Shown here in pieces: positions 1-64,000 of a DNA stretch of 64,000 nucleotides. Origin of the DNA: Earliella scabrosa (lineage: Eukaryota > Basidiomycota > Agaricomycetes > Polyporales > Polyporaceae); contig JABYQQ010000016.1 of the NCBI GenBank assembly GCA_022605405.1, forward strand, positions 372,001 to 436,000, written 5' to 3'. Position numbers and translations under genes: made by a program. The notes beneath the pieces are model-generated. The model saw nothing but the letters and a program-made list of their open reading frames with translations, ran no database searches and was not told where the DNA came from. How positions within the stretch are numbered: the first letter of the stretch is position 1; every line of letters begins with the position of its first letter.

Positions 1-1056
1 CCGTCGTCTCCTCCAATTGCCAGCGCCGCCGACCTCCCCGCATGCAGCGCTCTCGCAGCCGAGCTCTTCAGGTTCGACAACCTGAGTCCCCAGAGCACCC
101 CATCGCTCCATACTAGTAGCGAACCGACCCAAGGCTCAGAGCTCGCCAACACGCTCAGCCTCGTGGGCGAGCTCGTCCACATCACGGGAAAACTCGCGAC
201 CGCCCCCCTCCCCGGAGCGAGACCACGCGATAGCACCGGCGCGCAGCCCACCGTGATGTCCTTTACCGAGTTCGCGCGACTCGTGCGCGCCGCGCCCCCG
301 CACATCCGCGCCCTCCCCGTCACGCGCGTCGAGTCGTACCAGAAGCCCGACCCAGGCACGGCAGGCGTGTTCGGGCACCAGTACGTCCTCGTCGGCGTCC
401 TCCTCCCGCGCGCGCCCCCCTGCGGCACCCAATCCGACGTGTCCGACCCGGCCAACCTGAAGGAGTCGTACCTCCGGTTCGACCTGCACACGGCGAGCGC
501 GCGCACGGTGCAGTGGGACGGCCCGGTTGTGCTGCGCGTGCAGATGCACGACGAGCAGTCCGCGCTGGCGCGGGACCCGCTGCGGCTCCTCTCGATGTCG
601 CTCCCGCTCGAGCGCCTCCGCGGGTCGGGCGGCGGGGGCGTCGAGGTCGCGCAGGGCCCGTCGCTCGACGCGCTCGCGATGCTGTGCGAGCTTGTGCAGG
701 CGCGCGTCGGGCGCGGGTACGGGATGCTCGGGCGGAACTGCATCTGGCTGAACGACCTGATGGTCTTTGGCATGGCGCGCAAGTTTGGGGCGCACTGGAT
801 GGCGCATGCGAGGCTCGAGCCGGAGGGGACGATGCGCCGGTTCATGCGCGGGGAGATTAACGTGATCAGGGCGGGGACGGAGTGCAGCGTGCCGAACGAG
901 ACCGCGAGGTGGTTCGCGGTCGTGACTGGGACGGCGGTGAGGGGCATTCAGGCGATGTTGACCGCGGGGGATGCGGATAGGTTCTTGATGCACGATGATG
1001 AGGTGAATGAGGTGTTGGGTGCGTGGAGGGGATACGTGCCGGCTACGCTCCCGTGA
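1..1056 (+). CDS. 3' part of an unrecognised basidiomycete protein (cut by window edge)
   Basis: The reading frame is open from base 1 to a TGA at 1054-1056, so the gene enters from the left and its start is missing; about 351 residues are visible. I do not recognise the family. The visible protein is compact and basic, with one conspicuous Cys motif (GRNCIWLNDL, around residue 245) followed by a helical stretch, and it ends in a charged tail (GDADRFLMHDDEVNEVLG). Wobble GC is very high and there is no intron in the last kilobase. A second, degenerate copy of the tail-coding sequence lies at about 2893-2975, so the locus took part in local duplication. The antisense open frame over the same stretch is a shadow of the GC-rich codons. 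Confidence 0.7.
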   Translation, partial: PSSPPIASAADLPACSALAAELFRFDNLSPQSTPSLHTSSEPTQGSELANTLSLVGELVHITGKLATAPLPGARPRDSTGAQPTVMSFTEFARLVRAAPPHIRALPVTRVESYQKPDPGTAGVFGHQYVLVGVLLPRAPPCGTQSDVSDPANLKESYLRFDLHTASARTVQWDGPVVLRVQMHDEQSALARDPLRLLSMSLPLERLRGSGGGGVEVAQGPSLDALAMLCELVQARVGRGYGMLGRNCIWLNDLMVFGMARKFGAHWMAHARLEPEGTMRRFMRGEINVIRAGTECSVPNETARWFAVVTGTAVRGIQAMLTAGDADRFLMHDDEVNEVLGAWRGYVPATLP

Positions 1057-1217
1057 TCGTATGTCAGAGATTTTAACACGGATGTTGCGGCGTGGTTTGC
1101 GAGGAAGATCGTCTTCATACGATGTCGGTATCGTGAGGCGGTAGTAGTGTATCAGCCCACATACCTGGATCGAGCGGTCCATGCCGATTTGCCTCACAGA
1201 GGACTCGTTCTATACAG

Positions 1218-2620
1218 CTAGCACAATGTTGCCCCGCTCGAGTAACTACCAATGACAGCTTCATCTGAATGTAGCAGGTCGGAGGACTCAGTTTCGCGGT
1301 ATCTAGACCTAGCTTCGCGGCGTCTAGCAAGAACCGAGAAGTAATCCTCCGAGTCCTCCTGTGTAGCAGATGCCATGGCGTGCCCCTTGTTCTGGGTAGC
1401 AGAGCCTTCCATGACGCGTTCCTCCTTTCGTGTAGCCATGGCCATCATGAAGTTTCGCTCCTCCTTGTTCGTCTTGCGCATCTTCCGGTCCAACTGCTTC
1501 CGCTGAATGTGCTCATGCGTCTGCTTACATTTGCGGACGAGAGGCTTCGCGATGCTCCGCACTGCTCGCAAAACGCTGCGGAAGCGTGCTGTTTGAGCGA
1601 CATTTCGATGACTGGGGACATGAGTTTGCACGTACAGATTTGGCCTACTCGGGTCGACTCGATGATATTCGTCACCCTTTGGCAGTGTTTGAGGCGTTGA
1701 ATGGAAATTGGGTCCAAAGCAGCGAATTGATGCAGATGGCACGTACTCCGCCTGCGTGCCCTTAAGGAACGGTGCTACGGCTGTCTCCCTAGGAGCCGAG
1801 TATACCGCGCCAAAGGTCCCAACTATATGAGCCATGGTGAGATCAGGACACTGAGATAGTGGTCAAATCCTAAAGACATACCACCGTACTCGTCTATTAA
1901 GATTTTTGGAGCCAACCTCTCGAGTGCAAGCATGAGATCGTCTGGAAGGCTCATACCCTGCAAGACGGGGTTATATATCGCGGATTAATTGCCGCGCGAC
2001 AGGGTTACGCACTTGGTTGAACAGGAAGGTGATATCCGTGTCGGTCGCACAAGCCATGGATGCATTCGAGAACTGTCAAAAGCACGATCATTCGACTGAA
2101 CAGGATCAGGCAGGTATAGATTAGCACCTTCAAGATGTATTCCAGTAAACAATCCACCGGATCATACGGCTGCAGAGCACCAGACTCCTCTGTGCAGCGA
2201 TACCGTATATCGGCACCAACCGCAGTGACGGCCTCTCTGCAAACACAAACACGTATATGAATGTGTTTCATTAAACCGTTGCATACAGACGCACCCAACC
2301 GAGGCCGCAGCAGCAATTGCCGTGGATTGAAGGTTCTTGTTGTGAAGCTGACGCTGGGTAATCTCGTTCTGACGCTGCTTCAACATGAGGTGTGGAGGTT
2401 TGAAGATCTGAAAGTCCTCGGGGACGCCCAACGCTTCGTGCGCAGGGGAGTCTGCGGGCTTGAGCGCGTTGAAGAGGAAGCAGAAGCGCCCCTCACGTAA
2501 GTAGCCGACATCTCCGAGATGCACCTCTCCGAATTCGAGAGAGGGCTCCGGACCCCAGAGCGGATGGCCATACCCCAGTGGGAGAAGCTCCTTGGCGTAG
2601 ATATCCCACGCTGCGACCAT
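1218..2620 (-). pseudogene. DIYAKEL-family copy 1, internally deleted and decayed
   Basis: Exon 1 (2620-2295) encodes the family N-terminus (WDIYAKELLPLGYGHPLWGPEP, then HLGDVGYL and FLFNALKP). Exon 2 (2236-2128) begins like the other copies (RYRCTEESGAL) and then jumps directly to YDPVDCLLEYIL, which in the intact copy at 32.6 kb lies more than 200 residues later. The whole central domain is therefore deleted in frame. Downstream, a block matching a further family exon (about 1956-1890, MSLPDDLMLALERL) is out of phase after the best splice. A basic open frame (1835-1218, 205 codons) may be the old 3' exon or a separate small gene. A TATA run lies about 50 nt upstream of the ATG. It could still be expressed as a short protein, but a relic is the simpler reading. 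Confidence 0.6.
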
Positions 2621-2667
2621 AGTCAAGGCGGAGAGTCATGCTCTACGAGTACTGGGGTGTCCAAGGG

Positions 2668-2677
2668 TATATATATA
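2668..2677 (-). promoter_or_regulatory. TATA element of DIYAKEL copy 1
   Basis: A ten-base alternating TA run lies about 50 bases upstream of the ATG at 2620. Copy 4 has a TATATA at nearly the same distance from its start, so this is probably the ancestral core promoter. Confidence 0.45.
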
Positions 2678-2892
2678 ATGTGTCAGTGCACTGGCGGTGC
2701 AAGGATGACTGTCAAAAGTGACGCCGGTGCGGTTGAGAAGCCGCGTAGTGGTCATACTTGTAATGCGATGAGCACCGCTTGGGAATATCAGGCGCGTCGA
2801 AATGGAAGGTCATATTGACGTTTGTGAGATCTATGCTGTACTCGTGAGTGAGCAGTGTTCGCGCGCAAAATGAATGGTACGATGTTGACTGC

Positions 2893-2975
2893 TTGGGGGA
2901 CTCAGATAGGTTCTTGAGGCACGACAATGACGTGAACGCGGTTTTCGGTGCGGGATGGGATATGTCCACGGCGAG
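2893..2975 (+). pseudogene. Relic of the C-terminus of the gene at 1-1056
   Basis: Translation gives GDSDRFLRHDNDVNAVFG, which matches GDADRFLMHDDEVNEVLG at the end of the left-edge gene. Nothing else of that gene is recognisable around it. The rest of 2627-3222 holds no gene I can support. Confidence 0.6.
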
Positions 2976-3222
2976 CTTCCGTGAACGGAGTATGTCACTA
3001 GCAGTGATCTGCATACGAAGAGCGTTGACTGAACAAGCATCGTTGATATGCAGGAGCACTGGCAAGCATCAGACACTAACGCCCTCACGCTATAGTGGTA
3101 GCCCTCTGCAAATCGCACAGAAATTCAATTCAAAATCAGCGGCGCATCCATCAAGTGCGCGAAACACGTACACAACAAAGCCCATTCGACACCCGAAGCA
3201 TACCATGTCCTCTCAGGCTCTC

Positions 3223-4775
3223 TCACAACACTTCCATTGCACCCCACTCCAATACCCTGAACCGAGTCTCGTCCGACGCCTCCGGCCTGACACCGACAAC
3301 GCTCCTCCAGTCCACGCTTCCAACCCGTTCCCGGGCAGCCGTCCACATCTCAGCCGCCTCTGCGTCTACGCCACGGAAGAGCATGAACACGCGCGTGACG
3401 ACGTCGGGCTTCGGCTCGACCTGCAACTCAGCAGCGCGCTCGTACGCCTGCTGAGGGAGGAACCGAAGCGCAACGTACGGTGATTTCGACAGAGCGGGAA
3501 GCCAGTAGGTGATGAAGTCGTTGCGAGCGGACGTGTGGAGAGTGAGAGCTTTCAGGGCCTGGTCGAGATACGGGAGGAGCATCGCGAAGGGCAGCATCAC
3601 GGAGGTGGGTGTATGCGGTTCCAGGGAGGGGTACGCGGGATCGAAGTGCTCGACGGAAATAGTTGCAGCTTCCCTAGGAGTGCGCGGAGGGCTTGGGGGA
3701 GTCACGAGTCCAGGATTGGTCACAGCCTCCCAGAACAGGTAGGAGAGATGGAGCTTGGTTCCCTTCTCGACTAGGGTCCCGTCTGGACTTGCAGAGACAG
3801 ACCAAGTGAGCTCCTGTGTGCCGTCCCGGGACTTCCGCGTGTCCACGATGGGATAGATGTGCGAGAACGTCCACTGAGGGACGAGTCGGACGGAAACTGT
3901 AGCCTCGGGTATGGACTCAGGGGAAAGAAGGTAGATGACGGGCTTGCCACCTCGCATTCGAAGGACAAAATGTACGACGCTCCCGTCTCGGATGTTGCAG
4001 TCCGCTAGGATCGCACCGTCCGCTAATTGCTCTCCCTCAAAGATAAAACGTTGTTGACAGTTTGGTATGCCTTCCTTTCCCCACACAATACATTTGAGGG
4101 TGTTGACGGTGTCCTGGGAATGAATTGAAACATTCAAAATCTTGCCGGTCAAGCTTGGTGGTGTGAATCAGCAACAGGGAGTTCCTTGCGCTATTGATTG
4201 GGGTGCTCACGTTTTCGCGAAAATCGAGATGATTCTTCCCTTCTCACAGCAGTCCTCGTCCTCCCTAGGCATCTGTACTGTTGTGCACCGACCGGGCACT
4301 GAGCGCGGATTTCTGCGGTGCATGTCAATTCTAGGGCTGTCCCTTCCTGGATCATGTTCATGGCATACTTACCTGGCATGCCGTGGGTCAGCGAGTTGCA
4401 GCTGGCCCGGGTTCATGTCGCTAGTCGAAGAGTCGTCTTGGGGTATCTTCTTGAGAGTCACAGTCGTGTGACTCTCGATGCGTTCGAGCATGTCATCCGA
4501 GATTTCGAGTTCAGTCTCGTCAACATTTGAGGTAGCAACGAGCATATAGTCCCCCTCAGGACGAAGGCGATAGTGAGCGCAGGCTTTGTGAATGATAGTC
4601 TGTTGAGTGAGGGAGTATGAAGGTACGCCCCTAATACGAAGTATGTGAGACGACTCACCTCGACATTTGTGCTATCAAATCCTGCGATGCGTGATTGCCA
4701 TTTGACTCTCAGGACCTTCGGGCTCGCCCTGGCAGGCACTGGCGCAGTCGCTTCTAAGCCCCATAAAGCGTACAT
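3223..4775 (-). CDS. UBL-KPV gene A: N-terminal beta-grasp + ubiquitin-like + KPVIYL domain
   Basis: Four exons (4775-4659, 4599-4373, 4312-4211, 4153-3223) join in phase to 458 codons. Residues 1-115 form the family N-terminal region (LRVKWQSRIAGFD, then KACAHYRLRPEG and TTVTLKKIP), predicted beta-grasp. Residues about 145-218 align without gaps to ubiquitin positions 3-76 and end LRMRGG. Lys6, 11, 27 and 33, Leu8, Ile44, His68 and Val70 are kept; Lys29, 48 and 63 are Ile, Glu and Asp. From 219 comes KPVIYLLSPE and a roughly 240-residue domain with [32 protein letters not shown] and a terminal VLEWGAME. That domain resembles an uncharacterised bacterial family; no activity is known to me. 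The intron after ubiquitin codon 7 is at the same place in gene B. It faces away from gene B across a 0.78-kb shared upstream region. Confidence 0.88.
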
Positions 4776-5554
4776 CGTGATGGGCGGGGCCTTGGAGGAT
4801 GAGGGGAGAGGGAGACACGATCGATAGAGGCCGAGGGAAGGAGGCCGATACGATAAGGTTTGACAGCGGGCTATGCATTCGAGCGTTTAGCCCAAGCTCG
4901 CTCGACCACAGTCCCAGTACTGTACTAGTGGTGGCAACAACGTACAAGTTCGATCTCATCAGGTCTACACGGTGTTCACCAGTGTATTACACAGTCACAT
5001 TTGCCTCCGACTGTCGTTGAAATGGGATATCATTATTCTCCCGCATATAGATGATTGAATAGATCCACTCACAGTAGGATACTAGACGGTCTCAGCAATG
5101 TGCTTCAGTCAATAAGGTACCCCACGATGCATCTCTCGATGCATATGGATGACGAGCGATGCTAGGACGCTTGACACAGCCCATCAGTGCGGGAACACCT
5201 ACAAGCTGCCAATCGAAAACGCCACGGCCCGGGTGTCCGGGAATACAAGGAAATGATTGTTTCTGAGCTCTATACCTGTGACCCTCAGGCTGATAATGAT
5301 AGTCATTAATGCACATGTCCTCCCAGTCTTAGCGTATGTTTGCGACAGCGGACAGAAGCCAACCTCACCAGGATGCCAGGGAAACGAACCACACTGGAAA
5401 AGCCGTGACGTGTATCACATGATTGTGACTCGTCGCGCCACAGTGTGACGCGCTGGCACTTTCGGTCTTTTCCGGTGGACTTTTGTCTTCAGACATATCT
5501 TCTTTCTTGCAGTGGCACGCTGTAACGCTCAGCTCTGGACACATCGTGCACGAT
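4776..5554. other. Divergent promoter region between UBL-KPV genes A and B
   Basis: About 0.78 kb with no supported gene. It must hold both promoters. Near 5403-5452 there is a GTGAC/GTCAC-rich patch (GTGACGTG, ATTGTGACTCGTC) resembling the motifs upstream of gene C and the WD40 genes. Confidence 0.5.
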
Positions 5555-7355
5555 ATGCCACCTGTGAGGACTCACTCTCTTGAACAAGCCTCATTGCGAC
5601 GCATCAGGTGGCAAGTTCGCACTGCCGCAATCATTGCCAGACCATCAACGCAGGTCAGTCACCCAAACATTGCATGGCCCCTTGACGCTGTATCATGATT
5701 CTGACCATGACGCACAGACGCTAATACAAGCGGCGTGCATGCATTTCCGGCTACTGCCCATCCGCGAGGAAGACTTCGTGTTGCTCGGCGATGTCGAGGG
5801 GGATGAGCTTGAGCTCACGGATGAGAGCCTTAGGTTGCTGTCTGATACGGCGGTCATCACCTTGTCAAGAATCAGACTTGACTCTGCCGGGAGCGAGCCG
5901 AACATGCTCCAAATTGGACGCCTTCAGTTTGCGTCCTCAGACCTCCTCTCTCCTCGTACACCGGATCCGAGCAGCTGCTCTACCCAGGTATCGCGGCCAG
6001 ACAAAATCAGAGTCAAGGTTGCGCCCTCGTACGTCTGTTCTTGTTTCTGTCGAGTTGCGTTCTTCTGGACTCGTCCTGATCTTCGTTATTCAGATGGTAT
6101 GGCAATGGAGACAATATCACAATCATTGCAACCCGCAACACTACCTTCAACAAGATCCTTGATATCATCATCGACCGCACGGGAAGATGCCGCGAAGATA
6201 TATATCTTTTGGTGAATGACCAGCGTGCTCATCCGGAACAAACCCTCGACGCGCTCGATGTTGAAGACGGCGACCTCATCCACGCGGCACTCTATCCAAG
6301 GGGGGCTCATCGTATGGACCGGTGGCCCGAGCTCCATGAAACAACCCAAATTTACGTGAAGACGTGAGAGCTCCAAAACTCCGCGTCTTTGATTCTCCTC
6401 ATTAATGACCGCTGTCCCCAGCCGTACCGGTAAAACAATCACTTTGACTGTCTCGCCTGCGGATACAGTTGAGACTTTGAAAAACAAGATCCAAGACAAA
6501 GAGGGGATACCTCCTGACCAACAGCGCCTCATATTCCGCGGACGGCAGATCGAAGATAGCCGCACTCTGTCTGACTACTCCGTCACACACATGAGCGAGA
6601 TCCATCTCGTCTGTCGCCTTCGCGGAGGAAAGCCCGTCATCTACCTCTTTCCTTCTAAACCACTCCCAAACGCAACTGTCTCAATCCGCCTTGCTCCTCA
6701 TTGGACGTTCGCCTACATCTATCCCGTCGTGGGCATCGAGTCACTCCGCGACGGCAGGCAGGCTCTCACCTGGTCCGTCTGCGCCGACACGGACGGGACG
6801 CTCACCGACAAGGACACGGGACTCGAGCTCTCCTACCTCTTCTGGGAGGCGCTCTCGAACCCGGATCTAACGAGACCCCTAAGCCCTCCGTCGAGTCCTG
6901 TCGGAACAGACGAGATGGTTCCTCCGGAGGTCTTCGACCCCGCGTTCCCTCATCTCGAGCCGCACTCCCTTACAACGGTTATACTTCCCTTCTCTCAGCT
7001 CGTCCCGTACCTCGACTGCGTCCTGAAAGACCTCACGCTTCACACGTCCGCGCGCAACGACTTCATCACCTACTGGCTTCCCGCCCTCTCGAAGGAATCG
7101 TACGTCGCGCTCCGCTTCCTCCCGCAGGTTGCGTACGAGCGCGCGGCGGAGCTCGAGGTCGTCCCTACGCCCGACGTCGTCACGCGCGTGTTCATGCTCT
7201 TCCGAGGCATCGACGAAGGGCAGATTGAAGCATGGGCCGATGCAAGGGCAAGGGCCGGGAGCGTTGATTGGAAGAGTGTGGTCGGGGTCAAGTCGGAGGC
7301 GTGCGACGAGAGTCTGTTCAGGGTGTTGGAATGGGGAGCGATGGAAGTTCTGTAA
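5555..7355 (+). CDS. UBL-KPV gene B: three beta-grasp modules (N-domain, SUMO-like, ubiquitin) + KPVIYL domain
   Basis: Exons 5555-5653, 5718-6028, 6094-6363 and 6422-7355 join in phase to 537 codons. After the N-terminal family module ([32 protein letters not shown]) comes a SUMO-like module at about 127-215 (KIRVKVAPS ... [16 protein letters not shown] ... YPRGAH). It lacks a Gly-Gly end. Residues about 222-296 are a clear ubiquitin, ungapped against positions 2-76, ending CRLRGG and running straight into KPVIYLF. Lys48 is Arg and Lys63 is His; Lys6, 11, 27, 29 and 33 and Ile44, His68 and Val70 are retained, while Leu8 is Arg and Leu71 Cys. The C-terminal domain carries [34 protein letters not shown] and VLEWGAMEV. 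The ATG at 5555 is the first in frame; the upstream open frame begins only with a TTG. Confidence 0.9.
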
Positions 7356-7500
7356 TTATCTGGGTCGTACGAATCTTGTGAGGGTAACCGAACGATACCC
7401 GTTTCTACAGCGGCAACAACGTTAACGAAGTTTGTCGATCGGGTAGATTGAGTATATGCGCTTCACGTAGGGGAGATGGGGTTGCCCACCAAGCCTTGGT

Positions 7501-7540
7501 GACGAGACGTGTCCTGGACCTCAGTCGTCCAATCAGAGAC
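7501..7540. promoter_or_regulatory. Shared GACGAGACGYGTC motif (third occurrence)
   Basis: GTGACGAGACGTGTCC followed by AGTCGTCC lies in the 0.25-kb gap between the 3' ends of genes B and C. It resembles the motifs at 9226-9275 and 27824-27853. With no promoter expected here, it may be a remnant of local duplication. Confidence 0.3.
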
Positions 7541-7607
7541 GAAGGCAGTACAGGGATGATGCGATGATATGAATCAAAGTAGTAGCAGGCATACATGAGG
7601 GTGGTGA

Positions 7608-9222
7608 CTAGCAGCATCGCACCTCCATCGCGCCCCACTCCAGCACCCGAAACAAGGTCGTGTCCCATGCCTCGCTCTGTACACCCACAACGTCCTGCCA
7701 ATTGACTGACGCGGCACGCCCACGGGCTGCAGTCCAGCAGTGCACCTCGTCGCGGGGAACTCCGCGGAAGAGCATGAACACGCGAGTCACGACGTCTGGC
7801 CTGGGCTCGACATGTAGCTCTGCTGAGCGCGCTCGTACGCGACCTGCGGGAGGAAGCGGAGCGCGACATATGGCCGCCTGGAGAGCGAGGGAAGCCAATA
7901 CGTGATGAAGTCGTTCCGTGCCGATGTGTGCAGGGAGAGGCTCTTCAGCGCGTCGTCGAGATAGGGAAGGAGTTCGTCGAACGGCAGGAGGACGGATGTT
8001 GGCATGTCGGGGTCGAGAACGGGGAAAGCAGGGTTGAAGTCCTCGACATGGTATGCATCGGTGTCAATGGGAGTCAGAGGAGGGCTGTCCGCGATGCTGG
8101 AGTCGGAAGTAGCTTCCCAGAAAAGGTACGATAGTTCGAGGTCGCTGCCCTTCTCGACAAGGGTCCCATCCGTGTTGGCAGACACGTTCCATGTGATGCT
8201 CTTCATGCCATGATCGTGGGGTTTCGGGTCGATGACGGGGTAGACGTGTGAGAACTCCCACTGGGGGACGAGGCGTACGGACACAGTGGCGGAGGGGAGG
8301 GGTTCTGGGGGAAAGAGATAGATCACGGGTTTACCGCCGACCTGCTCCAGCATCGCATAAATACGGTCTCCGTCCTTGATGTTGAGCTCTTGGAGCGTCT
8401 GCTCGGGAGCGATCTTGATCTCGCCGAACTTCAAGCGCCACTCTTTTGCGCAGTTGCCGGTGCGTTTCGCGAAATGTGAGAGTACCCGAGCGAACTTGGT
8501 ATCGGGCTTTGCGAGCAAGAGTACTTCCACCCCGGTCGCGCTAGGTATGTTGATCATCCGGTATGTTGGGTATGAACGTGTAGAAAATCACAGACAGAGT
8601 AACGCACGTGTAGACACAGATCTCAAGACGATCGGAGGATACTTTGGCTTGCCACGCGTTCGCTGAGCCGTGCTCTCTGGCTGAGAACGCGAGCACTCAC
8701 CTGTCCTCCGCTTTGACACGACAGAACTCTTGGTCCGCTCCTCCACCACCACATCCGAAGAGTCGCAAGGTTCAATTTCGGGTATTCGACTCAGAGTCAG
8801 CACTGCTTTGTTTGGCACCAGCTTGAGGCTCTCATCCGTCAGCTCCAGTTCATCGCCCTCGATAGCGCCAAGCAGAACGAAGCGGTCTTGCAGACCCTCT
8901 GAGCCTAGACGGTAGTGTTGACAGGCAGCGTGAAGAATGGACTACTTAGTGGTGCATATATAAGTGTCAGAGTTATGGCCGTTAACGCCCCGGGTGTTAC
9001 GAGTGAAGCAACTCACTTCGACGGTCGGTTTGGCCATGATAGCGGCAGTGCGACTATTCCATTTGACGCGCACCAGTGAGCTCTGCTTCGTTTGAGAGCT
9101 TTCCAACGCAGAAGACCGAACACGCGGCACAGTCGTCACTTGTGCAAGGGCGAAAGCTCGGAGTGTGAGACTCAAGACGAAGTGAGATGTCAGCGGAGGA
9201 GGAGACTTCAAGTTGCATCACT
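7608..9222 (-). pseudogene. UBL-KPV gene C: N-domain + SUMO-like (ends EQVGG) + KPVIYL domain, frameshifted
   Basis: Exons end 9016 (start uncertain, ATG at about 9222 if a 41-nt intron is used), then 8941-8701, 8647-8608 and 8540 onward, all in phase. The N-module ([32 protein letters not shown]) is followed by a SUMO-like domain (EICVYTATG ... RVLSHFAKRTG ... IAPEQTLQELNIKDGD ... MLEQVGG). It ends in Gly-Gly immediately before KPVIYLF. The C-terminal domain is typical until YERAQ at about 7820. There five bases stand where sister genes have three, so the frame shifts and meets a stop at 7787. The remaining part ([19 protein letters not shown] ... VLEWGAMEV) stays open in the next frame to 7608. 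No intron can repair this. Recent pseudogene, or a sequence error in an otherwise intact gene. Confidence 0.75.
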
Positions 9223-9225
9223 TAG

Positions 9226-9275
9226 GCGACGAGACGCGTCCGGTCACAGATGTGACTGACGCGTCTTAGTCGTCC
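9226..9275. promoter_or_regulatory. Imperfect inverted repeat in the gene C / WD40-1 divergent promoter
   Basis: The sequence reads GACGA-GACGCGTC-GTCACA, a three-base centre, then TGTGAC-GACGCGTC-TCGTC with small mismatched spacers: roughly 23-base arms. ACGCGT is the core of the yeast MCB element. It lies between two divergent start codons, so it could serve both genes. Factor binding is inference. Confidence 0.5.
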
Positions 9276-9320
9276 GTAAGTAGTAGAGCCGGGAACTTGC
9301 GGTGGGCCTCACTGTCAGCA

Positions 9321-9327
9321 TATATAG
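9321..9327 (+). promoter_or_regulatory. TATA box of WD40 gene 1
   Basis: TATATAG about 230 bases upstream of the WD40-1 ATG and just downstream of the inverted repeat. It implies a 5' leader near 200 bases. Confidence 0.35.
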
Positions 9328-9554
9328 GGCTAGATCAGGCCAGATCTCGAAACATCGTCTTGTCTCTGACTTCCACCGTGCTGCTCTCGAGTCGCGGTCA
9401 CTCAGCTCAACTCCAGGTGCGGCTTTTGCGAACTCAAAGATTGCTCGGCGCTGGAAGTTTTACTCCTGGCAACAACTTGGAAAGCTATCTACTGTGCAGG
9501 TCAAACGTCTATCCCGTATCGCTCGAACAGCTGACTCATCGCAGCATTCACAGG

Positions 9555-11774
9555 ATGGCATCATATATGCAGCGGCTGAATGATCTCGAGCAGCAGATCG
9601 CTCAACATGAAGCACTGGAAGAGGAACGCGAGTCAGACCCCTTCGTCGCGCTGTTGAAGGATGTCACCGCGGTGGCCCGTGACGCGGACGCAAACGCAGC
9701 CCCAGACCTCCCCGATGTCGTCAACAAGGCAGGGAGCATCTTGGACAGCGCGATCGACTGGGCCTACGGCGACGGCGACTTTGACTTCTTGCCCTCATAC
9801 GCGCACACAGACGAGCTCCCTCCCGTTCAGGACACATTGCGAACAATTGGTACGACAGCCTTTCGTCATTCTGACGTCGGAAATGACGTTGCACTCATGC
9901 ACATGATTCTGGTCTTTCAGTGGGTTTCGGAGCTGCGACGAAATTGTTGAGCATCCTACTACGGGGATTCGGCCCAGGCAGTGAGTGTTTCTGAGTACTC
10001 GTGTGTCTGCCTACACCAATGATACGCGCATGCTTGGACGATGCAGAAGCTATGCCTCCAGAGGCTCGCGACGAACTCATTCCCCCGCACTGGACCGCAA
10101 CACCTCGTCCATATCCAAAGTCCACTCGGCTCTCGCGGTTTCGCAACGATGTGACTACCTCGGCAACGGACGACACGCCTCTCGCTCGCACCATCCTCCA
10201 AGCGCGCTGCGAAGTCCAGTCGGACCAGTTCCCCTGCCCCATCGATGCGAAGATCTCGTCTGACTCATCCGCCTTTGTGATCATTGCGCAGGGCGGATGG
10301 AAGCACCGCGATCCGGTCCTAGGGATCCACGTCCTCGACGAGGGGACTGGCCAACGGACTCGCAGCGTCTACTCTGGGCGGGATGCGAATGCCGATGGTG
10401 AAGAGGGCGAGTCCACGTATGTTCACCAGCACTATCGCAGCATGGCCCTCGAACCCGGACTTGCAGAGGTCGCATACTCGCTCGCGCTGGACACGGAGCA
10501 CAAGCTCGCGGTCATCGCCGACTCGAACCGCATCAAGACCTTTTACTGGGGACGCGCTGGAGAAGTCACGTTCGGCGACTGGCAGCCCGCGCGTGGCAAG
10601 AACGTGCATACGCTTGCAAGCAAATGGCCGTACGACGGCCCGATCGCGGTACTACCGGGCGGTCGCATCGCACGTGCGGGGAAGGGCGGCATCGCGCTCT
10701 GGGACATGGCAAGCCTCCCGACGCACACGGGCGGCAAGCGCGTCGGGCGAGGCAAGGTGAGCCTCGAGGACGTGTGGCGCGACCACGACAACGACGAGAT
10801 CGAGCGGTCGCCTGGTAGCGCACCCTCAAATACCATTCGATTCCCTCAGGAAGACAGGGAGTTCCTTCCTGCGGTTTGGCAGCGGCACGAGCCATCTGGA
10901 CACATGCTGGCTGGGGAGAACGCGCGGAAGACCGAAGGCCGGTACGGGTGCTATGCGCTTGATCTTGAGGCTGGAGGCAAGAAGGTAACGCGTTTCCTTG
11001 GCCACGGCGGACACGTCGAGGCGTTCGCGCTCAGTGATGGGGACGCAAACACGTTCGTGACGGGATGCAGCGACGGCTATGCGAGGATGTATGACGTTCG
11101 CCACCCGCTCCCGGTTACGACTCTCGATGCGGGCAACTCGGACGAGTTTTGTTCGGCCGTGCAGTTCGCCCACCCCGACGGCGTCCCTGGTGCGTGTCAC
11201 CGCTCGTTTGAGTCCTGTGCAACGTAGCTGAGCCGAACCGGTAGTCGTCTTCACTGGAGGCGACCGATCACAGAGCATCAAGACGTGGGACATCCGCGCC
11301 CGCGCGGTGGTGTACGAGCTTGGGACTGGCAACAACGGCGTCCGTGCGCTCGCATGGGACGCGAAGCGCAGTGCGTTGTATGCGGCGACCGAATGCGATT
11401 ACATCGACCGCAACGGATACACGTTCGACTACCGCAAGGCTCGGATCCCGCGCTGGGCGAGGCTGCACCCCGAAGACTTCGATGGCGACCTCAATATGGA
11501 CGGAGAGGACGAGGACGAAGAGTACGACAGTTTGGACGATGACGACGAGGTGTGCTGGCCGGATAAGGCGTACCATGGCGAGACGTTCTTCGGGTATGCG
11601 TACGACGCAGGGGAGCATATGCTGCGTGAGTGCCTAGCTTACCACGTTCTCCACCTGGTGATGTTGGGCTGACCTGTCTCCCTTGCAGTGCGATACGGCT
11701 TCAAGGAGGACCCGGACATGACGGAGCTTCCCGAGTACGGAAGAGCGACACTTGAAAGCGACAGTTACTATTGA
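9555..11774 (+). CDS. WD40-repeat protein 1 with N-terminal helical region
   Basis: Five exons (9555-9849, 9921-9980, 10047-11189, 11245-11625, 11689-11774) join in phase to 654 codons. Residues 1-100 are helical and charged (YMQRLNDLEQQIAQHE, then SILDSAIDWAYGDGDFDFLPSYAH). The rest has WD40-type strands: a blade with IAVLPGGRIARAGKGGIALWDM, then RFLGHGGHVEAFALSDGDAN with CSDGYARMYDVRH, then FTGGDRSQSIKTWDIRARAVVYEL and GVRALAWDAKRSALYAAT. An acidic loop (DGEDEDEEYDSLDDDDE) sits between the last blades. Probably a protein-interaction scaffold; partners unknown. Two paralogues lie at 25.4-27.7 and 51.4-53.2 kb. The ATG is placed by agreement with copy 2 (MPTYLERLN). Confidence 0.85.
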
Positions 11775-12940
11775 AAACTTGTGACTTCACATCTGGGCTC
11801 GTGCTAAAATGTGCTCTTCATGCTCCAATGACCGCTCATCGGCATGTTGTACAAGTACCGATGCTTCATGAATGTGTATGTATCGCGACGTGTGATGTAT
11901 GCGTGTGATCACGGCGAATGCGCAAAGATTTTATGCTGGAATCAGTGACGCTACAGCGGGGCTGGGGTAACGTACCGGGGCTCGTACGGTTACTTCACGA
12001 GATGAACTGCTCATTCGGGAACATTGGGAAGTGTCGGACTTTGTGGCGTCGGAAGCGCATGCGAGGATCCGGCCTCGATCACAACACATACATGATGTGG
12101 ATGGGCGATTAAGGAGAAACGTGGTCGAATCAGGAGTATCATGGGGAGACTAGGCCAGGTAGAGTCGAGGAATGCGAGGGCGAATGTGAAGGGGCCGTAG
12201 CAATTGTATCGATCGAATAGGACGGGGGGATCAATGACATCGGTTGCGCAATGACCGATGAAGTTAGTGCGATGGAGGAGTGACAGGAACTCCGGAGGTG
12301 TCGTGTCCATATTCCGGCGAGGACGAACGTGATCGACGTCGGCGCGAACTTGAAATAACAGTCAACCGGACGAATCACTGACACACGAAGCTATGATGTA
12401 TACGCTCACCTTCTGGAGCTGGAGGATGGCGAACAGTCAACCTCGACCTCAATGTATGTGGCCGCCCGTGATAGGCGGCGACCGCGTGAACTTGTGGTTG
12501 TATTCAGCTGGTAACTCAATGAGATACGAAGAGACTCCCCACCGACTCCTAGAAGAAGGCACGCGGACGATTTGTGATTGCGTTCCTAAGGTCCCGTTCT
12601 CTATTACTAGAGGTGAGGAAGAAGGCGACATGAGAACATGAGCACCAAAGCAGACTGGATCCCTCGGAGGTTGCGTACCGTTTGACGGGATGATCTCTGT
12701 GTGTCGGATAGGGCTTGGAGATCGCGAACGGGAGCGGGTGTGACCTTTAAAAGGGAAGAAACTGTGAGTCGGGACTGAACATGTGTATTGCCCTCACACT
12801 ATAGCCGCTGGGAACGATATAACTGGCATTCCCGTTGCGGGATGGCTAGACGGGAACGACACTATGGGAGGGCTGAGGCAGAAGGGAGTCCAGTATCAGG
12901 TGATAGTACAAGCAAGTGGCGAGGCTCATAGCAGCATCCA
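11775..12940. other. Gene-poor stretch after WD40-1
   Basis: About 1.2 kb. A minus-strand open frame (12631-12449) reads like protein but ends without support, and a GTGAGC donor follows at about 12411. No family, start or exon chain can be defended. Confidence 0.4.
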
Positions 12941-12943
12941 AAC

Positions 12944-13370
12944 TCACTGGTATGATACGGAGGGAGGCCGCGGTGGAGATTTTTCAACCACATGGGGTAC
13001 ACTATGTTGTCCACCAGAGGCAAACGGCACGGAATTGGTAACCTTGTTCAGAGTAACGGTTGCACCATCTCGCAGCCTCTTAATGAGATCATCGGTGAGT
13101 TCGACCTGATCACCACCAATATCGATGACGAGAGCCAGCTCATCCCAGACCAAAATGTGTGCGCGCCTTCCTAATCAAAGTCTGCAGGTTACGCGTATGA
13201 AAGCTCATGGTCAGGACCCGTGGCTGATGATGGACTCGCTCACCTGAACTGTGCCCTCGTTGTCGAATCCTGCTAGTCGCGATTGCCATTTTACCTTAAC
13301 CAAGGAGGGAGTATCCACGGACGTCGCAACAAGTTCTCTGTCGTTGTACGCATAGATCGCTGGTCGGACG
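12944..13370 (-). pseudogene. UBL-KPV relic: N-terminal module only
   Basis: On the minus strand, LVKVKWQSRLAGFDNEGTVQ, a GTGAGC donor, a matching acceptor and TLIRKARTHFGLG reproduce the first two exons of the UBL-KPV genes. A one-base slip and a stop follow, then DELALVIDIGGDQVELTDDLIKR continues in the next frame. No ubiquitin, SUMO or KPVIYL sequence follows. It is a truncated, frameshifted fragment, closest in wording to genes A and E. Confidence 0.75.
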
Positions 13371-13626
13371 AGTAGCCAGAGCCGTGAGCAACGATTATTG
13401 GCATCGACGCTGAAGTTGTAGGCTATCGGCGAACGTACGTTGTCGTTGGGCGTTTAGACTTCACCAACATGCCACGTGGTGGCAATGATATACTGTCCCG
13501 GCCGGTCCGACGACCCGGAGCGAAAACTTGACTCCCAATTGTCCCAAGTCGCCGTCGGTTCTCTTAAGACATACGCTGCCCTGATCGCACTACCACTAGC
13601 TTGGAGTCTCTTCGGCGTCGGTCAAG

Positions 13627-15114
13627 ATGCCCAACGATAGCTCACTGAAGTCTGCCGGTACTCCATCCTCCAACTGGCTTGCTCTTCAGAAGGTCCGTCA
13701 CGCGTACGTTGTTCACCGGCATGAAGCAATGTGACTTGACCTGAGGTGTAGAAAGTATCGAAGACAGCCAGATCTGGGGCCGCTACCAGTGCGTTTGCTG
13801 CTCGCAAACGGCGCAAGCTAGGTCATGCATCAGAGCCAGTCTCTACTCTTGCGTACCCCATCAATTCACCCCAAGCACCAGCCGAAGCGCACACATTCCC
13901 AAGGGGCACTCTCGCAGGAGAACCATCAGCCTTGCATGTGGATGATGGGGAAGTCAAGAATGGAGAATCATTGGCACAACTACGGAGGATGACCTTCGGC
14001 GAGATAGAGCACACGGTCTCTCAAAAGCAGTACGTGTTCCTTCCGCCCTTCTCCACACTATGCACCATGGCGACTATCTTACATCGATCCAAGACCCGGA
14101 AAATATCTTGCACTCGACTGCGAGATGGTCGGTGTGGGACTGGACGGTTCAGAATCCGCGCTCGCGCGTGTCTCGATAGTCAACTACCACGGCTATGTCC
14201 TTATTGACGTGTTCGTTCGCCAGCGCGAGCGCGTTGTCGACTACCGCACCGAGTTCTCTGGTATCCGACCATCAGATATGGTTCATGGTACGTTATTCTT
14301 CCCGATGGTGTACCACCCCAAGTCTCTCAACGTCCCGAACCCTCCTCTCGTCGACACAGCTCGACCCTTCGAAGAAGTGCAGAAAGAAGTTGCGGACCTT
14401 CTGAAAGACCGTATACTCGTCGGACACGCGGTCCACAACGACCTCAAGGCGCTCCTCCTTTCTCACCCTCGACCTCAAACTCGCGATACCCAGATCCTCG
14501 CGTACAAGCACAAAGTCTCGCGTGGGCGCCGGCCCGCGCTGCGACATCTCGTCAAGCAAGAGCTGGGGCTCACCATCCAGGGCGGCGAGCACTCCTCTGT
14601 ACGTGACACTACGCATGTCGCTGTGTTGTAAAAACATGCTCACGCGAGCGACTGCCAGGTGACCGACGCTCGCGCCACGATGGCTCTATTCAGGTTGCAC
14701 CGCAAGACCTGGGAAACGAATGTCCGCCCAATCGCTGCAACGCGATCAAAGTCTCCCGCTCCTAGCACCTCCAGTCCCGCGCCCTCGGCGAAACCTTCAA
14801 AGCGCCCCCGTTCGACGTCTCCTACCGACGGCGTCGACGATGACGCCTCTAACGAAGACAAAGACGAGAGCGTTGTCTCACGGGCTGTGTCAACGAGCGC
14901 GAAGAAGAAGGGCAAGACGAAAGCCGCGAAGACCTTCCCTGGCGGTGGGAGACGTGGCGTGTCATCCGGATTGTCGACGGTGATCAAGCGCGGAGTAGCG
15001 GAGAAGGGATCGCGGGCGCAGACGAAGGTGAAGGCGAAGACAAAGGAGAAGTGGTGGAAAGAGCTTGGTGGAGGGGGAGGATCGAAGGGCAGTGTGCGGT
15101 TGAAGGTTGGGTGA
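13627..15114 (+). CDS. REX4: RNA exonuclease REX4/REXO4 (DEDDh 3'-5' exonuclease)
   Basis: Five exons (13627-13692, 13752-14029, 14094-14287, 14360-14598, 14659-15114) join in phase to 410 codons. The exonuclease core starts at PGKYLALDCEMVG (first Asp and Glu of the DEDD set), continues through VVDYRTEFSGI and LVGHAVHNDLKALLLSHP (second Asp), then DTQILAYK and HSSVTDARATMALF (His and last Asp). Family members act in the nucleolus on pre-rRNA processing. A basic, Ser/Pro/Lys-rich tail of about 130 residues follows, fitting nucleolar targeting. The N-terminal 115 residues are low-complexity with a basic patch (ARKRRK). A single-copy housekeeping gene, which sets it apart from the duplicated families on either side. 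Confidence 0.93.
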
Positions 15115-15427
15115 TGCATGTCAGTGCGTTCTGTCGTTCCGCCTCATCCCGCTGAGTATCGTCCAGTCCTATCCAGTTGTATCACATCTATCGTTCTGTG
15201 ACACAGGGAGGACCCGCACACGGTCTATCTACTGAGGGGCACCTGCCACCGCTTTTGGGAGTCGGATCCCCTCGTGGCAATGCCTACCATGAGACTGCTC
15301 TGTGAGCTAAAATCGTGCACCAACTCTGCGCTCACGTCAGACCTGCATACCACAACCATCTTGGTGGATGACATACCTGTGATACCCATATTGTGCAGCC
15401 ATCCGCACATCCATCCCGTGACTACTC
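15115..15427. other. Spacer between convergent REX4 and DIYAKEL copy 2
   Basis: About 310 bases between two 3' ends; nothing beyond probable untranslated sequence was seen. Confidence 0.5.
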
Positions 15428-16371
15428 TCATCGTCCCACAGATCCCGCTCGCAGCGAACGGCGCAAAATGCCCGTCTTGACCCGATAATACTGCAAGAAG
15501 ATGCACTGATCCATCTTCACGTCCATCGGGTCCTCCCACCTCCTCTTCCCCCTATCCATTGGCCCCACCCGCGCAAACACCATCGCGTTCGGCGCGTCCG
15601 CCATCGTGACATGCCACTGCTCCTCGTCGCTCCCGGGCGCAAACCCGCCCCCGTTGACGAGCAGCCGGCTGCCCGCGCGCGCGCCGCGGAACGCGACCGT
15701 GCCCCACTCGGCGGCCTTGGTGTAGCCGGAGACGAAGACGAGGTCCTTCTCCTCGAGGTCGATCCCAAGCCGGGTGCGCGCGAAGGCGCGCCAGTGCGCG
15801 ATGTGCTTCAGGACGTAGTCCCGGATGCGCTTGTCGCAACTGAGCGAGGTCGTCTTCGCGCCGCCGTGCAGGAGGAGGAGCGCGCCGGAGTCTGTGTTGA
15901 CTTGGTACGAGCTGCCCCAGGTCGTCAGCGTGCTACCGGGGGTGCCCGGTGTTCTGCATCCCAGGTTGAATGTCAGCGTGGCCTCCCGTTTCTATCGCAG
16001 ACACCGAAGGTAGAGACAACGACGCACCTGGGCACGCTGTCGCTGACCGTGGTCATCGTAAACGATCGTTTGCCTGTCGCAGACTGGACGCCTTCGCTGT
16101 GGAGGACGGACTGCATGATGTCTCGCGTGTGCTCCGACGCGCCGTCGCACGTGAACGTCTCAAACGCGTCGGGCACGCCGCGCATGTTCACAGGGTGCGT
16201 TGCCTCGAGCATCGTGTTGAACAGGAAACAAAAGTGGCCGCGCTGGATGTAGCCCACGTCGCCGAGGCGCACCTCGCCGAACTCGGAGGAGGGCTCGGGT
16301 CCCCAGAGGGGGTAGCCGTACCCTAGTGGCTCAAGCGATCTGGCGTAGATGTCCCAGGGGGCTAGGGACAT
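15428..16371 (-). CDS. DIYAKEL-family protein copy 2 (short form)
   Basis: Exons 16371-16028 and 15953-15428 join in phase to 289 codons. The N-terminus carries WDIYARSLEPLGYGYPLWGPEP, RLGDVGYI and FCFLFNTML. The second exon holds the central domain: NTDSGALLLLHGGAKT, LSCDKRIRDYVLKHIAHW, LGIDLEEKDLVFVSGYTKAAEWG, then DQCIFLQYYRVKTG near the end. It lacks the long C-terminal exons of copies 3, 5 and 6. No signal peptide or membrane segment is evident, so it is probably cytosolic. The family appears basidiomycete-specific to me and its role is unknown. It is divergently paired with copy 3 and is the sister of copy 4: the first exons are the same length (344 nt) and the intron is in the same place. 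Confidence 0.85.
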
Positions 16372-16979
16372 TGTGGGCAGCGAGGATGGGGTGCGTCCCA
16401 GTAGTCTGGTCTATTAATCGGAGCTCATCTGTCCCTTCGCAGGAGCTGGTATGGAGTGCTTAATCGTTGTGGGATCAGTACGTGACTATCGGTCTATGGA
16501 AGTCGAAGGGTATGACTAACGCCAAACCTATGGGGTCCGGATAGGAACTTCATCAAATGTAGGGATTATGTTGCTCCACCTCAGTGCGCGCAGGGAAGTC
16601 GCTTCCAAGAGCATCGATACCGGAGGGAGAGGGGCGGACGAAGATGGCCTGCATCATTCGTACTACCTCCAACATTGTTGCGCCGTCTTCAAGCTAGGTT
16701 GTTGGGATACGTTGGGGGCTTGCTCGTCTCCCAGAATTTATGTCAGCTCGCCTGCTGCCGCAAGTCATGGAACGGAAGATCGGTAACCTCCTGTATCGTG
16801 GGTCGACTAACGTGCACGTATTCATCCCTCAGCGTTCAATTCTTGTCGACTTGACCTCGTCATTCATGCCGTAGCTGTTGTTGCGCTTGTCCGCGCTGCG
16901 GGAAGCGTGATCTCAACGTAAAGACCGTCATAAAGACCGCCGACAGCTCCCGCCCAATACCTTCACTGTCACCCCTTTC
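16372..16979. other. Divergent promoter of DIYAKEL copies 2 and 3
   Basis: About 0.6 kb without a supported gene. On the copy 2 side, GGTGCGTCCC and TATTAAT lie about 25 and 45 bases upstream of the ATG. Copy 4 has GGTGCGTACCCC and TATATA at matching places. Confidence 0.5.
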
Positions 16980-18658
16980 ATGGCCACGCCATACTACGAC
17001 ATCTACGCAAAGGAGCTTTCGCGATACAAGCTCGGTCATCCACTCTGGTGTCCGGACCCAGACCCAAGCTTTGGCGCAGTACGCCTCGGAGATGTCGGCT
17101 TCCTGGAGAGTGGCCACTTCCGCTTCCTCTTCAACGCCATCGACCCATCGCTCAATCAGCGCGGCAACCCTCCGAACTTTGTGAAGCTCACAATCCCCGA
17201 CGAATGGCATTCCAAGCAAGAGATCAAGGACTTTATCACGATGCCGACGATGTACGGGAGCAGCATCCAATCACTCTCGATATCTCCGGGTGCCTCTCTG
17301 AAGTACGTTGTCCCTCTGTACACGCGATTGGGTACTGATGGCCTTGCTAGTGGAGGTCCGATAGGCTTAGGCGCGAGTTGGGAGTTCGAATGCGACCGAG
17401 CTGCGGGAGCGTTCCTCCTCCTCAAAGGCCACGGGCATCGGACGAACCTCGACTGCGGGCTGCACATCAAAAACTACATCTCGGACAACCTCGCAAACTG
17501 GTACACCTTCGCGAACGACACACTCGGGATCGGTCTGCGCGACGAGGAGATAGTGTTCGTCTCGGGCTTCACGAAGACCGCCGTCTGGGCTGCGGCGTCG
17601 TTCAGCCACGACAGCGTCGACAAGGCTGTGAAGCTCTCTGGGAGCTGCAGTCTGCCCGGTGCGGCGTCGGGGAGCGTGCAGCTCGCGGTGCAGATGTCCG
17701 ACTCGCATGGCGTCGCGATCGACACGCGCGTCGGGCCGCCGGAATTGGCTTCGCAGTGGGAGCAGCTCTCGCCGGAGCAGCTCACAGGGGCGGACCAGTG
17801 TATATTCCTCGAGTACTATCGGATGCGCCGGCGTCTGGTGTTCCTCAAGACCATTGTCGCGGCGGCCGGGCCCCACGAACTTCCGCCTCCAGATCCACCC
17901 GTGACCGCGAATCCTGCAATGTCCTCGTTCGAGGAGTTGATTGTATCTGAGCAGGCATGTGTCGATCACGATTGCCCAGACGTAGGTCATGCGCAGGTGA
18001 GCCACAGGTTCTCTTGAGTGTCCATCTCGCGCTAACCACATACCTCTACCAGGAGCCGTATGACCTTCTTGACTGTCTCTTGGACTACATGTTGGAGGTT
18101 TGTTTCTTATCATTTCAATGAATTACGCCACTTACATTATGCAGCATACGGGCGCAGACATCGCAATTGCGTCTTATGTAGATGTGGCATCGCCCATGCG
18201 GGTAAGCACCTGGGCACTCGGGCACCCTCCGTCGCGTTTCTTGTGTCTAACCGTTAGCTACCAGGATTGCACGACAACAAAGGATATGACCAGCACACTC
18301 CAACCGAGCAGCTTGCGAGTAGTCACCACGGAAAGCGGTGAGTGGACGAGGCGAGAACGAACGTCATGAGGAATTCAGTCCTGAATGTTGTTGCGCAATA
18401 GGTCTCACAGCCGTGTATCAATCGTTTACCCGGATGAGCCGCTCTCATTCGATATGTGTAAGGAGCAAAGACTCGGCGCGATTGAGCCACCGTTCAAGGA
18501 TCTCTGCCAAGTCTCTACCGAGAACAGTTGGACCAGCTATCCTAACGAAGGTGTCCTCACCAAGGCGGCGAGATTCAATGGTCAGTCGTTGTCTGACACA
18601 GACTTAGCATGCACGAGACTTGTTATGGGATGCATCACATGCGAATTCGATTCCCTGA
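16980..18658 (+). CDS. DIYAKEL-family protein copy 3 (long form)
   Basis: Seven exons (16980-17302, 17351-17996, 18053-18097, 18145-18201, 18258-18337, 18402-18580, 18618-18658) join in phase to 456 codons. Motifs in order are YDIYAKELSRYKLGHPLW, RLGDVGFL, FRFLFNAID, then after the first intron WEFECDRAAGAFLLLKG, LDCGLHIKNYI, LGIGLRDEEIVFVSGFTKTAVWAAASF and DQCIFLEYYRMRRR. The small 3' exons encode PYDLLDCLLDYMLE, GADIAIASYVDVASP and a tail ending DLLWDASHANSIP, which recalls the LLWE end of the Mks1/DUF3295 signature in copy 6. The last intron (37 nt) is short, so the extreme 3' end is less certain. Function unknown. Confidence 0.8.
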
Positions 18659-18837
18659 GTCCGAACTGGACTACGATTCTTGTCATTTGCGTTCACGCAA
18701 ATTGCGTGAACAACGCCAGCTCAACATTCCTGGCACGTCACTACGATACCATCCACGGATATACATCGGAGAGGAAACTGTGCAAATCCAGTGAGTGCAA
18801 CTCAATATTGTCGAAGGAAGTTCTCTTACCTTCATCT

Positions 18838-19798
18838 TCACTTATCTACCACTCTCCGAGAGCGCAAAACGCCAGCAGTTTTCACTCTGTGGTACTGGAT
18901 GAATACGCATTGGTCCCTCTGCGTCCCCTGTGGTTTCTTTTCCCTCCGAGACTCCCGATTCATGGGGCCGATGCGGGCGAAGACTATGGCATTCGACGCG
19001 GGCCCCTGCCTGGCATCAGCGGAATCACCGCATGTTCGCCTCGACCTATCCGACGCAGTGGAGGGCCCATCGGTGATGGTGACGTGCCACTCCTCCTGGT
19101 CGGTCCCCGATGTGATGACCAGTCGGCTGCCGGGTCTCGCCCCGCGAAACGCGATGACGCCCCACTCCGTAGCCATGCTGTGTCCGGAGACAAAGAGAAG
19201 GTCTTTCTCCTCGAGGTCAATGCCGAGGCCGTCGCGTGCAAAGGTGCGCCAATTAGCGATGTGCTTGAGGATGTAGTCGCGGATGTGGTTATCGCAGTCG
19301 AGCTTGGTCGTCTTCGCACCCCCATTTAGGAGGAGGAGGGCGCCGGACTCGGTGTTGCACTGGTATTGGCCTTCCCACGATTTCAACGACGCGCCTGGAA
19401 CCCTAGTGAACATCAATGTCAGTATCCAGCCCATGAGCTAACACAAGCAAATACCTGGATGAAATAGAGGCGGTTGCGGATGAATCAATGTCGGTAACCC
19501 CTTGGCTATGCAAGGCTGACTGCATGATGTCAACCACATCTGAGTTGTTGGGAGGGGATGCATGCTCGTAGGTGAACCTTTCGAAGTGCTCAGGCACCCC
19601 TCGTTTGTTGGTGGGGTGACTACGAGGGAGCATGGTGTTGAAGAGGAAGTAGAAGCGACCATGTTGGATGTAGCCAACATCGCCCAGGCCTACAGGACCG
19701 AAGTCCGAAGACGGCTCCGGCCCCCAGAGGGGGTATCCGTACCCCATTGGCTCGAGCGACTCGGCGTAGATGTCCCAAGCGGCCAGTGCGGAGGACAT
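18838..19798 (-). CDS. DIYAKEL-family protein copy 4 (short form)
   Basis: Exons 19798-19455 and 19402-18838 join in phase to 302 codons. The first exon (WDIYAESLEPMGYGYPLWGPEP) is 344 nt, identical in length to that of copy 2. The second has NTESGALLLLNGGAKT, LDCDNHIRDYILKHIANW, LGIDLEEKDLLFVSGHS and DQCVFIQYHRVKT. Compared with copy 2 it carries an in-frame insertion of roughly 20-25 residues (around ASDRSRRTCGDSADARQ), possibly a retained or newly coding intron. It is head-to-head with copy 5 and, with it, forms the second unit of a duplicated gene pair. Function unknown. Confidence 0.83.
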
Positions 19799-20645
19799 GA
19801 CGGAGGAGGACGACGCGAACTTAGGTGCGTACCCCTAGATTGCATGGCTATATACTGCGCCTCCTCCAGGGTCATATCCATTCTCACGACGTTGGATAGT
19901 GATCAGCTCGATTGAAGGTACCGCACTGTGGGTAGGAAAGCGTCACTCTTTAAACCCGCGATGCGGCTGAGTGGCACCTGTCAGGTGGTCTGGGGGGAAG
20001 CGGCTGAACATGGTCGCAGATGCATGCGCACTCAGACAGTGATTTGAACGACCTGTGGATGAAATCTAGCACTTCAGCTAACTCAGTAACCAGGACTGAC
20101 GGTGAATTCCAGGATAGATGAGACTCGCTACTCGCATTCATTGAGTGTCTCCCATAGGTGGATGTCCATCGCAATTCGTTTGAGTCACTTCGTCATAGAC
20201 CTCGGACCTCCTAAACTCCAACTCAATGCAGTGGCACTGCGGCCAACTCGAGGACGCCACTTAACCACATCCTGACTCCAAGCATTGACGCGGACGACAG
20301 CCTGCCAACAGGAGTGGCACGTCAGGCTGCGCAGTGGCAGAGGGTCACAATATTGTCATAGTTACTAAACGCAGGAAACGATATCATCTCGGCCACGGAA
20401 TGTCCGCTCCTTGATTGCTCAAAAGGGACGTCTGCAACTATTTGCAGGGTGGTATCAATTGAGCCGCACGCTTGTCCGATCCGAGAGCGGATGAATGGAT
20501 GTCGGTGTGGTTGTAAAACTTCCGCAATTCTGAGCCTGGGGATTCTACAAGTAGTTTCGGCAACGTAACTCTCATGCTGCTTCGGCCGCGTCATACACAT
20601 AAGGTGCACAGGTCCAACGGTCGAGCTCTGCGTGCCCTGACCTTC
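19799..20645. other. Divergent promoter of DIYAKEL copies 4 and 5
   Basis: About 0.85 kb. TATATA at 19849-19854 lies about 50 bases upstream of copy 4. No gene is supported. Confidence 0.5.
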
Positions 20646-22072
20646 ATGCCTACCGCATACTACGACGTTTACGCCAAGGAGCTATCGCGATACAAGCACG
20701 GGCACCCCTTATGGTGGCCCGATCCAGACCCCGACTACGGCCCTGTCAATCTAGGAGACGTCGGAATACTGCAGTGCGGCACCTTTCGCGTCTTGTTCAA
20801 CACCTTGGGGTTAGGACTCGCGCAAAAACAACTGCCAGCGAACTTCGAGCCGTTCGCGCTCCCAAAAGAACGGCCGTTACAAGGTCCACGCCGCGTAGAT
20901 GCGCACTTCATCACCATGCGTACGATGCATGGGAGCAGCATCCACAACTGCAAGATAAGCGGAGGTGTCTCTGTTGGGTACGTATACGATACGTCTTGAA
21001 GTTGGCCAGTATATACACTCACCAGCATGCCATCAAGTGGGATGCCCGGAGGGGTAGGAACCAGCTTGGAGTTCCAATGCAATCGGGCTTCCGGAGCACT
21101 GCTGTTCCTTGGGAGCGACGGTCTCCGGGAGCACCTTGATTGCGGGCTGTGCATCAAGAAGTACATGACGAAGAACCTCCCAGACTGGTACGCCTACGCG
21201 AAGGATAACCTCCAGATGGAAGTCCACGAAGAGGACATCGTCTTTGTATCTGGTTTCATCAAGACCGCCGTTTACGCCGCGGCGTCGTTCTGTCACGAGA
21301 ACACGAAGATATCCACGACGTTCTCTGGGTGCTGCACATTACCGGGCGTTGCGTCGGGAAGCGCGGCATTGGCCGTACAGGTGTCTGATGCACAGGGTTT
21401 GGTCCCGACGATGGACACGCGCGCCAGCCCCCCCGAACTGGCTGCAAAATGGGGGAATCTTCTGAAGGAAGAGGTCAAAGACCCCCGGCAATGCGTATTT
21501 CTGGAGTACTACCGGATGAAGCGTCGGTCATGGTTCATCAAGAGAATCGAAGCTGGCGCTGGCCCTCACGAACTCCCGCCCCTCGACCCCCCGAGTGGAT
21601 CGTCTCCAACGCCTGCATCCGAGGAAACTGTTGTGTCCGAACATGATTGGTTGTCTGAAGAATACGGGCTTGACCTGCCGCAGGTACGAGACGAGTCTCC
21701 ATGGTAAGCTTGAGCACCTGATGACCCCAAACTGACTCCAGCCGTGCAACATGCTCGACAATCTTCTCGAGGTGAGAATGAGCGTCCCATGATGACCCGG
21801 AGGTAGTCGGCTTACTCGCCTCAACTAGGGTTCTCACGCAGACATCGCGATTGCGTCACACGCCGACCTGACAGCCCTCGGTGTTGTAGGTGCACAACCG
21901 ATTGAACTCGTGCTTCATCAACCTCACTCATGCGCCGCAGACTGGCCTGAACGGTGGAGGTGACGTACTGAAAAGGTGCGGGGAACTATCCCTCATCGTG
22001 ACGGAGGACCGTGGTAAGAGCGATATCGACGTCACCTAGTCTGAGCATCGTCTCATAGGCACCCACATGTAG
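20646..22072 (+). CDS. DIYAKEL-family protein copy 5 (probably truncated at its C-terminus)
   Basis: Exon 1 (20646-20977) and exon 2 from 21026 join in phase at the same intron position as copy 3. Motifs: YDVYAKELSRYKHGHPLWWP, NLGDVGIL, FQCNRASGALLFLG, LDCGLCIKKYM, VHEEDIVFVSGFIKTAVYAAASF and QCVFLEYYRMKRR. Small 3' exons give CNMLDNLLE and ADIAIASHADLTALG. A later exon reaches a TAG at 22070-22072 just after the splice, yet the frame beyond (GRLHISVYQSVF, to about 22215) still resembles the copy 3 exon that starts SRVSIVYPDEP. The stop may therefore be a recent nonsense mutation in a longer ancestor. Sister of copy 3. Exact 3' exon borders are approximate. Confidence 0.72.
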
Positions 22073-22781
22073 GACGGAAGGTTGCATATCTCAGTGTATC
22101 AGAGCGTCTTCATTGCGAAACCGCTGAACAGGAGCATGTGGTTCCAGGGATCGCAGATCCCCAGTCATTCATTCACCGCCCTCTACGAAGTGGCCTTCGA
22201 TCTATATACTCAAGTGAGTGACCGACTCGATCTACTGAACTTCAACTCACATTTTGCAACGGCTTTCCCTCGCAGCCTGCTTCTCGGACGCACCCACAAT
22301 GCTGCAATCTGCGTGGCCGCCACTCGGCCTTGCGATGTGACCACTTTGTGGGTGTTTGAACAACGCACGTGGTTCTCGGAATTTATGCACTCCGTTCGCT
22401 CCAGTATGCCCTAGCACATGTTGTGGCTTTGTTATGGCTCTCCTCGTCTGAATGTGATCGATATTGATTGCAGGGCAGTGCGCAGTGTCTCACCCTAATC
22501 CCGCCTTCATATGCAGGCATGTTGAACGAGCCCGACATGGACCCCGCAGCGCCGATCTCGGGCTGAAGCAATGGGGACATCGATCTAAATGCATACCATG
22601 CATACCTGGGGTCCGCATAACCAAAAGTTGTACGAGCTTGTTGGGATTCCCGAGGGATTGATAGTCGCTGTCTCTCTTGAGATAACGACGACCAAAATGA
22701 GTCTATGTGGGGCTGACGGATGTCAATACTCGGAGCGCATTATGTGTGAGAACCGTTAGGTAGAGACACCAACCGCCGCGA
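22073..22781. other. Stretch after DIYAKEL copy 5, including its probable decayed 3' exon
   Basis: 22073-22215 continues the family frame after the stop and ends at a GTGAGT donor. The remaining 0.5 kb up to the Sec14-like gene shows no supported gene. Confidence 0.4.
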
Positions 22782-24132
22782 TCATAGCGCATCTGCAGCA
22801 GGGGCACTTGCGACGCCCTCATAAACCTTCCCTCCTGTTGGCTCGACTCCCACCTTCGCAGCCTGTCCCTCCAACTCCAGCGCACACTTGACATCCCACT
22901 CCCTGACGCCGATCTTCGCACCATGCGCACGCCACTGCTCCCACAACCGCTCTCTGCGCTCGGCACACATGCGGACGAGTGGGCCCCAGTACTTGTCGTG
23001 CTCGTAGACAAAGTTCGCTGAGCCCTTCCACTCACTGAGCAGCTGCTCGGGCGCGAAGAGGCCCTCGGAGAGGCAGTCCGGGTTGAAGCGTAGTTTGGGG
23101 CGCGTGAGCGGGTCGATGAAGGGCGTGATGAGCTTGAAGAAGGCGTTGATGAGGAACGGCACGTTCACGACGAGGGCGCGGCCGAGGCGCTCGGGGTCTG
23201 TAGAAGGGTCGCTGTTAGTGGACCGACAATCAGCAGAGAGACGATAGTGGGACGTACAGTGTGTCTGGAGGATATTGAGGACCTAGAGGGGCGGAAATGA
23301 TGAACAGAGCCATCTTACATGCCAGAATAGGGCGAAGAGCTCACCGTTCGTGATTGGTGCAGGGATGGGTTCTTCGCTCGATCGGCAAAGTCGACCATGA
23401 GCGAAAGTGTCCTACAGGGTTTGAGCCCCATAACAAGGGTGGGATGACTGGAGGTTGGACCTACTCGACCCCGGGACCCATAAGTTCCGTTAGCCTCTCC
23501 AACGCCCACACCACATAGTGGACCTGGCGTATGCTCTCCTCGGTATTTTGTTTGCTCGGGCGGAGGTAGAGAGCGGGCCGGTTGTCCACGTCGTATCCCC
23601 AGAGAACCATCTTACCCGTAACGGCCTATCAAAGGTATAAGAGTGAGGCGCTGGCTGCATGCGGATTCGGACGACGTACCTCAGGCTCTACATGGGAAGC
23701 CGTTATCAGCTCATAGACACCGAACTCGCGCCTCCATTTAAGAGTGCCCTCCAGCCGCTTGATGGCAGTTTGAGCACTTGCCCACTTTACGGCACGGAGG
23801 AATCTAATAGCCCCGCATTACAGGCTGTACAGCACCAAGAGGGCTGGACGACGTACCGTAGCAAACACTCGGCACTCTGAGATGCATTCCCGTCAATGAG
23901 CCGTTCTATGTGGTGCCTCCAAACGTACCAACCAGAACTTCTCCTCCTCCGTCAACGCGCCGTTCTCCTCGTCAGGAATGGTGTAGTCCGCTTTCTCAAA
24001 ATGCTGTAGGACCTCGTCGTACATCTTCTGCTGTACGTCCGTGAGCTTGAGCTGCGGTGGCAGCGCTGCGGGGTCGACCGAGAAACGAGGAGGCGGAGGA
24101 GACTCATAGATAGGATCTGTGGAGGGCGCCAT
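22782..24132 (-). CDS. Sec14-like protein (CRAL-TRIO lipid-binding domain)
   Basis: At least six exons. The N-terminus (MAPSTDPIYESPPPP, FSVDPAALPPQLKLTD) leads into the CRAL-TRIO N-terminal helices (EEKFWL, CLLRFLRAVKWASAQTAIKRLE). The lipid-binding core follows: KMVLWGYDVDNRPALYLRP, SLMVDFADRAKNPSLHQS and VNVPFLINAFFKLITPFIDP with TRPKLRFN. Sec14-type proteins bind and exchange phosphatidylinositol and other lipids between membranes and lipid enzymes, in the cytosol. A tail of about 90 charged residues (EWKGSANFVYEHDKYWGP onward) continues past the fold. The ATG at 24132 is chosen because the frame above it lacks support. It is divergent from the LYR gene with 275 bases between starts. Confidence 0.88.
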
Positions 24133-24406
24133 GGCGTCTGGACAGCACGAGGAGAGAACGGTGGGAGCTGGGTGGAAGGACTCGAGGGCGAGGAAAAGAA
24201 CGAGTCGGACGCGTTCCGATATCCGAAATCGCGTCAGCACGTGCGCGTGTTCCTTGGGCGCCATGCTACTAGCGCCCGCTTCCCCGCGTCAGACTGAGAG
24301 AGGCACTGGGCAGGTGCTGCACCCTGCAGCGAGTCGTTTCTTATCCGCGACGACCTTGCCGTCTCAGCCCGTCTTCCTCCACGCCGCCTCGCATGAGACC
24401 GCCACC

Positions 24407-24869
24407 ATGGCGAGCAATGAGACTCGCCATCGAGTGATCAGGCTGTACAAGGAGCTACACAGACTCGGCCGCGAGTACCCCGACCCTGCGTACGTCTGCA
24501 TTGCTCGCACGAGTAGTCTGCATTCACCGAGACGTCCTCCGACAGCTACAACTTTCATAGGAAGCTACGCGGGCTCTTTGAGAGTGAGTGCTGTCTGAAA
24601 CACACTCCTGATTATGCCGAGCTCACACGACCACGACCTGCTCGGTGCTATCACTCTCGCAGAGAACCGGAACCTCAGCGACCCGGCGGAGATAGAGAAG
24701 GCTATAAAGATGGGGGAGTATATTCGCAATGGTGAGTCCTTGTCCGTATGCGTGGCTCTGAAGCCATAGCTCTGCCCCCGCAGAAACCCTCGCCCTCTAC
24801 TCGCTCCGCAAATACCGTCACCTCAAGCGCATGTATCCCAACGAGTCCCCTTCGGAGACGATACCATAG
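24407..24869 (+). CDS. ETFRF1: LYR-motif mitochondrial protein, ETFRF1/LYRM5 type
   Basis: Four short exons give a protein of about 93 residues: MASNETRHRVIRLYKELHRLG, REYPDP, FHRKLRGLFEKNRNLSDP, IEKAIKMGEYIRNE and TLALYSLRKYRHLKRMYP. The Leu-Tyr-(Lys) motif near residue 13 and the downstream Phe define the LYR family. The REYP and LYSLRKYR wording points to LYRM5/ETFRF1, which removes FAD from electron-transferring flavoprotein in mitochondria and works with the acyl carrier protein. Length fits the family. Split codons close at all three introns. The start lies in a good context (CACCATGG). Confidence 0.9.
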
Positions 24870-25412
24870 CCGCCGCTTCGCCACGTCCTGGAATCCCCTC
24901 TTCATGTTCAGAATGCTCTTCTAGCGGACATTCAATTCGTATGTATGATTAGGCAGCATAATCAACCTTAGACATTTCTCCACCGTGTCGTGCGACCGCC
25001 GCCTGAGCAACCTCACCCAGCTACGACCGCCAGAACATCCTGGGTTGTACCCCACGCATACGCAGTCTGTACCACCGACACCAGGTTCCCAGAGCATGCG
25101 CATGCATACAACATACCCGCCTCGATGCAGGAAGGTGGACAAGGTTGTCGTTGCGCAGGTAAGCTCATCATCCTTAGCTTCAAGTTCGCAAGCTGGCCTG
25201 ACCTTGTTGTGCCACTTCAAGCACCAGAATGGCCCTCTTTCAGCATTACGTTCAACGCCTCTGCTACACTCCGAACACTAGATACATGGTACGGTACGTT
25301 CCGTCTGGTTACACATCAATTCCAATCGTACACGGCACAACGGCACAGACGAACAAGAGATCAAGCGGTTACACACACTATAGCACCAGCACCATCGCAA
25401 GTCACTCAGCGT
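24870..25412. other. Spacer between convergent ETFRF1 and WD40-2
   Basis: About 0.54 kb between two 3' ends. Open frames here lack starts and splice signals that fit; no gene supported. Confidence 0.5.
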
Positions 25413-27686
25413 TCACCAATAGTTGTCGCCTGCCGAAGAAGCATGGCCATACTCGGGGAGCTCTGTCACCTCCGGATCCTCCTTGAATCCATATCGCACT
25501 GCACGAAGATACCCAGGTCAGCAGAGCAAGGTTGCGCGGGCGTCGCGCATGAAGAGGAAAAGAGAACTCACGCAAGACATGCTCGCCCGCATCATATGTG
25601 TACCCGAAGAACGTCTCGCTGTGGTACGCCCGGTCCGGCCAGTTGTGCACCCCGTCGTCGTCGTCCATGCTGTCATACTCGTCCTCTTCGCCGTCCGCAG
25701 CGCCCTCATCGTCGAACTCCTCGGGACGCAGCCTCGCCCACCGCGGGATCCGTGCGGGCCGGTAGTCGTGCGTGTACCCAAGGCGGTCCATGTAGTCGCA
25801 TTCGGTGGCGGCGTAGAGCGCGTTGCGCTTCGCGTCCCACGCGAGCGCGCGCACTGCATTGTTCCCGGTCGCGAGCTCGTACACCATCGCGCGGGCACGG
25901 ATGTCCCACGTCTTGACGGACTGCGAGCGCTCGCCTCCGGTGAAGACAACTGTCACACACAGTCAGCGGAAATGCATCCAGTCTGCGGGTGACGGGACAT
26001 ACCAGGGATACCATCGGGGTGAACGAATTGCACGGCGGAACAGAACTCGCCCGACTTGCCCGCATCGAGGGTCAAGACCGGGAGAGGGTGGCGCACGTCG
26101 TACATCCTCACACATCCATCGCTGCATCCCGTGAAGAACACGTTCGTGTCTCCGTCGCTGATCGCGAACGTATCGACGTTCCCGCCATGGCCGAGGAAGC
26201 GCGTGACCTTCTTCCCCCGGTCCTCCAGGTCGAGGGCGTAACACCCATATCGACCCGCAGTCCTGCGCGCGTTCTCGCCGGCGAGCATGTGCCCAGATGG
26301 CTCGTGCAGCTGCCAGACGGCTGGCGCAAAGTCCTTGTCCTCCTGGGCGAACTGGATCGTCCTGGAAGGCGCGCTGCCGGTAGACCGCTCGATCTCGTTA
26401 TATTCATTGTCGCGCCACGAGTCTTCGGTGTTCAGCTTGCCAGCGCCGACGCGCTTACCGCCCTTGTGGGTAGCGAGGGTCGCCATGTCCCAGACCGCGA
26501 TGCCGCCCTTTCCGGCGCGTGCAATGCGCTCTCCAGGGAGCACCGCGATGGGGCCGTCGTATCCCTTTTTGCAGGCCAGCGTGTGCACATTCTTGCCGCG
26601 CACGGGTTGCCAATCGCCAAACGCGACGTCTCCGGAGCGCCCCCAATAGAAGGTCTTGATGCGGTGCGAGTCCGCGACGACTGCGAGCTTGTGCTGGGCA
26701 TCCATCACGAGCTGGTAGGCGATTTCGGAGAACCCGGGCTCTAGAACCATGCTGCGGTAGTATTGGTATGCGTATGTATCGGCGCCCTCGTCCTCGTCGT
26801 CATCATCCTCGTCATCTTCATCTTCATCTTCATCTCCATCCTCGTCTTTGTCCCTGTCGTCTCGATGACGAGGCGGTGCTTGTCCTTCGCCTTCGTCGAG
26901 GACTCATGTGAATGCCGAGGATCGGATCGCGGTGCTTCCATCCGCCCTGGCCGATGACTGCGAGTGCAGAGGAGTCCAAAGATATTTTGGCGTCGATGGG
27001 GCAGGGGAATGGGTCTGACTGGATTTCGCAACGCGCCTGGAGGATGATCCGAGCGAGCGGCGTGTCGTTCGTCGCAGAGGTGGCCACTCCATCGCAGAAG
27101 CGCGAGAGGCGTGTGGATTTGGGGTTGGGACGGGGAGAGGATGTCCAGTGTGAGGGAACAAGCTGCTCGCGTGCGGCGGGGGGAAGGCCTGCATGCACCG
27201 ACGCATAATATGTCGATGCTCCAGAGTAGGGCCGAGAGATCTGAGAACTCACCTCCTGGGGCGAGCCCCGTGAGCCCCAAAAAGAGTCTCAGCATTTGCT
27301 CTACGGCTCCAGAGCTCACTGAGACACCGGGATATGACACGGCGATGGTGAGTATGAGCCACTCCGAGGTTCTAGAGACGAGTGGCTCTCTCACCGTTTG
27401 GTCCCATTGGGTCCTCGATGAGAGGCGTCTCGGCTGTATGCGCGTATGAGGGCAAGAAATCGAATTCGCCCTCCCCGTAAGCCCAATCGATCGCATCCTC
27501 GAGGATGCTCCCCGCTCTCTTGACGATATCGGCGCAGTTCGGGGCAGCAGCTGTGTCGGCCTCGCGGGCGACGGCCACGACGTTCTTCAAGAGAGCGACG
27601 TAGGCGGCATCCTCGGGCTCTTCCTGCCTTTGATGTTGAGCGATACGCCGCTCGAGCACGTTGAGGCGTTCCAGATACGTGGGCAT
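25413..27686 (-). pseudogene. WD40-repeat protein 2, paralogue of WD40-1, with a 4-base frameshift
   Basis: Exons 27686-27395, 27318-27253, 27188-26003, 25949-25572 and 25498-25413 match WD40-1 intron for intron. The N-terminus (YLERLNVLERRIAQH, SILEDAIDWAYGEGEFDFLPSYAH) and all WD blades are present (RAGKGGIAVWDM, RFLGHGGNVDTFAISDGDTN, FTGGERSQSVKTWDIRARAMVYEL). At 26904-26907 four extra bases (ATGA in coding sense) sit between ILGIH and VLDEG, breaking the frame at about residue 175. Sequence on both sides is otherwise intact and in good codon usage. An acidic Asp/Glu tract follows the break. No splice site removes the insertion. Recent pseudogene or base-calling error. An in-frame ATG at 27797 is an alternative start. 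Confidence 0.75.
26805..26850. repeat. GAT/GAA-type acidic microsatellite in WD40-2
   Basis: An imperfect trinucleotide/hexanucleotide tract (coding sense GATGAA and GACGAG units) encodes a run of Asp and Glu between the first blades. WD40-1 has only a short acidic stretch here. Confidence 0.5.
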
Positions 27687-27797
27687 GGTTCGTTTTCCTG
27701 AGGTCGGCAACACGCCTGTTGGATTTGCAGGGTTCGAGAGACGAGCTGTCTGCACTGGCAGGTGAAAGAAAGACAAGACCTTCTGCCTCAGTGACAT

Positions 27798-28375
27798 TGC
27801 AAGTGCCGGCTCCTAAACGCGACAGTCACGTCCGACCGTGACGAGACGCGTCTAGGCGTCTGCCAACGCCGAACCTCGGGAAGCTGAGGCTTGTTTAAGA
27901 GACCTGACCACTGGCATGGTCCAGCAAGGATGTGCGGCGTATCCTCAAGCTGTGTAAAATCTCTGTAGGCTCGCACATACTTGGCATCGTGCTCTCGCAA
28001 TGATCATGTTGACAGACTCCTGCGGCCACTGGCAGGGCCTCCGAGTCCGACCTCCGAGTCCGAGTCCGACTTAGAAACGTGCCATAGCCTTTCACCCAGA
28101 CCCCCATCATGCGTCAAAGTCGTGGCCCCTATGACACATCGCCTAATTTTATTGAGGTGCGTATGTGGTTCACCTTCTCAGACAATGACTGCGGTGACCA
28201 CTCACTCTCTGCCGTCTCAGACTGTCAACCACCGACCAGATCCCCTAGGTCAATGCGGACTTGACTCCAGTAAGATATAAGCAAGCTCACGCACCCTTGA
28301 TGTGTTCTGTGTGCCCAAGTACTTCTCTGGACCAACCCGACGCCCCTTCTACATTCGAACCGTGCCCCGTTCCCG
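27798..28375. other. Divergent upstream region of WD40-2 and the orphan gene at 28.4 kb
   Basis: At 27824-27853 lies GTCACG-TCCGACC-GTGAC joined to GACGAGACGCGTC, the same composite motif as upstream of WD40-1. TATAAG at 28276-28281 serves the plus-strand orphan gene. Nothing else is supported. Confidence 0.5.
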
Positions 28376-29029
28376 ATGGCCAACACCGCCGGTTTCAACC
28401 TCAATCCCGTTGCCACCCCACAAAACTGCCCACAGTTATTGTACTTGCAGGGCTACTTCGGCAACACAAGTATTGGTCCTGCGAGGGTGACATTCAGAAA
28501 GCGCGGTCGCCCAGCCGCCGAGGGTTTCCCCATGCGAGAGCTTCTCAGCCCCGCGGCTGTAATGCAGTCCCTCGAAAATGCGGGAGACACCGGAATTGGA
28601 GTCTTCCTCAACAGACTGCCGACGCTCAACCTCGTCATGTGGGTAGGTAAACTCTCGGCCTTGTGCGATGACTGTAACTGATAATGTGTTTGCGCACACA
28701 GGCCCCAGCACAGCGGAATGGCCCTTGGGCCTTCCATGTCCCCTACGTTCCAGTTTCCTCAGAAACGTTCAAGCTCAGATGTACGGCGGATCTGGGGAAG
28801 CTCGTTGCCGTCGAGTATTCGGTACTTTGTAGCGTATGTCGACTTCCTGATGCGTCGTGGTCTACTATGGCAGGACTAACGTCGTATCCATGCATAGAAT
28901 CGGCCCGCGAAGCAACCGGTTGGGCACAACAACGCGGGTTACCCAGTCATGGAGTGGAATCGGCTCAACCTCGTCGCGGTTAATTGGATTGCAGGAAATG
29001 TCTACCAAGCGGAGATTGCACTCGTTTGA
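28376..29029 (+). CDS. Orphan protein, 176 residues
   Basis: Exons 28376-28642, 28702-28833 and 28898-29029 join in phase. I do not recognise the family. The protein is short, without signal peptide or membrane segment. It alternates hydrophobic strands and Gly/Asn turns (LLYLQGYFGNTSIGPARVTF, FKLRCTADLGKLVAVEYSVL, RLNLVAVNWIAGNVYQAEIAL), suggesting an all-beta sandwich. TATAAG lies about 95 bases upstream. Clean splice sites, closing phases and good codon use make it likely to be real. Confidence 0.7.
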
Positions 29030-29366
29030 ACGTTAACCATCGTCGCGAGCCGTTGGTTCACCAATGCTCTGCGCTCGGCTCTATGTATGACTACTTTCTT
29101 GCTGTCCTTAGATGTTCCTTTACGTGCTGGGTTTATATTGTCATGCTGTAGCCCACGTTGTCAATTGTGGCCGTCGGACTGCCAACATCCCAGCGCCAAG
29201 CGGAACCGCTTTGCCGTCGCATTGACCTTGGTTCCAGACGCGTCAAAGCCGTGTGTGGCTCACTACATATATATACTGATCCAGCCGTAGCTTCGACAAC
29301 GTGCTACCTTCCTTGCTCTCTCATCTGGGTTCTTGTGGTTACACTTGCCATACAGCCTCTAGTGAC
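29030..29366. other. Short spacer with TATA box before the 29.4-kb gene
   Basis: An eight-base TA run (29268-29275) lies about 95 bases upstream of the next ATG. No gene seen. Confidence 0.45.
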
Positions 29367-29916
29367 ATGCGGACGACATACTCTGACGGAAGGGAGATTA
29401 CGGTCGACTTCCTCACATGGGAATGCCGGGCGGTCCCACTCGTCGATATTCTCAGGGAGCTTCACCCCATGCAGGAAAGGTCACAAGCCGACTACCAGTG
29501 GATGCATGTCTTGCCTAGCGCTAGAGAGAATCCGGGACTTCCGCTGGGCTCGGAATATGACAGCTTCGGGCTGATGTTGGAATGTCCGGCAAAGGTGAGT
29601 CATAGATTATTTGATACTTTCTGAGAGCTCACTGGAATCTTATCAGTCTAAAAAGGGAAAGATCGTGAACCTCAAAGTTCAGACAGTATGTTTCAGGGGA
29701 GCGTGCATGGGCGAGTTGGCATATAGCATCGCGCAAAGACTACATGAGCTTTACCAGGTAAATCATAAGCTAAGTGCTCTCTGGCACTAGCATGCTAATA
29801 TTGTTTAGAGGTGGGGACTCGACGCGGATCAAACCATCAGGAGCAAAGCGTTGCGTCGATTGTATCGACGCTACGATTCGATGGCGTTTGAGGTTGAGTT
29901 GGAGGAGGTTTCTTGA
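29367..29916 (+). CDS. Small orphan protein, about 145 residues
   Basis: Exon 1 (29367-29594) ends at GTGAGT; exon 2 (from about 29648) runs through SKKGKIVNLKVQT to ELYQ and a GTAAAT donor; exon 3 carries RWGLDADQTIRSKALRRLYRRYD and ends EVELEEVS. I recognise no domain. The first exon reads MRTTYSDGREITVDFLTWECRAVP and looks like a small soluble alpha/beta protein. A TATA run sits about 95 bases upstream. Both neighbours on the plus strand are also small, so the three-gene stretch 28.4-31.9 kb is codirectional. Confidence 0.6.
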
Positions 29917-30403
29917 ATGCATCTGGAACTGTTCGTGCTAGGGTTTAATTCACGTTATTGTTGTTGCTGCACAAGGGAACGGAAGCAGGACAGCAGCACA
30001 GAACCCCAGTTCACGGCTATCTACTACGGGGGCAACTTGCCTTTTGAGCTCTCGACTCGCTGTTGAGATGTTAGCAGTCACATACTTATCATGACACCTA
30101 ATAGTAAGAAACTGGACGCTTCCTGCTAGCTTTCAGGATAAGTCGATACGAGTCTGGTGTTTAGTCGACACGCGCTTCTGTACATACCAGGGCTGCCAAG
30201 CGAAGGATGGTGAGTAACAATCGAATCTTGATCGGGTGCCTAGCACTCGGTCATCTGACCGTTACTAGCCGTTACTCCGCGTCGCAAAGCGCTTGCTGGA
30301 CGCGACTCTTTTTGCTGCTCCTCCCTCTGACCAGGGTACGCGTGGAACCGACATACCACCACTCCTCCTCTCCCAACCGTTTGGCTAGATCTGTGAAAGG
30401 ACT
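29917..30403. other. Upstream region of UBL-KPV gene D
   Basis: About 0.49 kb with no supported gene; it should hold the gene D promoter. Confidence 0.4.
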
Positions 30404-31891
30404 ATGCCTCGTATACACGACACTCCTGAGACCCTCGCCCAAAGCTCGTTCATACGCGTCAAATGGGATGGGCGCACTGCAGCGATCATAGCGAAACCCG
30501 CGGTCAGGGTGAGTTCTCCCGCCTTTACGCGCCGAAACTCTGGTTGAAGATTGGAGAAATCTTTGGTCCAGTCGATCGTTCATGCCGCTTGTCGTCACTA
30601 CAACCTGGATACGGACCAATCGCAGCAGTTCGTTCTACTCGGCGCATTGGACGGCGACGAGCTCGAGTTGACGGACGAAAGCCTCAAGTTGCTCTCGAGT
30701 ACAGCTGTGGTTACTCTGAGCAGGCTGGGGCCTGGTAACGATGCTACCAGTCTGGTGCCTCGGGTTGGCCCCAGCGCTCTTCCTCCACAAGGCATGTCCT
30801 AAAAGGCTCAGATCTACCTGGCTGAATTGCCCTAACTGCGGCGCTTCGCCCTCGCTGATATAGCGTTGCCTGCTCCGCGTAGCATTACCTTCCAACTGTG
30901 GGAGTAAGTACCCACATTCAACTTGATACTTCCCCTAGCTGATGTGTCTTCCTCCACGATATGTTATAGCCTACACTCAGAGATGATCTCTTTCCGTGCT
31001 TCGCCCACTTCGAAGTTTGGTCAAGTTATCAGGAACTACGCTCGATGTGTGGGAAAGTGCGAAGACCAACTCCGATTTTCCTTTGACGGCCGTCGGATGC
31101 ATCCCGAGGAAACCATTGAACAGTGCGGGATCGAGGACGGGGACGAGGTGATGGTCATGCTGGAGCAGCGTGGTCGGAAGCCGGTCATCTACCTCTTTCC
31201 TCCTACGTTGCTTTCAACTGCGACTGTCTCCGTGCGCCTTGTACCTCAATGGGACTTCTCGCACGTCTACCCCCCGGCCAAGTCGACAACGATGGACAAC
31301 GGGATGAAGAGCATCTCATGGAACGTGTCTGCCGAGCCGGACGGAACTCTTACCGAGAAGGGCAGCAACCTCGAGCTCTCCTATCTCTTTTGGGAGGCTG
31401 TCTCCGATTCTCATGCGCCCGACACTCCACCCCTCACACCTGTCCATGAAGGCCACGTTGAACGATTCCACCCCGCATTCCCCTCCCTCGAGCCGGATAT
31501 GCCCACCGCGGTCCTTCTGTCGTCCAGCGACCTCCTCCCGTATCTGGACAGCGCGCTCCGAAGCCTCTCCCTGCACACATCAGCGCGGAACGACTTCATC
31601 ACCTACTGGCTGCCCTCGCTCTCAAAGCAGCCATATACCGCGCTCCGCTTCCTTCCCCAAGCAGTGTACGAGCGGGCGGCTGAGCTGGAGGTCGAGCCGA
31701 AACCCGATGTTGTTACGCGCGTATTCATGCTCTTCCGCGGTGTCCCGTCCGACGAGTTGGAGATGTGGCAATCTACGCGTGAGCGCTCGGCGACCATCGA
31801 CTGGCCACGCGTTGTCGGGGTGACCGAAGACGCATGGGATTCAAGTCTGTTCCGCGTGCTGGAGTGGGGGGCGATGGAGGTCAACGTCTAA
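30404..31891 (+). CDS. UBL-KPV gene D: N-domain + SUMO-like (ends EQRGR) + KPVIYL domain
   Basis: Exons 30404-30508, 30557-30791 (or -30734), 30864-30903 and 30970-31891 close in phase to 433 (or 414) codons. Exon 3 is 40 nt, exactly as in gene C. The N-module reads FIRVKWDGRTAAIIAKP and [16 protein letters not shown]. The SUMO-like module reads SITFQLWD, FGQVIRNYARCVG, LRFSFDGRRMHPEETIEQCGIEDGDE and MLEQRGR. The usual Gly-Gly end is Gly-Arg, so SUMO-protease cleavage would not be expected. The KPVIYL domain ([41 protein letters not shown]) is complete. The exon 2 donor is either GTAACG at 30735 or a GC donor (AAG|GCATGT) at 30792; both give the right phase. Confidence 0.85.
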
Positions 31892-32566
31892 GGTAGCCCT
31901 ATATTTGTGTACTGCGTTGTTCCCTTTATTGACCTCCGCATCTTGTGGCAGTGCTAATTCGTGTTCTTGTTCTCAACCTCCTTCCGAATTGAAGCGCTTC
32001 ATCTTGTTCATGGTCCGCGATTGAGGTTGTTACGGCGCGATACCAGTGCCCTCATTGCAAGTTACTCGAACATCGTAGAACGACTGAGTTCAAATGCTTC
32101 CTATGGCCACTATTTCGAGCATGGAAGTATCCAAATGGACGATTTCTCGTATGCTGTGAACATCAGTGACGGCATGTCAGCTCTTCAGGATATGCGTGGT
32201 GAGTGCTAATGATAACGCTCCCATCTTCCATGCGACTGATCTATCTCCTTTCGTCGAAGTCAGTGGCCAAAGGCGTCATGGGCGGTGCTCGACGTCGCAG
32301 CTGTATTAGGTTCTGTCACGATTCGGCTGGCGGTTGTACATGCATGTGTAAGATGATCAGTGATCATACCTCCTACCGGACCTCATGACTTACCAGCGCC
32401 TTCCGCTGTCACCGCCCCGCACAGCGTACACCAGACATAACTACACGTTCCCACCGAACCGGCCCTTCTTCCGTGGCTCGGAGGCCCAGGTATAGTCAAG
32501 CATTGTGACATACCTCCTTTCTTCCCTCCCTTCACCCTTTCCTTCCCTTTTCGACGTAACTACCCC
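31892..32566. other. Spacer with a possible DIYAKEL 3'-exon remnant
   Basis: On the plus strand near 32041-32085 the translation DTSALIASYSN resembles GADIAIASYVD of copy 3's 3' exon, and splice-like sites flank it. Similarity is short, so this is weak. The last 150 bases are pyrimidine-rich leader of the next gene. Confidence 0.35.
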
Positions 32567-35293
32567 ATGGCGACTCCGGCTTGGGATGTCTACGCCCGTG
32601 AGCTGATGCCATTAGGATTCGGTCATCCATTGTGGGGACCAGAGCCCTGTCTCCAGTTTGGAGGGGTGCGCCTCGGGGACGTTGGGTACCTGCGCGATGG
32701 ACGCTTCCGTTTCCTCTTCAACACCATGCGTAGCGCTGACGATCCCGTCAACGCGAAGAGAGGCGTTCCGCCTGGTTTTGAAGTCTTCGATCCTCCCGAT
32801 CCCATGATTGTTCACGACGTCAACGAGATCACACAGACAACGCTTCACAGCCAAAACTTGCAATCGACCTGTGTCTCCGCCAGTGCATCCACCGGGTGTG
32901 GATCGTCCCGTTCTTGTGCAAGCTCCTGGCTGACCATTGTTCTAGTGAGGCATGTGCATCGGCGTCCCTCGGACTACGATACCAGTGCAACGAAGAATCG
33001 GGTGCACTGTTGGTACTGAGTCGACCGGGGCATAAGACCTCTCTCGACTGCAGCATGCACATTCGTCGATACATGCGCACCCACCTCGCCAGCTGGTGCG
33101 ACTTCGCTAATGGCCATCTCGGCATCGGACTCGAGGACAAGGACATCATCTTCGTTTCTGGATTCGTCAAGACTTCCGTATGGGCCACAGCTGCGTTCCA
33201 CAACAGCAACGCCAGCGGCGAACTCGTCATCGCGGCCGGGTGTTTCGGACCGTCGGCGTCTGGCGAGTTCCGGGTCTCCTTGTCTCGAGGATCGAACGCC
33301 TCCGTCTTCTCGCGAGCTGGTCCACTTGACCGATTGGCCAAGTGGAACAAGTCCGGTGAGCTCGACGAGGAATGCGACCAGTGCATCTTCCTCAATTACT
33401 ACAAGATGAAGAACAGGAAGTGGAGGCGTCCGGCTGTCATGCGGGCGGCTGCTGGACCACATCAACTCCCGCACGACTCCGATGATAGCGACGGCGGGTT
33501 CGCTGGGAGTCACTCTGGGGGGAGTCTGAACAGCTCGTCAGATGGAAGCTTCGACCAATTCACTCAGGTCGGTGCTTCCAATGCATGTCGAGTGGGCGAA
33601 TCTCATATGTATACAGGACTACGACCCTGTTGACCAACTACTGGACTACATTCTAGAGGTGTGCACCGATTCCCTGCGTTCGAGAAGCTGATTGCAAATT
33701 TGTTCGCAGAGCGACGACATGACCACTGGTACAGCATGTGCGTCTTATGAAGACCTTATGAATCTGTTCCCTGTGAGTCCCCGAGTACATCCAACACAGT
33801 ACAAAATAAGACTAAACCTTGATCTGTGAAGGCCGGGAAGATGCCATGTGACGTGCGACAATCGCTTGAAAGTCTTCGTCCCCCTCTTCTCCGTGACGGA
33901 TCGGTCACCTTTACGCAAAGCAGCGCTGCAAGTGAGGAATTTAGCCCTGGTTTGCGATTGGTGCTGACGTTGATCAACAGGCGGGCCGGTTGCGGCGGGG
34001 TCGCATCCAGACACGACAGAGGAGATCGAGGAACAATATGAACATGACTCCACCGATGGTTCATCATATCACGTTGACCTCGATCTGGATCAGGCGAGCG
34101 CGACTGGTAGCCCAAGCCAAGCTCAAGGTCGGAAGCAGACAATTCAAGCTCCCCACGCTCCAGTTTTTGATGTAGGGACCGCCTTGCACACTGATAGCCA
34201 CGACAAGACCGCCATGATGATGACGTTCGACTTCGATTCCGTCGTCTCTGTCTCATGGCGCGAGAACATGGCCCAGCGTTCGGACAAGTGGTGGCAATCC
34301 GAGTCGAATCGCACAAACCTCTCCAGCCTGACCCTGGTCGCTACATCTCCCACTAAGACGAGCATTCAGAGTCGCTCAACAGGGAAGGACAGAGGGGTAG
34401 GCCTCCCGCAGGTGCGACTCGGTATCGTTATCAGTCCATCGGGGTACAAACTAACATCGGCACAGGCGCGGTTGCGACAAGTCGTAGAAGAGGCCCAAGA
34501 ACAGCTCGAGATGTTTGCGAAGGTTCCGAAGCAGTCATATTCCAACCCCACTCGTGGGGGCCAGCCGGGCTTGCTGTCTCAGCTAATCAAGGCCAACTCG
34601 AGTGTCATTACCCCAGGTCCCTTGCCCCATATCGACCTCCCCCAGCCAGACTTGGCGCAACGTAGCCGACGCGGACAGGCAGCGATGTTCCCGACGCACA
34701 AGAGCTCTGCTGCAGTCCCTCTCATCACTGAGGTGACGGCAGAGGCCGCGGCAGTCCCACTTCCGGCCAGACAGGAGCAGAAACTCGAAGGACCATTTGA
34801 GGACTGTTCGAAGGCGCAGGGGATGATGGATACGAAGGGCTACGAGCAGCTCTCCGAGTCTACCGCTTCACCATCGCGGAGCCTCGCGCATGAGTCGCTT
34901 GCTGCCCTCGCGCACCCCACTCGTCGCCGCCAACATTCCGATTGCAGCCCTCACCCTCACACCGTCCAGATCAGCACCCCGTGGATTCAACTGAACCACG
35001 GGTGCAACCTCTCTATCCCTGCCGCTCCGATGACTCCTCGGACGGCGCGCCGTCAGATGCTGCAGACGGAGCTCTCGGAGAGCTTACGCCGCAACTTGCT
35101 ATGGGAGCGATGTGTGAGTAGGCCTCACGGAGCCGCGAGACGCGCGAGTATTGCGGGGAACGGGTCGAGGCCTACAATCAGTCCGGATGGATTGTCTGGC
35201 TCGCCGGATGTTGGAGAGACGGAGGAACGACGACGTCGCGTGCTGGAGCGGTGTCGCAGCTGGGCACACGAGTATCATTACTCGGGGTGGTGA
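32567..35293 (+). CDS. DIYAKEL-family protein copy 6 fused to a Mks1/DUF3295-like C-terminus
   Basis: Seven exons (32567-32895, 32946-33567, 33617-33658, 33710-33772, 33832-33931, 33981-34411, 34466-35293) join in phase to 804 codons. The N-terminal half has WDVYARELMPLGFGHPLWGPEP, RLGDVGYL, YQCNEESGALLVL, LDCSMHIRRYMRTHLASW, LGIGLEDKDIIFVSGFVKT and DQCIFLNYYKMKNRK. Small exons give YDPVDQLLDYILE and KMPCDVRQSLESLRPPLL. The C-terminal half is Ser/Pro-rich and includes FAKVPKQSY, GLLSQLIK and, at about 722-742, ARRQMLQTELSESLRRNLLWE, which resembles the DUF3295 signature of fungal Mks1-type regulators, ending HYSGW. Mks1 in yeast is a cytosolic regulator in retrograde/nitrogen signalling. Whether this is one natural gene or two run together needs transcripts; the closing phases favour one. 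Confidence 0.75.
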
Positions 35294-35685
35294 CCCAGGC
35301 TTGTGGGTGCTTGTACACTTGCGTATTTGTTGGTTCTGTTTGTTGGCCTCTTTGTTGCACCTCCCAATAGTCCACTTCCATCCACATCCTGGAGTTTTGT
35401 GGTAGTCACGGCTGAGACGCTCTAGTCGGGCCGGCTGATCCGACGAGCGACTCAAATGCAGAACTGTCCGTTGTAGGACCTTGTAGGACCGTCCCTTCCC
35501 CCTTCAATAGGTTCGTCCAAACGTCTGCCTAGGGGAGACAAGTACTGTCCCGCCAGCGAGCGGTTGCTGGGGATCGCGAATGCCACCTCCTTCGTACCTT
35601 CTCTGACTCAACAAGTTCATCTGATTCTACGTCAGACTCCGTCCCGACCTTCTTGCCCGAACGGTTCGAACACAATCCGCGTCCT
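35294..35685. other. Spacer before UBL-KPV gene E
   Basis: About 0.39 kb, mostly untranslated leader and trailer; no gene seen. Confidence 0.45.
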
Positions 35686-37088
35686 ATGAGGGAGATGGCT
35701 GCTGCAACAGCTGTTCGGTCAACATTGGGACACGCGGCCCTCCTCCGGGTCCAGTGGGAATCACGGGTGGCAGGATTCGACAATGATGGCATCGCAGAGG
35801 TGAGTGACCGAAGCTTGGGTGATCTAGGAGACATACCGAGCAGGGATCACTTGCAGACCATTGTCAAGAAAGCTTGCGCACATTTCCGTGTTGGATGTGG
35901 CGAGGACCGGTTCGTCCTCGTCACAGACTTCGATGGTGAGAAGCTCGAAGTCACAGATGATGTTCTGAAGCGGCTTCCGCACGGCACCTCCGTGTGTCTC
36001 GAGGAGATACCCCAGCGTAGCGGTCCTGCCAGTGCCATCCAAGAGCAAGACAGAGCTGAAGCGACCAACAAAGCACACCCGGACCCAGTGAATCCTGCTG
36101 GTCGTCCTCCCTCGCCACATGCGCCTGTCGTCGTACGCAGGCCGCCTCGGTAAGTGGGTGTGCTCTAATGCTGTAACTCAGTAACATGAACTGCACCTTC
36201 AGGGACTTGAATGATTCTGCATATGTGATTCCGTTTCCGCCGTTCCCCCATTACGGACGCCCTTCGCGTTCTCCGTCGCCTGAATTCAGAGCGTCTTCGC
36301 GTTCTCGGTCGCCCCGATATAGACGTCGTTCGAGGTCACCCATCGGTGACTGCCGGAAACCCGTTATCTATCTTTTCAGTCCTGAACCGCTCCCCAACGT
36401 GAGCGTCTCAGTTCACCTTGTTCCGCAATGGACTTTCACCCACGTCTATCCCCTCTCCGACAAACCCACTGCCATGCAAGATTCCAAGCGATTCATTACG
36501 TGGTCCGTTTCCACGAACCCCGACGGGAGTCTTATCCACAAGGACACCGGGATTGAGCTGTCATACCTATTCTGGGAGGCTGTCGCAAGCCCTCACACAC
36601 CGCCTCCCAGCCCACGCTCGGATCCTGTTCACGAGGCGCAGCTGCCGCTCAACGTGACCGAGGTGTTTGATCCAGCCAACTCATCGCTCAGCCCCGAAAC
36701 TTCAACGGCAGTGCTGCTTCCGCTCGAGCAGCTCCTGCCGTACCTTGACCATGTGCTGCAGCGGCTCACCCTGCACACGGCGGCCCGCAACGACTTCATC
36801 ACCTACTGGCTGCCCAAGCTATCGCAGCAGCCATACGTGGCGCTCCGATTCCTGCCACAAGCAGTCTACGAACGCGCGGCTGAGCTCGAAGTGCAGCCTG
36901 TGCCGGACGTCATGACCCGCGTGTTCATGCTCTTCCGAGGCGTGCGGGCCGAGGACGTTGACGCGTGGGCGAACGCTCGCAAAAGGGTCACTCAAATTGA
37001 CTGGGTCGATATTGTTGGCATAATGCCCCAAGCGCATGACCGAAGCGTCTTCCGCGTGCTCGAATGGGGCGCGATGGAAGTATGCTGA
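35686..37088 (+). CDS. UBL-KPV gene E: N-domain + Arg/Ser linker + KPVIYL domain (no ubiquitin/SUMO)
   Basis: Exons 35686-35799, 35857-36149 and 36203-37088 join in phase to 430 codons. The N-module reads LRVQWESRVAGFDNDGIAE, KKACAHFRVGCGED and GEKLEVTDDVLKRL. Where sister genes have a ubiquitin- or SUMO-like module there is a Pro-rich linker and an Arg/Ser stretch (about 160-186: RSPSPEF, SRSRSPRYRRRSRSP) before CRKPVIYLFSPEP. The KPVIYL domain from 188 is full length ([43 protein letters not shown]). The RS stretch resembles those that are phosphorylated or target nuclear speckles, an inference only. First and second introns match the other copies. The ATG follows a non-ATG open frame and is the first in frame. 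Confidence 0.87.
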
Positions 37089-39121
37089 ATGACGAAGGGG
37101 AGTATATCATGAAGACTTCATTGATCTAATGGGCGCGTGTGTATGGACATAAGGCGTCACTCGCAATATTATTCGTTCGCGCTTTGGGCTTCCCAGTGTC
37201 AATTTTCTCTACAGTATTGTTCCGACTTCGGCGCCCCCGCCGTCTGTGTATTGCGGTCACATACCATACGTACGCAAGATCCGTGCCGCATCCATGTCGC
37301 TGCCAACCAAGCCCCATTGCGATTCTTCTAGATTCCCCGGTTGTGTCGTGAAGCTGTGACGGTTTGACATGCCCGCGCTGTCGTTGGTAAGTTCTGTCAC
37401 GTTTTGTACTCTGCCCGTCGCCGCGATCCCGTGGCAACCCATCTCCAAGACGCCCTCTCTCGAACTCAAACCGAAACTACTTGGATAGTCCTGAAAAATG
37501 CCGACATGCGACGGTGGCACGAGTACTCAACTGGCGCTAGCTGACCAGGACTATATCCCCTGAACGTATGTTCGTACTATGCTCCTTACGCACCGTTTCA
37601 AGCTTACCCAGATCAACTCGCATTCTTAGGGATTGTCGTGACCACGTACTTCGCGATGGATGTGACCAATGCGGCAACGCTGCGTCTCCACAAAACGCAC
37701 CGGCAGGAATGCCCCCATACGAGCCTCCGCACTCGCGCCGTAGTGGCGAATCTCTCGGACCTCCGGATTCCGCAGCACAGATGCAGACCTTGCTCCGAAC
37801 CGAGCCGTCGAGCGCAGGTCCATGCGATTCCCTTCTAGCTAATGAGTGGGAGCGACCGATGACCCGGAGCATGGTTCGGCGACAACTGCTGCGCATTTGT
37901 TTGCCGGTAGGTTTACTGAAGGGCTCTAACCTGGGCAGAAGACGTGAAGAAGATCATGTATCTAAGTGCAGTTCAGACGCGAAAGGACGACAGTCAGTAT
38001 CGTTCCCATTTGTCCTTCATCTAACGTACAGTTAACGTCATAAATCCAGGGATCTCATGGCAGTGCGCTGCCACAAACGTAAAGGAGTGCCAGGGATTCC
38101 ATGTGTTCTCTACCCATCGATGAGTTGTCAGGAACCTTCGCCGCGACGTGCCTCCGCCAGGCGAAGATCGTAGAACGATTATGATCTGGCGTCGTAGTAA
38201 CCTTCCATGAACTCAGCATGCACGTAGTCGTACTGTCCCTTATGTTGCGCGATCTCTTGTAATCCAATCCACGCCTAGCAGCAGATACGAGACCGAATGT
38301 CGCCCTGCATGTCATCTTCCTGGACACGAAAGTAGTCCAGGTATCCAGCACATTAACGACAAGTCCGTTCGGGGTGGGCAATGTAGTCAGTTCGCGTGCG
38401 TTCGTTTCGTGGCGAGTACTCAGTAGTACCGACTCTCAGCCTATCCGGGATCCCCGCGTGCCATTTACAGTCGGCAGCGCTCACTGAGATACTGCATAGC
38501 GCACGCCGCATTGTACTGATACTTGGATAGCATCACCACCGGACGCAAAAATGTTGAGGACGTAGGACTGCGGCGGATCGTCAATGAGAGAGTCGCGCGT
38601 GTGTTGGGAGCGAAGTCCTATGCGCGAATATCTGACGTATTCAATGCACTCATGACATCGAGGACAAGTTACGGCCGTTGCGGCTATGACGGGGAATTCG
38701 AGAGTCGTAGACGACCGTTGGTAATATAATCATCTGTACATGCCCTTGTCATATCGGGCCCGCACGGGGATGTAGCTAGAATGCTCACAATGTGTGCGAT
38801 AGGGATGTCCGAAGGGAGAACGGAGCGGTGGGATGACTCGCGCTTCAATCAACCAAGGATTCAAGCCGTGCGACATCGGAAGACGCAGCGTACTAACGTG
38901 AGATTGGTGACATCAGATGAGGGAACTTGAGGCGTGTAGGCTGCGCGCTGCTTCCGATCTCAATCGGAGACACGTATATATGCACAGAAGTTGAACAGCG
39001 CAGCACGTGTCAAGGCGCTGATGAAGCCTGATATAACAGTGGGCGAGCTTCAGACACCCCGCAGATTCCCAACACATCACCTAACTCAACACTTACTTCG
39101 CTTGTATCCCGTTTCCACACA
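37089..39121. other. Two-kilobase gene-poor stretch
   Basis: Several open frames but none with a convincing start, exon chain or family. A plus-strand frame near 37660-37905 (PMTRSMVRRQLLRICLP) faintly recalls the DUF3295 signature of copy 6 and may be its remnant. TATATA at 38976-38981 belongs to the secreted-peptide gene downstream. Confidence 0.4.
38976..38981 (+). promoter_or_regulatory. TATA box of the small secreted peptide gene
   Basis: TATATA about 145 bases upstream of the ATG at 39122, with a pyrimidine-rich start region between. Confidence 0.4.
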
Positions 39122-39315
39122 ATGCGCCTTGCGAAGCTACTCATCGCGGTTGCGTGCGTTCTCATCGCACCCCTAGCGGTGCAGAGCGCGCCACTGCCTG
39201 TGACGAAGGTACGAGGGCTGCTCTGGCTGATTGTCGCTCGGGGCTAATCGTCGTATCGTCTGCACAGCCCAAGTACGCAGTTCACTGCCTTGCATTCGGC
39301 TGCGTGAAGGAGTAG
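39122..39315 (+). CDS. Small secreted peptide (44 residues, signal peptide)
   Basis: Exon 1 (39122-39208) and exon 2 (39268-39315) join in phase across a 59-nt GT-AG intron. The protein begins MRLAKLLIAVACVLIAPLAV, a clean signal peptide with likely cleavage after QSA, then PLPVTKPKYAVHCLAFGCVKE. The mature part is about 20 residues with two Cys able to form one disulfide. I know no family for it; it could be a signalling or effector-like small secreted peptide. A TATA box and a good start context (CACAATG) support it. Too short for standard gene finding. Confidence 0.65.
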
Positions 39316-39582
39316 AGGTGGACGGCTGCTCGAGCCTGGGTGTAGGATGGAGTGTAGGAACAGTCGTGGCGAGCAATGGGAGGCGACATTGGACCATATA
39401 CACCCTTGCCGGAGTGCCTGCATGGAATCGGGCAAACAGTGACTCTGACACTGATACATCGTGTTTCAGATCCTGATACACCGATAGATGAGGACGAACC
39501 AAGAGCTAGCAAAACATCGAAGAGACATCGGAGTCGTAAGCCATACAGTGAGGATGCCGATACAGGATAGAAATACACGTCT

Positions 39583-40259
39583 TCAGATCTCGTCGATGTC
39601 GACCTCCTCGTCTTCTCCGAACTCGAATGTGCACTCGCCATCCTCCTCGCCGAATGTCTCCGTCTCGTTGATCTTCGCGTTCTCGGGCAGTTCGCCATAT
39701 GCCTTCACTGAAGGATGACCGAGGTGGCGTTAACACGACATGTGTGAGGGATGGTGGGCATGATTATAACACGTACAACTTCGGGCCTCGTCTGCTGTGT
39801 ATTTTACAATGACATCGGCTTTGTCGTCTTGGAAATCTCGAAGGGAAAGTAGGATAATATCGCCTTGGTTGATCCAGACCTGATGGACAGAGGGCGCCAC
39901 GATGAGGACTCGGGCTATTCGAGTCAACATGGCGGTACGCACCTTCTTCCGCATCTTCCCCCGAATATGTGCCAACCGCTTCTCACCGTCGAAGCACATT
40001 GCCTCGAGACGGCCGTTTCCCAGCATCTTGGTAACCTGCGCATACTCCTGGCCGTCTTCACGGAAGACCAACTCACGCTTGTCGTCGTCGTTCTCGTTCT
40101 TTCCACGTCTCCGGTTCTTTCCACCCTGCAGATCGAATGGTCAGGGCATGCAAGGGATGCCGGTGAGGAATGGTTGCGTACCTTTCCCTTGTTCTGAGCG
40201 GGGGAATTGGTCAACGAAAATAATCGCGAGACTTCAAGACGCGTGCATACCTTCGGCAT
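39583..40259 (-). CDS. TIF11: Translation initiation factor eIF1A
   Basis: Five or so exons encode 143 residues: [98 protein letters not shown], then the acidic tail ending EEVDIDEI. The basic N-terminal tail, OB fold and acidic C-terminal tail with the final DIDEI are the eIF1A hallmarks. It binds the 40S A site and takes part in scanning and start-codon choice. The first exon holds only three codons. It is divergent from the PP2A gene with 300 bases between starts, and its 3' end faces the small secreted peptide gene. Confidence 0.96.
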
Positions 40260-40447
40260 GATGAATGGGTCGTCTAGGTCAGATTCTTGGACCCTCTAGT
40301 GGCGGATAGCACGCGATGGCCGCGGACGGCGAGTAGAGAAGAGAAAAGGGTTCGGGGAAGACGGGGAGGATGATGGAGAAGAGTCAAGCGAGATGGCCTC
40401 TTATGGAACCGGGGCAGTTCCTGCGTGACTGTGACCATAACGCATGA

Positions 40448-42604
<2,157 letters not shown>

Positions 42605-43189
42605 CTACGTGAGGAGCTTGAACGGCACCCACTTGTTCGGCGTCACCGACACATCCCACCGCTCCGTCGGATGCTCTTTGGCGTCCACATGCGTGTCGAC
42701 GATGCAGCGGAGACATAGCGGCCTATCGCGCGCTGCGCACCCGGGCTCGCGGCACCGGAAGCGTTGGTAGTTGTCGTTCGAGAACACTCCGAGGGGCTTC
42801 GTACCGGGCAGCGGCGGCGGGGCGTGCGCGGCCTTCAGGTGGGCCTCCTCGAACGCGTGCGCGAGGCAGCCGCTGCACGCGGGGTCATACTTCTCGGGCT
42901 GCGGCGAGGGAGGACGGTCGGCCTCGAAGGCGAGCGTTCCGGTGGGGATGACGAAGGCCGCATGGGACTTCGGGACCGTGTACTTTCGGTCCGCGTCCTG
43001 CAGAGACGAATGGGTTATGAGTGGCCTCGGATTATAGGGAAGACGATGGGTAGGGGGTTGCAGGTAGCGGAGGATACGCACCGGCTGATTGAACGGGTCG
43101 TGGTCGGTCGCATAGACGACTCTGGTGATCCACTCCGGAAGACCGATGTCTTTGGCGTACTCCGGTGTGTACGACCAGTAGGTGGGCAT
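42605..43189 (-). CDS. Cys/His-rich zinc-binding-type protein 1
   Basis: Exons 43189-43082 and 42997-42605 join in phase to 166 codons. Exon 1 reads MPTYWSYTPEYAKDIGLPEW. The C-terminal half holds CSGCLAHAF and then CREPGCAARDRPLCLRCIVDTH with a following AKEH. The spacing of paired Cys and the Cys/His ending resembles a B-box or similar treble-clef zinc finger (predicted). A paralogue follows at 43.97-44.57 kb on the same strand with the same two-exon layout. No membrane segment or signal. Role unknown; protein-protein or RNA binding would fit a finger of this type. Confidence 0.78.
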   Translation of the reverse strand: MPTYWSYTPEYAKDIGLPEWITRVVYATDHDPFNQPVRILRYLQPPTHRLPYNPRPLITHSSLQDADRKYTVPKSHAAFVIPTGTLAFEADRPPSPQPEKYDPACSGCLAHAFEEAHLKAAHAPPPLPGTKPLGVFSNDNYQRFRCREPGCAARDRPLCLRCIVDTHVDAKEHPTERWDVSVTPNKWVPFKLLT

Positions 43190-43971
43190 GACGGGCTGCT
43201 AGGCGCGGAGTAGTCGATGTTGTGACAGCGGGGCGGCGTGCCTCGGGGGAAGGAGATCTCGGGGAGGAAAGATCTCGGGGAGCACGAATCTCGGGGAGAG
43301 CGTCGTTGTCGCCGACGACGGACCCCGCGGGCGTGCATAATAGATATAGGCCGACAGACCACAATACCAGTGGGTCTTTGACCCGCCTCGCCCCTTTGAT
43401 GTCGATCTTGTGTGACGACATGACCTCCCCGAGACGGCCTCTACGTCGCCCTTTTCCTGCTCGTGCGAGGTGGACACAATGACGGCGTGCCTGGCGTTAT
43501 AGGGGTCGTATGTCGGTGCCGAGCTCGATGTGTCGCAGTCGTGTCGTGCTGCCAAGCGTATAGATTCAGTAGGCCAACGCAATGGTTCACCCCATTGCCT
43601 AGGTCCGTTGACGTTGGCAATAGCAATGTCGCAAGTACTCCTGTACGAAGCTAGTCCGGATCTAGAGCCCAGATGTGGTCAGAGTCAGCCATAGCCTAGG
43701 GGAAAGCCGACGCACCACGCCCTAGGACGAGGAGAGGGCATGTCTCGGTTGATGCTTGGTTGCTTCCAACTTGGATTGAATCTGATCGGAGTGACTGAAA
43801 CCTACTATACCTGAACGAGACATTCAGATCGCGACGCGCGTTGTGTTGCGTATCGCATTGGGGTATGCAGAAGACGGCGGCTGGAACAGAAGAACTAAGC
43901 TGAGAAGATTATCGTACACAGTGATGCTACACGCCAGGCCAATGAACACTCTACATTCCCCCACACTGCTG
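43190..43971. other. Spacer between the tandem Cys/His genes
   Basis: About 0.78 kb, no supported gene. It should contain the promoter of gene 1. 43246-43300 holds short direct repeats of an ATCTCGGGGAG-type unit. Confidence 0.4.
43246..43300. repeat. Short tandem direct repeat upstream of Cys/His gene 1
   Basis: The unit GATCTCGGGGAG(g/c)A occurs about three to four times with small changes, some 60-110 bases upstream of the gene 1 ATG. Confidence 0.5.
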
Positions 43972-44573
43972 CTAGTTTGCAAGGTGACTCGAGCTGAGTC
44001 CTGGGTCGGGATGAATATAGCCGAGCGTGGGCTCGGAGACGTTCACGCTCGTCTGGGTGACGTCGTGCCCGGGTGTGTTCTTGTGCGCGACTTGTTCGCA
44101 AGCAGCGCAGAGCACTATCCCGAAGACTTTACAGTCGGGATTGCGGCAGATGTAGCGGAGGTTCTTCGCGCGCCCAATGAAGAAGGAAGGGTCCATCCCT
44201 AGATGCGTCAAGGGAGTGCTGAAGATCTTGGATTGTGTTCGTGCCGCAACACAGTGGACGCAGTCCAGGGGATTGGTCTTATGCGTCGGCTTCATTGCCG
44301 CTGCATACGGGTCCTATGAGTTGGGCAGGTCGTGTCAGTGATAGATGCTCGTAAGGGGAGACAGCAGGTATGGAGAGTGGCTGGCATAGGGGGCAAGGAG
44401 CGTACCGAAGGTACAACGAAAGGCTCTGGGGAAGCGACCCCTTTGGCGAACGAAGGGGGAAATCCCAGCGCTTCGAGATACTTTCGATTGAACTTGGAAG
44501 GTTCATTCGTTGATTGGTGAGGAGGATCAGGGATTTGATGAGCAGAGGGATGGTTGTTGTGAGATGGATCCAT
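43972..44573 (-). CDS. Cys/His-rich zinc-binding-type protein 2
   Basis: Exons 44573-44406 and 44313-43972 join in phase to 169 codons. Exon 1 (MDPSHNNHPSAHQIPDPP, KYLEALGFPPSFAKG) matches the Cys/His gene 1 pattern of a short first exon with an IGLPEW/LGFPPS-type turn. The second exon has LDCVHCVAARTQ and YICRNPDCKVFGIVLCAACEQVAH followed by GHD. The paired Cys and terminal His line up with gene 1, so the two are tandem duplicates that have diverged strongly outside the finger. Role unknown. Confidence 0.78.
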
Positions 44574-45480
44574 GATGTGTGTGCGCGGAGGATGGACATG
44601 AAGTCGACGACAACGTCTCCTCAAATGGGATCCTGACGAGAGCATTGATCGGTATCGGTGAGACAACCCCAGCGTACTATGATCGCGCCTGGAGGCCTGA
44701 CCTCTTGTTCGTCCACGCGGGCGCCCCCTTAAAGACAATGTCGCCGTGCCTGAAACGGGTCCATAGCTGGTCAGACTCTGGCAGACTGTTCCGATCGCCT
44801 TCCAGATTCGTCGACGAAACAGCCGACGCAAGAGCCTGAGGGTGCGGTGACAATGTCGTGCCGACCGACGTAGCTGGCGAGGAGTTCCCCGCCAAGCTCG
44901 TCATGGCCATCTGCACCATTCGTACGCAGGTCACGTTGGCAAATTTGTGTGGATTTCTGTCAGATGATCCGACATTACAAGATTGCGATGTGTGCAACCG
45001 CTTTATTGCGTGGCTCGCAAACATGACATCTTCCTGGAAGGTCTTGGAGCTAGGTATGTCGAATGTCCGGATGTCCGGATGGGTCATCTGCAGCAGAAAT
45101 TGAACCGGATGGACCAAGCCTCTGCACAATCAAGGGGATTACGATACCTGAGAGGTAGGTCCGAAGTCCCTGTTGATTTGTCCGAGTCCCACTTTCAGGC
45201 TGCAAGAGGAAGCCTAGACTGCTACGTCAAAAACAATAGGGAGATTCAGGCAATGGTTCTCAATTGCTGACCAAACCCCAGCTGGTACGCAAACAAGAAG
45301 TTGAACGACGGAACGGCCACAGTGGCCGCAGCCGCCAGCGTTGTGCGCGAGTGTGACGCTTGTGACTTGTCGTGATTATCACACGCGTAACACAGTGTCA
45401 CCCGTCATTATGGGCGCCTATAGAGTGCTTAGATTTCTGGTGCCTTCCTGTTTCCGTTCACGAAGTTCTCCTCTTTGAAC
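44574..45480. other. Divergent upstream region of Cys/His gene 2 and CCT5
   Basis: About 0.9 kb. Overlapping open frames on both strands have no fitting starts or splice chain. GTGTGAC/GTCACAC-like palindromic patches near 45351-45410 lie about 90 bases before the CCT5 start. Confidence 0.4.
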
Positions 45481-47885
45481 ATGGCCGAGCCACAAGCACT
45501 CTACGCGACTGACGAGGCAAGCATGTCATTTGCCTGGCGATAGAGGTCATGCTGACACTGCGTCGTAGTATGGACGGCCGTTCATCATCTTGCGAGAACA
45601 AGCGAAGAAGACGAGGACGCATGGTGTAGAGGCAATCAAAGTAAGTTATTGCCCTCTAGTCAGTGCTGCCTGTGCTGAGGAGCTACTCAGTCACATATTC
45701 TCGCCGCGAGAACAGTTGCGAACATCGTCCGTACATCGCTTGGGCCAAGAGGTGTGAATGCACTTCCTCACATCCGCCTTCGTCCCTCTCATCTAGCTAT
45801 GGTCCCCGACTAGGTCTCGACAAGATCCTTATCTCTCCTGATGGCGAAATTACTGTGACAAACGATGGCGCAACCATCCTCTCGCAGATGGAAGTGGAGC
45901 ACCAAATCGCGAAGTTGCTTGTGCAGCTCTCAAAAAGTCAGGACGATGAGATCGGGGACGGTACTACTGGTGTAGTAGGTGAGTAATATCGTTCAAGGGT
46001 TACGACCGATCTTGCAACTTCCCCTAGTACTCGCTGGTGCTCTCCTGGAGCAAAGTCAAGAGTTGCTGGACCGGGGCATCCACCCAATTCGGATAGCAGA
46101 TGGCTTCGACCGTGCATGTGCAGTAGCGGTTGAGCATCTAGATCAGATATCCGACCGAGTACGCTTCTCGCAAGAAGACACCTCAAATCTCCTGAAGACC
46201 GCCATGACGAGTTTGGGTAGTAAAATGTGCGTGCGCCCCGCTCCTTCCCCGTTCCTTTACGCGTTCCACGCCTTTCACTCTCCATCTCGTCCCCCACGTG
46301 CAAGCCTCCCATGCAGTGCGAGCTGCAGAGTCGAGGATTCGTGACCCTGTGCAGGCATTCACCCTTCGTGCCGTTTACACTTGGTCGTGCATCTCCCCGA
46401 ACCCCGTCAAGGGTCTATTTCGTCTACATCCTCAGAATTCGAAACATGATTGTCTAGACACTGACGCGTCTCCAGCGTGTCGAAAGAGCACCAACACTTT
46501 GCCGAGATCGCCGTACAAGCAGTGATGGCTGTAGCAGATCTCGAGCGGAAAGATGTGCCTTTCGACCTGATCAAGGTGGACGGGAAGGTCGGAGGCTCGC
46601 TCGGTGAGACGACGCTCATCCGCGGCGTGCTCATTGACAAGGACATGTCGCACCCACAAATGCCGAGCTCCGTGCGCGACGCCAAGCTTGCGATCCTCAC
46701 TTGTCCTTTCGAGCCGCCACGACCAAAGACGAAGCATCACCTAGAGATTACGAGCGTGGACGAGTACAAGAAGCTCCGCGAGTACGAAAAGGGCAAGTTC
46801 GAGGATATGATCAAGCGCGTCAAGGACACGGGCGCAAACCTGGTCATCTGTCAGTGGGGTTTCGACGACGAGGCCAACCACCTGCTCATGCAGAACGAGC
46901 TCCCTGCTGTGCGATGGGTCGGCGGACCTGAGATCGAGGTATGTACTTCTTGTTAGCGTTTTGATAAGCTCGGTCTAAACTTACCCATGTACTAGCTGAT
47001 CGCCATCGCGACAAATGGACGGATCGTTCCTCGTTTCGAGGACCTCGCACCTCAGAAGCTCGGTCGCGCGGGCCTGGTCCGTGAGCTCACGTTCGGGACG
47101 ACTCGCGATAAGATGCTCGTCATCGAAGAGTGCGCGAATGCACGGACAGTCACGGTCTTTGTTCGGGGAAGCAACAAGATGGTGCGAGTTCCTGTCCTCT
47201 AAGCTCCGCACAATGCATGATCTGACTTACATCGTGTCATGTACAGATCGTCGACGAGGCGAAGCGTGCCCTGCACGATGCGATCTGCGCCGTACGGAAT
47301 CTGGTTGTAGACGATCGGGTCGTGTACGGTGGTGGCGCGGCCGACATCAGTTGTTCGCTCGCTGTGGGCAAGGCGGCAGATGACGTGCGTCTTGTTTCCT
47401 AGCATCGCCCTCTCCTTACTGATCGAACTCTCTCATTCAGATTCCATCGATTGAGCAATACGCCATGCGCGCATTCGCCTCGGCCCTCGACGCCATCCCC
47501 CTCGCGCTCGCGGAGAACAGCGGCCTGTCCCCCATCGAGACCCTCGCAGAGGTCAAGAGCAGGCAGGTGAAGGAGAGCAGCCCGACACTCGGCATCGACT
47601 GTCTGGGCAAGGGCGAGAACGGTGCGCACGAACCTTCGCACACGACGTATCGAGTGACTGATATCTCGCCACGCGATAGACATGAAGAAGCAGAACGTGT
47701 ACGACCCGCTGATTTCGAAGCGGCAGCAGTATCTGCTCGCGACACAGCTCGTGCGCGCGGTGCTGAAGATCGGTGAGTGACTGTTCTCCCAGAATGTGGG
47801 AATGTGGAAGAGTGAACGTCGCTGACAAATCCTTTTGTCCATTACAGACGACGTGATCGTTGCTGGAGAGGCCGACGCAGAATAA
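45481..47885 (+). CDS. CCT5: Chaperonin CCT/TRiC subunit epsilon
   Basis: About eleven short exons. The chain reads [78 protein letters not shown] (nucleotide site), [69 protein letters not shown] and [19 protein letters not shown], ending [15 protein letters not shown] and the GGG-containing block near the end are the ATP-binding elements of group II chaperonins. [15 protein letters not shown] and the order of blocks identify the epsilon subunit. It helps fold actin and tubulin in the cytosol as part of the 16-mer. About 560 residues, the usual length. Confidence 0.95.
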
Positions 47886-48091
47886 AAAAGAACGTGACGT
47901 GTATTATAGACACTGGCAGTATGCGAGCTGTAGATCGCTACAACGCGCAAACGATTGTGAGAGGTAACGACAGTGGAGAGGTAAGCAGTCAAGGAGCGAT
48001 TGGCCAGATGAGCTGGATGGAGGCCAGAACCGGGGCCAGAGAATAGACGGGGGGCGGCCGCTATGTCGCGATGAAGCTAAGCAGATGTAGT

Positions 48092-48994
48092 TCAATGGCC
48101 ACTGTCGGCGCAGTCGTGGTGGTTACCCATGACCTCCTCTCCGTCATCGAACGTTGTGTCGACAGACACCGCTTCTCCCTCAATGCTTCCTGAGCCCTCA
48201 TCGCCGGTGGCATTTTGACTTTCCTGACAGTCGTCACCGACAGGTTCAACACCACCTTCGTCGCTCGCGCTCACGACTCGCGCTGACTGTTCGTCCTTTT
48301 GGGCCGGGTAATCTAGATCTCCCTCGCCGCAGTCACCCTCCGAGATCGACCGTGGGAGCTAGAATGTCGGGGTAAATACGAGAGGGCGTCGCGAGGGAGC
48401 GGGCTCGGGGTGGGAGGAAGCTTATCCTTTGGATCCTATACAGACGAGCGCTTGTTCAGAACGAGAGTACATCGGGAGGATTTTGGAGGTGAATACCAGA
48501 TGGAAGGGCGGTCGGAAGATCCCTCCTGGACTGTGTCTGGCCTGGACAGAGCGTATCTTGTGGGGGTGGGTGATTGGCATGGTCTTAGGGGCCTCATCCC
48601 TAGTATCCTGGATGGCACGGCCCGGTTCGTGAGCACGTTGCGTAGTCTTAAGGAGGACGTACCAGTATGACGCAACTGCCACCGAGGCCACACCCTCTTC
48701 TAGGCGGGTTCTCGTGCCCCGGAACGTGGCGGCGGTCGAGCTCGTCGGGGCCTACATCGGGAGGAGGCACATCTTGAAGATGCTGCGTAATTGATTCAGT
48801 GTGGAAGAGGCATCAGGAAGACTTTAGACTCGAGATACCGGGATACCAATCGGACCACCTGGGCCCTGCAGGAAAGGCGGCAAGCCTCCATGGCCCGGAA
48901 CGTGGTACAAGTCCAGACTCGGCGTGGGCCGCGCCATGGCCTGCATGAGCGCGAAGAATACGAGTGTAATGGTGAGCAGACCTGCTGCGAGCAT
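48092..48994 (-). CDS. Secreted protein with HVPGH repeats and an acidic tail
   Basis: Four exons (48994-48839, 48782-48663, 48607-48497, 48358-48092) join in phase to 217 codons. Residues 1-21 (MLAAGLLTITLVFFALMQAMA) form a signal peptide. The mature start reads RPTPSLDLYHVPGHGGLPPF; exon 2 repeats the idea with PDELDRRHVPGHENPP and then a Gly/Cys stretch (GCGLGGSC). The last exon is acidic and Ser-rich (SEGDCGEGDLDYPAQKDE, GDDCQESQNATGDEG) and ends DCADSGH. An alternative use of a TAG acceptor at 48436 would give a different, basic tail. TATAAA lies about 105 bases upstream. No family recognised; a secreted peptide precursor is possible. Confidence 0.6.
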
Positions 48995-49983
48995 AGTGGA
49001 AGAAGTCGAAATGAGAAGGGTTAGAAAGAGATAAGATGGGTTTGTGAGGTGAATGTAGACGCACTCTGTTATGAAGCCTCACCCTAGCGAGTCACACCCC
49101 TTTATAACCGAAGGGGGACGTAGCATCACTGGAGGTGAGGAGGCTACGAAGCTCTTCACCTGCGCAAGCTGCGACTCGAACGGCGGCTCCCGCTGTGCTG
49201 GAGGTGAACGGATATCGTGGACGGATAGTCTGGGCCAAAATAGATCCAGTCTGTCAGTGAAAGCTGAGCCTGGTATTTGTGGGCACGTTGACATGGTGAT
49301 GTGTTGGTAACTCGTCGAGACAAAGATGGTAGTTAAAGGAGTGACCAGCGTTCTCGCACTGCAAAAGCTTGCTCGACATATCTAGACACTGTTCTGTCAA
49401 CATATGGACTGACATTGGTCGAGCATGTAAGTTATGGGAATGCACTCACTTTCGGTGGTATCGGGAAACATATCGTTCGAAGACAGCTATGAGACTTTGA
49501 ATCCACTTTGAGCCGTGAAGTGGTGCGCAGGATGCATAGCTCAAGTTGTCACAGACAAACCGCCAAACCGTGCATTCTCGTGCCCAATGCCAGGCATCGC
49601 ATACCTCCTGACGTCCATCGACAACACAGGAACGGCGCATTATCTGTCAGTGACATACGACCTATGGATGAATCATCACCACATTTGCGTGAAGTTCCAC
49701 TGGCGTCATCTCTGTCTTCACCTCAAGTGTGCGCCTCGTCGCTCCTGGACCAGCACCGGCAATAAACTACAAAGCCAGGTCAGGAGGACGAGTGCAAAGA
49801 ATAAGGTCTCGTTCTCTCGGTGTTCACAATTTGTACCACCCACGTCTAGTAAACGGAAGCTCGGCTGTCGGAAACCGTACTGCCATACAAATGCCGATTC
49901 TAGCGTCATCTGTGGAGCACCCCATTAGCATCACAAAAGACCAACAATCCACATCCACGCACATCTCCTGCCCTCGTAGAGTC
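48995..49983. other. Gene-poor stretch before the F-box/ankyrin gene
   Basis: About 1 kb. TATAAA (minus strand, 49101-49106) belongs to the secreted protein gene. A plus-strand open frame (49515-49928) is Cys/His-rich but has no in-frame ATG at its head and no splice support. Confidence 0.4.
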
Positions 49984-50958
49984 TCATCGGCTCATGAGGA
50001 GCACCGTCTGCATGTCCGGCACACACCCCTTCTCCTTCATGAAGTACTCCACAATATCGCGTGCGTCGCACTTTACCGCGGTTTTCAACATCTCCAGGCT
50101 GATCGTCAGTCTATCACCGAGCTTCCGCCTCTTCGTGCCTCTCGACGGTACGTCCGCTGCTCCTCGACCGCTCTTCTGTCCCGATGCGTCATCCCCGTCT
50201 TGTCGTCTGCGTTTCTTCGAGCCGCTGGATATAACCACGGCTTGTTCTTGATACGCATCAGGTCCATCGCGCTCGATGAGCATCCGTACAAGTGGAAGGC
50301 TCTTCCGACGGATCGCTACTGTCACCGCCAGACCGCCCTTGCACTCCGGGGACGCTCCGTGCGAGAGGAGAAAACGGATCAAAGGGACGAACGCCGAGTA
50401 CACCGCTCTTGTAAGCGGATATCCATCGTATGAGTCGGCCGCTATCGGCGGTATGCGCGGATGAGTAGATAGGAAGCGAAGGAACGGAAGCGGTTCGTCT
50501 TCCTCTGTCCATGGGGGCTCGCCAGATGTATCGCGGGGTGCGAGGGTCCGGAAGAGACGGCGTGGCAGCACGGTCTGCATGCGTTGTTTCCCATCTGTTG
50601 TTGAATTTTCTCGACATGACGGGCTACGGAGTATGGCCTCGAGGACTTCGCGGGTGCACAGGGGATATCGGAGGACCCGGGAGAAGAAACCGAACGCGCG
50701 CGCACTGGCAGACTGGGCGGTGGCTTCTTCGTAGCATCCAATGAGATATTCTGCATGCAATGTAGTAGGGGCGGACTTGAACACTGCATGGAGGTGCTTG
50801 CAAGTCAAGGGAAGCGCGGGGCACAGCGCGAACGTGTGGATTTCGTAGAGGAGCTACACACGAAATTTTCATTAATAGGCGATGACTATCATACCAATCT
50901 ACACATGCATGCGCACCTCTACAGGAAGATGGTCTAATCCTAATGTGTGCCGTGACAT
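49984..50958 (-). CDS. F-box-like protein with ankyrin-type repeats
   Basis: Exons 50958-50917 and 50853-49984 join in phase to 303 codons. The spliced N-terminus reads LDHLPVE then LLYEIHTFALCPALPLTCKHLHAVF, an F-box-like helix set (LPxELLxxI ... CKxLH) split by the intron. Around 158-212, GYPLTRAVYSAFVPLIRFLLSHGASP and AVTVAIRRKSLPLVRMLIERDG are ankyrin repeats, with a further degenerate one near the end (TAVKCDARDIVEYFMKEKG). A basic Lys/Arg stretch (GSKKRRRQ, GTKRRKLG) lies between and could be a nuclear signal. F-box proteins recruit substrates to SCF ubiquitin ligases; the substrate is unknown. Confidence 0.82.
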
Positions 50959-51420
50959 ATATGTTCCGGCGGTTCCAATTGTTGCTTAGGCAAAGTGTGA
51001 ACTGGTGGCTTGAATGAGCTTGAATGACGGTCGATCGACGATGGCCCTAGGAGGTTTCGCGAGCGGTTTCATAAGCGCCGGTGGCGCTGCCACGTGGACT
51101 TATCTTCCCGTTTTAGCCACTGAAGTTACGGAACGCTTGAGCTGTAGGCTGCTGTACAGACCTGAATACGCCCAGAGACTGCACAGAGAGCAATCCCGTC
51201 AAGACAGCGCAGAAGGGTTTTTCTACCGTCATTGGTGGTGGCTGTGTTCCAATGCCGTGAAAATATTGAGACTCCGACGTTCCCACGGAGGACCTCAAGC
51301 TTATAAACCAAAGGGGCAGGCATAGTTCGATAAATACCACCCTAATCATCCCAGTACGTGAATCCGTTCAACCTCTGAATATCTCACTAAAAGGAAGATC
51401 TCCACGCAGCAGCGCTGAAA
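50959..51420. other. Divergent promoter of F-box/ankyrin gene and WD40-3
   Basis: About 0.46 kb with no supported gene. No obvious copy of the GACGAGACGCGTC motif of the other WD40 promoters was found. Confidence 0.45.
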
Positions 51421-53218
51421 ATGCCAACCGCAAGACCATGGACAGAAACGACGCGACCTCACGCCCGATCATCTCGTCTTTCGCGTTTCCAGAACGTTAA
51501 CAGCGTTGCTGCCTCGGCCAATCATGAGAGGTCTACCGCAGAAGTGATACACCAAGCCCGCTGCGAGGTCACCACTCGCAGAATCTCCTCCCCGGTTGTG
51601 GCTCAGGTTTCATCCGGATCCTCTTGTCTCGCTGTCCTTGCGATGGTCAGGCGCCAAGAACTCAAGTACCCAGTCCTTCACTACTACCGTCTCGACGAGG
51701 GCGCAGATCCAGCATACGCGGAGGGCGTTACCATCTTCACAGAACTTTCCGATATTGCATATCATATGACTACAGATGAGGACCGCAAGCTGCTCTTCGT
51801 GGCCGACGGTGCCCGGGTCAAGTCGTTCAAATGGGACACTAACATCGAGATTCGTACGCATGAAGAGAGCACCGGCGCGGCCGTTCACACCATGCGGTGC
51901 GACCGGTACGAGGGCGCTATCGAAGTGCTCCCCGACGGTCGGCTCGTCCGCGCAGGCAGAGGCGAAGTCGCGATTTGGAACCTGGATGAGCTTGAGACGC
52001 ACGAGGGAGGAAAACGTGTTGGGGAAGGGCGGTTCGTCGAGTATGGTCTGTTCGACGAAGAGCGCACCGGTCCATGGGAGAAGTCGACAGGAAGCCATCC
52101 CACCACGACGATCAAGCTCGAAGACAAGAATCTCTATCCATGGGTCTTCCACTTCCACCGACCTGCTGGAAAGCTGCTCGCCGGGGAGAATGCGAATCGA
52201 TCAAAAAGGTACGGGTGTGCTGTTCTCGATCTGGAACATGGCGGACGCACGGCCGTTCGATTCCTCGGGCACGGTGGGCATATACACGGCTTCTCTTCGA
52301 GTCCAGGGGATCCCAAGGCGTTTGCGACTGCGTGCTCCGACTCGCACGCTAGGATCTTCGATGTGCGCACTCCACGTCCGACTATGACGATCAAGAGCGT
52401 CCGCGACGGAGAGGCATGCCCCGACGTTGTGTTCATCCACCCTGACGGCATCCCTAGTGCGTCTTCCGAACACTCTTCTCTCCTAACTGTACTCGCATGC
52501 TGACGTCCGCGCCACGTTGCCATGATATGTCTAGCCTTGTTCACAGGTGCTGATGATAGCCACTGCGTCAAGCTATGGGACCTCCGCGCGCGTGCCGTGG
52601 TCTATGAGCTCTCGACGGGCAACAACAGCGTGCAATCGCTCGGATGGGATTCGAAACGATCGACGCTCTATGCTGCCACCGAGCGCGATTTCTACAGTCT
52701 CACTGGGCAGTCTCTGTACCGCACAGCCGATATCCCGCCATGGGGCAAGCTGGACCCCGATGAAGATTCTAGGTCGCGGAAGCGCGCCCGACCTGCTGGT
52801 GCGACCGCGAGTGGGAGCCGCAAGGTTCGACGACGCCAGTCTAGCGCTGATGACGACGGAAGCGGCGGGAACGACTCTGAGGAAGACGGCGGTGACAACA
52901 CGGGCGATGACTTCTCAGAAGACGACGACGACGATGATGATGATGATGACGACGACGACGACGACGAGGGCTGGGCCTCTGACTATGACAACTCCGATAG
53001 TGGCGTGTACGTCTGGCCGAAGCAGGCATCGCACAAGGAGGACTACTACGGATACACTTATGACGCGCCTGGACACTCATTGTGTACGCATCCGTATCTC
53101 TTGCTCCCCTGAAAGATGCTGACTCCTTGCCTCAGTCAAGTACCAGTTCAAGGAGATGCCCGACCCCAAGGTGCTCCCCGTTTACAAGCGTACGCGGCAG
53201 GCCAGACGGTGGTGGTGA
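51421..53218 (+). CDS. WD40-repeat protein 3, short N-terminus and long acidic insert
   Basis: Exons 51421-52456, 52535-53083 and 53136-53218 join in phase to 555 codons. It starts at the point that corresponds to exon 3 of WD40-1 and -2, so the first helical region (two exons) is missing. WD-type blades follow: IEVLPDGRLVRAGRGEVAIWNL, RFLGHGGHIHGFSSSPGDP, CSDSHARIFDVRTP, FTGADDSHCVKLWDLRARAVVYEL and SVQSLGWDSKRSTLYAAT. A Lys/Arg/Ser stretch (SRKRARPAGATASGSRKVRRRQ) and then a 15-residue Asp run sit before the last segment. Positions of the last two introns match WD40-1, confirming common descent. Most divergent of the three and about 24 kb from the nearest. Confidence 0.86.
52921..52965 (+). 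repeat. (GAC/GAT)15 microsatellite coding for poly-Asp
   Basis: Four GAC, five GAT and six GAC codons in a row inside WD40-3. Frame-neutral length change is likely between strains. Confidence 0.85.
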
Positions 53219-53541
53219 TGGCAGTCGACCCCAGAATCTCGTGTGCATCGATGTTTGTATCCAAGGCGTAGGGTTTACTGTTCAACTCTACATCTCGAGT
53301 AGAGTCTGATTTTCCGCGTCGATCTTAACTTCTCGAAGTAGCAGTGTGATGGAAGGCGGCCTGCAGGCACGGAGCTTCCTAAGGACTCCATTACCAGTCT
53401 TTAGCGGTCAGGCTTTAAGTTGAGTAGTCTAAGCGAAAGTCGGTCCAGATAGACTAAATTGCAATCGCAATGAATTTGAAGTGATCGTCGTCGCAATATC
53501 GTACACCCATTATATGTGCCATGCATGTCATCAGCGACCGC
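53219..53541. other. Spacer between convergent WD40-3 and MFS transporter genes
   Basis: About 0.32 kb, untranslated ends; nothing else seen. Confidence 0.5.
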
Positions 53542-55775
53542 TCAAGCTGACTTCTCGTCGAGCTTCAAGTTATCGTGGTCGAGCTTACTGCGCGTTGCGG
53601 CAGATTCGAGCACATCGTGGGCATCCACCTCGTCGCCAAAGATCTCTGCCATCTGCTCAAGGGTTTTTCCTGAAGAAAGGAGCCGTGCATCAGAGTCGAG
53701 CGGGGCCACATCGAGTGAGCGATAATGGTCACCTTTGGTCTCGGGGAAGAAGAGAGTGATGATAAAGAAGTCCACCGCGTTCAGGACGATGAATACGAGG
53801 TAGTACCTCCACGAGATGTTCGTGATAGCAATGTTCGAAACCTGAAGGCAGCGAGTCGAAGGCGATACCCATGTCAGTCATACCACGATACACACAAGGA
53901 TTATACGCACCTGAGAGAAGAGGACATTGAACGCCCAGTTCGCACATGTAGCCACGCTGGTCCCGATCGAGCGTGTCCTGGTGGGGAACACTTCAGACGC
54001 CAACACCCAGCTCACGGGGCCGAAGCTCAGCGAGAAGAAGATGCTAGTGAGGAATATCATGGCGATGCCTGCGCGTTGTGCGACCAAGTTCGTGGACTCC
54101 TCAGGGGGGAACGACGCGACGATGGCGGTCAGGATGGAGTAGGTCACGACGAAGCTCCCAGCGCCGAACATCAGGGGCTTCTTCCGACCCACCGTGTCGA
54201 GAACCAGGGTGATGAAGCTGAGATGAACCCGTCAATGTCAGCTTTCGCAGTGAAGACGCATATATCGATGACGCACAAGAAGTTAGTTATCGGGCCAACG
54301 GCGCCATAAATGCCCTGAACGAGCAACGATTGGCCCGCACTAAGGCCCAACGCCCTGTACATCGACGGCCCAAAGTAGTTGATGACGTTGATGCCCGAGA
54401 ACTGGCCAAAGACTTGCACGCCGACGGCGACGAGCGTGCGCCGGAGCATGCCCCGCGTCGCCCAGAGGTCGGACAGCGAGCGCGAGCGGACGAGCATCTC
54501 GGCCTTGATCGTCTCCTGCATCTCCGCGAATTCGGCGTCGGCCGCGGCGTGCGCCTCCGCCGTCGTCCCGTGCAGCTTGTGCACGACGGCGCGCGCTTCT
54601 TCTTCTCGTCCGTGCTCGAGCAGCCAGCGGGGTGAGCGTGGCATCCATGGGCTGCCGGCAAGAAGGAGCAGAGCGGGCGCGAGCTGTGCAAGGTGTCGAT
54701 GAGGAGTCGCCTCTTGTATGACTGTTGGAATGTTCACTCACTTGTAGACCCAGAGGCAGGCGCCACTGCGTGTTGCCTTCGAGGTACTGACAAGCGTAGC
54801 CGACCCAGTTTGCGACGATGAAGCCGATACCAATCATTTGCTGGGTCAGACCCACGACGAAGCCACGGTGCTTTGGAGGCGCAATCTCCGTCTGATGAAG
54901 ACAAGGTCAGAATCGTGACAATGAGAGATCGTATTTCCGTGTGCCTACGTTGTAAAGCGGTACCGTCATCGACAAGACACTGAGAGAGACCGCGGTGAGT
55001 ATGGGAGATCCGGACGAGACGCACAACATACCCGATCGCGACACCGGCGATGATACGCCCGATCAGCATGCAGGCGAAGTTGTTAGCTCCCGCCTGCATC
55101 GCGCATCCCCACAGCGAGATGATGGTACCGATCTATGTCCCAAGATTTCGTCAGGTACATCCTCTGTCAGTGGGTGGTGCGGCTCTTACCTGGACGGTCC
55201 GAATACGTCCAAATCTGTCATTCGTCCTGCAGAACGGTCAAGTGGGGGAACAGGACAGAGGTGTGCTTGACGCGTACCAACCCGCGCCCATGGCTCCGAA
55301 GAAGCAGCCGCCTGTCATGAATATGATGTCAGTCTATCGGCTCGTCGAGCATGAGTGTCTATCGTCTAGACGCACCTGTGAAGGTGGACACGACTGCTCC
55401 GGACAGACTGTCATAGTTTCCAGGATTGTTGATGAAACCCTTGAAGGCCGAAAAGGTGATGACAGATGCGATGATACCACTGTAGGACACGATCGTGCAG
55501 TCAATTATGCGTCGACCCTGAAGTACAAGCGCCACGTCTAGCCTTACCTGTCATATCTGTGCACGGAGGAGGAAGGGTCAACAGATGACTAAGCGACGGC
55601 GGCCGCCATGCTGGCAGACGGCGATCCTACTTACCCAAACAAGAAGGAGCCTAACCATCGCGGAGGACGTCAGCGTCTTCCAGAAGACCATACTGGGCTC
55701 GGGGACATTAGAACGCGAACGCCACTCACCGATTGCGCAGAACACGGCGAGAAAGATGTTGTACACGCGCCCCAT
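53542..55775 (-). CDS. MFS sugar transporter (sugar porter family)
   Basis: About ten exons give roughly 530 residues with twelve expected membrane helices. Landmarks: MGRVYNIFLAVFCAIG, then SFLFGYDSGI (helix 1), GGCFFGAMGAGW, NDRFGRIRTVQ (loop 2-3 signature), GRIIAGVAIG, NTEIAPPKHRGFVVGLTQQ, EGNTQWRLPLGLQ, PRSPRWLLEHGREEEA (sugar porter PESPR-type signature, here PRSPR), GQFSGINVINYFGP, DTVGRKKPLMFGAG, FGPVSWVLASEVFPTRTRSIG and FFPETKG. The cytosolic tail ends KLDEKSA. It imports a hexose or related sugar by proton symport; the substrate cannot be told. Several exons are tiny (YDS is split over three). The ATG at 55775 is the first in frame. Confidence 0.92.
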
Positions 55776-56711
55776 GGTCGTCACGCCCGCCGTCAGTGTC
55801 GTATCGTATCCTAGTCAGACCGCCGTTCAGCGTTCGGGTCAGCGCAGAGCAAAACGTCGCACGTCTGCTAGTCGAGGGCTTATATAGCACGTCTGACACC
55901 TGGATCAACGGTTCTCTGGCACACCCGTTCGCGATACGCGAAGCCTGGTCTATCAGCATGCCGGTAGATGTTCGGAGTCGTGCCGTGAGACCCAGGGCCA
56001 TGAGCGACGGGAGCACAAGAGCTGGTCATAAGACCAACCATGCTGGTGCCCAACACGCACTGAATATGAACTTGAACGTGCAGCGCCCATTTGTGTTGCG
56101 CGGCGCGTAACCTCGGCGGCCCGGGGGAGCAGCGGAGCGCGGGAGAGCGGGGAAGGCTCGGAGCTTTTGCACGTCAGGCGCGCATCCTTATGGTGGATGA
56201 TGTGCTTGTGTGGGGTCGCATCAGAAGTGGGCGAGCCCGATTGTGGGGTGGATCACTCAGTGCGGAGAACATAATGACCGCGTAAAGACGGAAAGGAGCA
56301 TGCCTATAGGCTATCAGGGCCCAGGGGCTTCTAGCCTGAAAAGCACATACGTACGAGTGTACAGACATTACGAGGTGTAAGGCCTTATGGCCAAGCGATG
56401 GCAGGCCAAGTTAGCCGGAGGCCAGATGTACCGCATGAGCTTCCAGTTGCGGGGAGGTGAACACTCGCCTCCGCAATTATGGTGTGCCACAGCTGGTGGG
56501 ATATGGTTGAACACCCGGCTGCCCTGGAACGGGCGAATTCGATGCCTTGGAGGTGCGATTGGCAGCGTTGCTACACTATCGGAAGTCGACTGATTGTACA
56601 ATTGGGTCGCGTGCGCTGTTGTTACAATGATCATGCGGACTGCTCTGCGTTCAAGGGTTGCTCTTCGATCTCCTGTGGGAAGTAGAGGGGGAGAAGCGAC
56701 CTATACAACCA
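55776..56711. other. Stretch between the MFS and macro-domain genes
   Basis: About 0.94 kb holding the MFS promoter and the 3' end of the macro-domain gene. Short open frames lack support. Confidence 0.45.
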
Positions 56712-57878
56712 CTACGGGTTGAGCTCTGGCAGCATGACAGTGATGATGATCACATACTCGTATACTGCTTTGTCGCCGTCGCTCCAGACTACGAAGATGG
56801 CGCGGTCAAGCTATAAGTATAGGACGCGTTCCCCGGGTGAGCTTTCATATCGTTGGTAAATCTGCACAGGAGGACTGACTTTGTCGCCGTCAGCGGTGTC
56901 TAGAAACCGTCTTACCACATCTAGAGCAATATGTGTGGCATCTTTGATCGGGTAGCCGTAGATGCCTGTCGAGATAGACGGAAACGCCTGCATAGGAGGT
57001 ATCAGGCAAATGCCAGAATTCTACGATGGATGTTGAAAGGGATGACGAACGATGTGTTTCAGAGAGTTGTCGACAGCGAGTTGAAGGCTGGTCTGGTAGC
57101 AGGACTCCAGCTGCTCTGCTTTTTGCTCGGCATGTGTCGATGAGTATATGGGGCCGACAGTGTGTATAACGTGGCGACTGCGGAGAGGGAGTCGGAGGTG
57201 CCCAAACTCGAGGATCAAGCGAGTGGCGCGTACGATGGTAAATCATATCCCTTGGTGATCTTCGCACTTCCAGTCTCGCAACCGTTCAGCTTCCGACCTA
57301 GACAATGTCGCTCAGTGCAACGTCGCATCAGAAGACGCGTCGACGACTCACATTCTTCCAGAAGGCCGGGACCTGCGGCAGCATGGATGGCGCCGTCGAC
57401 TTATACAAGGGCAGAGTCCAGACCGGGCGAACGCACACGAGCTCACGAACATAAACTGCAAAGGATGGATATAGTAACTCACCGCCTCCACCACCTGCGT
57501 GTACATTGCAATACAAATCGTCGCGACGGAACGCCGTATGTCATGTTCTGGGAATGGAAGGAGGATATAATGAAACGACCCACCCAAGAGACTCCGGTTG
57601 GCTGCATTGACTATGCAATCGACATCCAATCTCGTGATATCGCCTTGACTGAGCATGCGCAGACACATGGATAGCGCGACGGAAATGGCACAACGCCGTT
57701 GTGCGGCGGGTCAATCAAGCCGCACATGCCGGTTCTCATCCTCCACTCACTACAACGACACCCTGTCGAGCAGGGCGGCCTTCGGAGGGTAGCGGTGCTT
57801 CGCAGCCTCGACGCCTTTGAGCACGCCCGACTTGTAGAGCTCGCGCAGCGTTGGGATCTTGGCAAGTCCGACGGACAT
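56712..57878 (-). CDS. Macro-domain (ADP-ribose-binding) protein, MACROD type
   Basis: Eight exons including one of 12 nt (57483-57494) rebuild a complete macro domain of about 230 residues. Order: [39 protein letters not shown] (ligand loop 1), [19 protein letters not shown] (the Gly loop is supplied by the 12-nt exon), [47 protein letters not shown] (loop 2) and [14 protein letters not shown]. It ends PELNP. The Asn of the NAAN motif and the Asp of GVDGAIH, catalytic for hydrolysis of mono-ADP-ribose and O-acetyl-ADP-ribose in MACROD enzymes, are present. The ATG is at 57878; the frame above has only a TTG. Head-to-head with the STK32-like gene, 245 bases apart. Confidence 0.92.
57483..57494 (-). 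other. 12-nt micro-exon of the macro-domain gene
   Basis: GT-GGT-GGA-GGC-G between a CAG acceptor and a GTGAGT donor. It supplies the middle of the LLGGGGVDGAIH loop; skipping it would keep the frame but remove four loop residues. Confidence 0.8.
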
Positions 57879-58123
57879 GGCGGTTCTGGGCAAGGCGGGT
57901 CTACGAGGCGGCGGCAAGGCGGCGGGAGGAGATATTTGGGGCTGATATCCGCCGGTAGCCAACTTTCCTGATTGGGCGCCCGCGCGTAGGCGCCCGTCCG
58001 GGGCACTGGAGCCGCGAGCGCGTCTAACGAGAGAGAGTGGGTGGCCGCGTCGATTTGGTCTGTTTTGTACTTTGACGACAAAACGTCGCCTCCCTCTTCC
58101 TCCTCCTCCAGTTTTCCCGTCTC

Positions 58124-60677
58124 ATGGGTAATGTCGCCTGCTGCTGCTCAGAGCCGGTCAACTTTGACGGCGAGGTCGACCTGTTCCACTTCGACCTCCA
58201 TCGCGCTGTAGGAAAGGGTGCTTTCGGCAAGGTACGGCCCATCTCCCGAGCCTCTCACTCGTCTGACCGTCATGCCTCTCTCGCGCGTCGCGCTCCCTCC
58301 AGGTTAGAGTGGTAGAGCACAAGAAGACGAAGAAGCTCTACGCCCTCAAGTACATCGACAAGGCTAAATGCATCAAGCAGAAGGCAGTAGCCAATATTAT
58401 CCAGGAGCGGCGACTACTGGAGGAGGTGTGTACCCTTCCCCAGACCGAGCACACCCCTTTCCCTCCTTCGCGCATCCTCTTCGCTACCTCCTCGACTGCT
58501 CTTTACTCCACGACCTGCGTTGTACCAAGAGTCGGACGCCCCAGGTCTGAGCGCGTCGTCCCGTCGTGTGGCACTTCGCCATGTCTTGACAGATGGATGG
58601 ATGGAACACGGAGACGCTCCATGAGAACCCGGGATCATGACGGGCCAGTATCACTTGCTTGACGGTATCTTCCGCTCTACAAGGAACCGGACGCATTCAT
58701 CCGGTCTATTCCTTGGGATTGGTCGGGGAGCTGAATGAGTACGTGCATACTGGCCAGTTGTGATCCTCCTCTGCCCTGCGCACCGCCACACCCATTTTCC
58801 ACCCTCAATCAACTCGTTTCATCTGTCCAGAACGCGCGGCTGGTGTGTCATACGTGCGCGTTACATCCGTCGGGATACGAGTATTTGTGCGCGACGCGGC
58901 TCAACAAGCTGCGCTCACGTTGCGGCACGTCCTCACTCTCATTCCGACACCTTCACCCTCACCCTCTTCACGGTGTCTGAACGTGCCGCGTATCATGCAG
59001 CGACCATCCGCTTTCGACACTGCCGTGATCCCGCACCTTGAGAGACGTCGGATGAGCGCACATTGACGGTGAGGGCAGAGCCCTGGATGCGGCGCATCTG
59101 GCTCTCAAAGTGGCTCATTGCGATCAATGGTCCGTGGAACGGCGGCAGAGTGGCATTAAAGAGGAGGGTTCTCACAGCGCATTTCATTCTGACTGCCGGC
59201 GCGTCCAGCTGTCGAGAAGTTCTTCCGTTCCGGTCCTTTCATCGTGTCATCACGTCAGTCCACGTACCAGTCCAGACCGAACTAACGCTCATCTCTCAGA
59301 TCGACCACCCTTTCATCGTCAACTTACGCTATGCGTTTCAAGACGACGAGAACTGCTTCTTCGTGTTAGACCTCATGCTTGGCGGAGATCTGCGCTGTGC
59401 GTATCGACCCGCTGGACGATTGATGCATACACTCATCTCCCCGCAGTCCATCTAGAGAGGCTGCGATATATCCCGGAGACAGTCGTGAGATTCTGGATGG
59501 CCGAGCTTTCCTCCGCGCTTGAGTACCTTCACCGGCAGCGCATAATTCATCGGTATGCCCCCTCCGAGCGCCCTTGTGGTTCCGGTGCATCAGTCTGACC
59601 ACTTCCTTACCCACCGCAGAGACCTGAAACCGGATAACATTCTGCTGGATGCAATGGGCCATGCCCACATCACCGACTTCAACGTAGCGATCCATTACTC
59701 AGAGCGCCGGCTACACACGAGCGTCGCCGGGAGTATGGCATACATGGCGCCTGAGGTGATAGGCCGACTGGGCTACACCTGGTCTTGCGATTGGTGGAGT
59801 CTCGGCGTCGTCGCGTGGGAGCTGCTCTTCCATCGGCGACCGTTTGACGGCCGGACATCTGAGAAGATGAAGAACTCCATCCTCAAAGATGCGCTCCGGT
59901 TCCCATCGACCTCGAAGGAGAAGTGCAGCAAAGAGGGGCATCATTTCCTCATGGGCGTGCGTATGGTCTCCATCGCGCAACCGATCACAGATGCTGACTG
60001 TGCGCTACAGCTCCTTGATCGTAACCCTAAGACTCGTCTCGGCTGCAGGGATAAGGACCTCGGGATCGAGGATGTCCGCACGCACCCGTGGATGAAGTCC
60101 ATTGACTGGGATGCGCTGGAGAATAAGGAGGCACAACCGCCATTCGTGCCAGACGTACGTTCTCCGTGACTATATTTGTGTCCATCGTTCTGACATGGGA
60201 ACGCATACAGATGAAAAAAGCAAACTTTGACGTCTCGCACGAACTGGACGAGTTCCTGATGGTCGAGAAGCCGTTGACGCACTCGAAACGGAAACAGAAC
60301 CCCGACCTCGAGAAGATGAAGCCAGAACTGCGCCAACTAGAGGAACAGTACGTATTCATACTCTAGTCTGGGTTAGTCCTGCCTAACGCACGCGCTTTAG
60401 GTTCACAATTTACGACTTCTCGAAGAACCGTCGCATTTCATACTACCCCCACAACCAGCCCATAACGAACACCGTCCACGGCGTGGACGAGAGCGATCCA
60501 GGGTTGGTCCAGTCTATGACCAACACCGCGACCGTTGTGAATGGCTCACGGCCAACCTCTCCGACGAACGAGGACGATGTGGTACAATACACGCATACCC
60601 ACCAGCCTATACCCTCACTCATCGGCCACGGAGACCGCGACTCGCATGATCGCATTTCCGAAGACTCGCCGTCATGA
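58124..60677 (+). CDS. STK32: AGC-type serine/threonine kinase of the STK32 (YANK) family
   Basis: About nine exons, some 480 residues. MGNVACCC at the start fits N-myristoylation on Gly2 with nearby Cys for palmitoylation. The kinase domain has VGKGAFGK (Gly loop), LYALKYIDKAKCIK (Lys), IDHPFIVNLRYAFQDDENCFFVLDLMLGGDLR, HRQRIIHR joined to DLKPDNILLD (catalytic loop), ITDFNVA (DFN instead of DFG, as in STK32 kinases), GSMAYMAPEVI, WWSLGVVAWELL and RTHPWMKSIDWDAL. An AGC-like tail follows (FTIYDFSKNRRISYYPH), then a Ser/Thr-rich end. Probably membrane-associated. The second intron (58426-59299, 874 nt) is about ten times the usual size here. Substrates are not known from the sequence. Confidence 0.93.
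58426..59299 (+). other. Unusually long intron in the STK32-like gene
   Basis: Donor GTGTGT after LLEE and acceptor TCTCAG before IDHPF. 874 nt where the gene's other introns are about 50-130 nt. No open frame, repeat ends or RNA gene inside that I can support. Confidence 0.6.
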
Positions 60678-62137
60678 TCTGCCCGCGTGTATGGCCCATC
60701 CATCTGTCCGACTGACTGATTGCATTCGTTCTCGCGGACGCTGCTGGATCCGGATCTGTCCCCCTTTGCTCGTTCGTTCATCATGGACTGCGCATCTTCC
60801 ATCTCCCATTCCCCATTGGCATATGGCATCTCCCTCATTCCCCGCCTCCATCTCCATCCTCGCATGCATGCATCATCTACTTACTTATCGCTAACACCTA
60901 ATCTTGTACTATGACCCTCTCCTCCCGCGATTACCCCCACTACCTCCCCCTCATCCGCATCGACATTTTGTTCGTCTCACGCTGGCATCGTCTCTGGGCC
61001 CGTCGCTCCTGGTTGTTGCTCTGTACCCCCGCACACGTCCGCTGTTTGTCTCTCTCCGTCTGTGCCGTTACTTATTCCTTTGTTCTCCGACTCGCGCCCA
61101 TGCGTCCACTGTTCTGTTTCTACTGTACATCCCCCACTATTTCTGTTGTACCACAAGCACCTCCACCCGCGCGCGTCCGCGTCCGCCGCCGCTGCCACGC
61201 TACTCTCGTACAATGTGCATAGCATCATTGGTTCCGACCCCGCCGTAACGCTTCCACGTCCCACGCTCCGCCGCAGGTGCCAGGCAGGAACTGTTTGTGT
61301 TCCGGCACGCGTTCGGCGAACATTGTTTCGTGGGCTTCTTCGACCTGATGTTCACACACCGCCTTCGCGCCGACGATCCAGGAGGAGCACGCCCGGGCGT
61401 CGACCCTGGTTCGTTCGCACTCTTCTTTCTCCGCCGGCATCACACTATCAGCGCTCAGCGCTGCACGAGGTGGTCGACAGTGGGTGCCAAGACGAGAATG
61501 GAGCAGTGGAGAAGGATGAAGAGCGCGCAACACACGACAAGGGCGTGGTAGCGCGAGGAAAGGGCGAGAGCGGATTAAGCTTCAAAGCAGCTCAACCCTC
61601 GAAGTACAACGATGACCAGATCAGGGCTAGTCCGAGGGGCGTAGAATGTAAGCGCATGGCATGGGACTACCACAAAACAAGCTTCGAAGGAAGGCGGGAG
61701 AACGTCTCTTGCCTGCCTCGCGGACGAGTACAAGACAGAGAAGCCGGGAAGAGCGCAAGTGGTTGCTAGGCGAGCGACGGCCCCGGGACCACGAGGCGAA
61801 GGTTCATGAAGTTTGGCATTCGCCGGCGCCGTCGCTCCATCCCACAACGGCAGGTACGATCTTCCCCATGCAGTCCGGACTTCGCGCTAACGCCATGGGC
61901 AGATTGGAGTAGAGCTCAGGTCGCTCGCAAGGATCTTGATGGATGCCTACCACAGGGGTAGGATAACAAAATCAGCGACCAGGACGATAGAGCCCCATTG
62001 ACATCATGGCACATCGTAGCAATCGTACATCGCACTTGCTCATCTGACCTCTCTGCGGTATCGTCCAGTCTAGTCCGAAGTACATCCTCGCTCAGGAATC
62101 ATTCGACCTGCTCGTCGCCGTCGGCTGCTCCACTCCC
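60678..62137. other. Stretch between the convergent kinase and epimerase genes
   Basis: About 1.46 kb. The first 450 bases are C/T-rich (probable kinase 3' untranslated region). Open frames at 61062-61769 on the plus strand and 61225-61533 on the minus strand overlap and have no starts or family that I can defend. Confidence 0.4.
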
Positions 62138-63410
62138 CTACTCCTTCATCTTCTTCCAGATCGCCTCGACCTCCGGCAGGATGCTCTGCAGCATATCCTC
62201 CGTGGTGTGCTTCGGCTTCCAGCCGATCGAGCGGCCGCGGTTCGCACGGCAGCGCGAGTTCGTCCCGCTGTACCAGCCCGCCTTTTCACTCCCGAAGTAC
62301 TTGACGAGCTCCTCAACGGTGAACGTCGTTGGCGTCGCGTCGTCGGCGATGCCGAGCTTGACCAGAGCCTCGCCGATGGCCTGGCTGATTTGGTACCAGG
62401 TGTGCTCGCCGTTCTCGCCAAAGTAGAAGCCCTCCCAGCCGTGGCCGGTCTTGTCGGGGTTGTTGAGGATGCCGTCGAAGAGCACGATGTAGAGGTCCGC
62501 GACTGTACATGGGTGGGTCAGAAGACGGTGAAATGACGTCACGGCGCTCGCGCACTTACCGTCATCGATGTGGACGTCGGGCCAGATGGACTTGCCTTTT
62601 CCAACGACGCCGGCCCTCTTACGGTCAAGCGAGGCCTTGACGATGATCGGAATCTGGACTGAGTGCTGGTTGGATACACCAGCATCGACAAGGGGGTGCT
62701 TCGCGAGGCCGTAGATGGTGGAGGGCGTGATGATGTGCGTGCGGGCATAGCCTTCGCTGTCGGCCTCGAAGATGAGCAGATCGACGTTGCGGTGGAGTGC
62801 GGTGGGCGGGATGGACTTGATCTGCTCAACGTTGAGGTCGTCGTAGATGATCTCCGTGGCGTATTCACCATGCGAGTCGTCCGTAAGGACACCAGTGCCT
62901 GACTATGGCCCCATCACGTATGAGCGAATCCCATTGCGGCCCGCCGAGAATGGGACTCACAGTATGTATGAGAACGGGTACTTTGCCGGTCTTCGCGTGC
63001 CTCTCCTTTTGAGCTTTCAAAATGGTCCTAATCAGAGGCTCGTCATCCGCGTCCGCCTAGTCGTGGATGGATCAGGATCATGCGTGTTCTCACTGAGCAC
63101 ATATGCACGTACGAGGTGGAAGACGAAGTCGGACTTTGCAACAAGATCATGGATCTTGTCGAGGTCCTGGTGGCTTCCGACGACCGCCTTGACGTTGAAC
63201 TTGGACTCGAGGATCCGAGCCTTGTCCGCGTTGCGAACGAGCGCAACGATCTCGAACGCGGCCGCTTTCGGATGCTTGAGCAATTTTGAGAGGACGGTGC
63301 CGCCGATGTAGCCTGCAAGGACAACTGATCAACATCGCGGGGCTGTAAGATCAATCATGCGCCTTACCAGTAGCACCAGTGAAGAAGATCGTTTGCTTCT
63401 CTGCCGACAT
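62138..63410 (-). CDS. NAD(P)-binding Rossmann-fold protein, epimerase/NmrA-like (SDR)
   Basis: Five or so exons, roughly 345 residues. MSAEKQTIFFTGATG is spliced to YIGGTVLSKLL, giving the TGATGYIGG dinucleotide-binding loop right at the N-terminus. FEIVALVRNADKARIL, KAVVGSHQDLDKI and AKSDFVFHL complete the Rossmann half. Later blocks: KERHAKTGKVPVLIHT (the Thr of an active-site TSGTG), NVEQIKSIPPTALHRNVD, HIITPSTIYGLA (a YGL in place of YxxxK) and DVHIDDVADLYIVLFDG. The C-terminal part (FYFGENGEHTWYQISQAIGEAL) is the substrate lobe. It looks like an atypical SDR; reaction and substrate cannot be told. No signal peptide. Confidence 0.88.
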
Positions 63411-64000
63411 TTTGTTTGTGGATGTGAACGTTGGGTACCTAGAAGTGAAGTGTGGGTCGGATGACCTCCATCTGCGAGACTGGTGGGCCTTTATACGATG
63501 CTCCGCGAAGCTTAGTAACCCAAGAAGGCTTAGAAAGCATGCTCCGTCAGTCGAGGAGAGTGGAAATTGCGTCACTGCGATGGGAGTATCGATACTTCGA
63601 TGGATGAGTGACAGAACTCAAACTTGATGAATGGGAGCTCTCGGGCGTCCCGCCTTCGTGAAGACGCTGAGGCTGTGACTCCAAACTTCGCCGACAGGTG
63701 GAGGTGGACACAGGAAAGCCTCGCAGGCCAGGTAGCAGAGGGGTGCGTGCGTGTGTGTTTCGCAATATTTATTGTCTCGGAGCCTTACGGACAAGGTCCA
63801 CGGCGGTGCCCTTGAATTCAGCACAGTAGGTAACAGCAGAGGGAATCGGGCCAGCAACAAGAGCAACGTATAAACAAGTCCGTGAACAAGAACAAGCAAG
63901 CTCACTAGATACGCATCCGATCGCATTACGACCATCTTTCACTTGGAGTCATGGCGGATCGTCGAGAGGTTTCCGGTATCGTTCCTCATTCCGCGCGTGA
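63411..64000. other. Right-edge stretch
   Basis: The first 250 bases are the epimerase-like gene's upstream region. Beyond 63760, a minus-strand frame ending TAVDLVRKAPRQ, preceded by a possible GTGAGC intron, may be the last exon of a gene beyond the window, but it cannot be confirmed. Confidence 0.3.

Follow-up and report, generated by a model that had tools for sequence, protein, structure and literature searches.

Within the window, a 64,000-nucleotide stretch of the Earliella scabrosa genome, five genes and one relic form an array of about 34 kb. Each gene carries an N-terminal domain, followed by a UBL module (genes A to D) or a linker (gene E) and by a KPVIYL domain, and the module or linker is in the same open frame as KPVIYL. 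In genes A to D no residue separates the module from KPVIYL, and both lie within one open exon. The features, with open frames taken from ORF reading, are as follows.

3223..4775, minus strand: gene A (from reading frames, Pfam and a start codon read by eye)
3223-4167, minus strand: gene A, open frame
about 4727-4444, minus strand: gene A, N-terminal domain (predicted beta-grasp)
about 4163-3946, minus strand: gene A, main part of the intron-split ubiquitin-type module
3946..3951, minus strand: gene A, Gly-Gly codons at the module/KPVIYL boundary (tail MRGG, then K)
3945-3226, minus strand: gene A, KPVIYL domain
5555..7355, plus strand: gene B (annotated as P0001)
6393-7355, plus strand: gene B, open frame
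about 5590-5876, plus strand: gene B, N-terminal domain
about 6095-6289, plus strand: gene B, SUMO-like module in an upstream exon, without GG
about 6422-6629, plus strand: gene B, main part of the intron-split ubiquitin module
6624..6629, plus strand: gene B, Gly-Gly codons (tail LRGG, then K)
6630-7352, plus strand: gene B, KPVIYL domain
7617..9121, minus strand: gene C, frame-broken
7787-8587, minus strand: gene C, open frame
about 9100-8783, minus strand: gene C, N-terminal domain
about 8554-8333, minus strand: gene C, SUMO-like module
8333..8338, minus strand: gene C, Gly-Gly codons (tail QVGG, then K)
8332-7617, minus strand: gene C, KPVIYL domain with a frame change near 7820
12965-13336, minus strand: relic, N-terminal domain only, with stop codons inside
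30437..31891, plus strand: gene D (second half annotated as P0043)
30908-31891, plus strand: gene D, open frame
about 30437-30727, plus strand: gene D, N-terminal domain
about 30959-31177, plus strand: gene D, SUMO-like module
31172..31177, plus strand: gene D, Gly-Arg codons at the boundary (tail QRGR, second Gly lost)
31178-31888, plus strand: gene D, KPVIYL domain
35728..37088, plus strand: gene E, no UBL module recognised
36177-37088, plus strand: gene E, open frame
35728-36015, plus strand: gene E, N-terminal domain
between the N-terminal and KPVIYL domains, plus strand: gene E, Arg/Ser-rich linker (boundary letters GDCR, then K)
36357-37085, plus strand: gene E, KPVIYL domain

The 51.7 Mb Earliella scabrosa genome contains eight KPVIYL matches, six of which (from the five genes) lie inside the 34-kb array, so the array is not a product of chance. 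Outside it, the genome-wide search found an extra open KPVIYL copy with the tail LRGG on contig C14 and a weak match on contig C13. An earlier, sequence-only reading of this DNA had the N-terminal region and KPVIYL common to the five genes and the relic. This is correct for the genes, while the relic is a lone N-terminal domain interrupted by stop codons.

Domains and modules of the array

The middle parts are those named by the sequence-only reading: ubiquitin in A, SUMO-like plus ubiquitin in B, SUMO-like in C and D, and an Arg/Ser linker in E. Pfam scores support A to D, with ubiquitin matches for A (5.6e-16) and B (1.4e-24) and Rad60-SLD/SUMO-like matches for C (6.4e-6, 26.3 bits) and D (1.4e-11, 44.5 bits), the last two both above the cut-off of 23.8. 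The Pfam scan of gene E gave no UBL module match. NCBIfam returned only partial Rad23 matches around the UBL of A, B and D. In PDB searches C matched Smt3 at 1.8e-6, ranked under polyubiquitin chains whose scores arise only from adding up their repeats, and D matched SUMO2 at 1.4e-9. The Q-x-G-G processing tail is present in C; the exact meeting of module and KPVIYL proposed for A to D is borne out by the boundary letters, except that D has lost the last Gly.

Gene C is a pseudogene or carries a sequence error, given the frame change in its KPVIYL part. P0001, an annotated Earliella protein of 497 aa, is 100% identical to gene B over the KPVIYL part. The N-terminal domain of gene B is 56-57% identical to those of C and D and 31-34% to those of A and E, and its KPVIYL domain is 67% identical to that of A and 60% to that of D. 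These identities suggest that gene B might be a chimera, with an N-terminal domain nearer C/D and a KPVIYL domain nearer A; this stays a suggestion because the KPVIYL tree leaves the place of B unresolved. As we read the sequence, A and B share the position of the intron in their ubiquitin module, which follows the first strand.

The N-terminal domain is predicted to have a ubiquitin-like beta-grasp fold: the model of the relative P0029 has the order strand-strand-helix-helix-strand-strand-helix-strand with high pLDDT. Against the Pfam CIDE-N family (cut-off 23.5), P0047 scored 20.3 bits as a whole protein and 23.5 with the domain alone, P0029 scored 18.7 at best, and 11 of the 13 members scanned, all five window genes included, had no match. 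For the Pfam Crinkler N-terminal domain P0029 reached 13.4 bits (cut-off 24.6), and this family was not among the matches listed for the other relatives scanned.

The KPVIYL family in bacteria and fungi

The KPVIYL domain had no match to any named family in the Pfam and NCBIfam scans. It shares ancestry, as judged by sequence similarity, with a large bacterial family whose members include lipoproteins of clostridia and surface proteins of Ruminococcus. A Ruminococcus albus surface protein matches KPVIYL by tblastn (E 1e-3), and such bacterial proteins have the same domain from end to end, with 29-34% identity to the fungal copies. A scan of bacterial genomes confirmed at least 538 KPVIYL stretches, and the 78 loci kept are every one labelled Ruminococcus or Oscillospiraceae. 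With a profile from five bacterial KPVIYL sequences, 7,997 proteins (all those scored) matched; where an organism is named among the 120 of these that were listed, it belongs to Clostridia, Firmicutes or related groups. In a set of 398 genomes from the phylum of R. albus, its own genome included, KPVIYL was found in 4 (a combined model matched five, one of them by the UBL part only).

A tree of 25 fungal and 34 bacterial rows separates fungi and bacteria on one branch with support 100/100. A single transfer would be expected to give such a split; the tree, which covers fungal and bacterial rows, fixes no direction. The fold of KPVIYL is predicted to be a beta-sandwich. At least 90% conservation within both groups is seen for 35 columns, including the polar residues K1, E73, D182, R186 and E234. 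No Cys, His or Ser is conserved across both groups, so we would expect KPVIYL to be a binding module rather than a standard hydrolase.

Most of the bacterial copies seen begin with a signal, lipoprotein or membrane-type segment. An N-terminal hydrophobic stretch is found in 105 of 120 bacterial proteins versus none of 119 full-length fungal proteins, which have long upstream regions, and on these grounds the fungal proteins are probably cytosolic or nuclear, unlike most of the bacterial ones seen. GG precedes the KPVIYL lysine in none of the bacterial domains examined (0/118 and 0/77), so that GG belongs to the module. The lysine at the start of KPVIYL is invariant among the bacterial domains too, and therefore cannot be taken as a sign of cutting.

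Sibbald, Hopkins, Filloramo and Archibald (2019; PMC6332867) reported 'ubiquitin-IMP' fusions in 87 species besides Bigelowiella natans. In the part of that paper available to us, the partners resemble bacterial integral membrane proteins, the fusions occur in 63 of 88 fungal species examined with ubiquitin mid-protein in most, and the fungal IMP sequences group apart from the bacterial ones. Going by this description, ubiquitin-IMP is probably the same family as the KPVIYL fusions. In A and B, too, ubiquitin is mid-protein, with the N-terminal domain before it and KPVIYL after it, its partner has bacterial homologues, and the fungal KPVIYL rows branch together, apart from the bacterial ones. 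The full-length fungal KPVIYL proteins here differ in lacking a hydrophobic segment at the N-terminus; short KPVIYL proteins of bacteria do have one, which would explain the name 'integral membrane protein'. The word SUMO is absent from the main text of PMC6332867, and its available part is silent on SUMO-type modules, on any exchange of modules, on conserved tails and on a beta-grasp domain at the N-terminus.

The view that no pathway with this layout has been described thus needs a qualification, as ubiquitin-IMP is a probable precedent. In our literature search no paper described SUMO-type versions of such fusions, an exchange of their modules or conservation of their tails, and none named the KPVIYL or KPVIYLYP motif. 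What is new here are the SUMO-type versions, the exchange with kept tails and the common N-terminal domain of predicted beta-grasp fold; the fusion kind itself was already known.

Other known proteins share parts of this layout. Polyubiquitin and the ubiquitin-ribosomal protein fusions (eL40, eS31) likewise join the module directly to its partner at Gly-Gly. In the ribosomal type ubiquitin comes first and is near-identical to ubiquitin, whereas the KPVIYL family modules are internal, diverged (the 98 ubiquitin-type modules of the full set described below, the duplicate of B counted, average 50% identity, tail excluded) and exchangeable with SUMO-type ones, and the partner is the KPVIYL domain. 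Rad23/Dsk2-type proteins also hold a UBL within a larger cytosolic protein, but theirs is N-terminal and uncut.

Module exchange and tails among relatives

We collected 217 sequences: the best 120 of the 771 database proteins that match the KPVIYL part at E<=0.01, 92 further ones listed and the five window genes. KPVIYL could be placed in 209 of them, and 180 units have at least 60 residues upstream. Modules were labelled with the last six residues hidden, giving 98 ubiquitin-type, 53 SUMO-type and 29 neither; these labels depend on the two references used, one ubiquitin and one Smt3. P0001 and P0043 duplicate genes B and D, and their removal leaves 178 units, window genes included (97 ubiquitin, 52 SUMO, 29 neither).

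For exchange, stricter labels were applied to the 180 units (81 ubiquitin, 31 SUMO, 39 unclear, 29 none), the last two classes standing outside the ubiquitin/SUMO comparison. On a KPVIYL tree built by a quick method from 177 rows, 109 of them labelled and with P0001 and P0043 dropped, the module type changed at least 8 times, compared with 23-30 times for shuffled labels. Looser labels gave 16 changes, a count that was dropped in favour of the strict one because the Suillus pairs among them are one drifting module with borderline labels. The clearest exchange is between P0013 (ubiquitin, LRGG) and P0014/P0017 (SUMO-type), in a clade with support 99/98, where KPVIYL is 86% and the module 17-20% identical. 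Gene B, the only protein with SUMO-like plus ubiquitin among the 174 module-bearing proteins found, looks like an exchange caught halfway, its SUMO-like module being without a tail and upstream of an intact ubiquitin module. Nine proteins appear to contain two modules, and five of the nine also have two KPVIYL units; such cases may come from gene models that were merged.

Across the basidiomycete relatives the tails mostly follow the module type. GG stands directly before KPVIYL in 64 of 97 ubiquitin-type and 47 of 52 SUMO-type modules and in 11 of the 29 units of neither type; it is missing from 33/97 and 5/52 modules, 38/149 overall. The P4 residue is Leu in 57 of 97 ubiquitin-type modules (LRGG-like) and Gln in 41 of 52 SUMO-type ones (QxGG). 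Tail and module are associated in a Fisher test (p 2e-8) that ignores relatedness. In five contrasts on supported branches P4 follows the module in 3.7 on average, goes against it in 0 and shows no difference in 1.3; the paired test with strict labels has a median p of 0.125, five pairs being too few to reach significance. Ten independent tree contrasts of a recognised UBL against GG gave no association (1.6 with, 1.3 against, 7.1 no difference). Since a tail brought in together with its module would match that module through common descent, agreement at P4 does not by itself prove selection.

In one alternative, ubiquitin and SUMO sequences recombine into a dispensable, fast-duplicating family and GG is simply inherited. 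The available part of PMC11354881 raises the possibility that ubiquitin fusions have no functional significance, the array contains a relic and a frame-broken gene, and GG is lost from half of the most diverged third of ubiquitin-type modules (present in only 16/32). We nevertheless consider neutral fusion improbable. In the 73 strong ubiquitin-type modules (mean 59% identity to ubiquitin), G75 is the most conserved of the 76 positions (67/73), and the SUMO-type modules average 28% identity to Smt3 and yet keep GG in 47/53 (duplicate of D counted), including 17/17 in the most diverged third, which is 16-26% identical to Smt3.

Proposed processing after Gly-Gly and its alternatives

The persistence of type-specific tails leads us to infer cutting, most clearly for the diverged SUMO-type modules. 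As the simplest reading we propose, with a probability of about 0.48, that most members would be precursors cut after Gly-Gly. A deubiquitinase would cut LRGG-tailed members and a Ulp1-type SUMO protease QxGG-tailed ones; the cut would set KPVIYL free, with lysine as its first residue, and the N-terminal domain would remain joined to the UBL and its GG. Module exchange would then put the same KPVIYL domain under another protease. Lysine as the N-terminal residue is destabilising under the N-degron rule.

The idea of a modular system in which UBL proteases release or regulate one effector is partly supported, with the kept type-specific tails and module exchange in its favour and D (GR), E (no module) and the 38/149 modules without GG against it. 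Cutting is accordingly not needed by every member, and an uncut mode must exist. The same members suit a second explanation, in which the modules are never cut but act as fixed tags for docking or degradation (Rad23/Dsk2-like proteasome docking or ubiquitin-fusion-degradation), with GG as a flexible hinge. Ubiquitin-type tails also read LRGD (6), LRGA (4) and LRGE (2), which would be expected to resist cutting, and the hydrophobic patch of ubiquitin is mostly kept in the strong modules (I44 52/73, V70 52/73, H68 53/73, L8 43/73). A hinge, however, needs no Leu-Arg or Gln ahead of GG, while Gln and GG are retained in far-diverged SUMO-type modules and L73 (53/73) and R74 (58/73) are conserved above average in ubiquitin-type ones, where G76 is kept in 58/73. 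Moreover, uncut UBL domains such as that of Rad23 are generally without a terminal GG. We consider such fixed tags less likely than cutting.

If the proposed precursors are cut, the family could belong to a basidiomycete signalling or defence system, in which an imported bacterial domain would be held by interchangeable ubiquitin/SUMO modules, a cut by a host or invader deubiquitinase/deSUMOylase would be the trigger and exchange would rewire it to another protease pathway; we think this broader role unlikely. More doubtful still is a tripwire, where the UBL serves as bait for the deubiquitinases or deSUMOylases of an attacker, be it a mycovirus, a bacterium or a rival fungus, an illicit cut frees active KPVIYL and exchange follows the attackers. 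Such a bait would fit the exchange of modules that keep their protease tails, the clustering of the genes together with a relic and a broken copy, and the weak resemblance of the N-terminal domain to CIDE-N in two relatives. Against it, the fungus's own DUBs and Ulp1 should constantly cut intact tails, PADLOC gave no match for six proteins, and KPVIYL has no toxic or immune activity known to us.

Natural ubiquitin fusions to non-ribosomal proteins are known, and the fungal ones had no function given in the literature consulted. With natural ubiquitin/SUMO exchanges that keep the protease tail, the question of a processed precursor becomes directly testable in yeast. A very large bacterial domain family, unnamed by the Pfam and NCBIfam scans here, gains fungal members, and the several module exchanges among related fungi hint that the same domain could come under the control of different cutting enzymes.

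Gene families around the KPVIYL genes

The KPVIYL genes of the window are interspersed with six copies of an unnamed family bearing 'PLGYGxPLWxPEP' near the start, and a WD40-like gene is present three times in the window.

PLGYGxPLWxPEP-family and WD40-like genes in the window
2285-2608, minus strand, PLGYGxPLWxPEP-family copy
15476-16377, minus strand, PLGYGxPLWxPEP-family copy
16911-18014, plus strand, PLGYGxPLWxPEP-family copy
18880-19777, minus strand, PLGYGxPLWxPEP-family copy
20643-21644, plus strand, PLGYGxPLWxPEP-family copy
32567-33468, plus strand, PLGYGxPLWxPEP-family copy
9995-11224, plus strand, WD40-like gene, copy 1
25968-27186, minus strand, WD40-like gene, copy 2
51439-52461, plus strand, WD40-like gene, copy 3

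A Pfam scan of four PLGYGxPLWxPEP-family stretches returned no matches. WD40-like copies 1 and 2 are inverted and have an identity of ~73-74%, and copy 3 has an identity of 39%.

KPVIYL in double units and a phage, and a viral structural match

Two units of a ubiquitin-like module followed by KPVIYL are found in each of the annotated proteins P0122, P0123, P0125, P0126 and P0129; the doubling reflects either a genuine tandem fusion or the merging of separate gene models.

The sole viral structural match to KPVIYL in BFVD at E<=0.001 is A0A3G4ZNZ8, an uncharacterised giant-virus protein of 406 aa from Terrestrivirus sp. (E 9e-12, TM 0.62, 17% identity). A KPVIYL domain is also encoded in a faecal phage record without annotation (MT835506.1:4425-4970); it matches a clostridial protein at E 4e-29, with 38.6% of residues identical.

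Bacterial ubiquitin-domain proteins

At two bacterial loci, proteins have a signal-peptide-like start and, after it, a near-eukaryotic ubiquitin domain that lacks the terminal Gly-Gly.

Bacterial ubiquitin-domain proteins with a signal-peptide-like start
Locus L101:2959-3690, Ruminococcus albus genome G001
Locus L092, genome G172, same phylum as Ruminococcus albus

The R. albus protein sits within a run of similar secreted-type proteins, and the same genome also encodes KPVIYL proteins.
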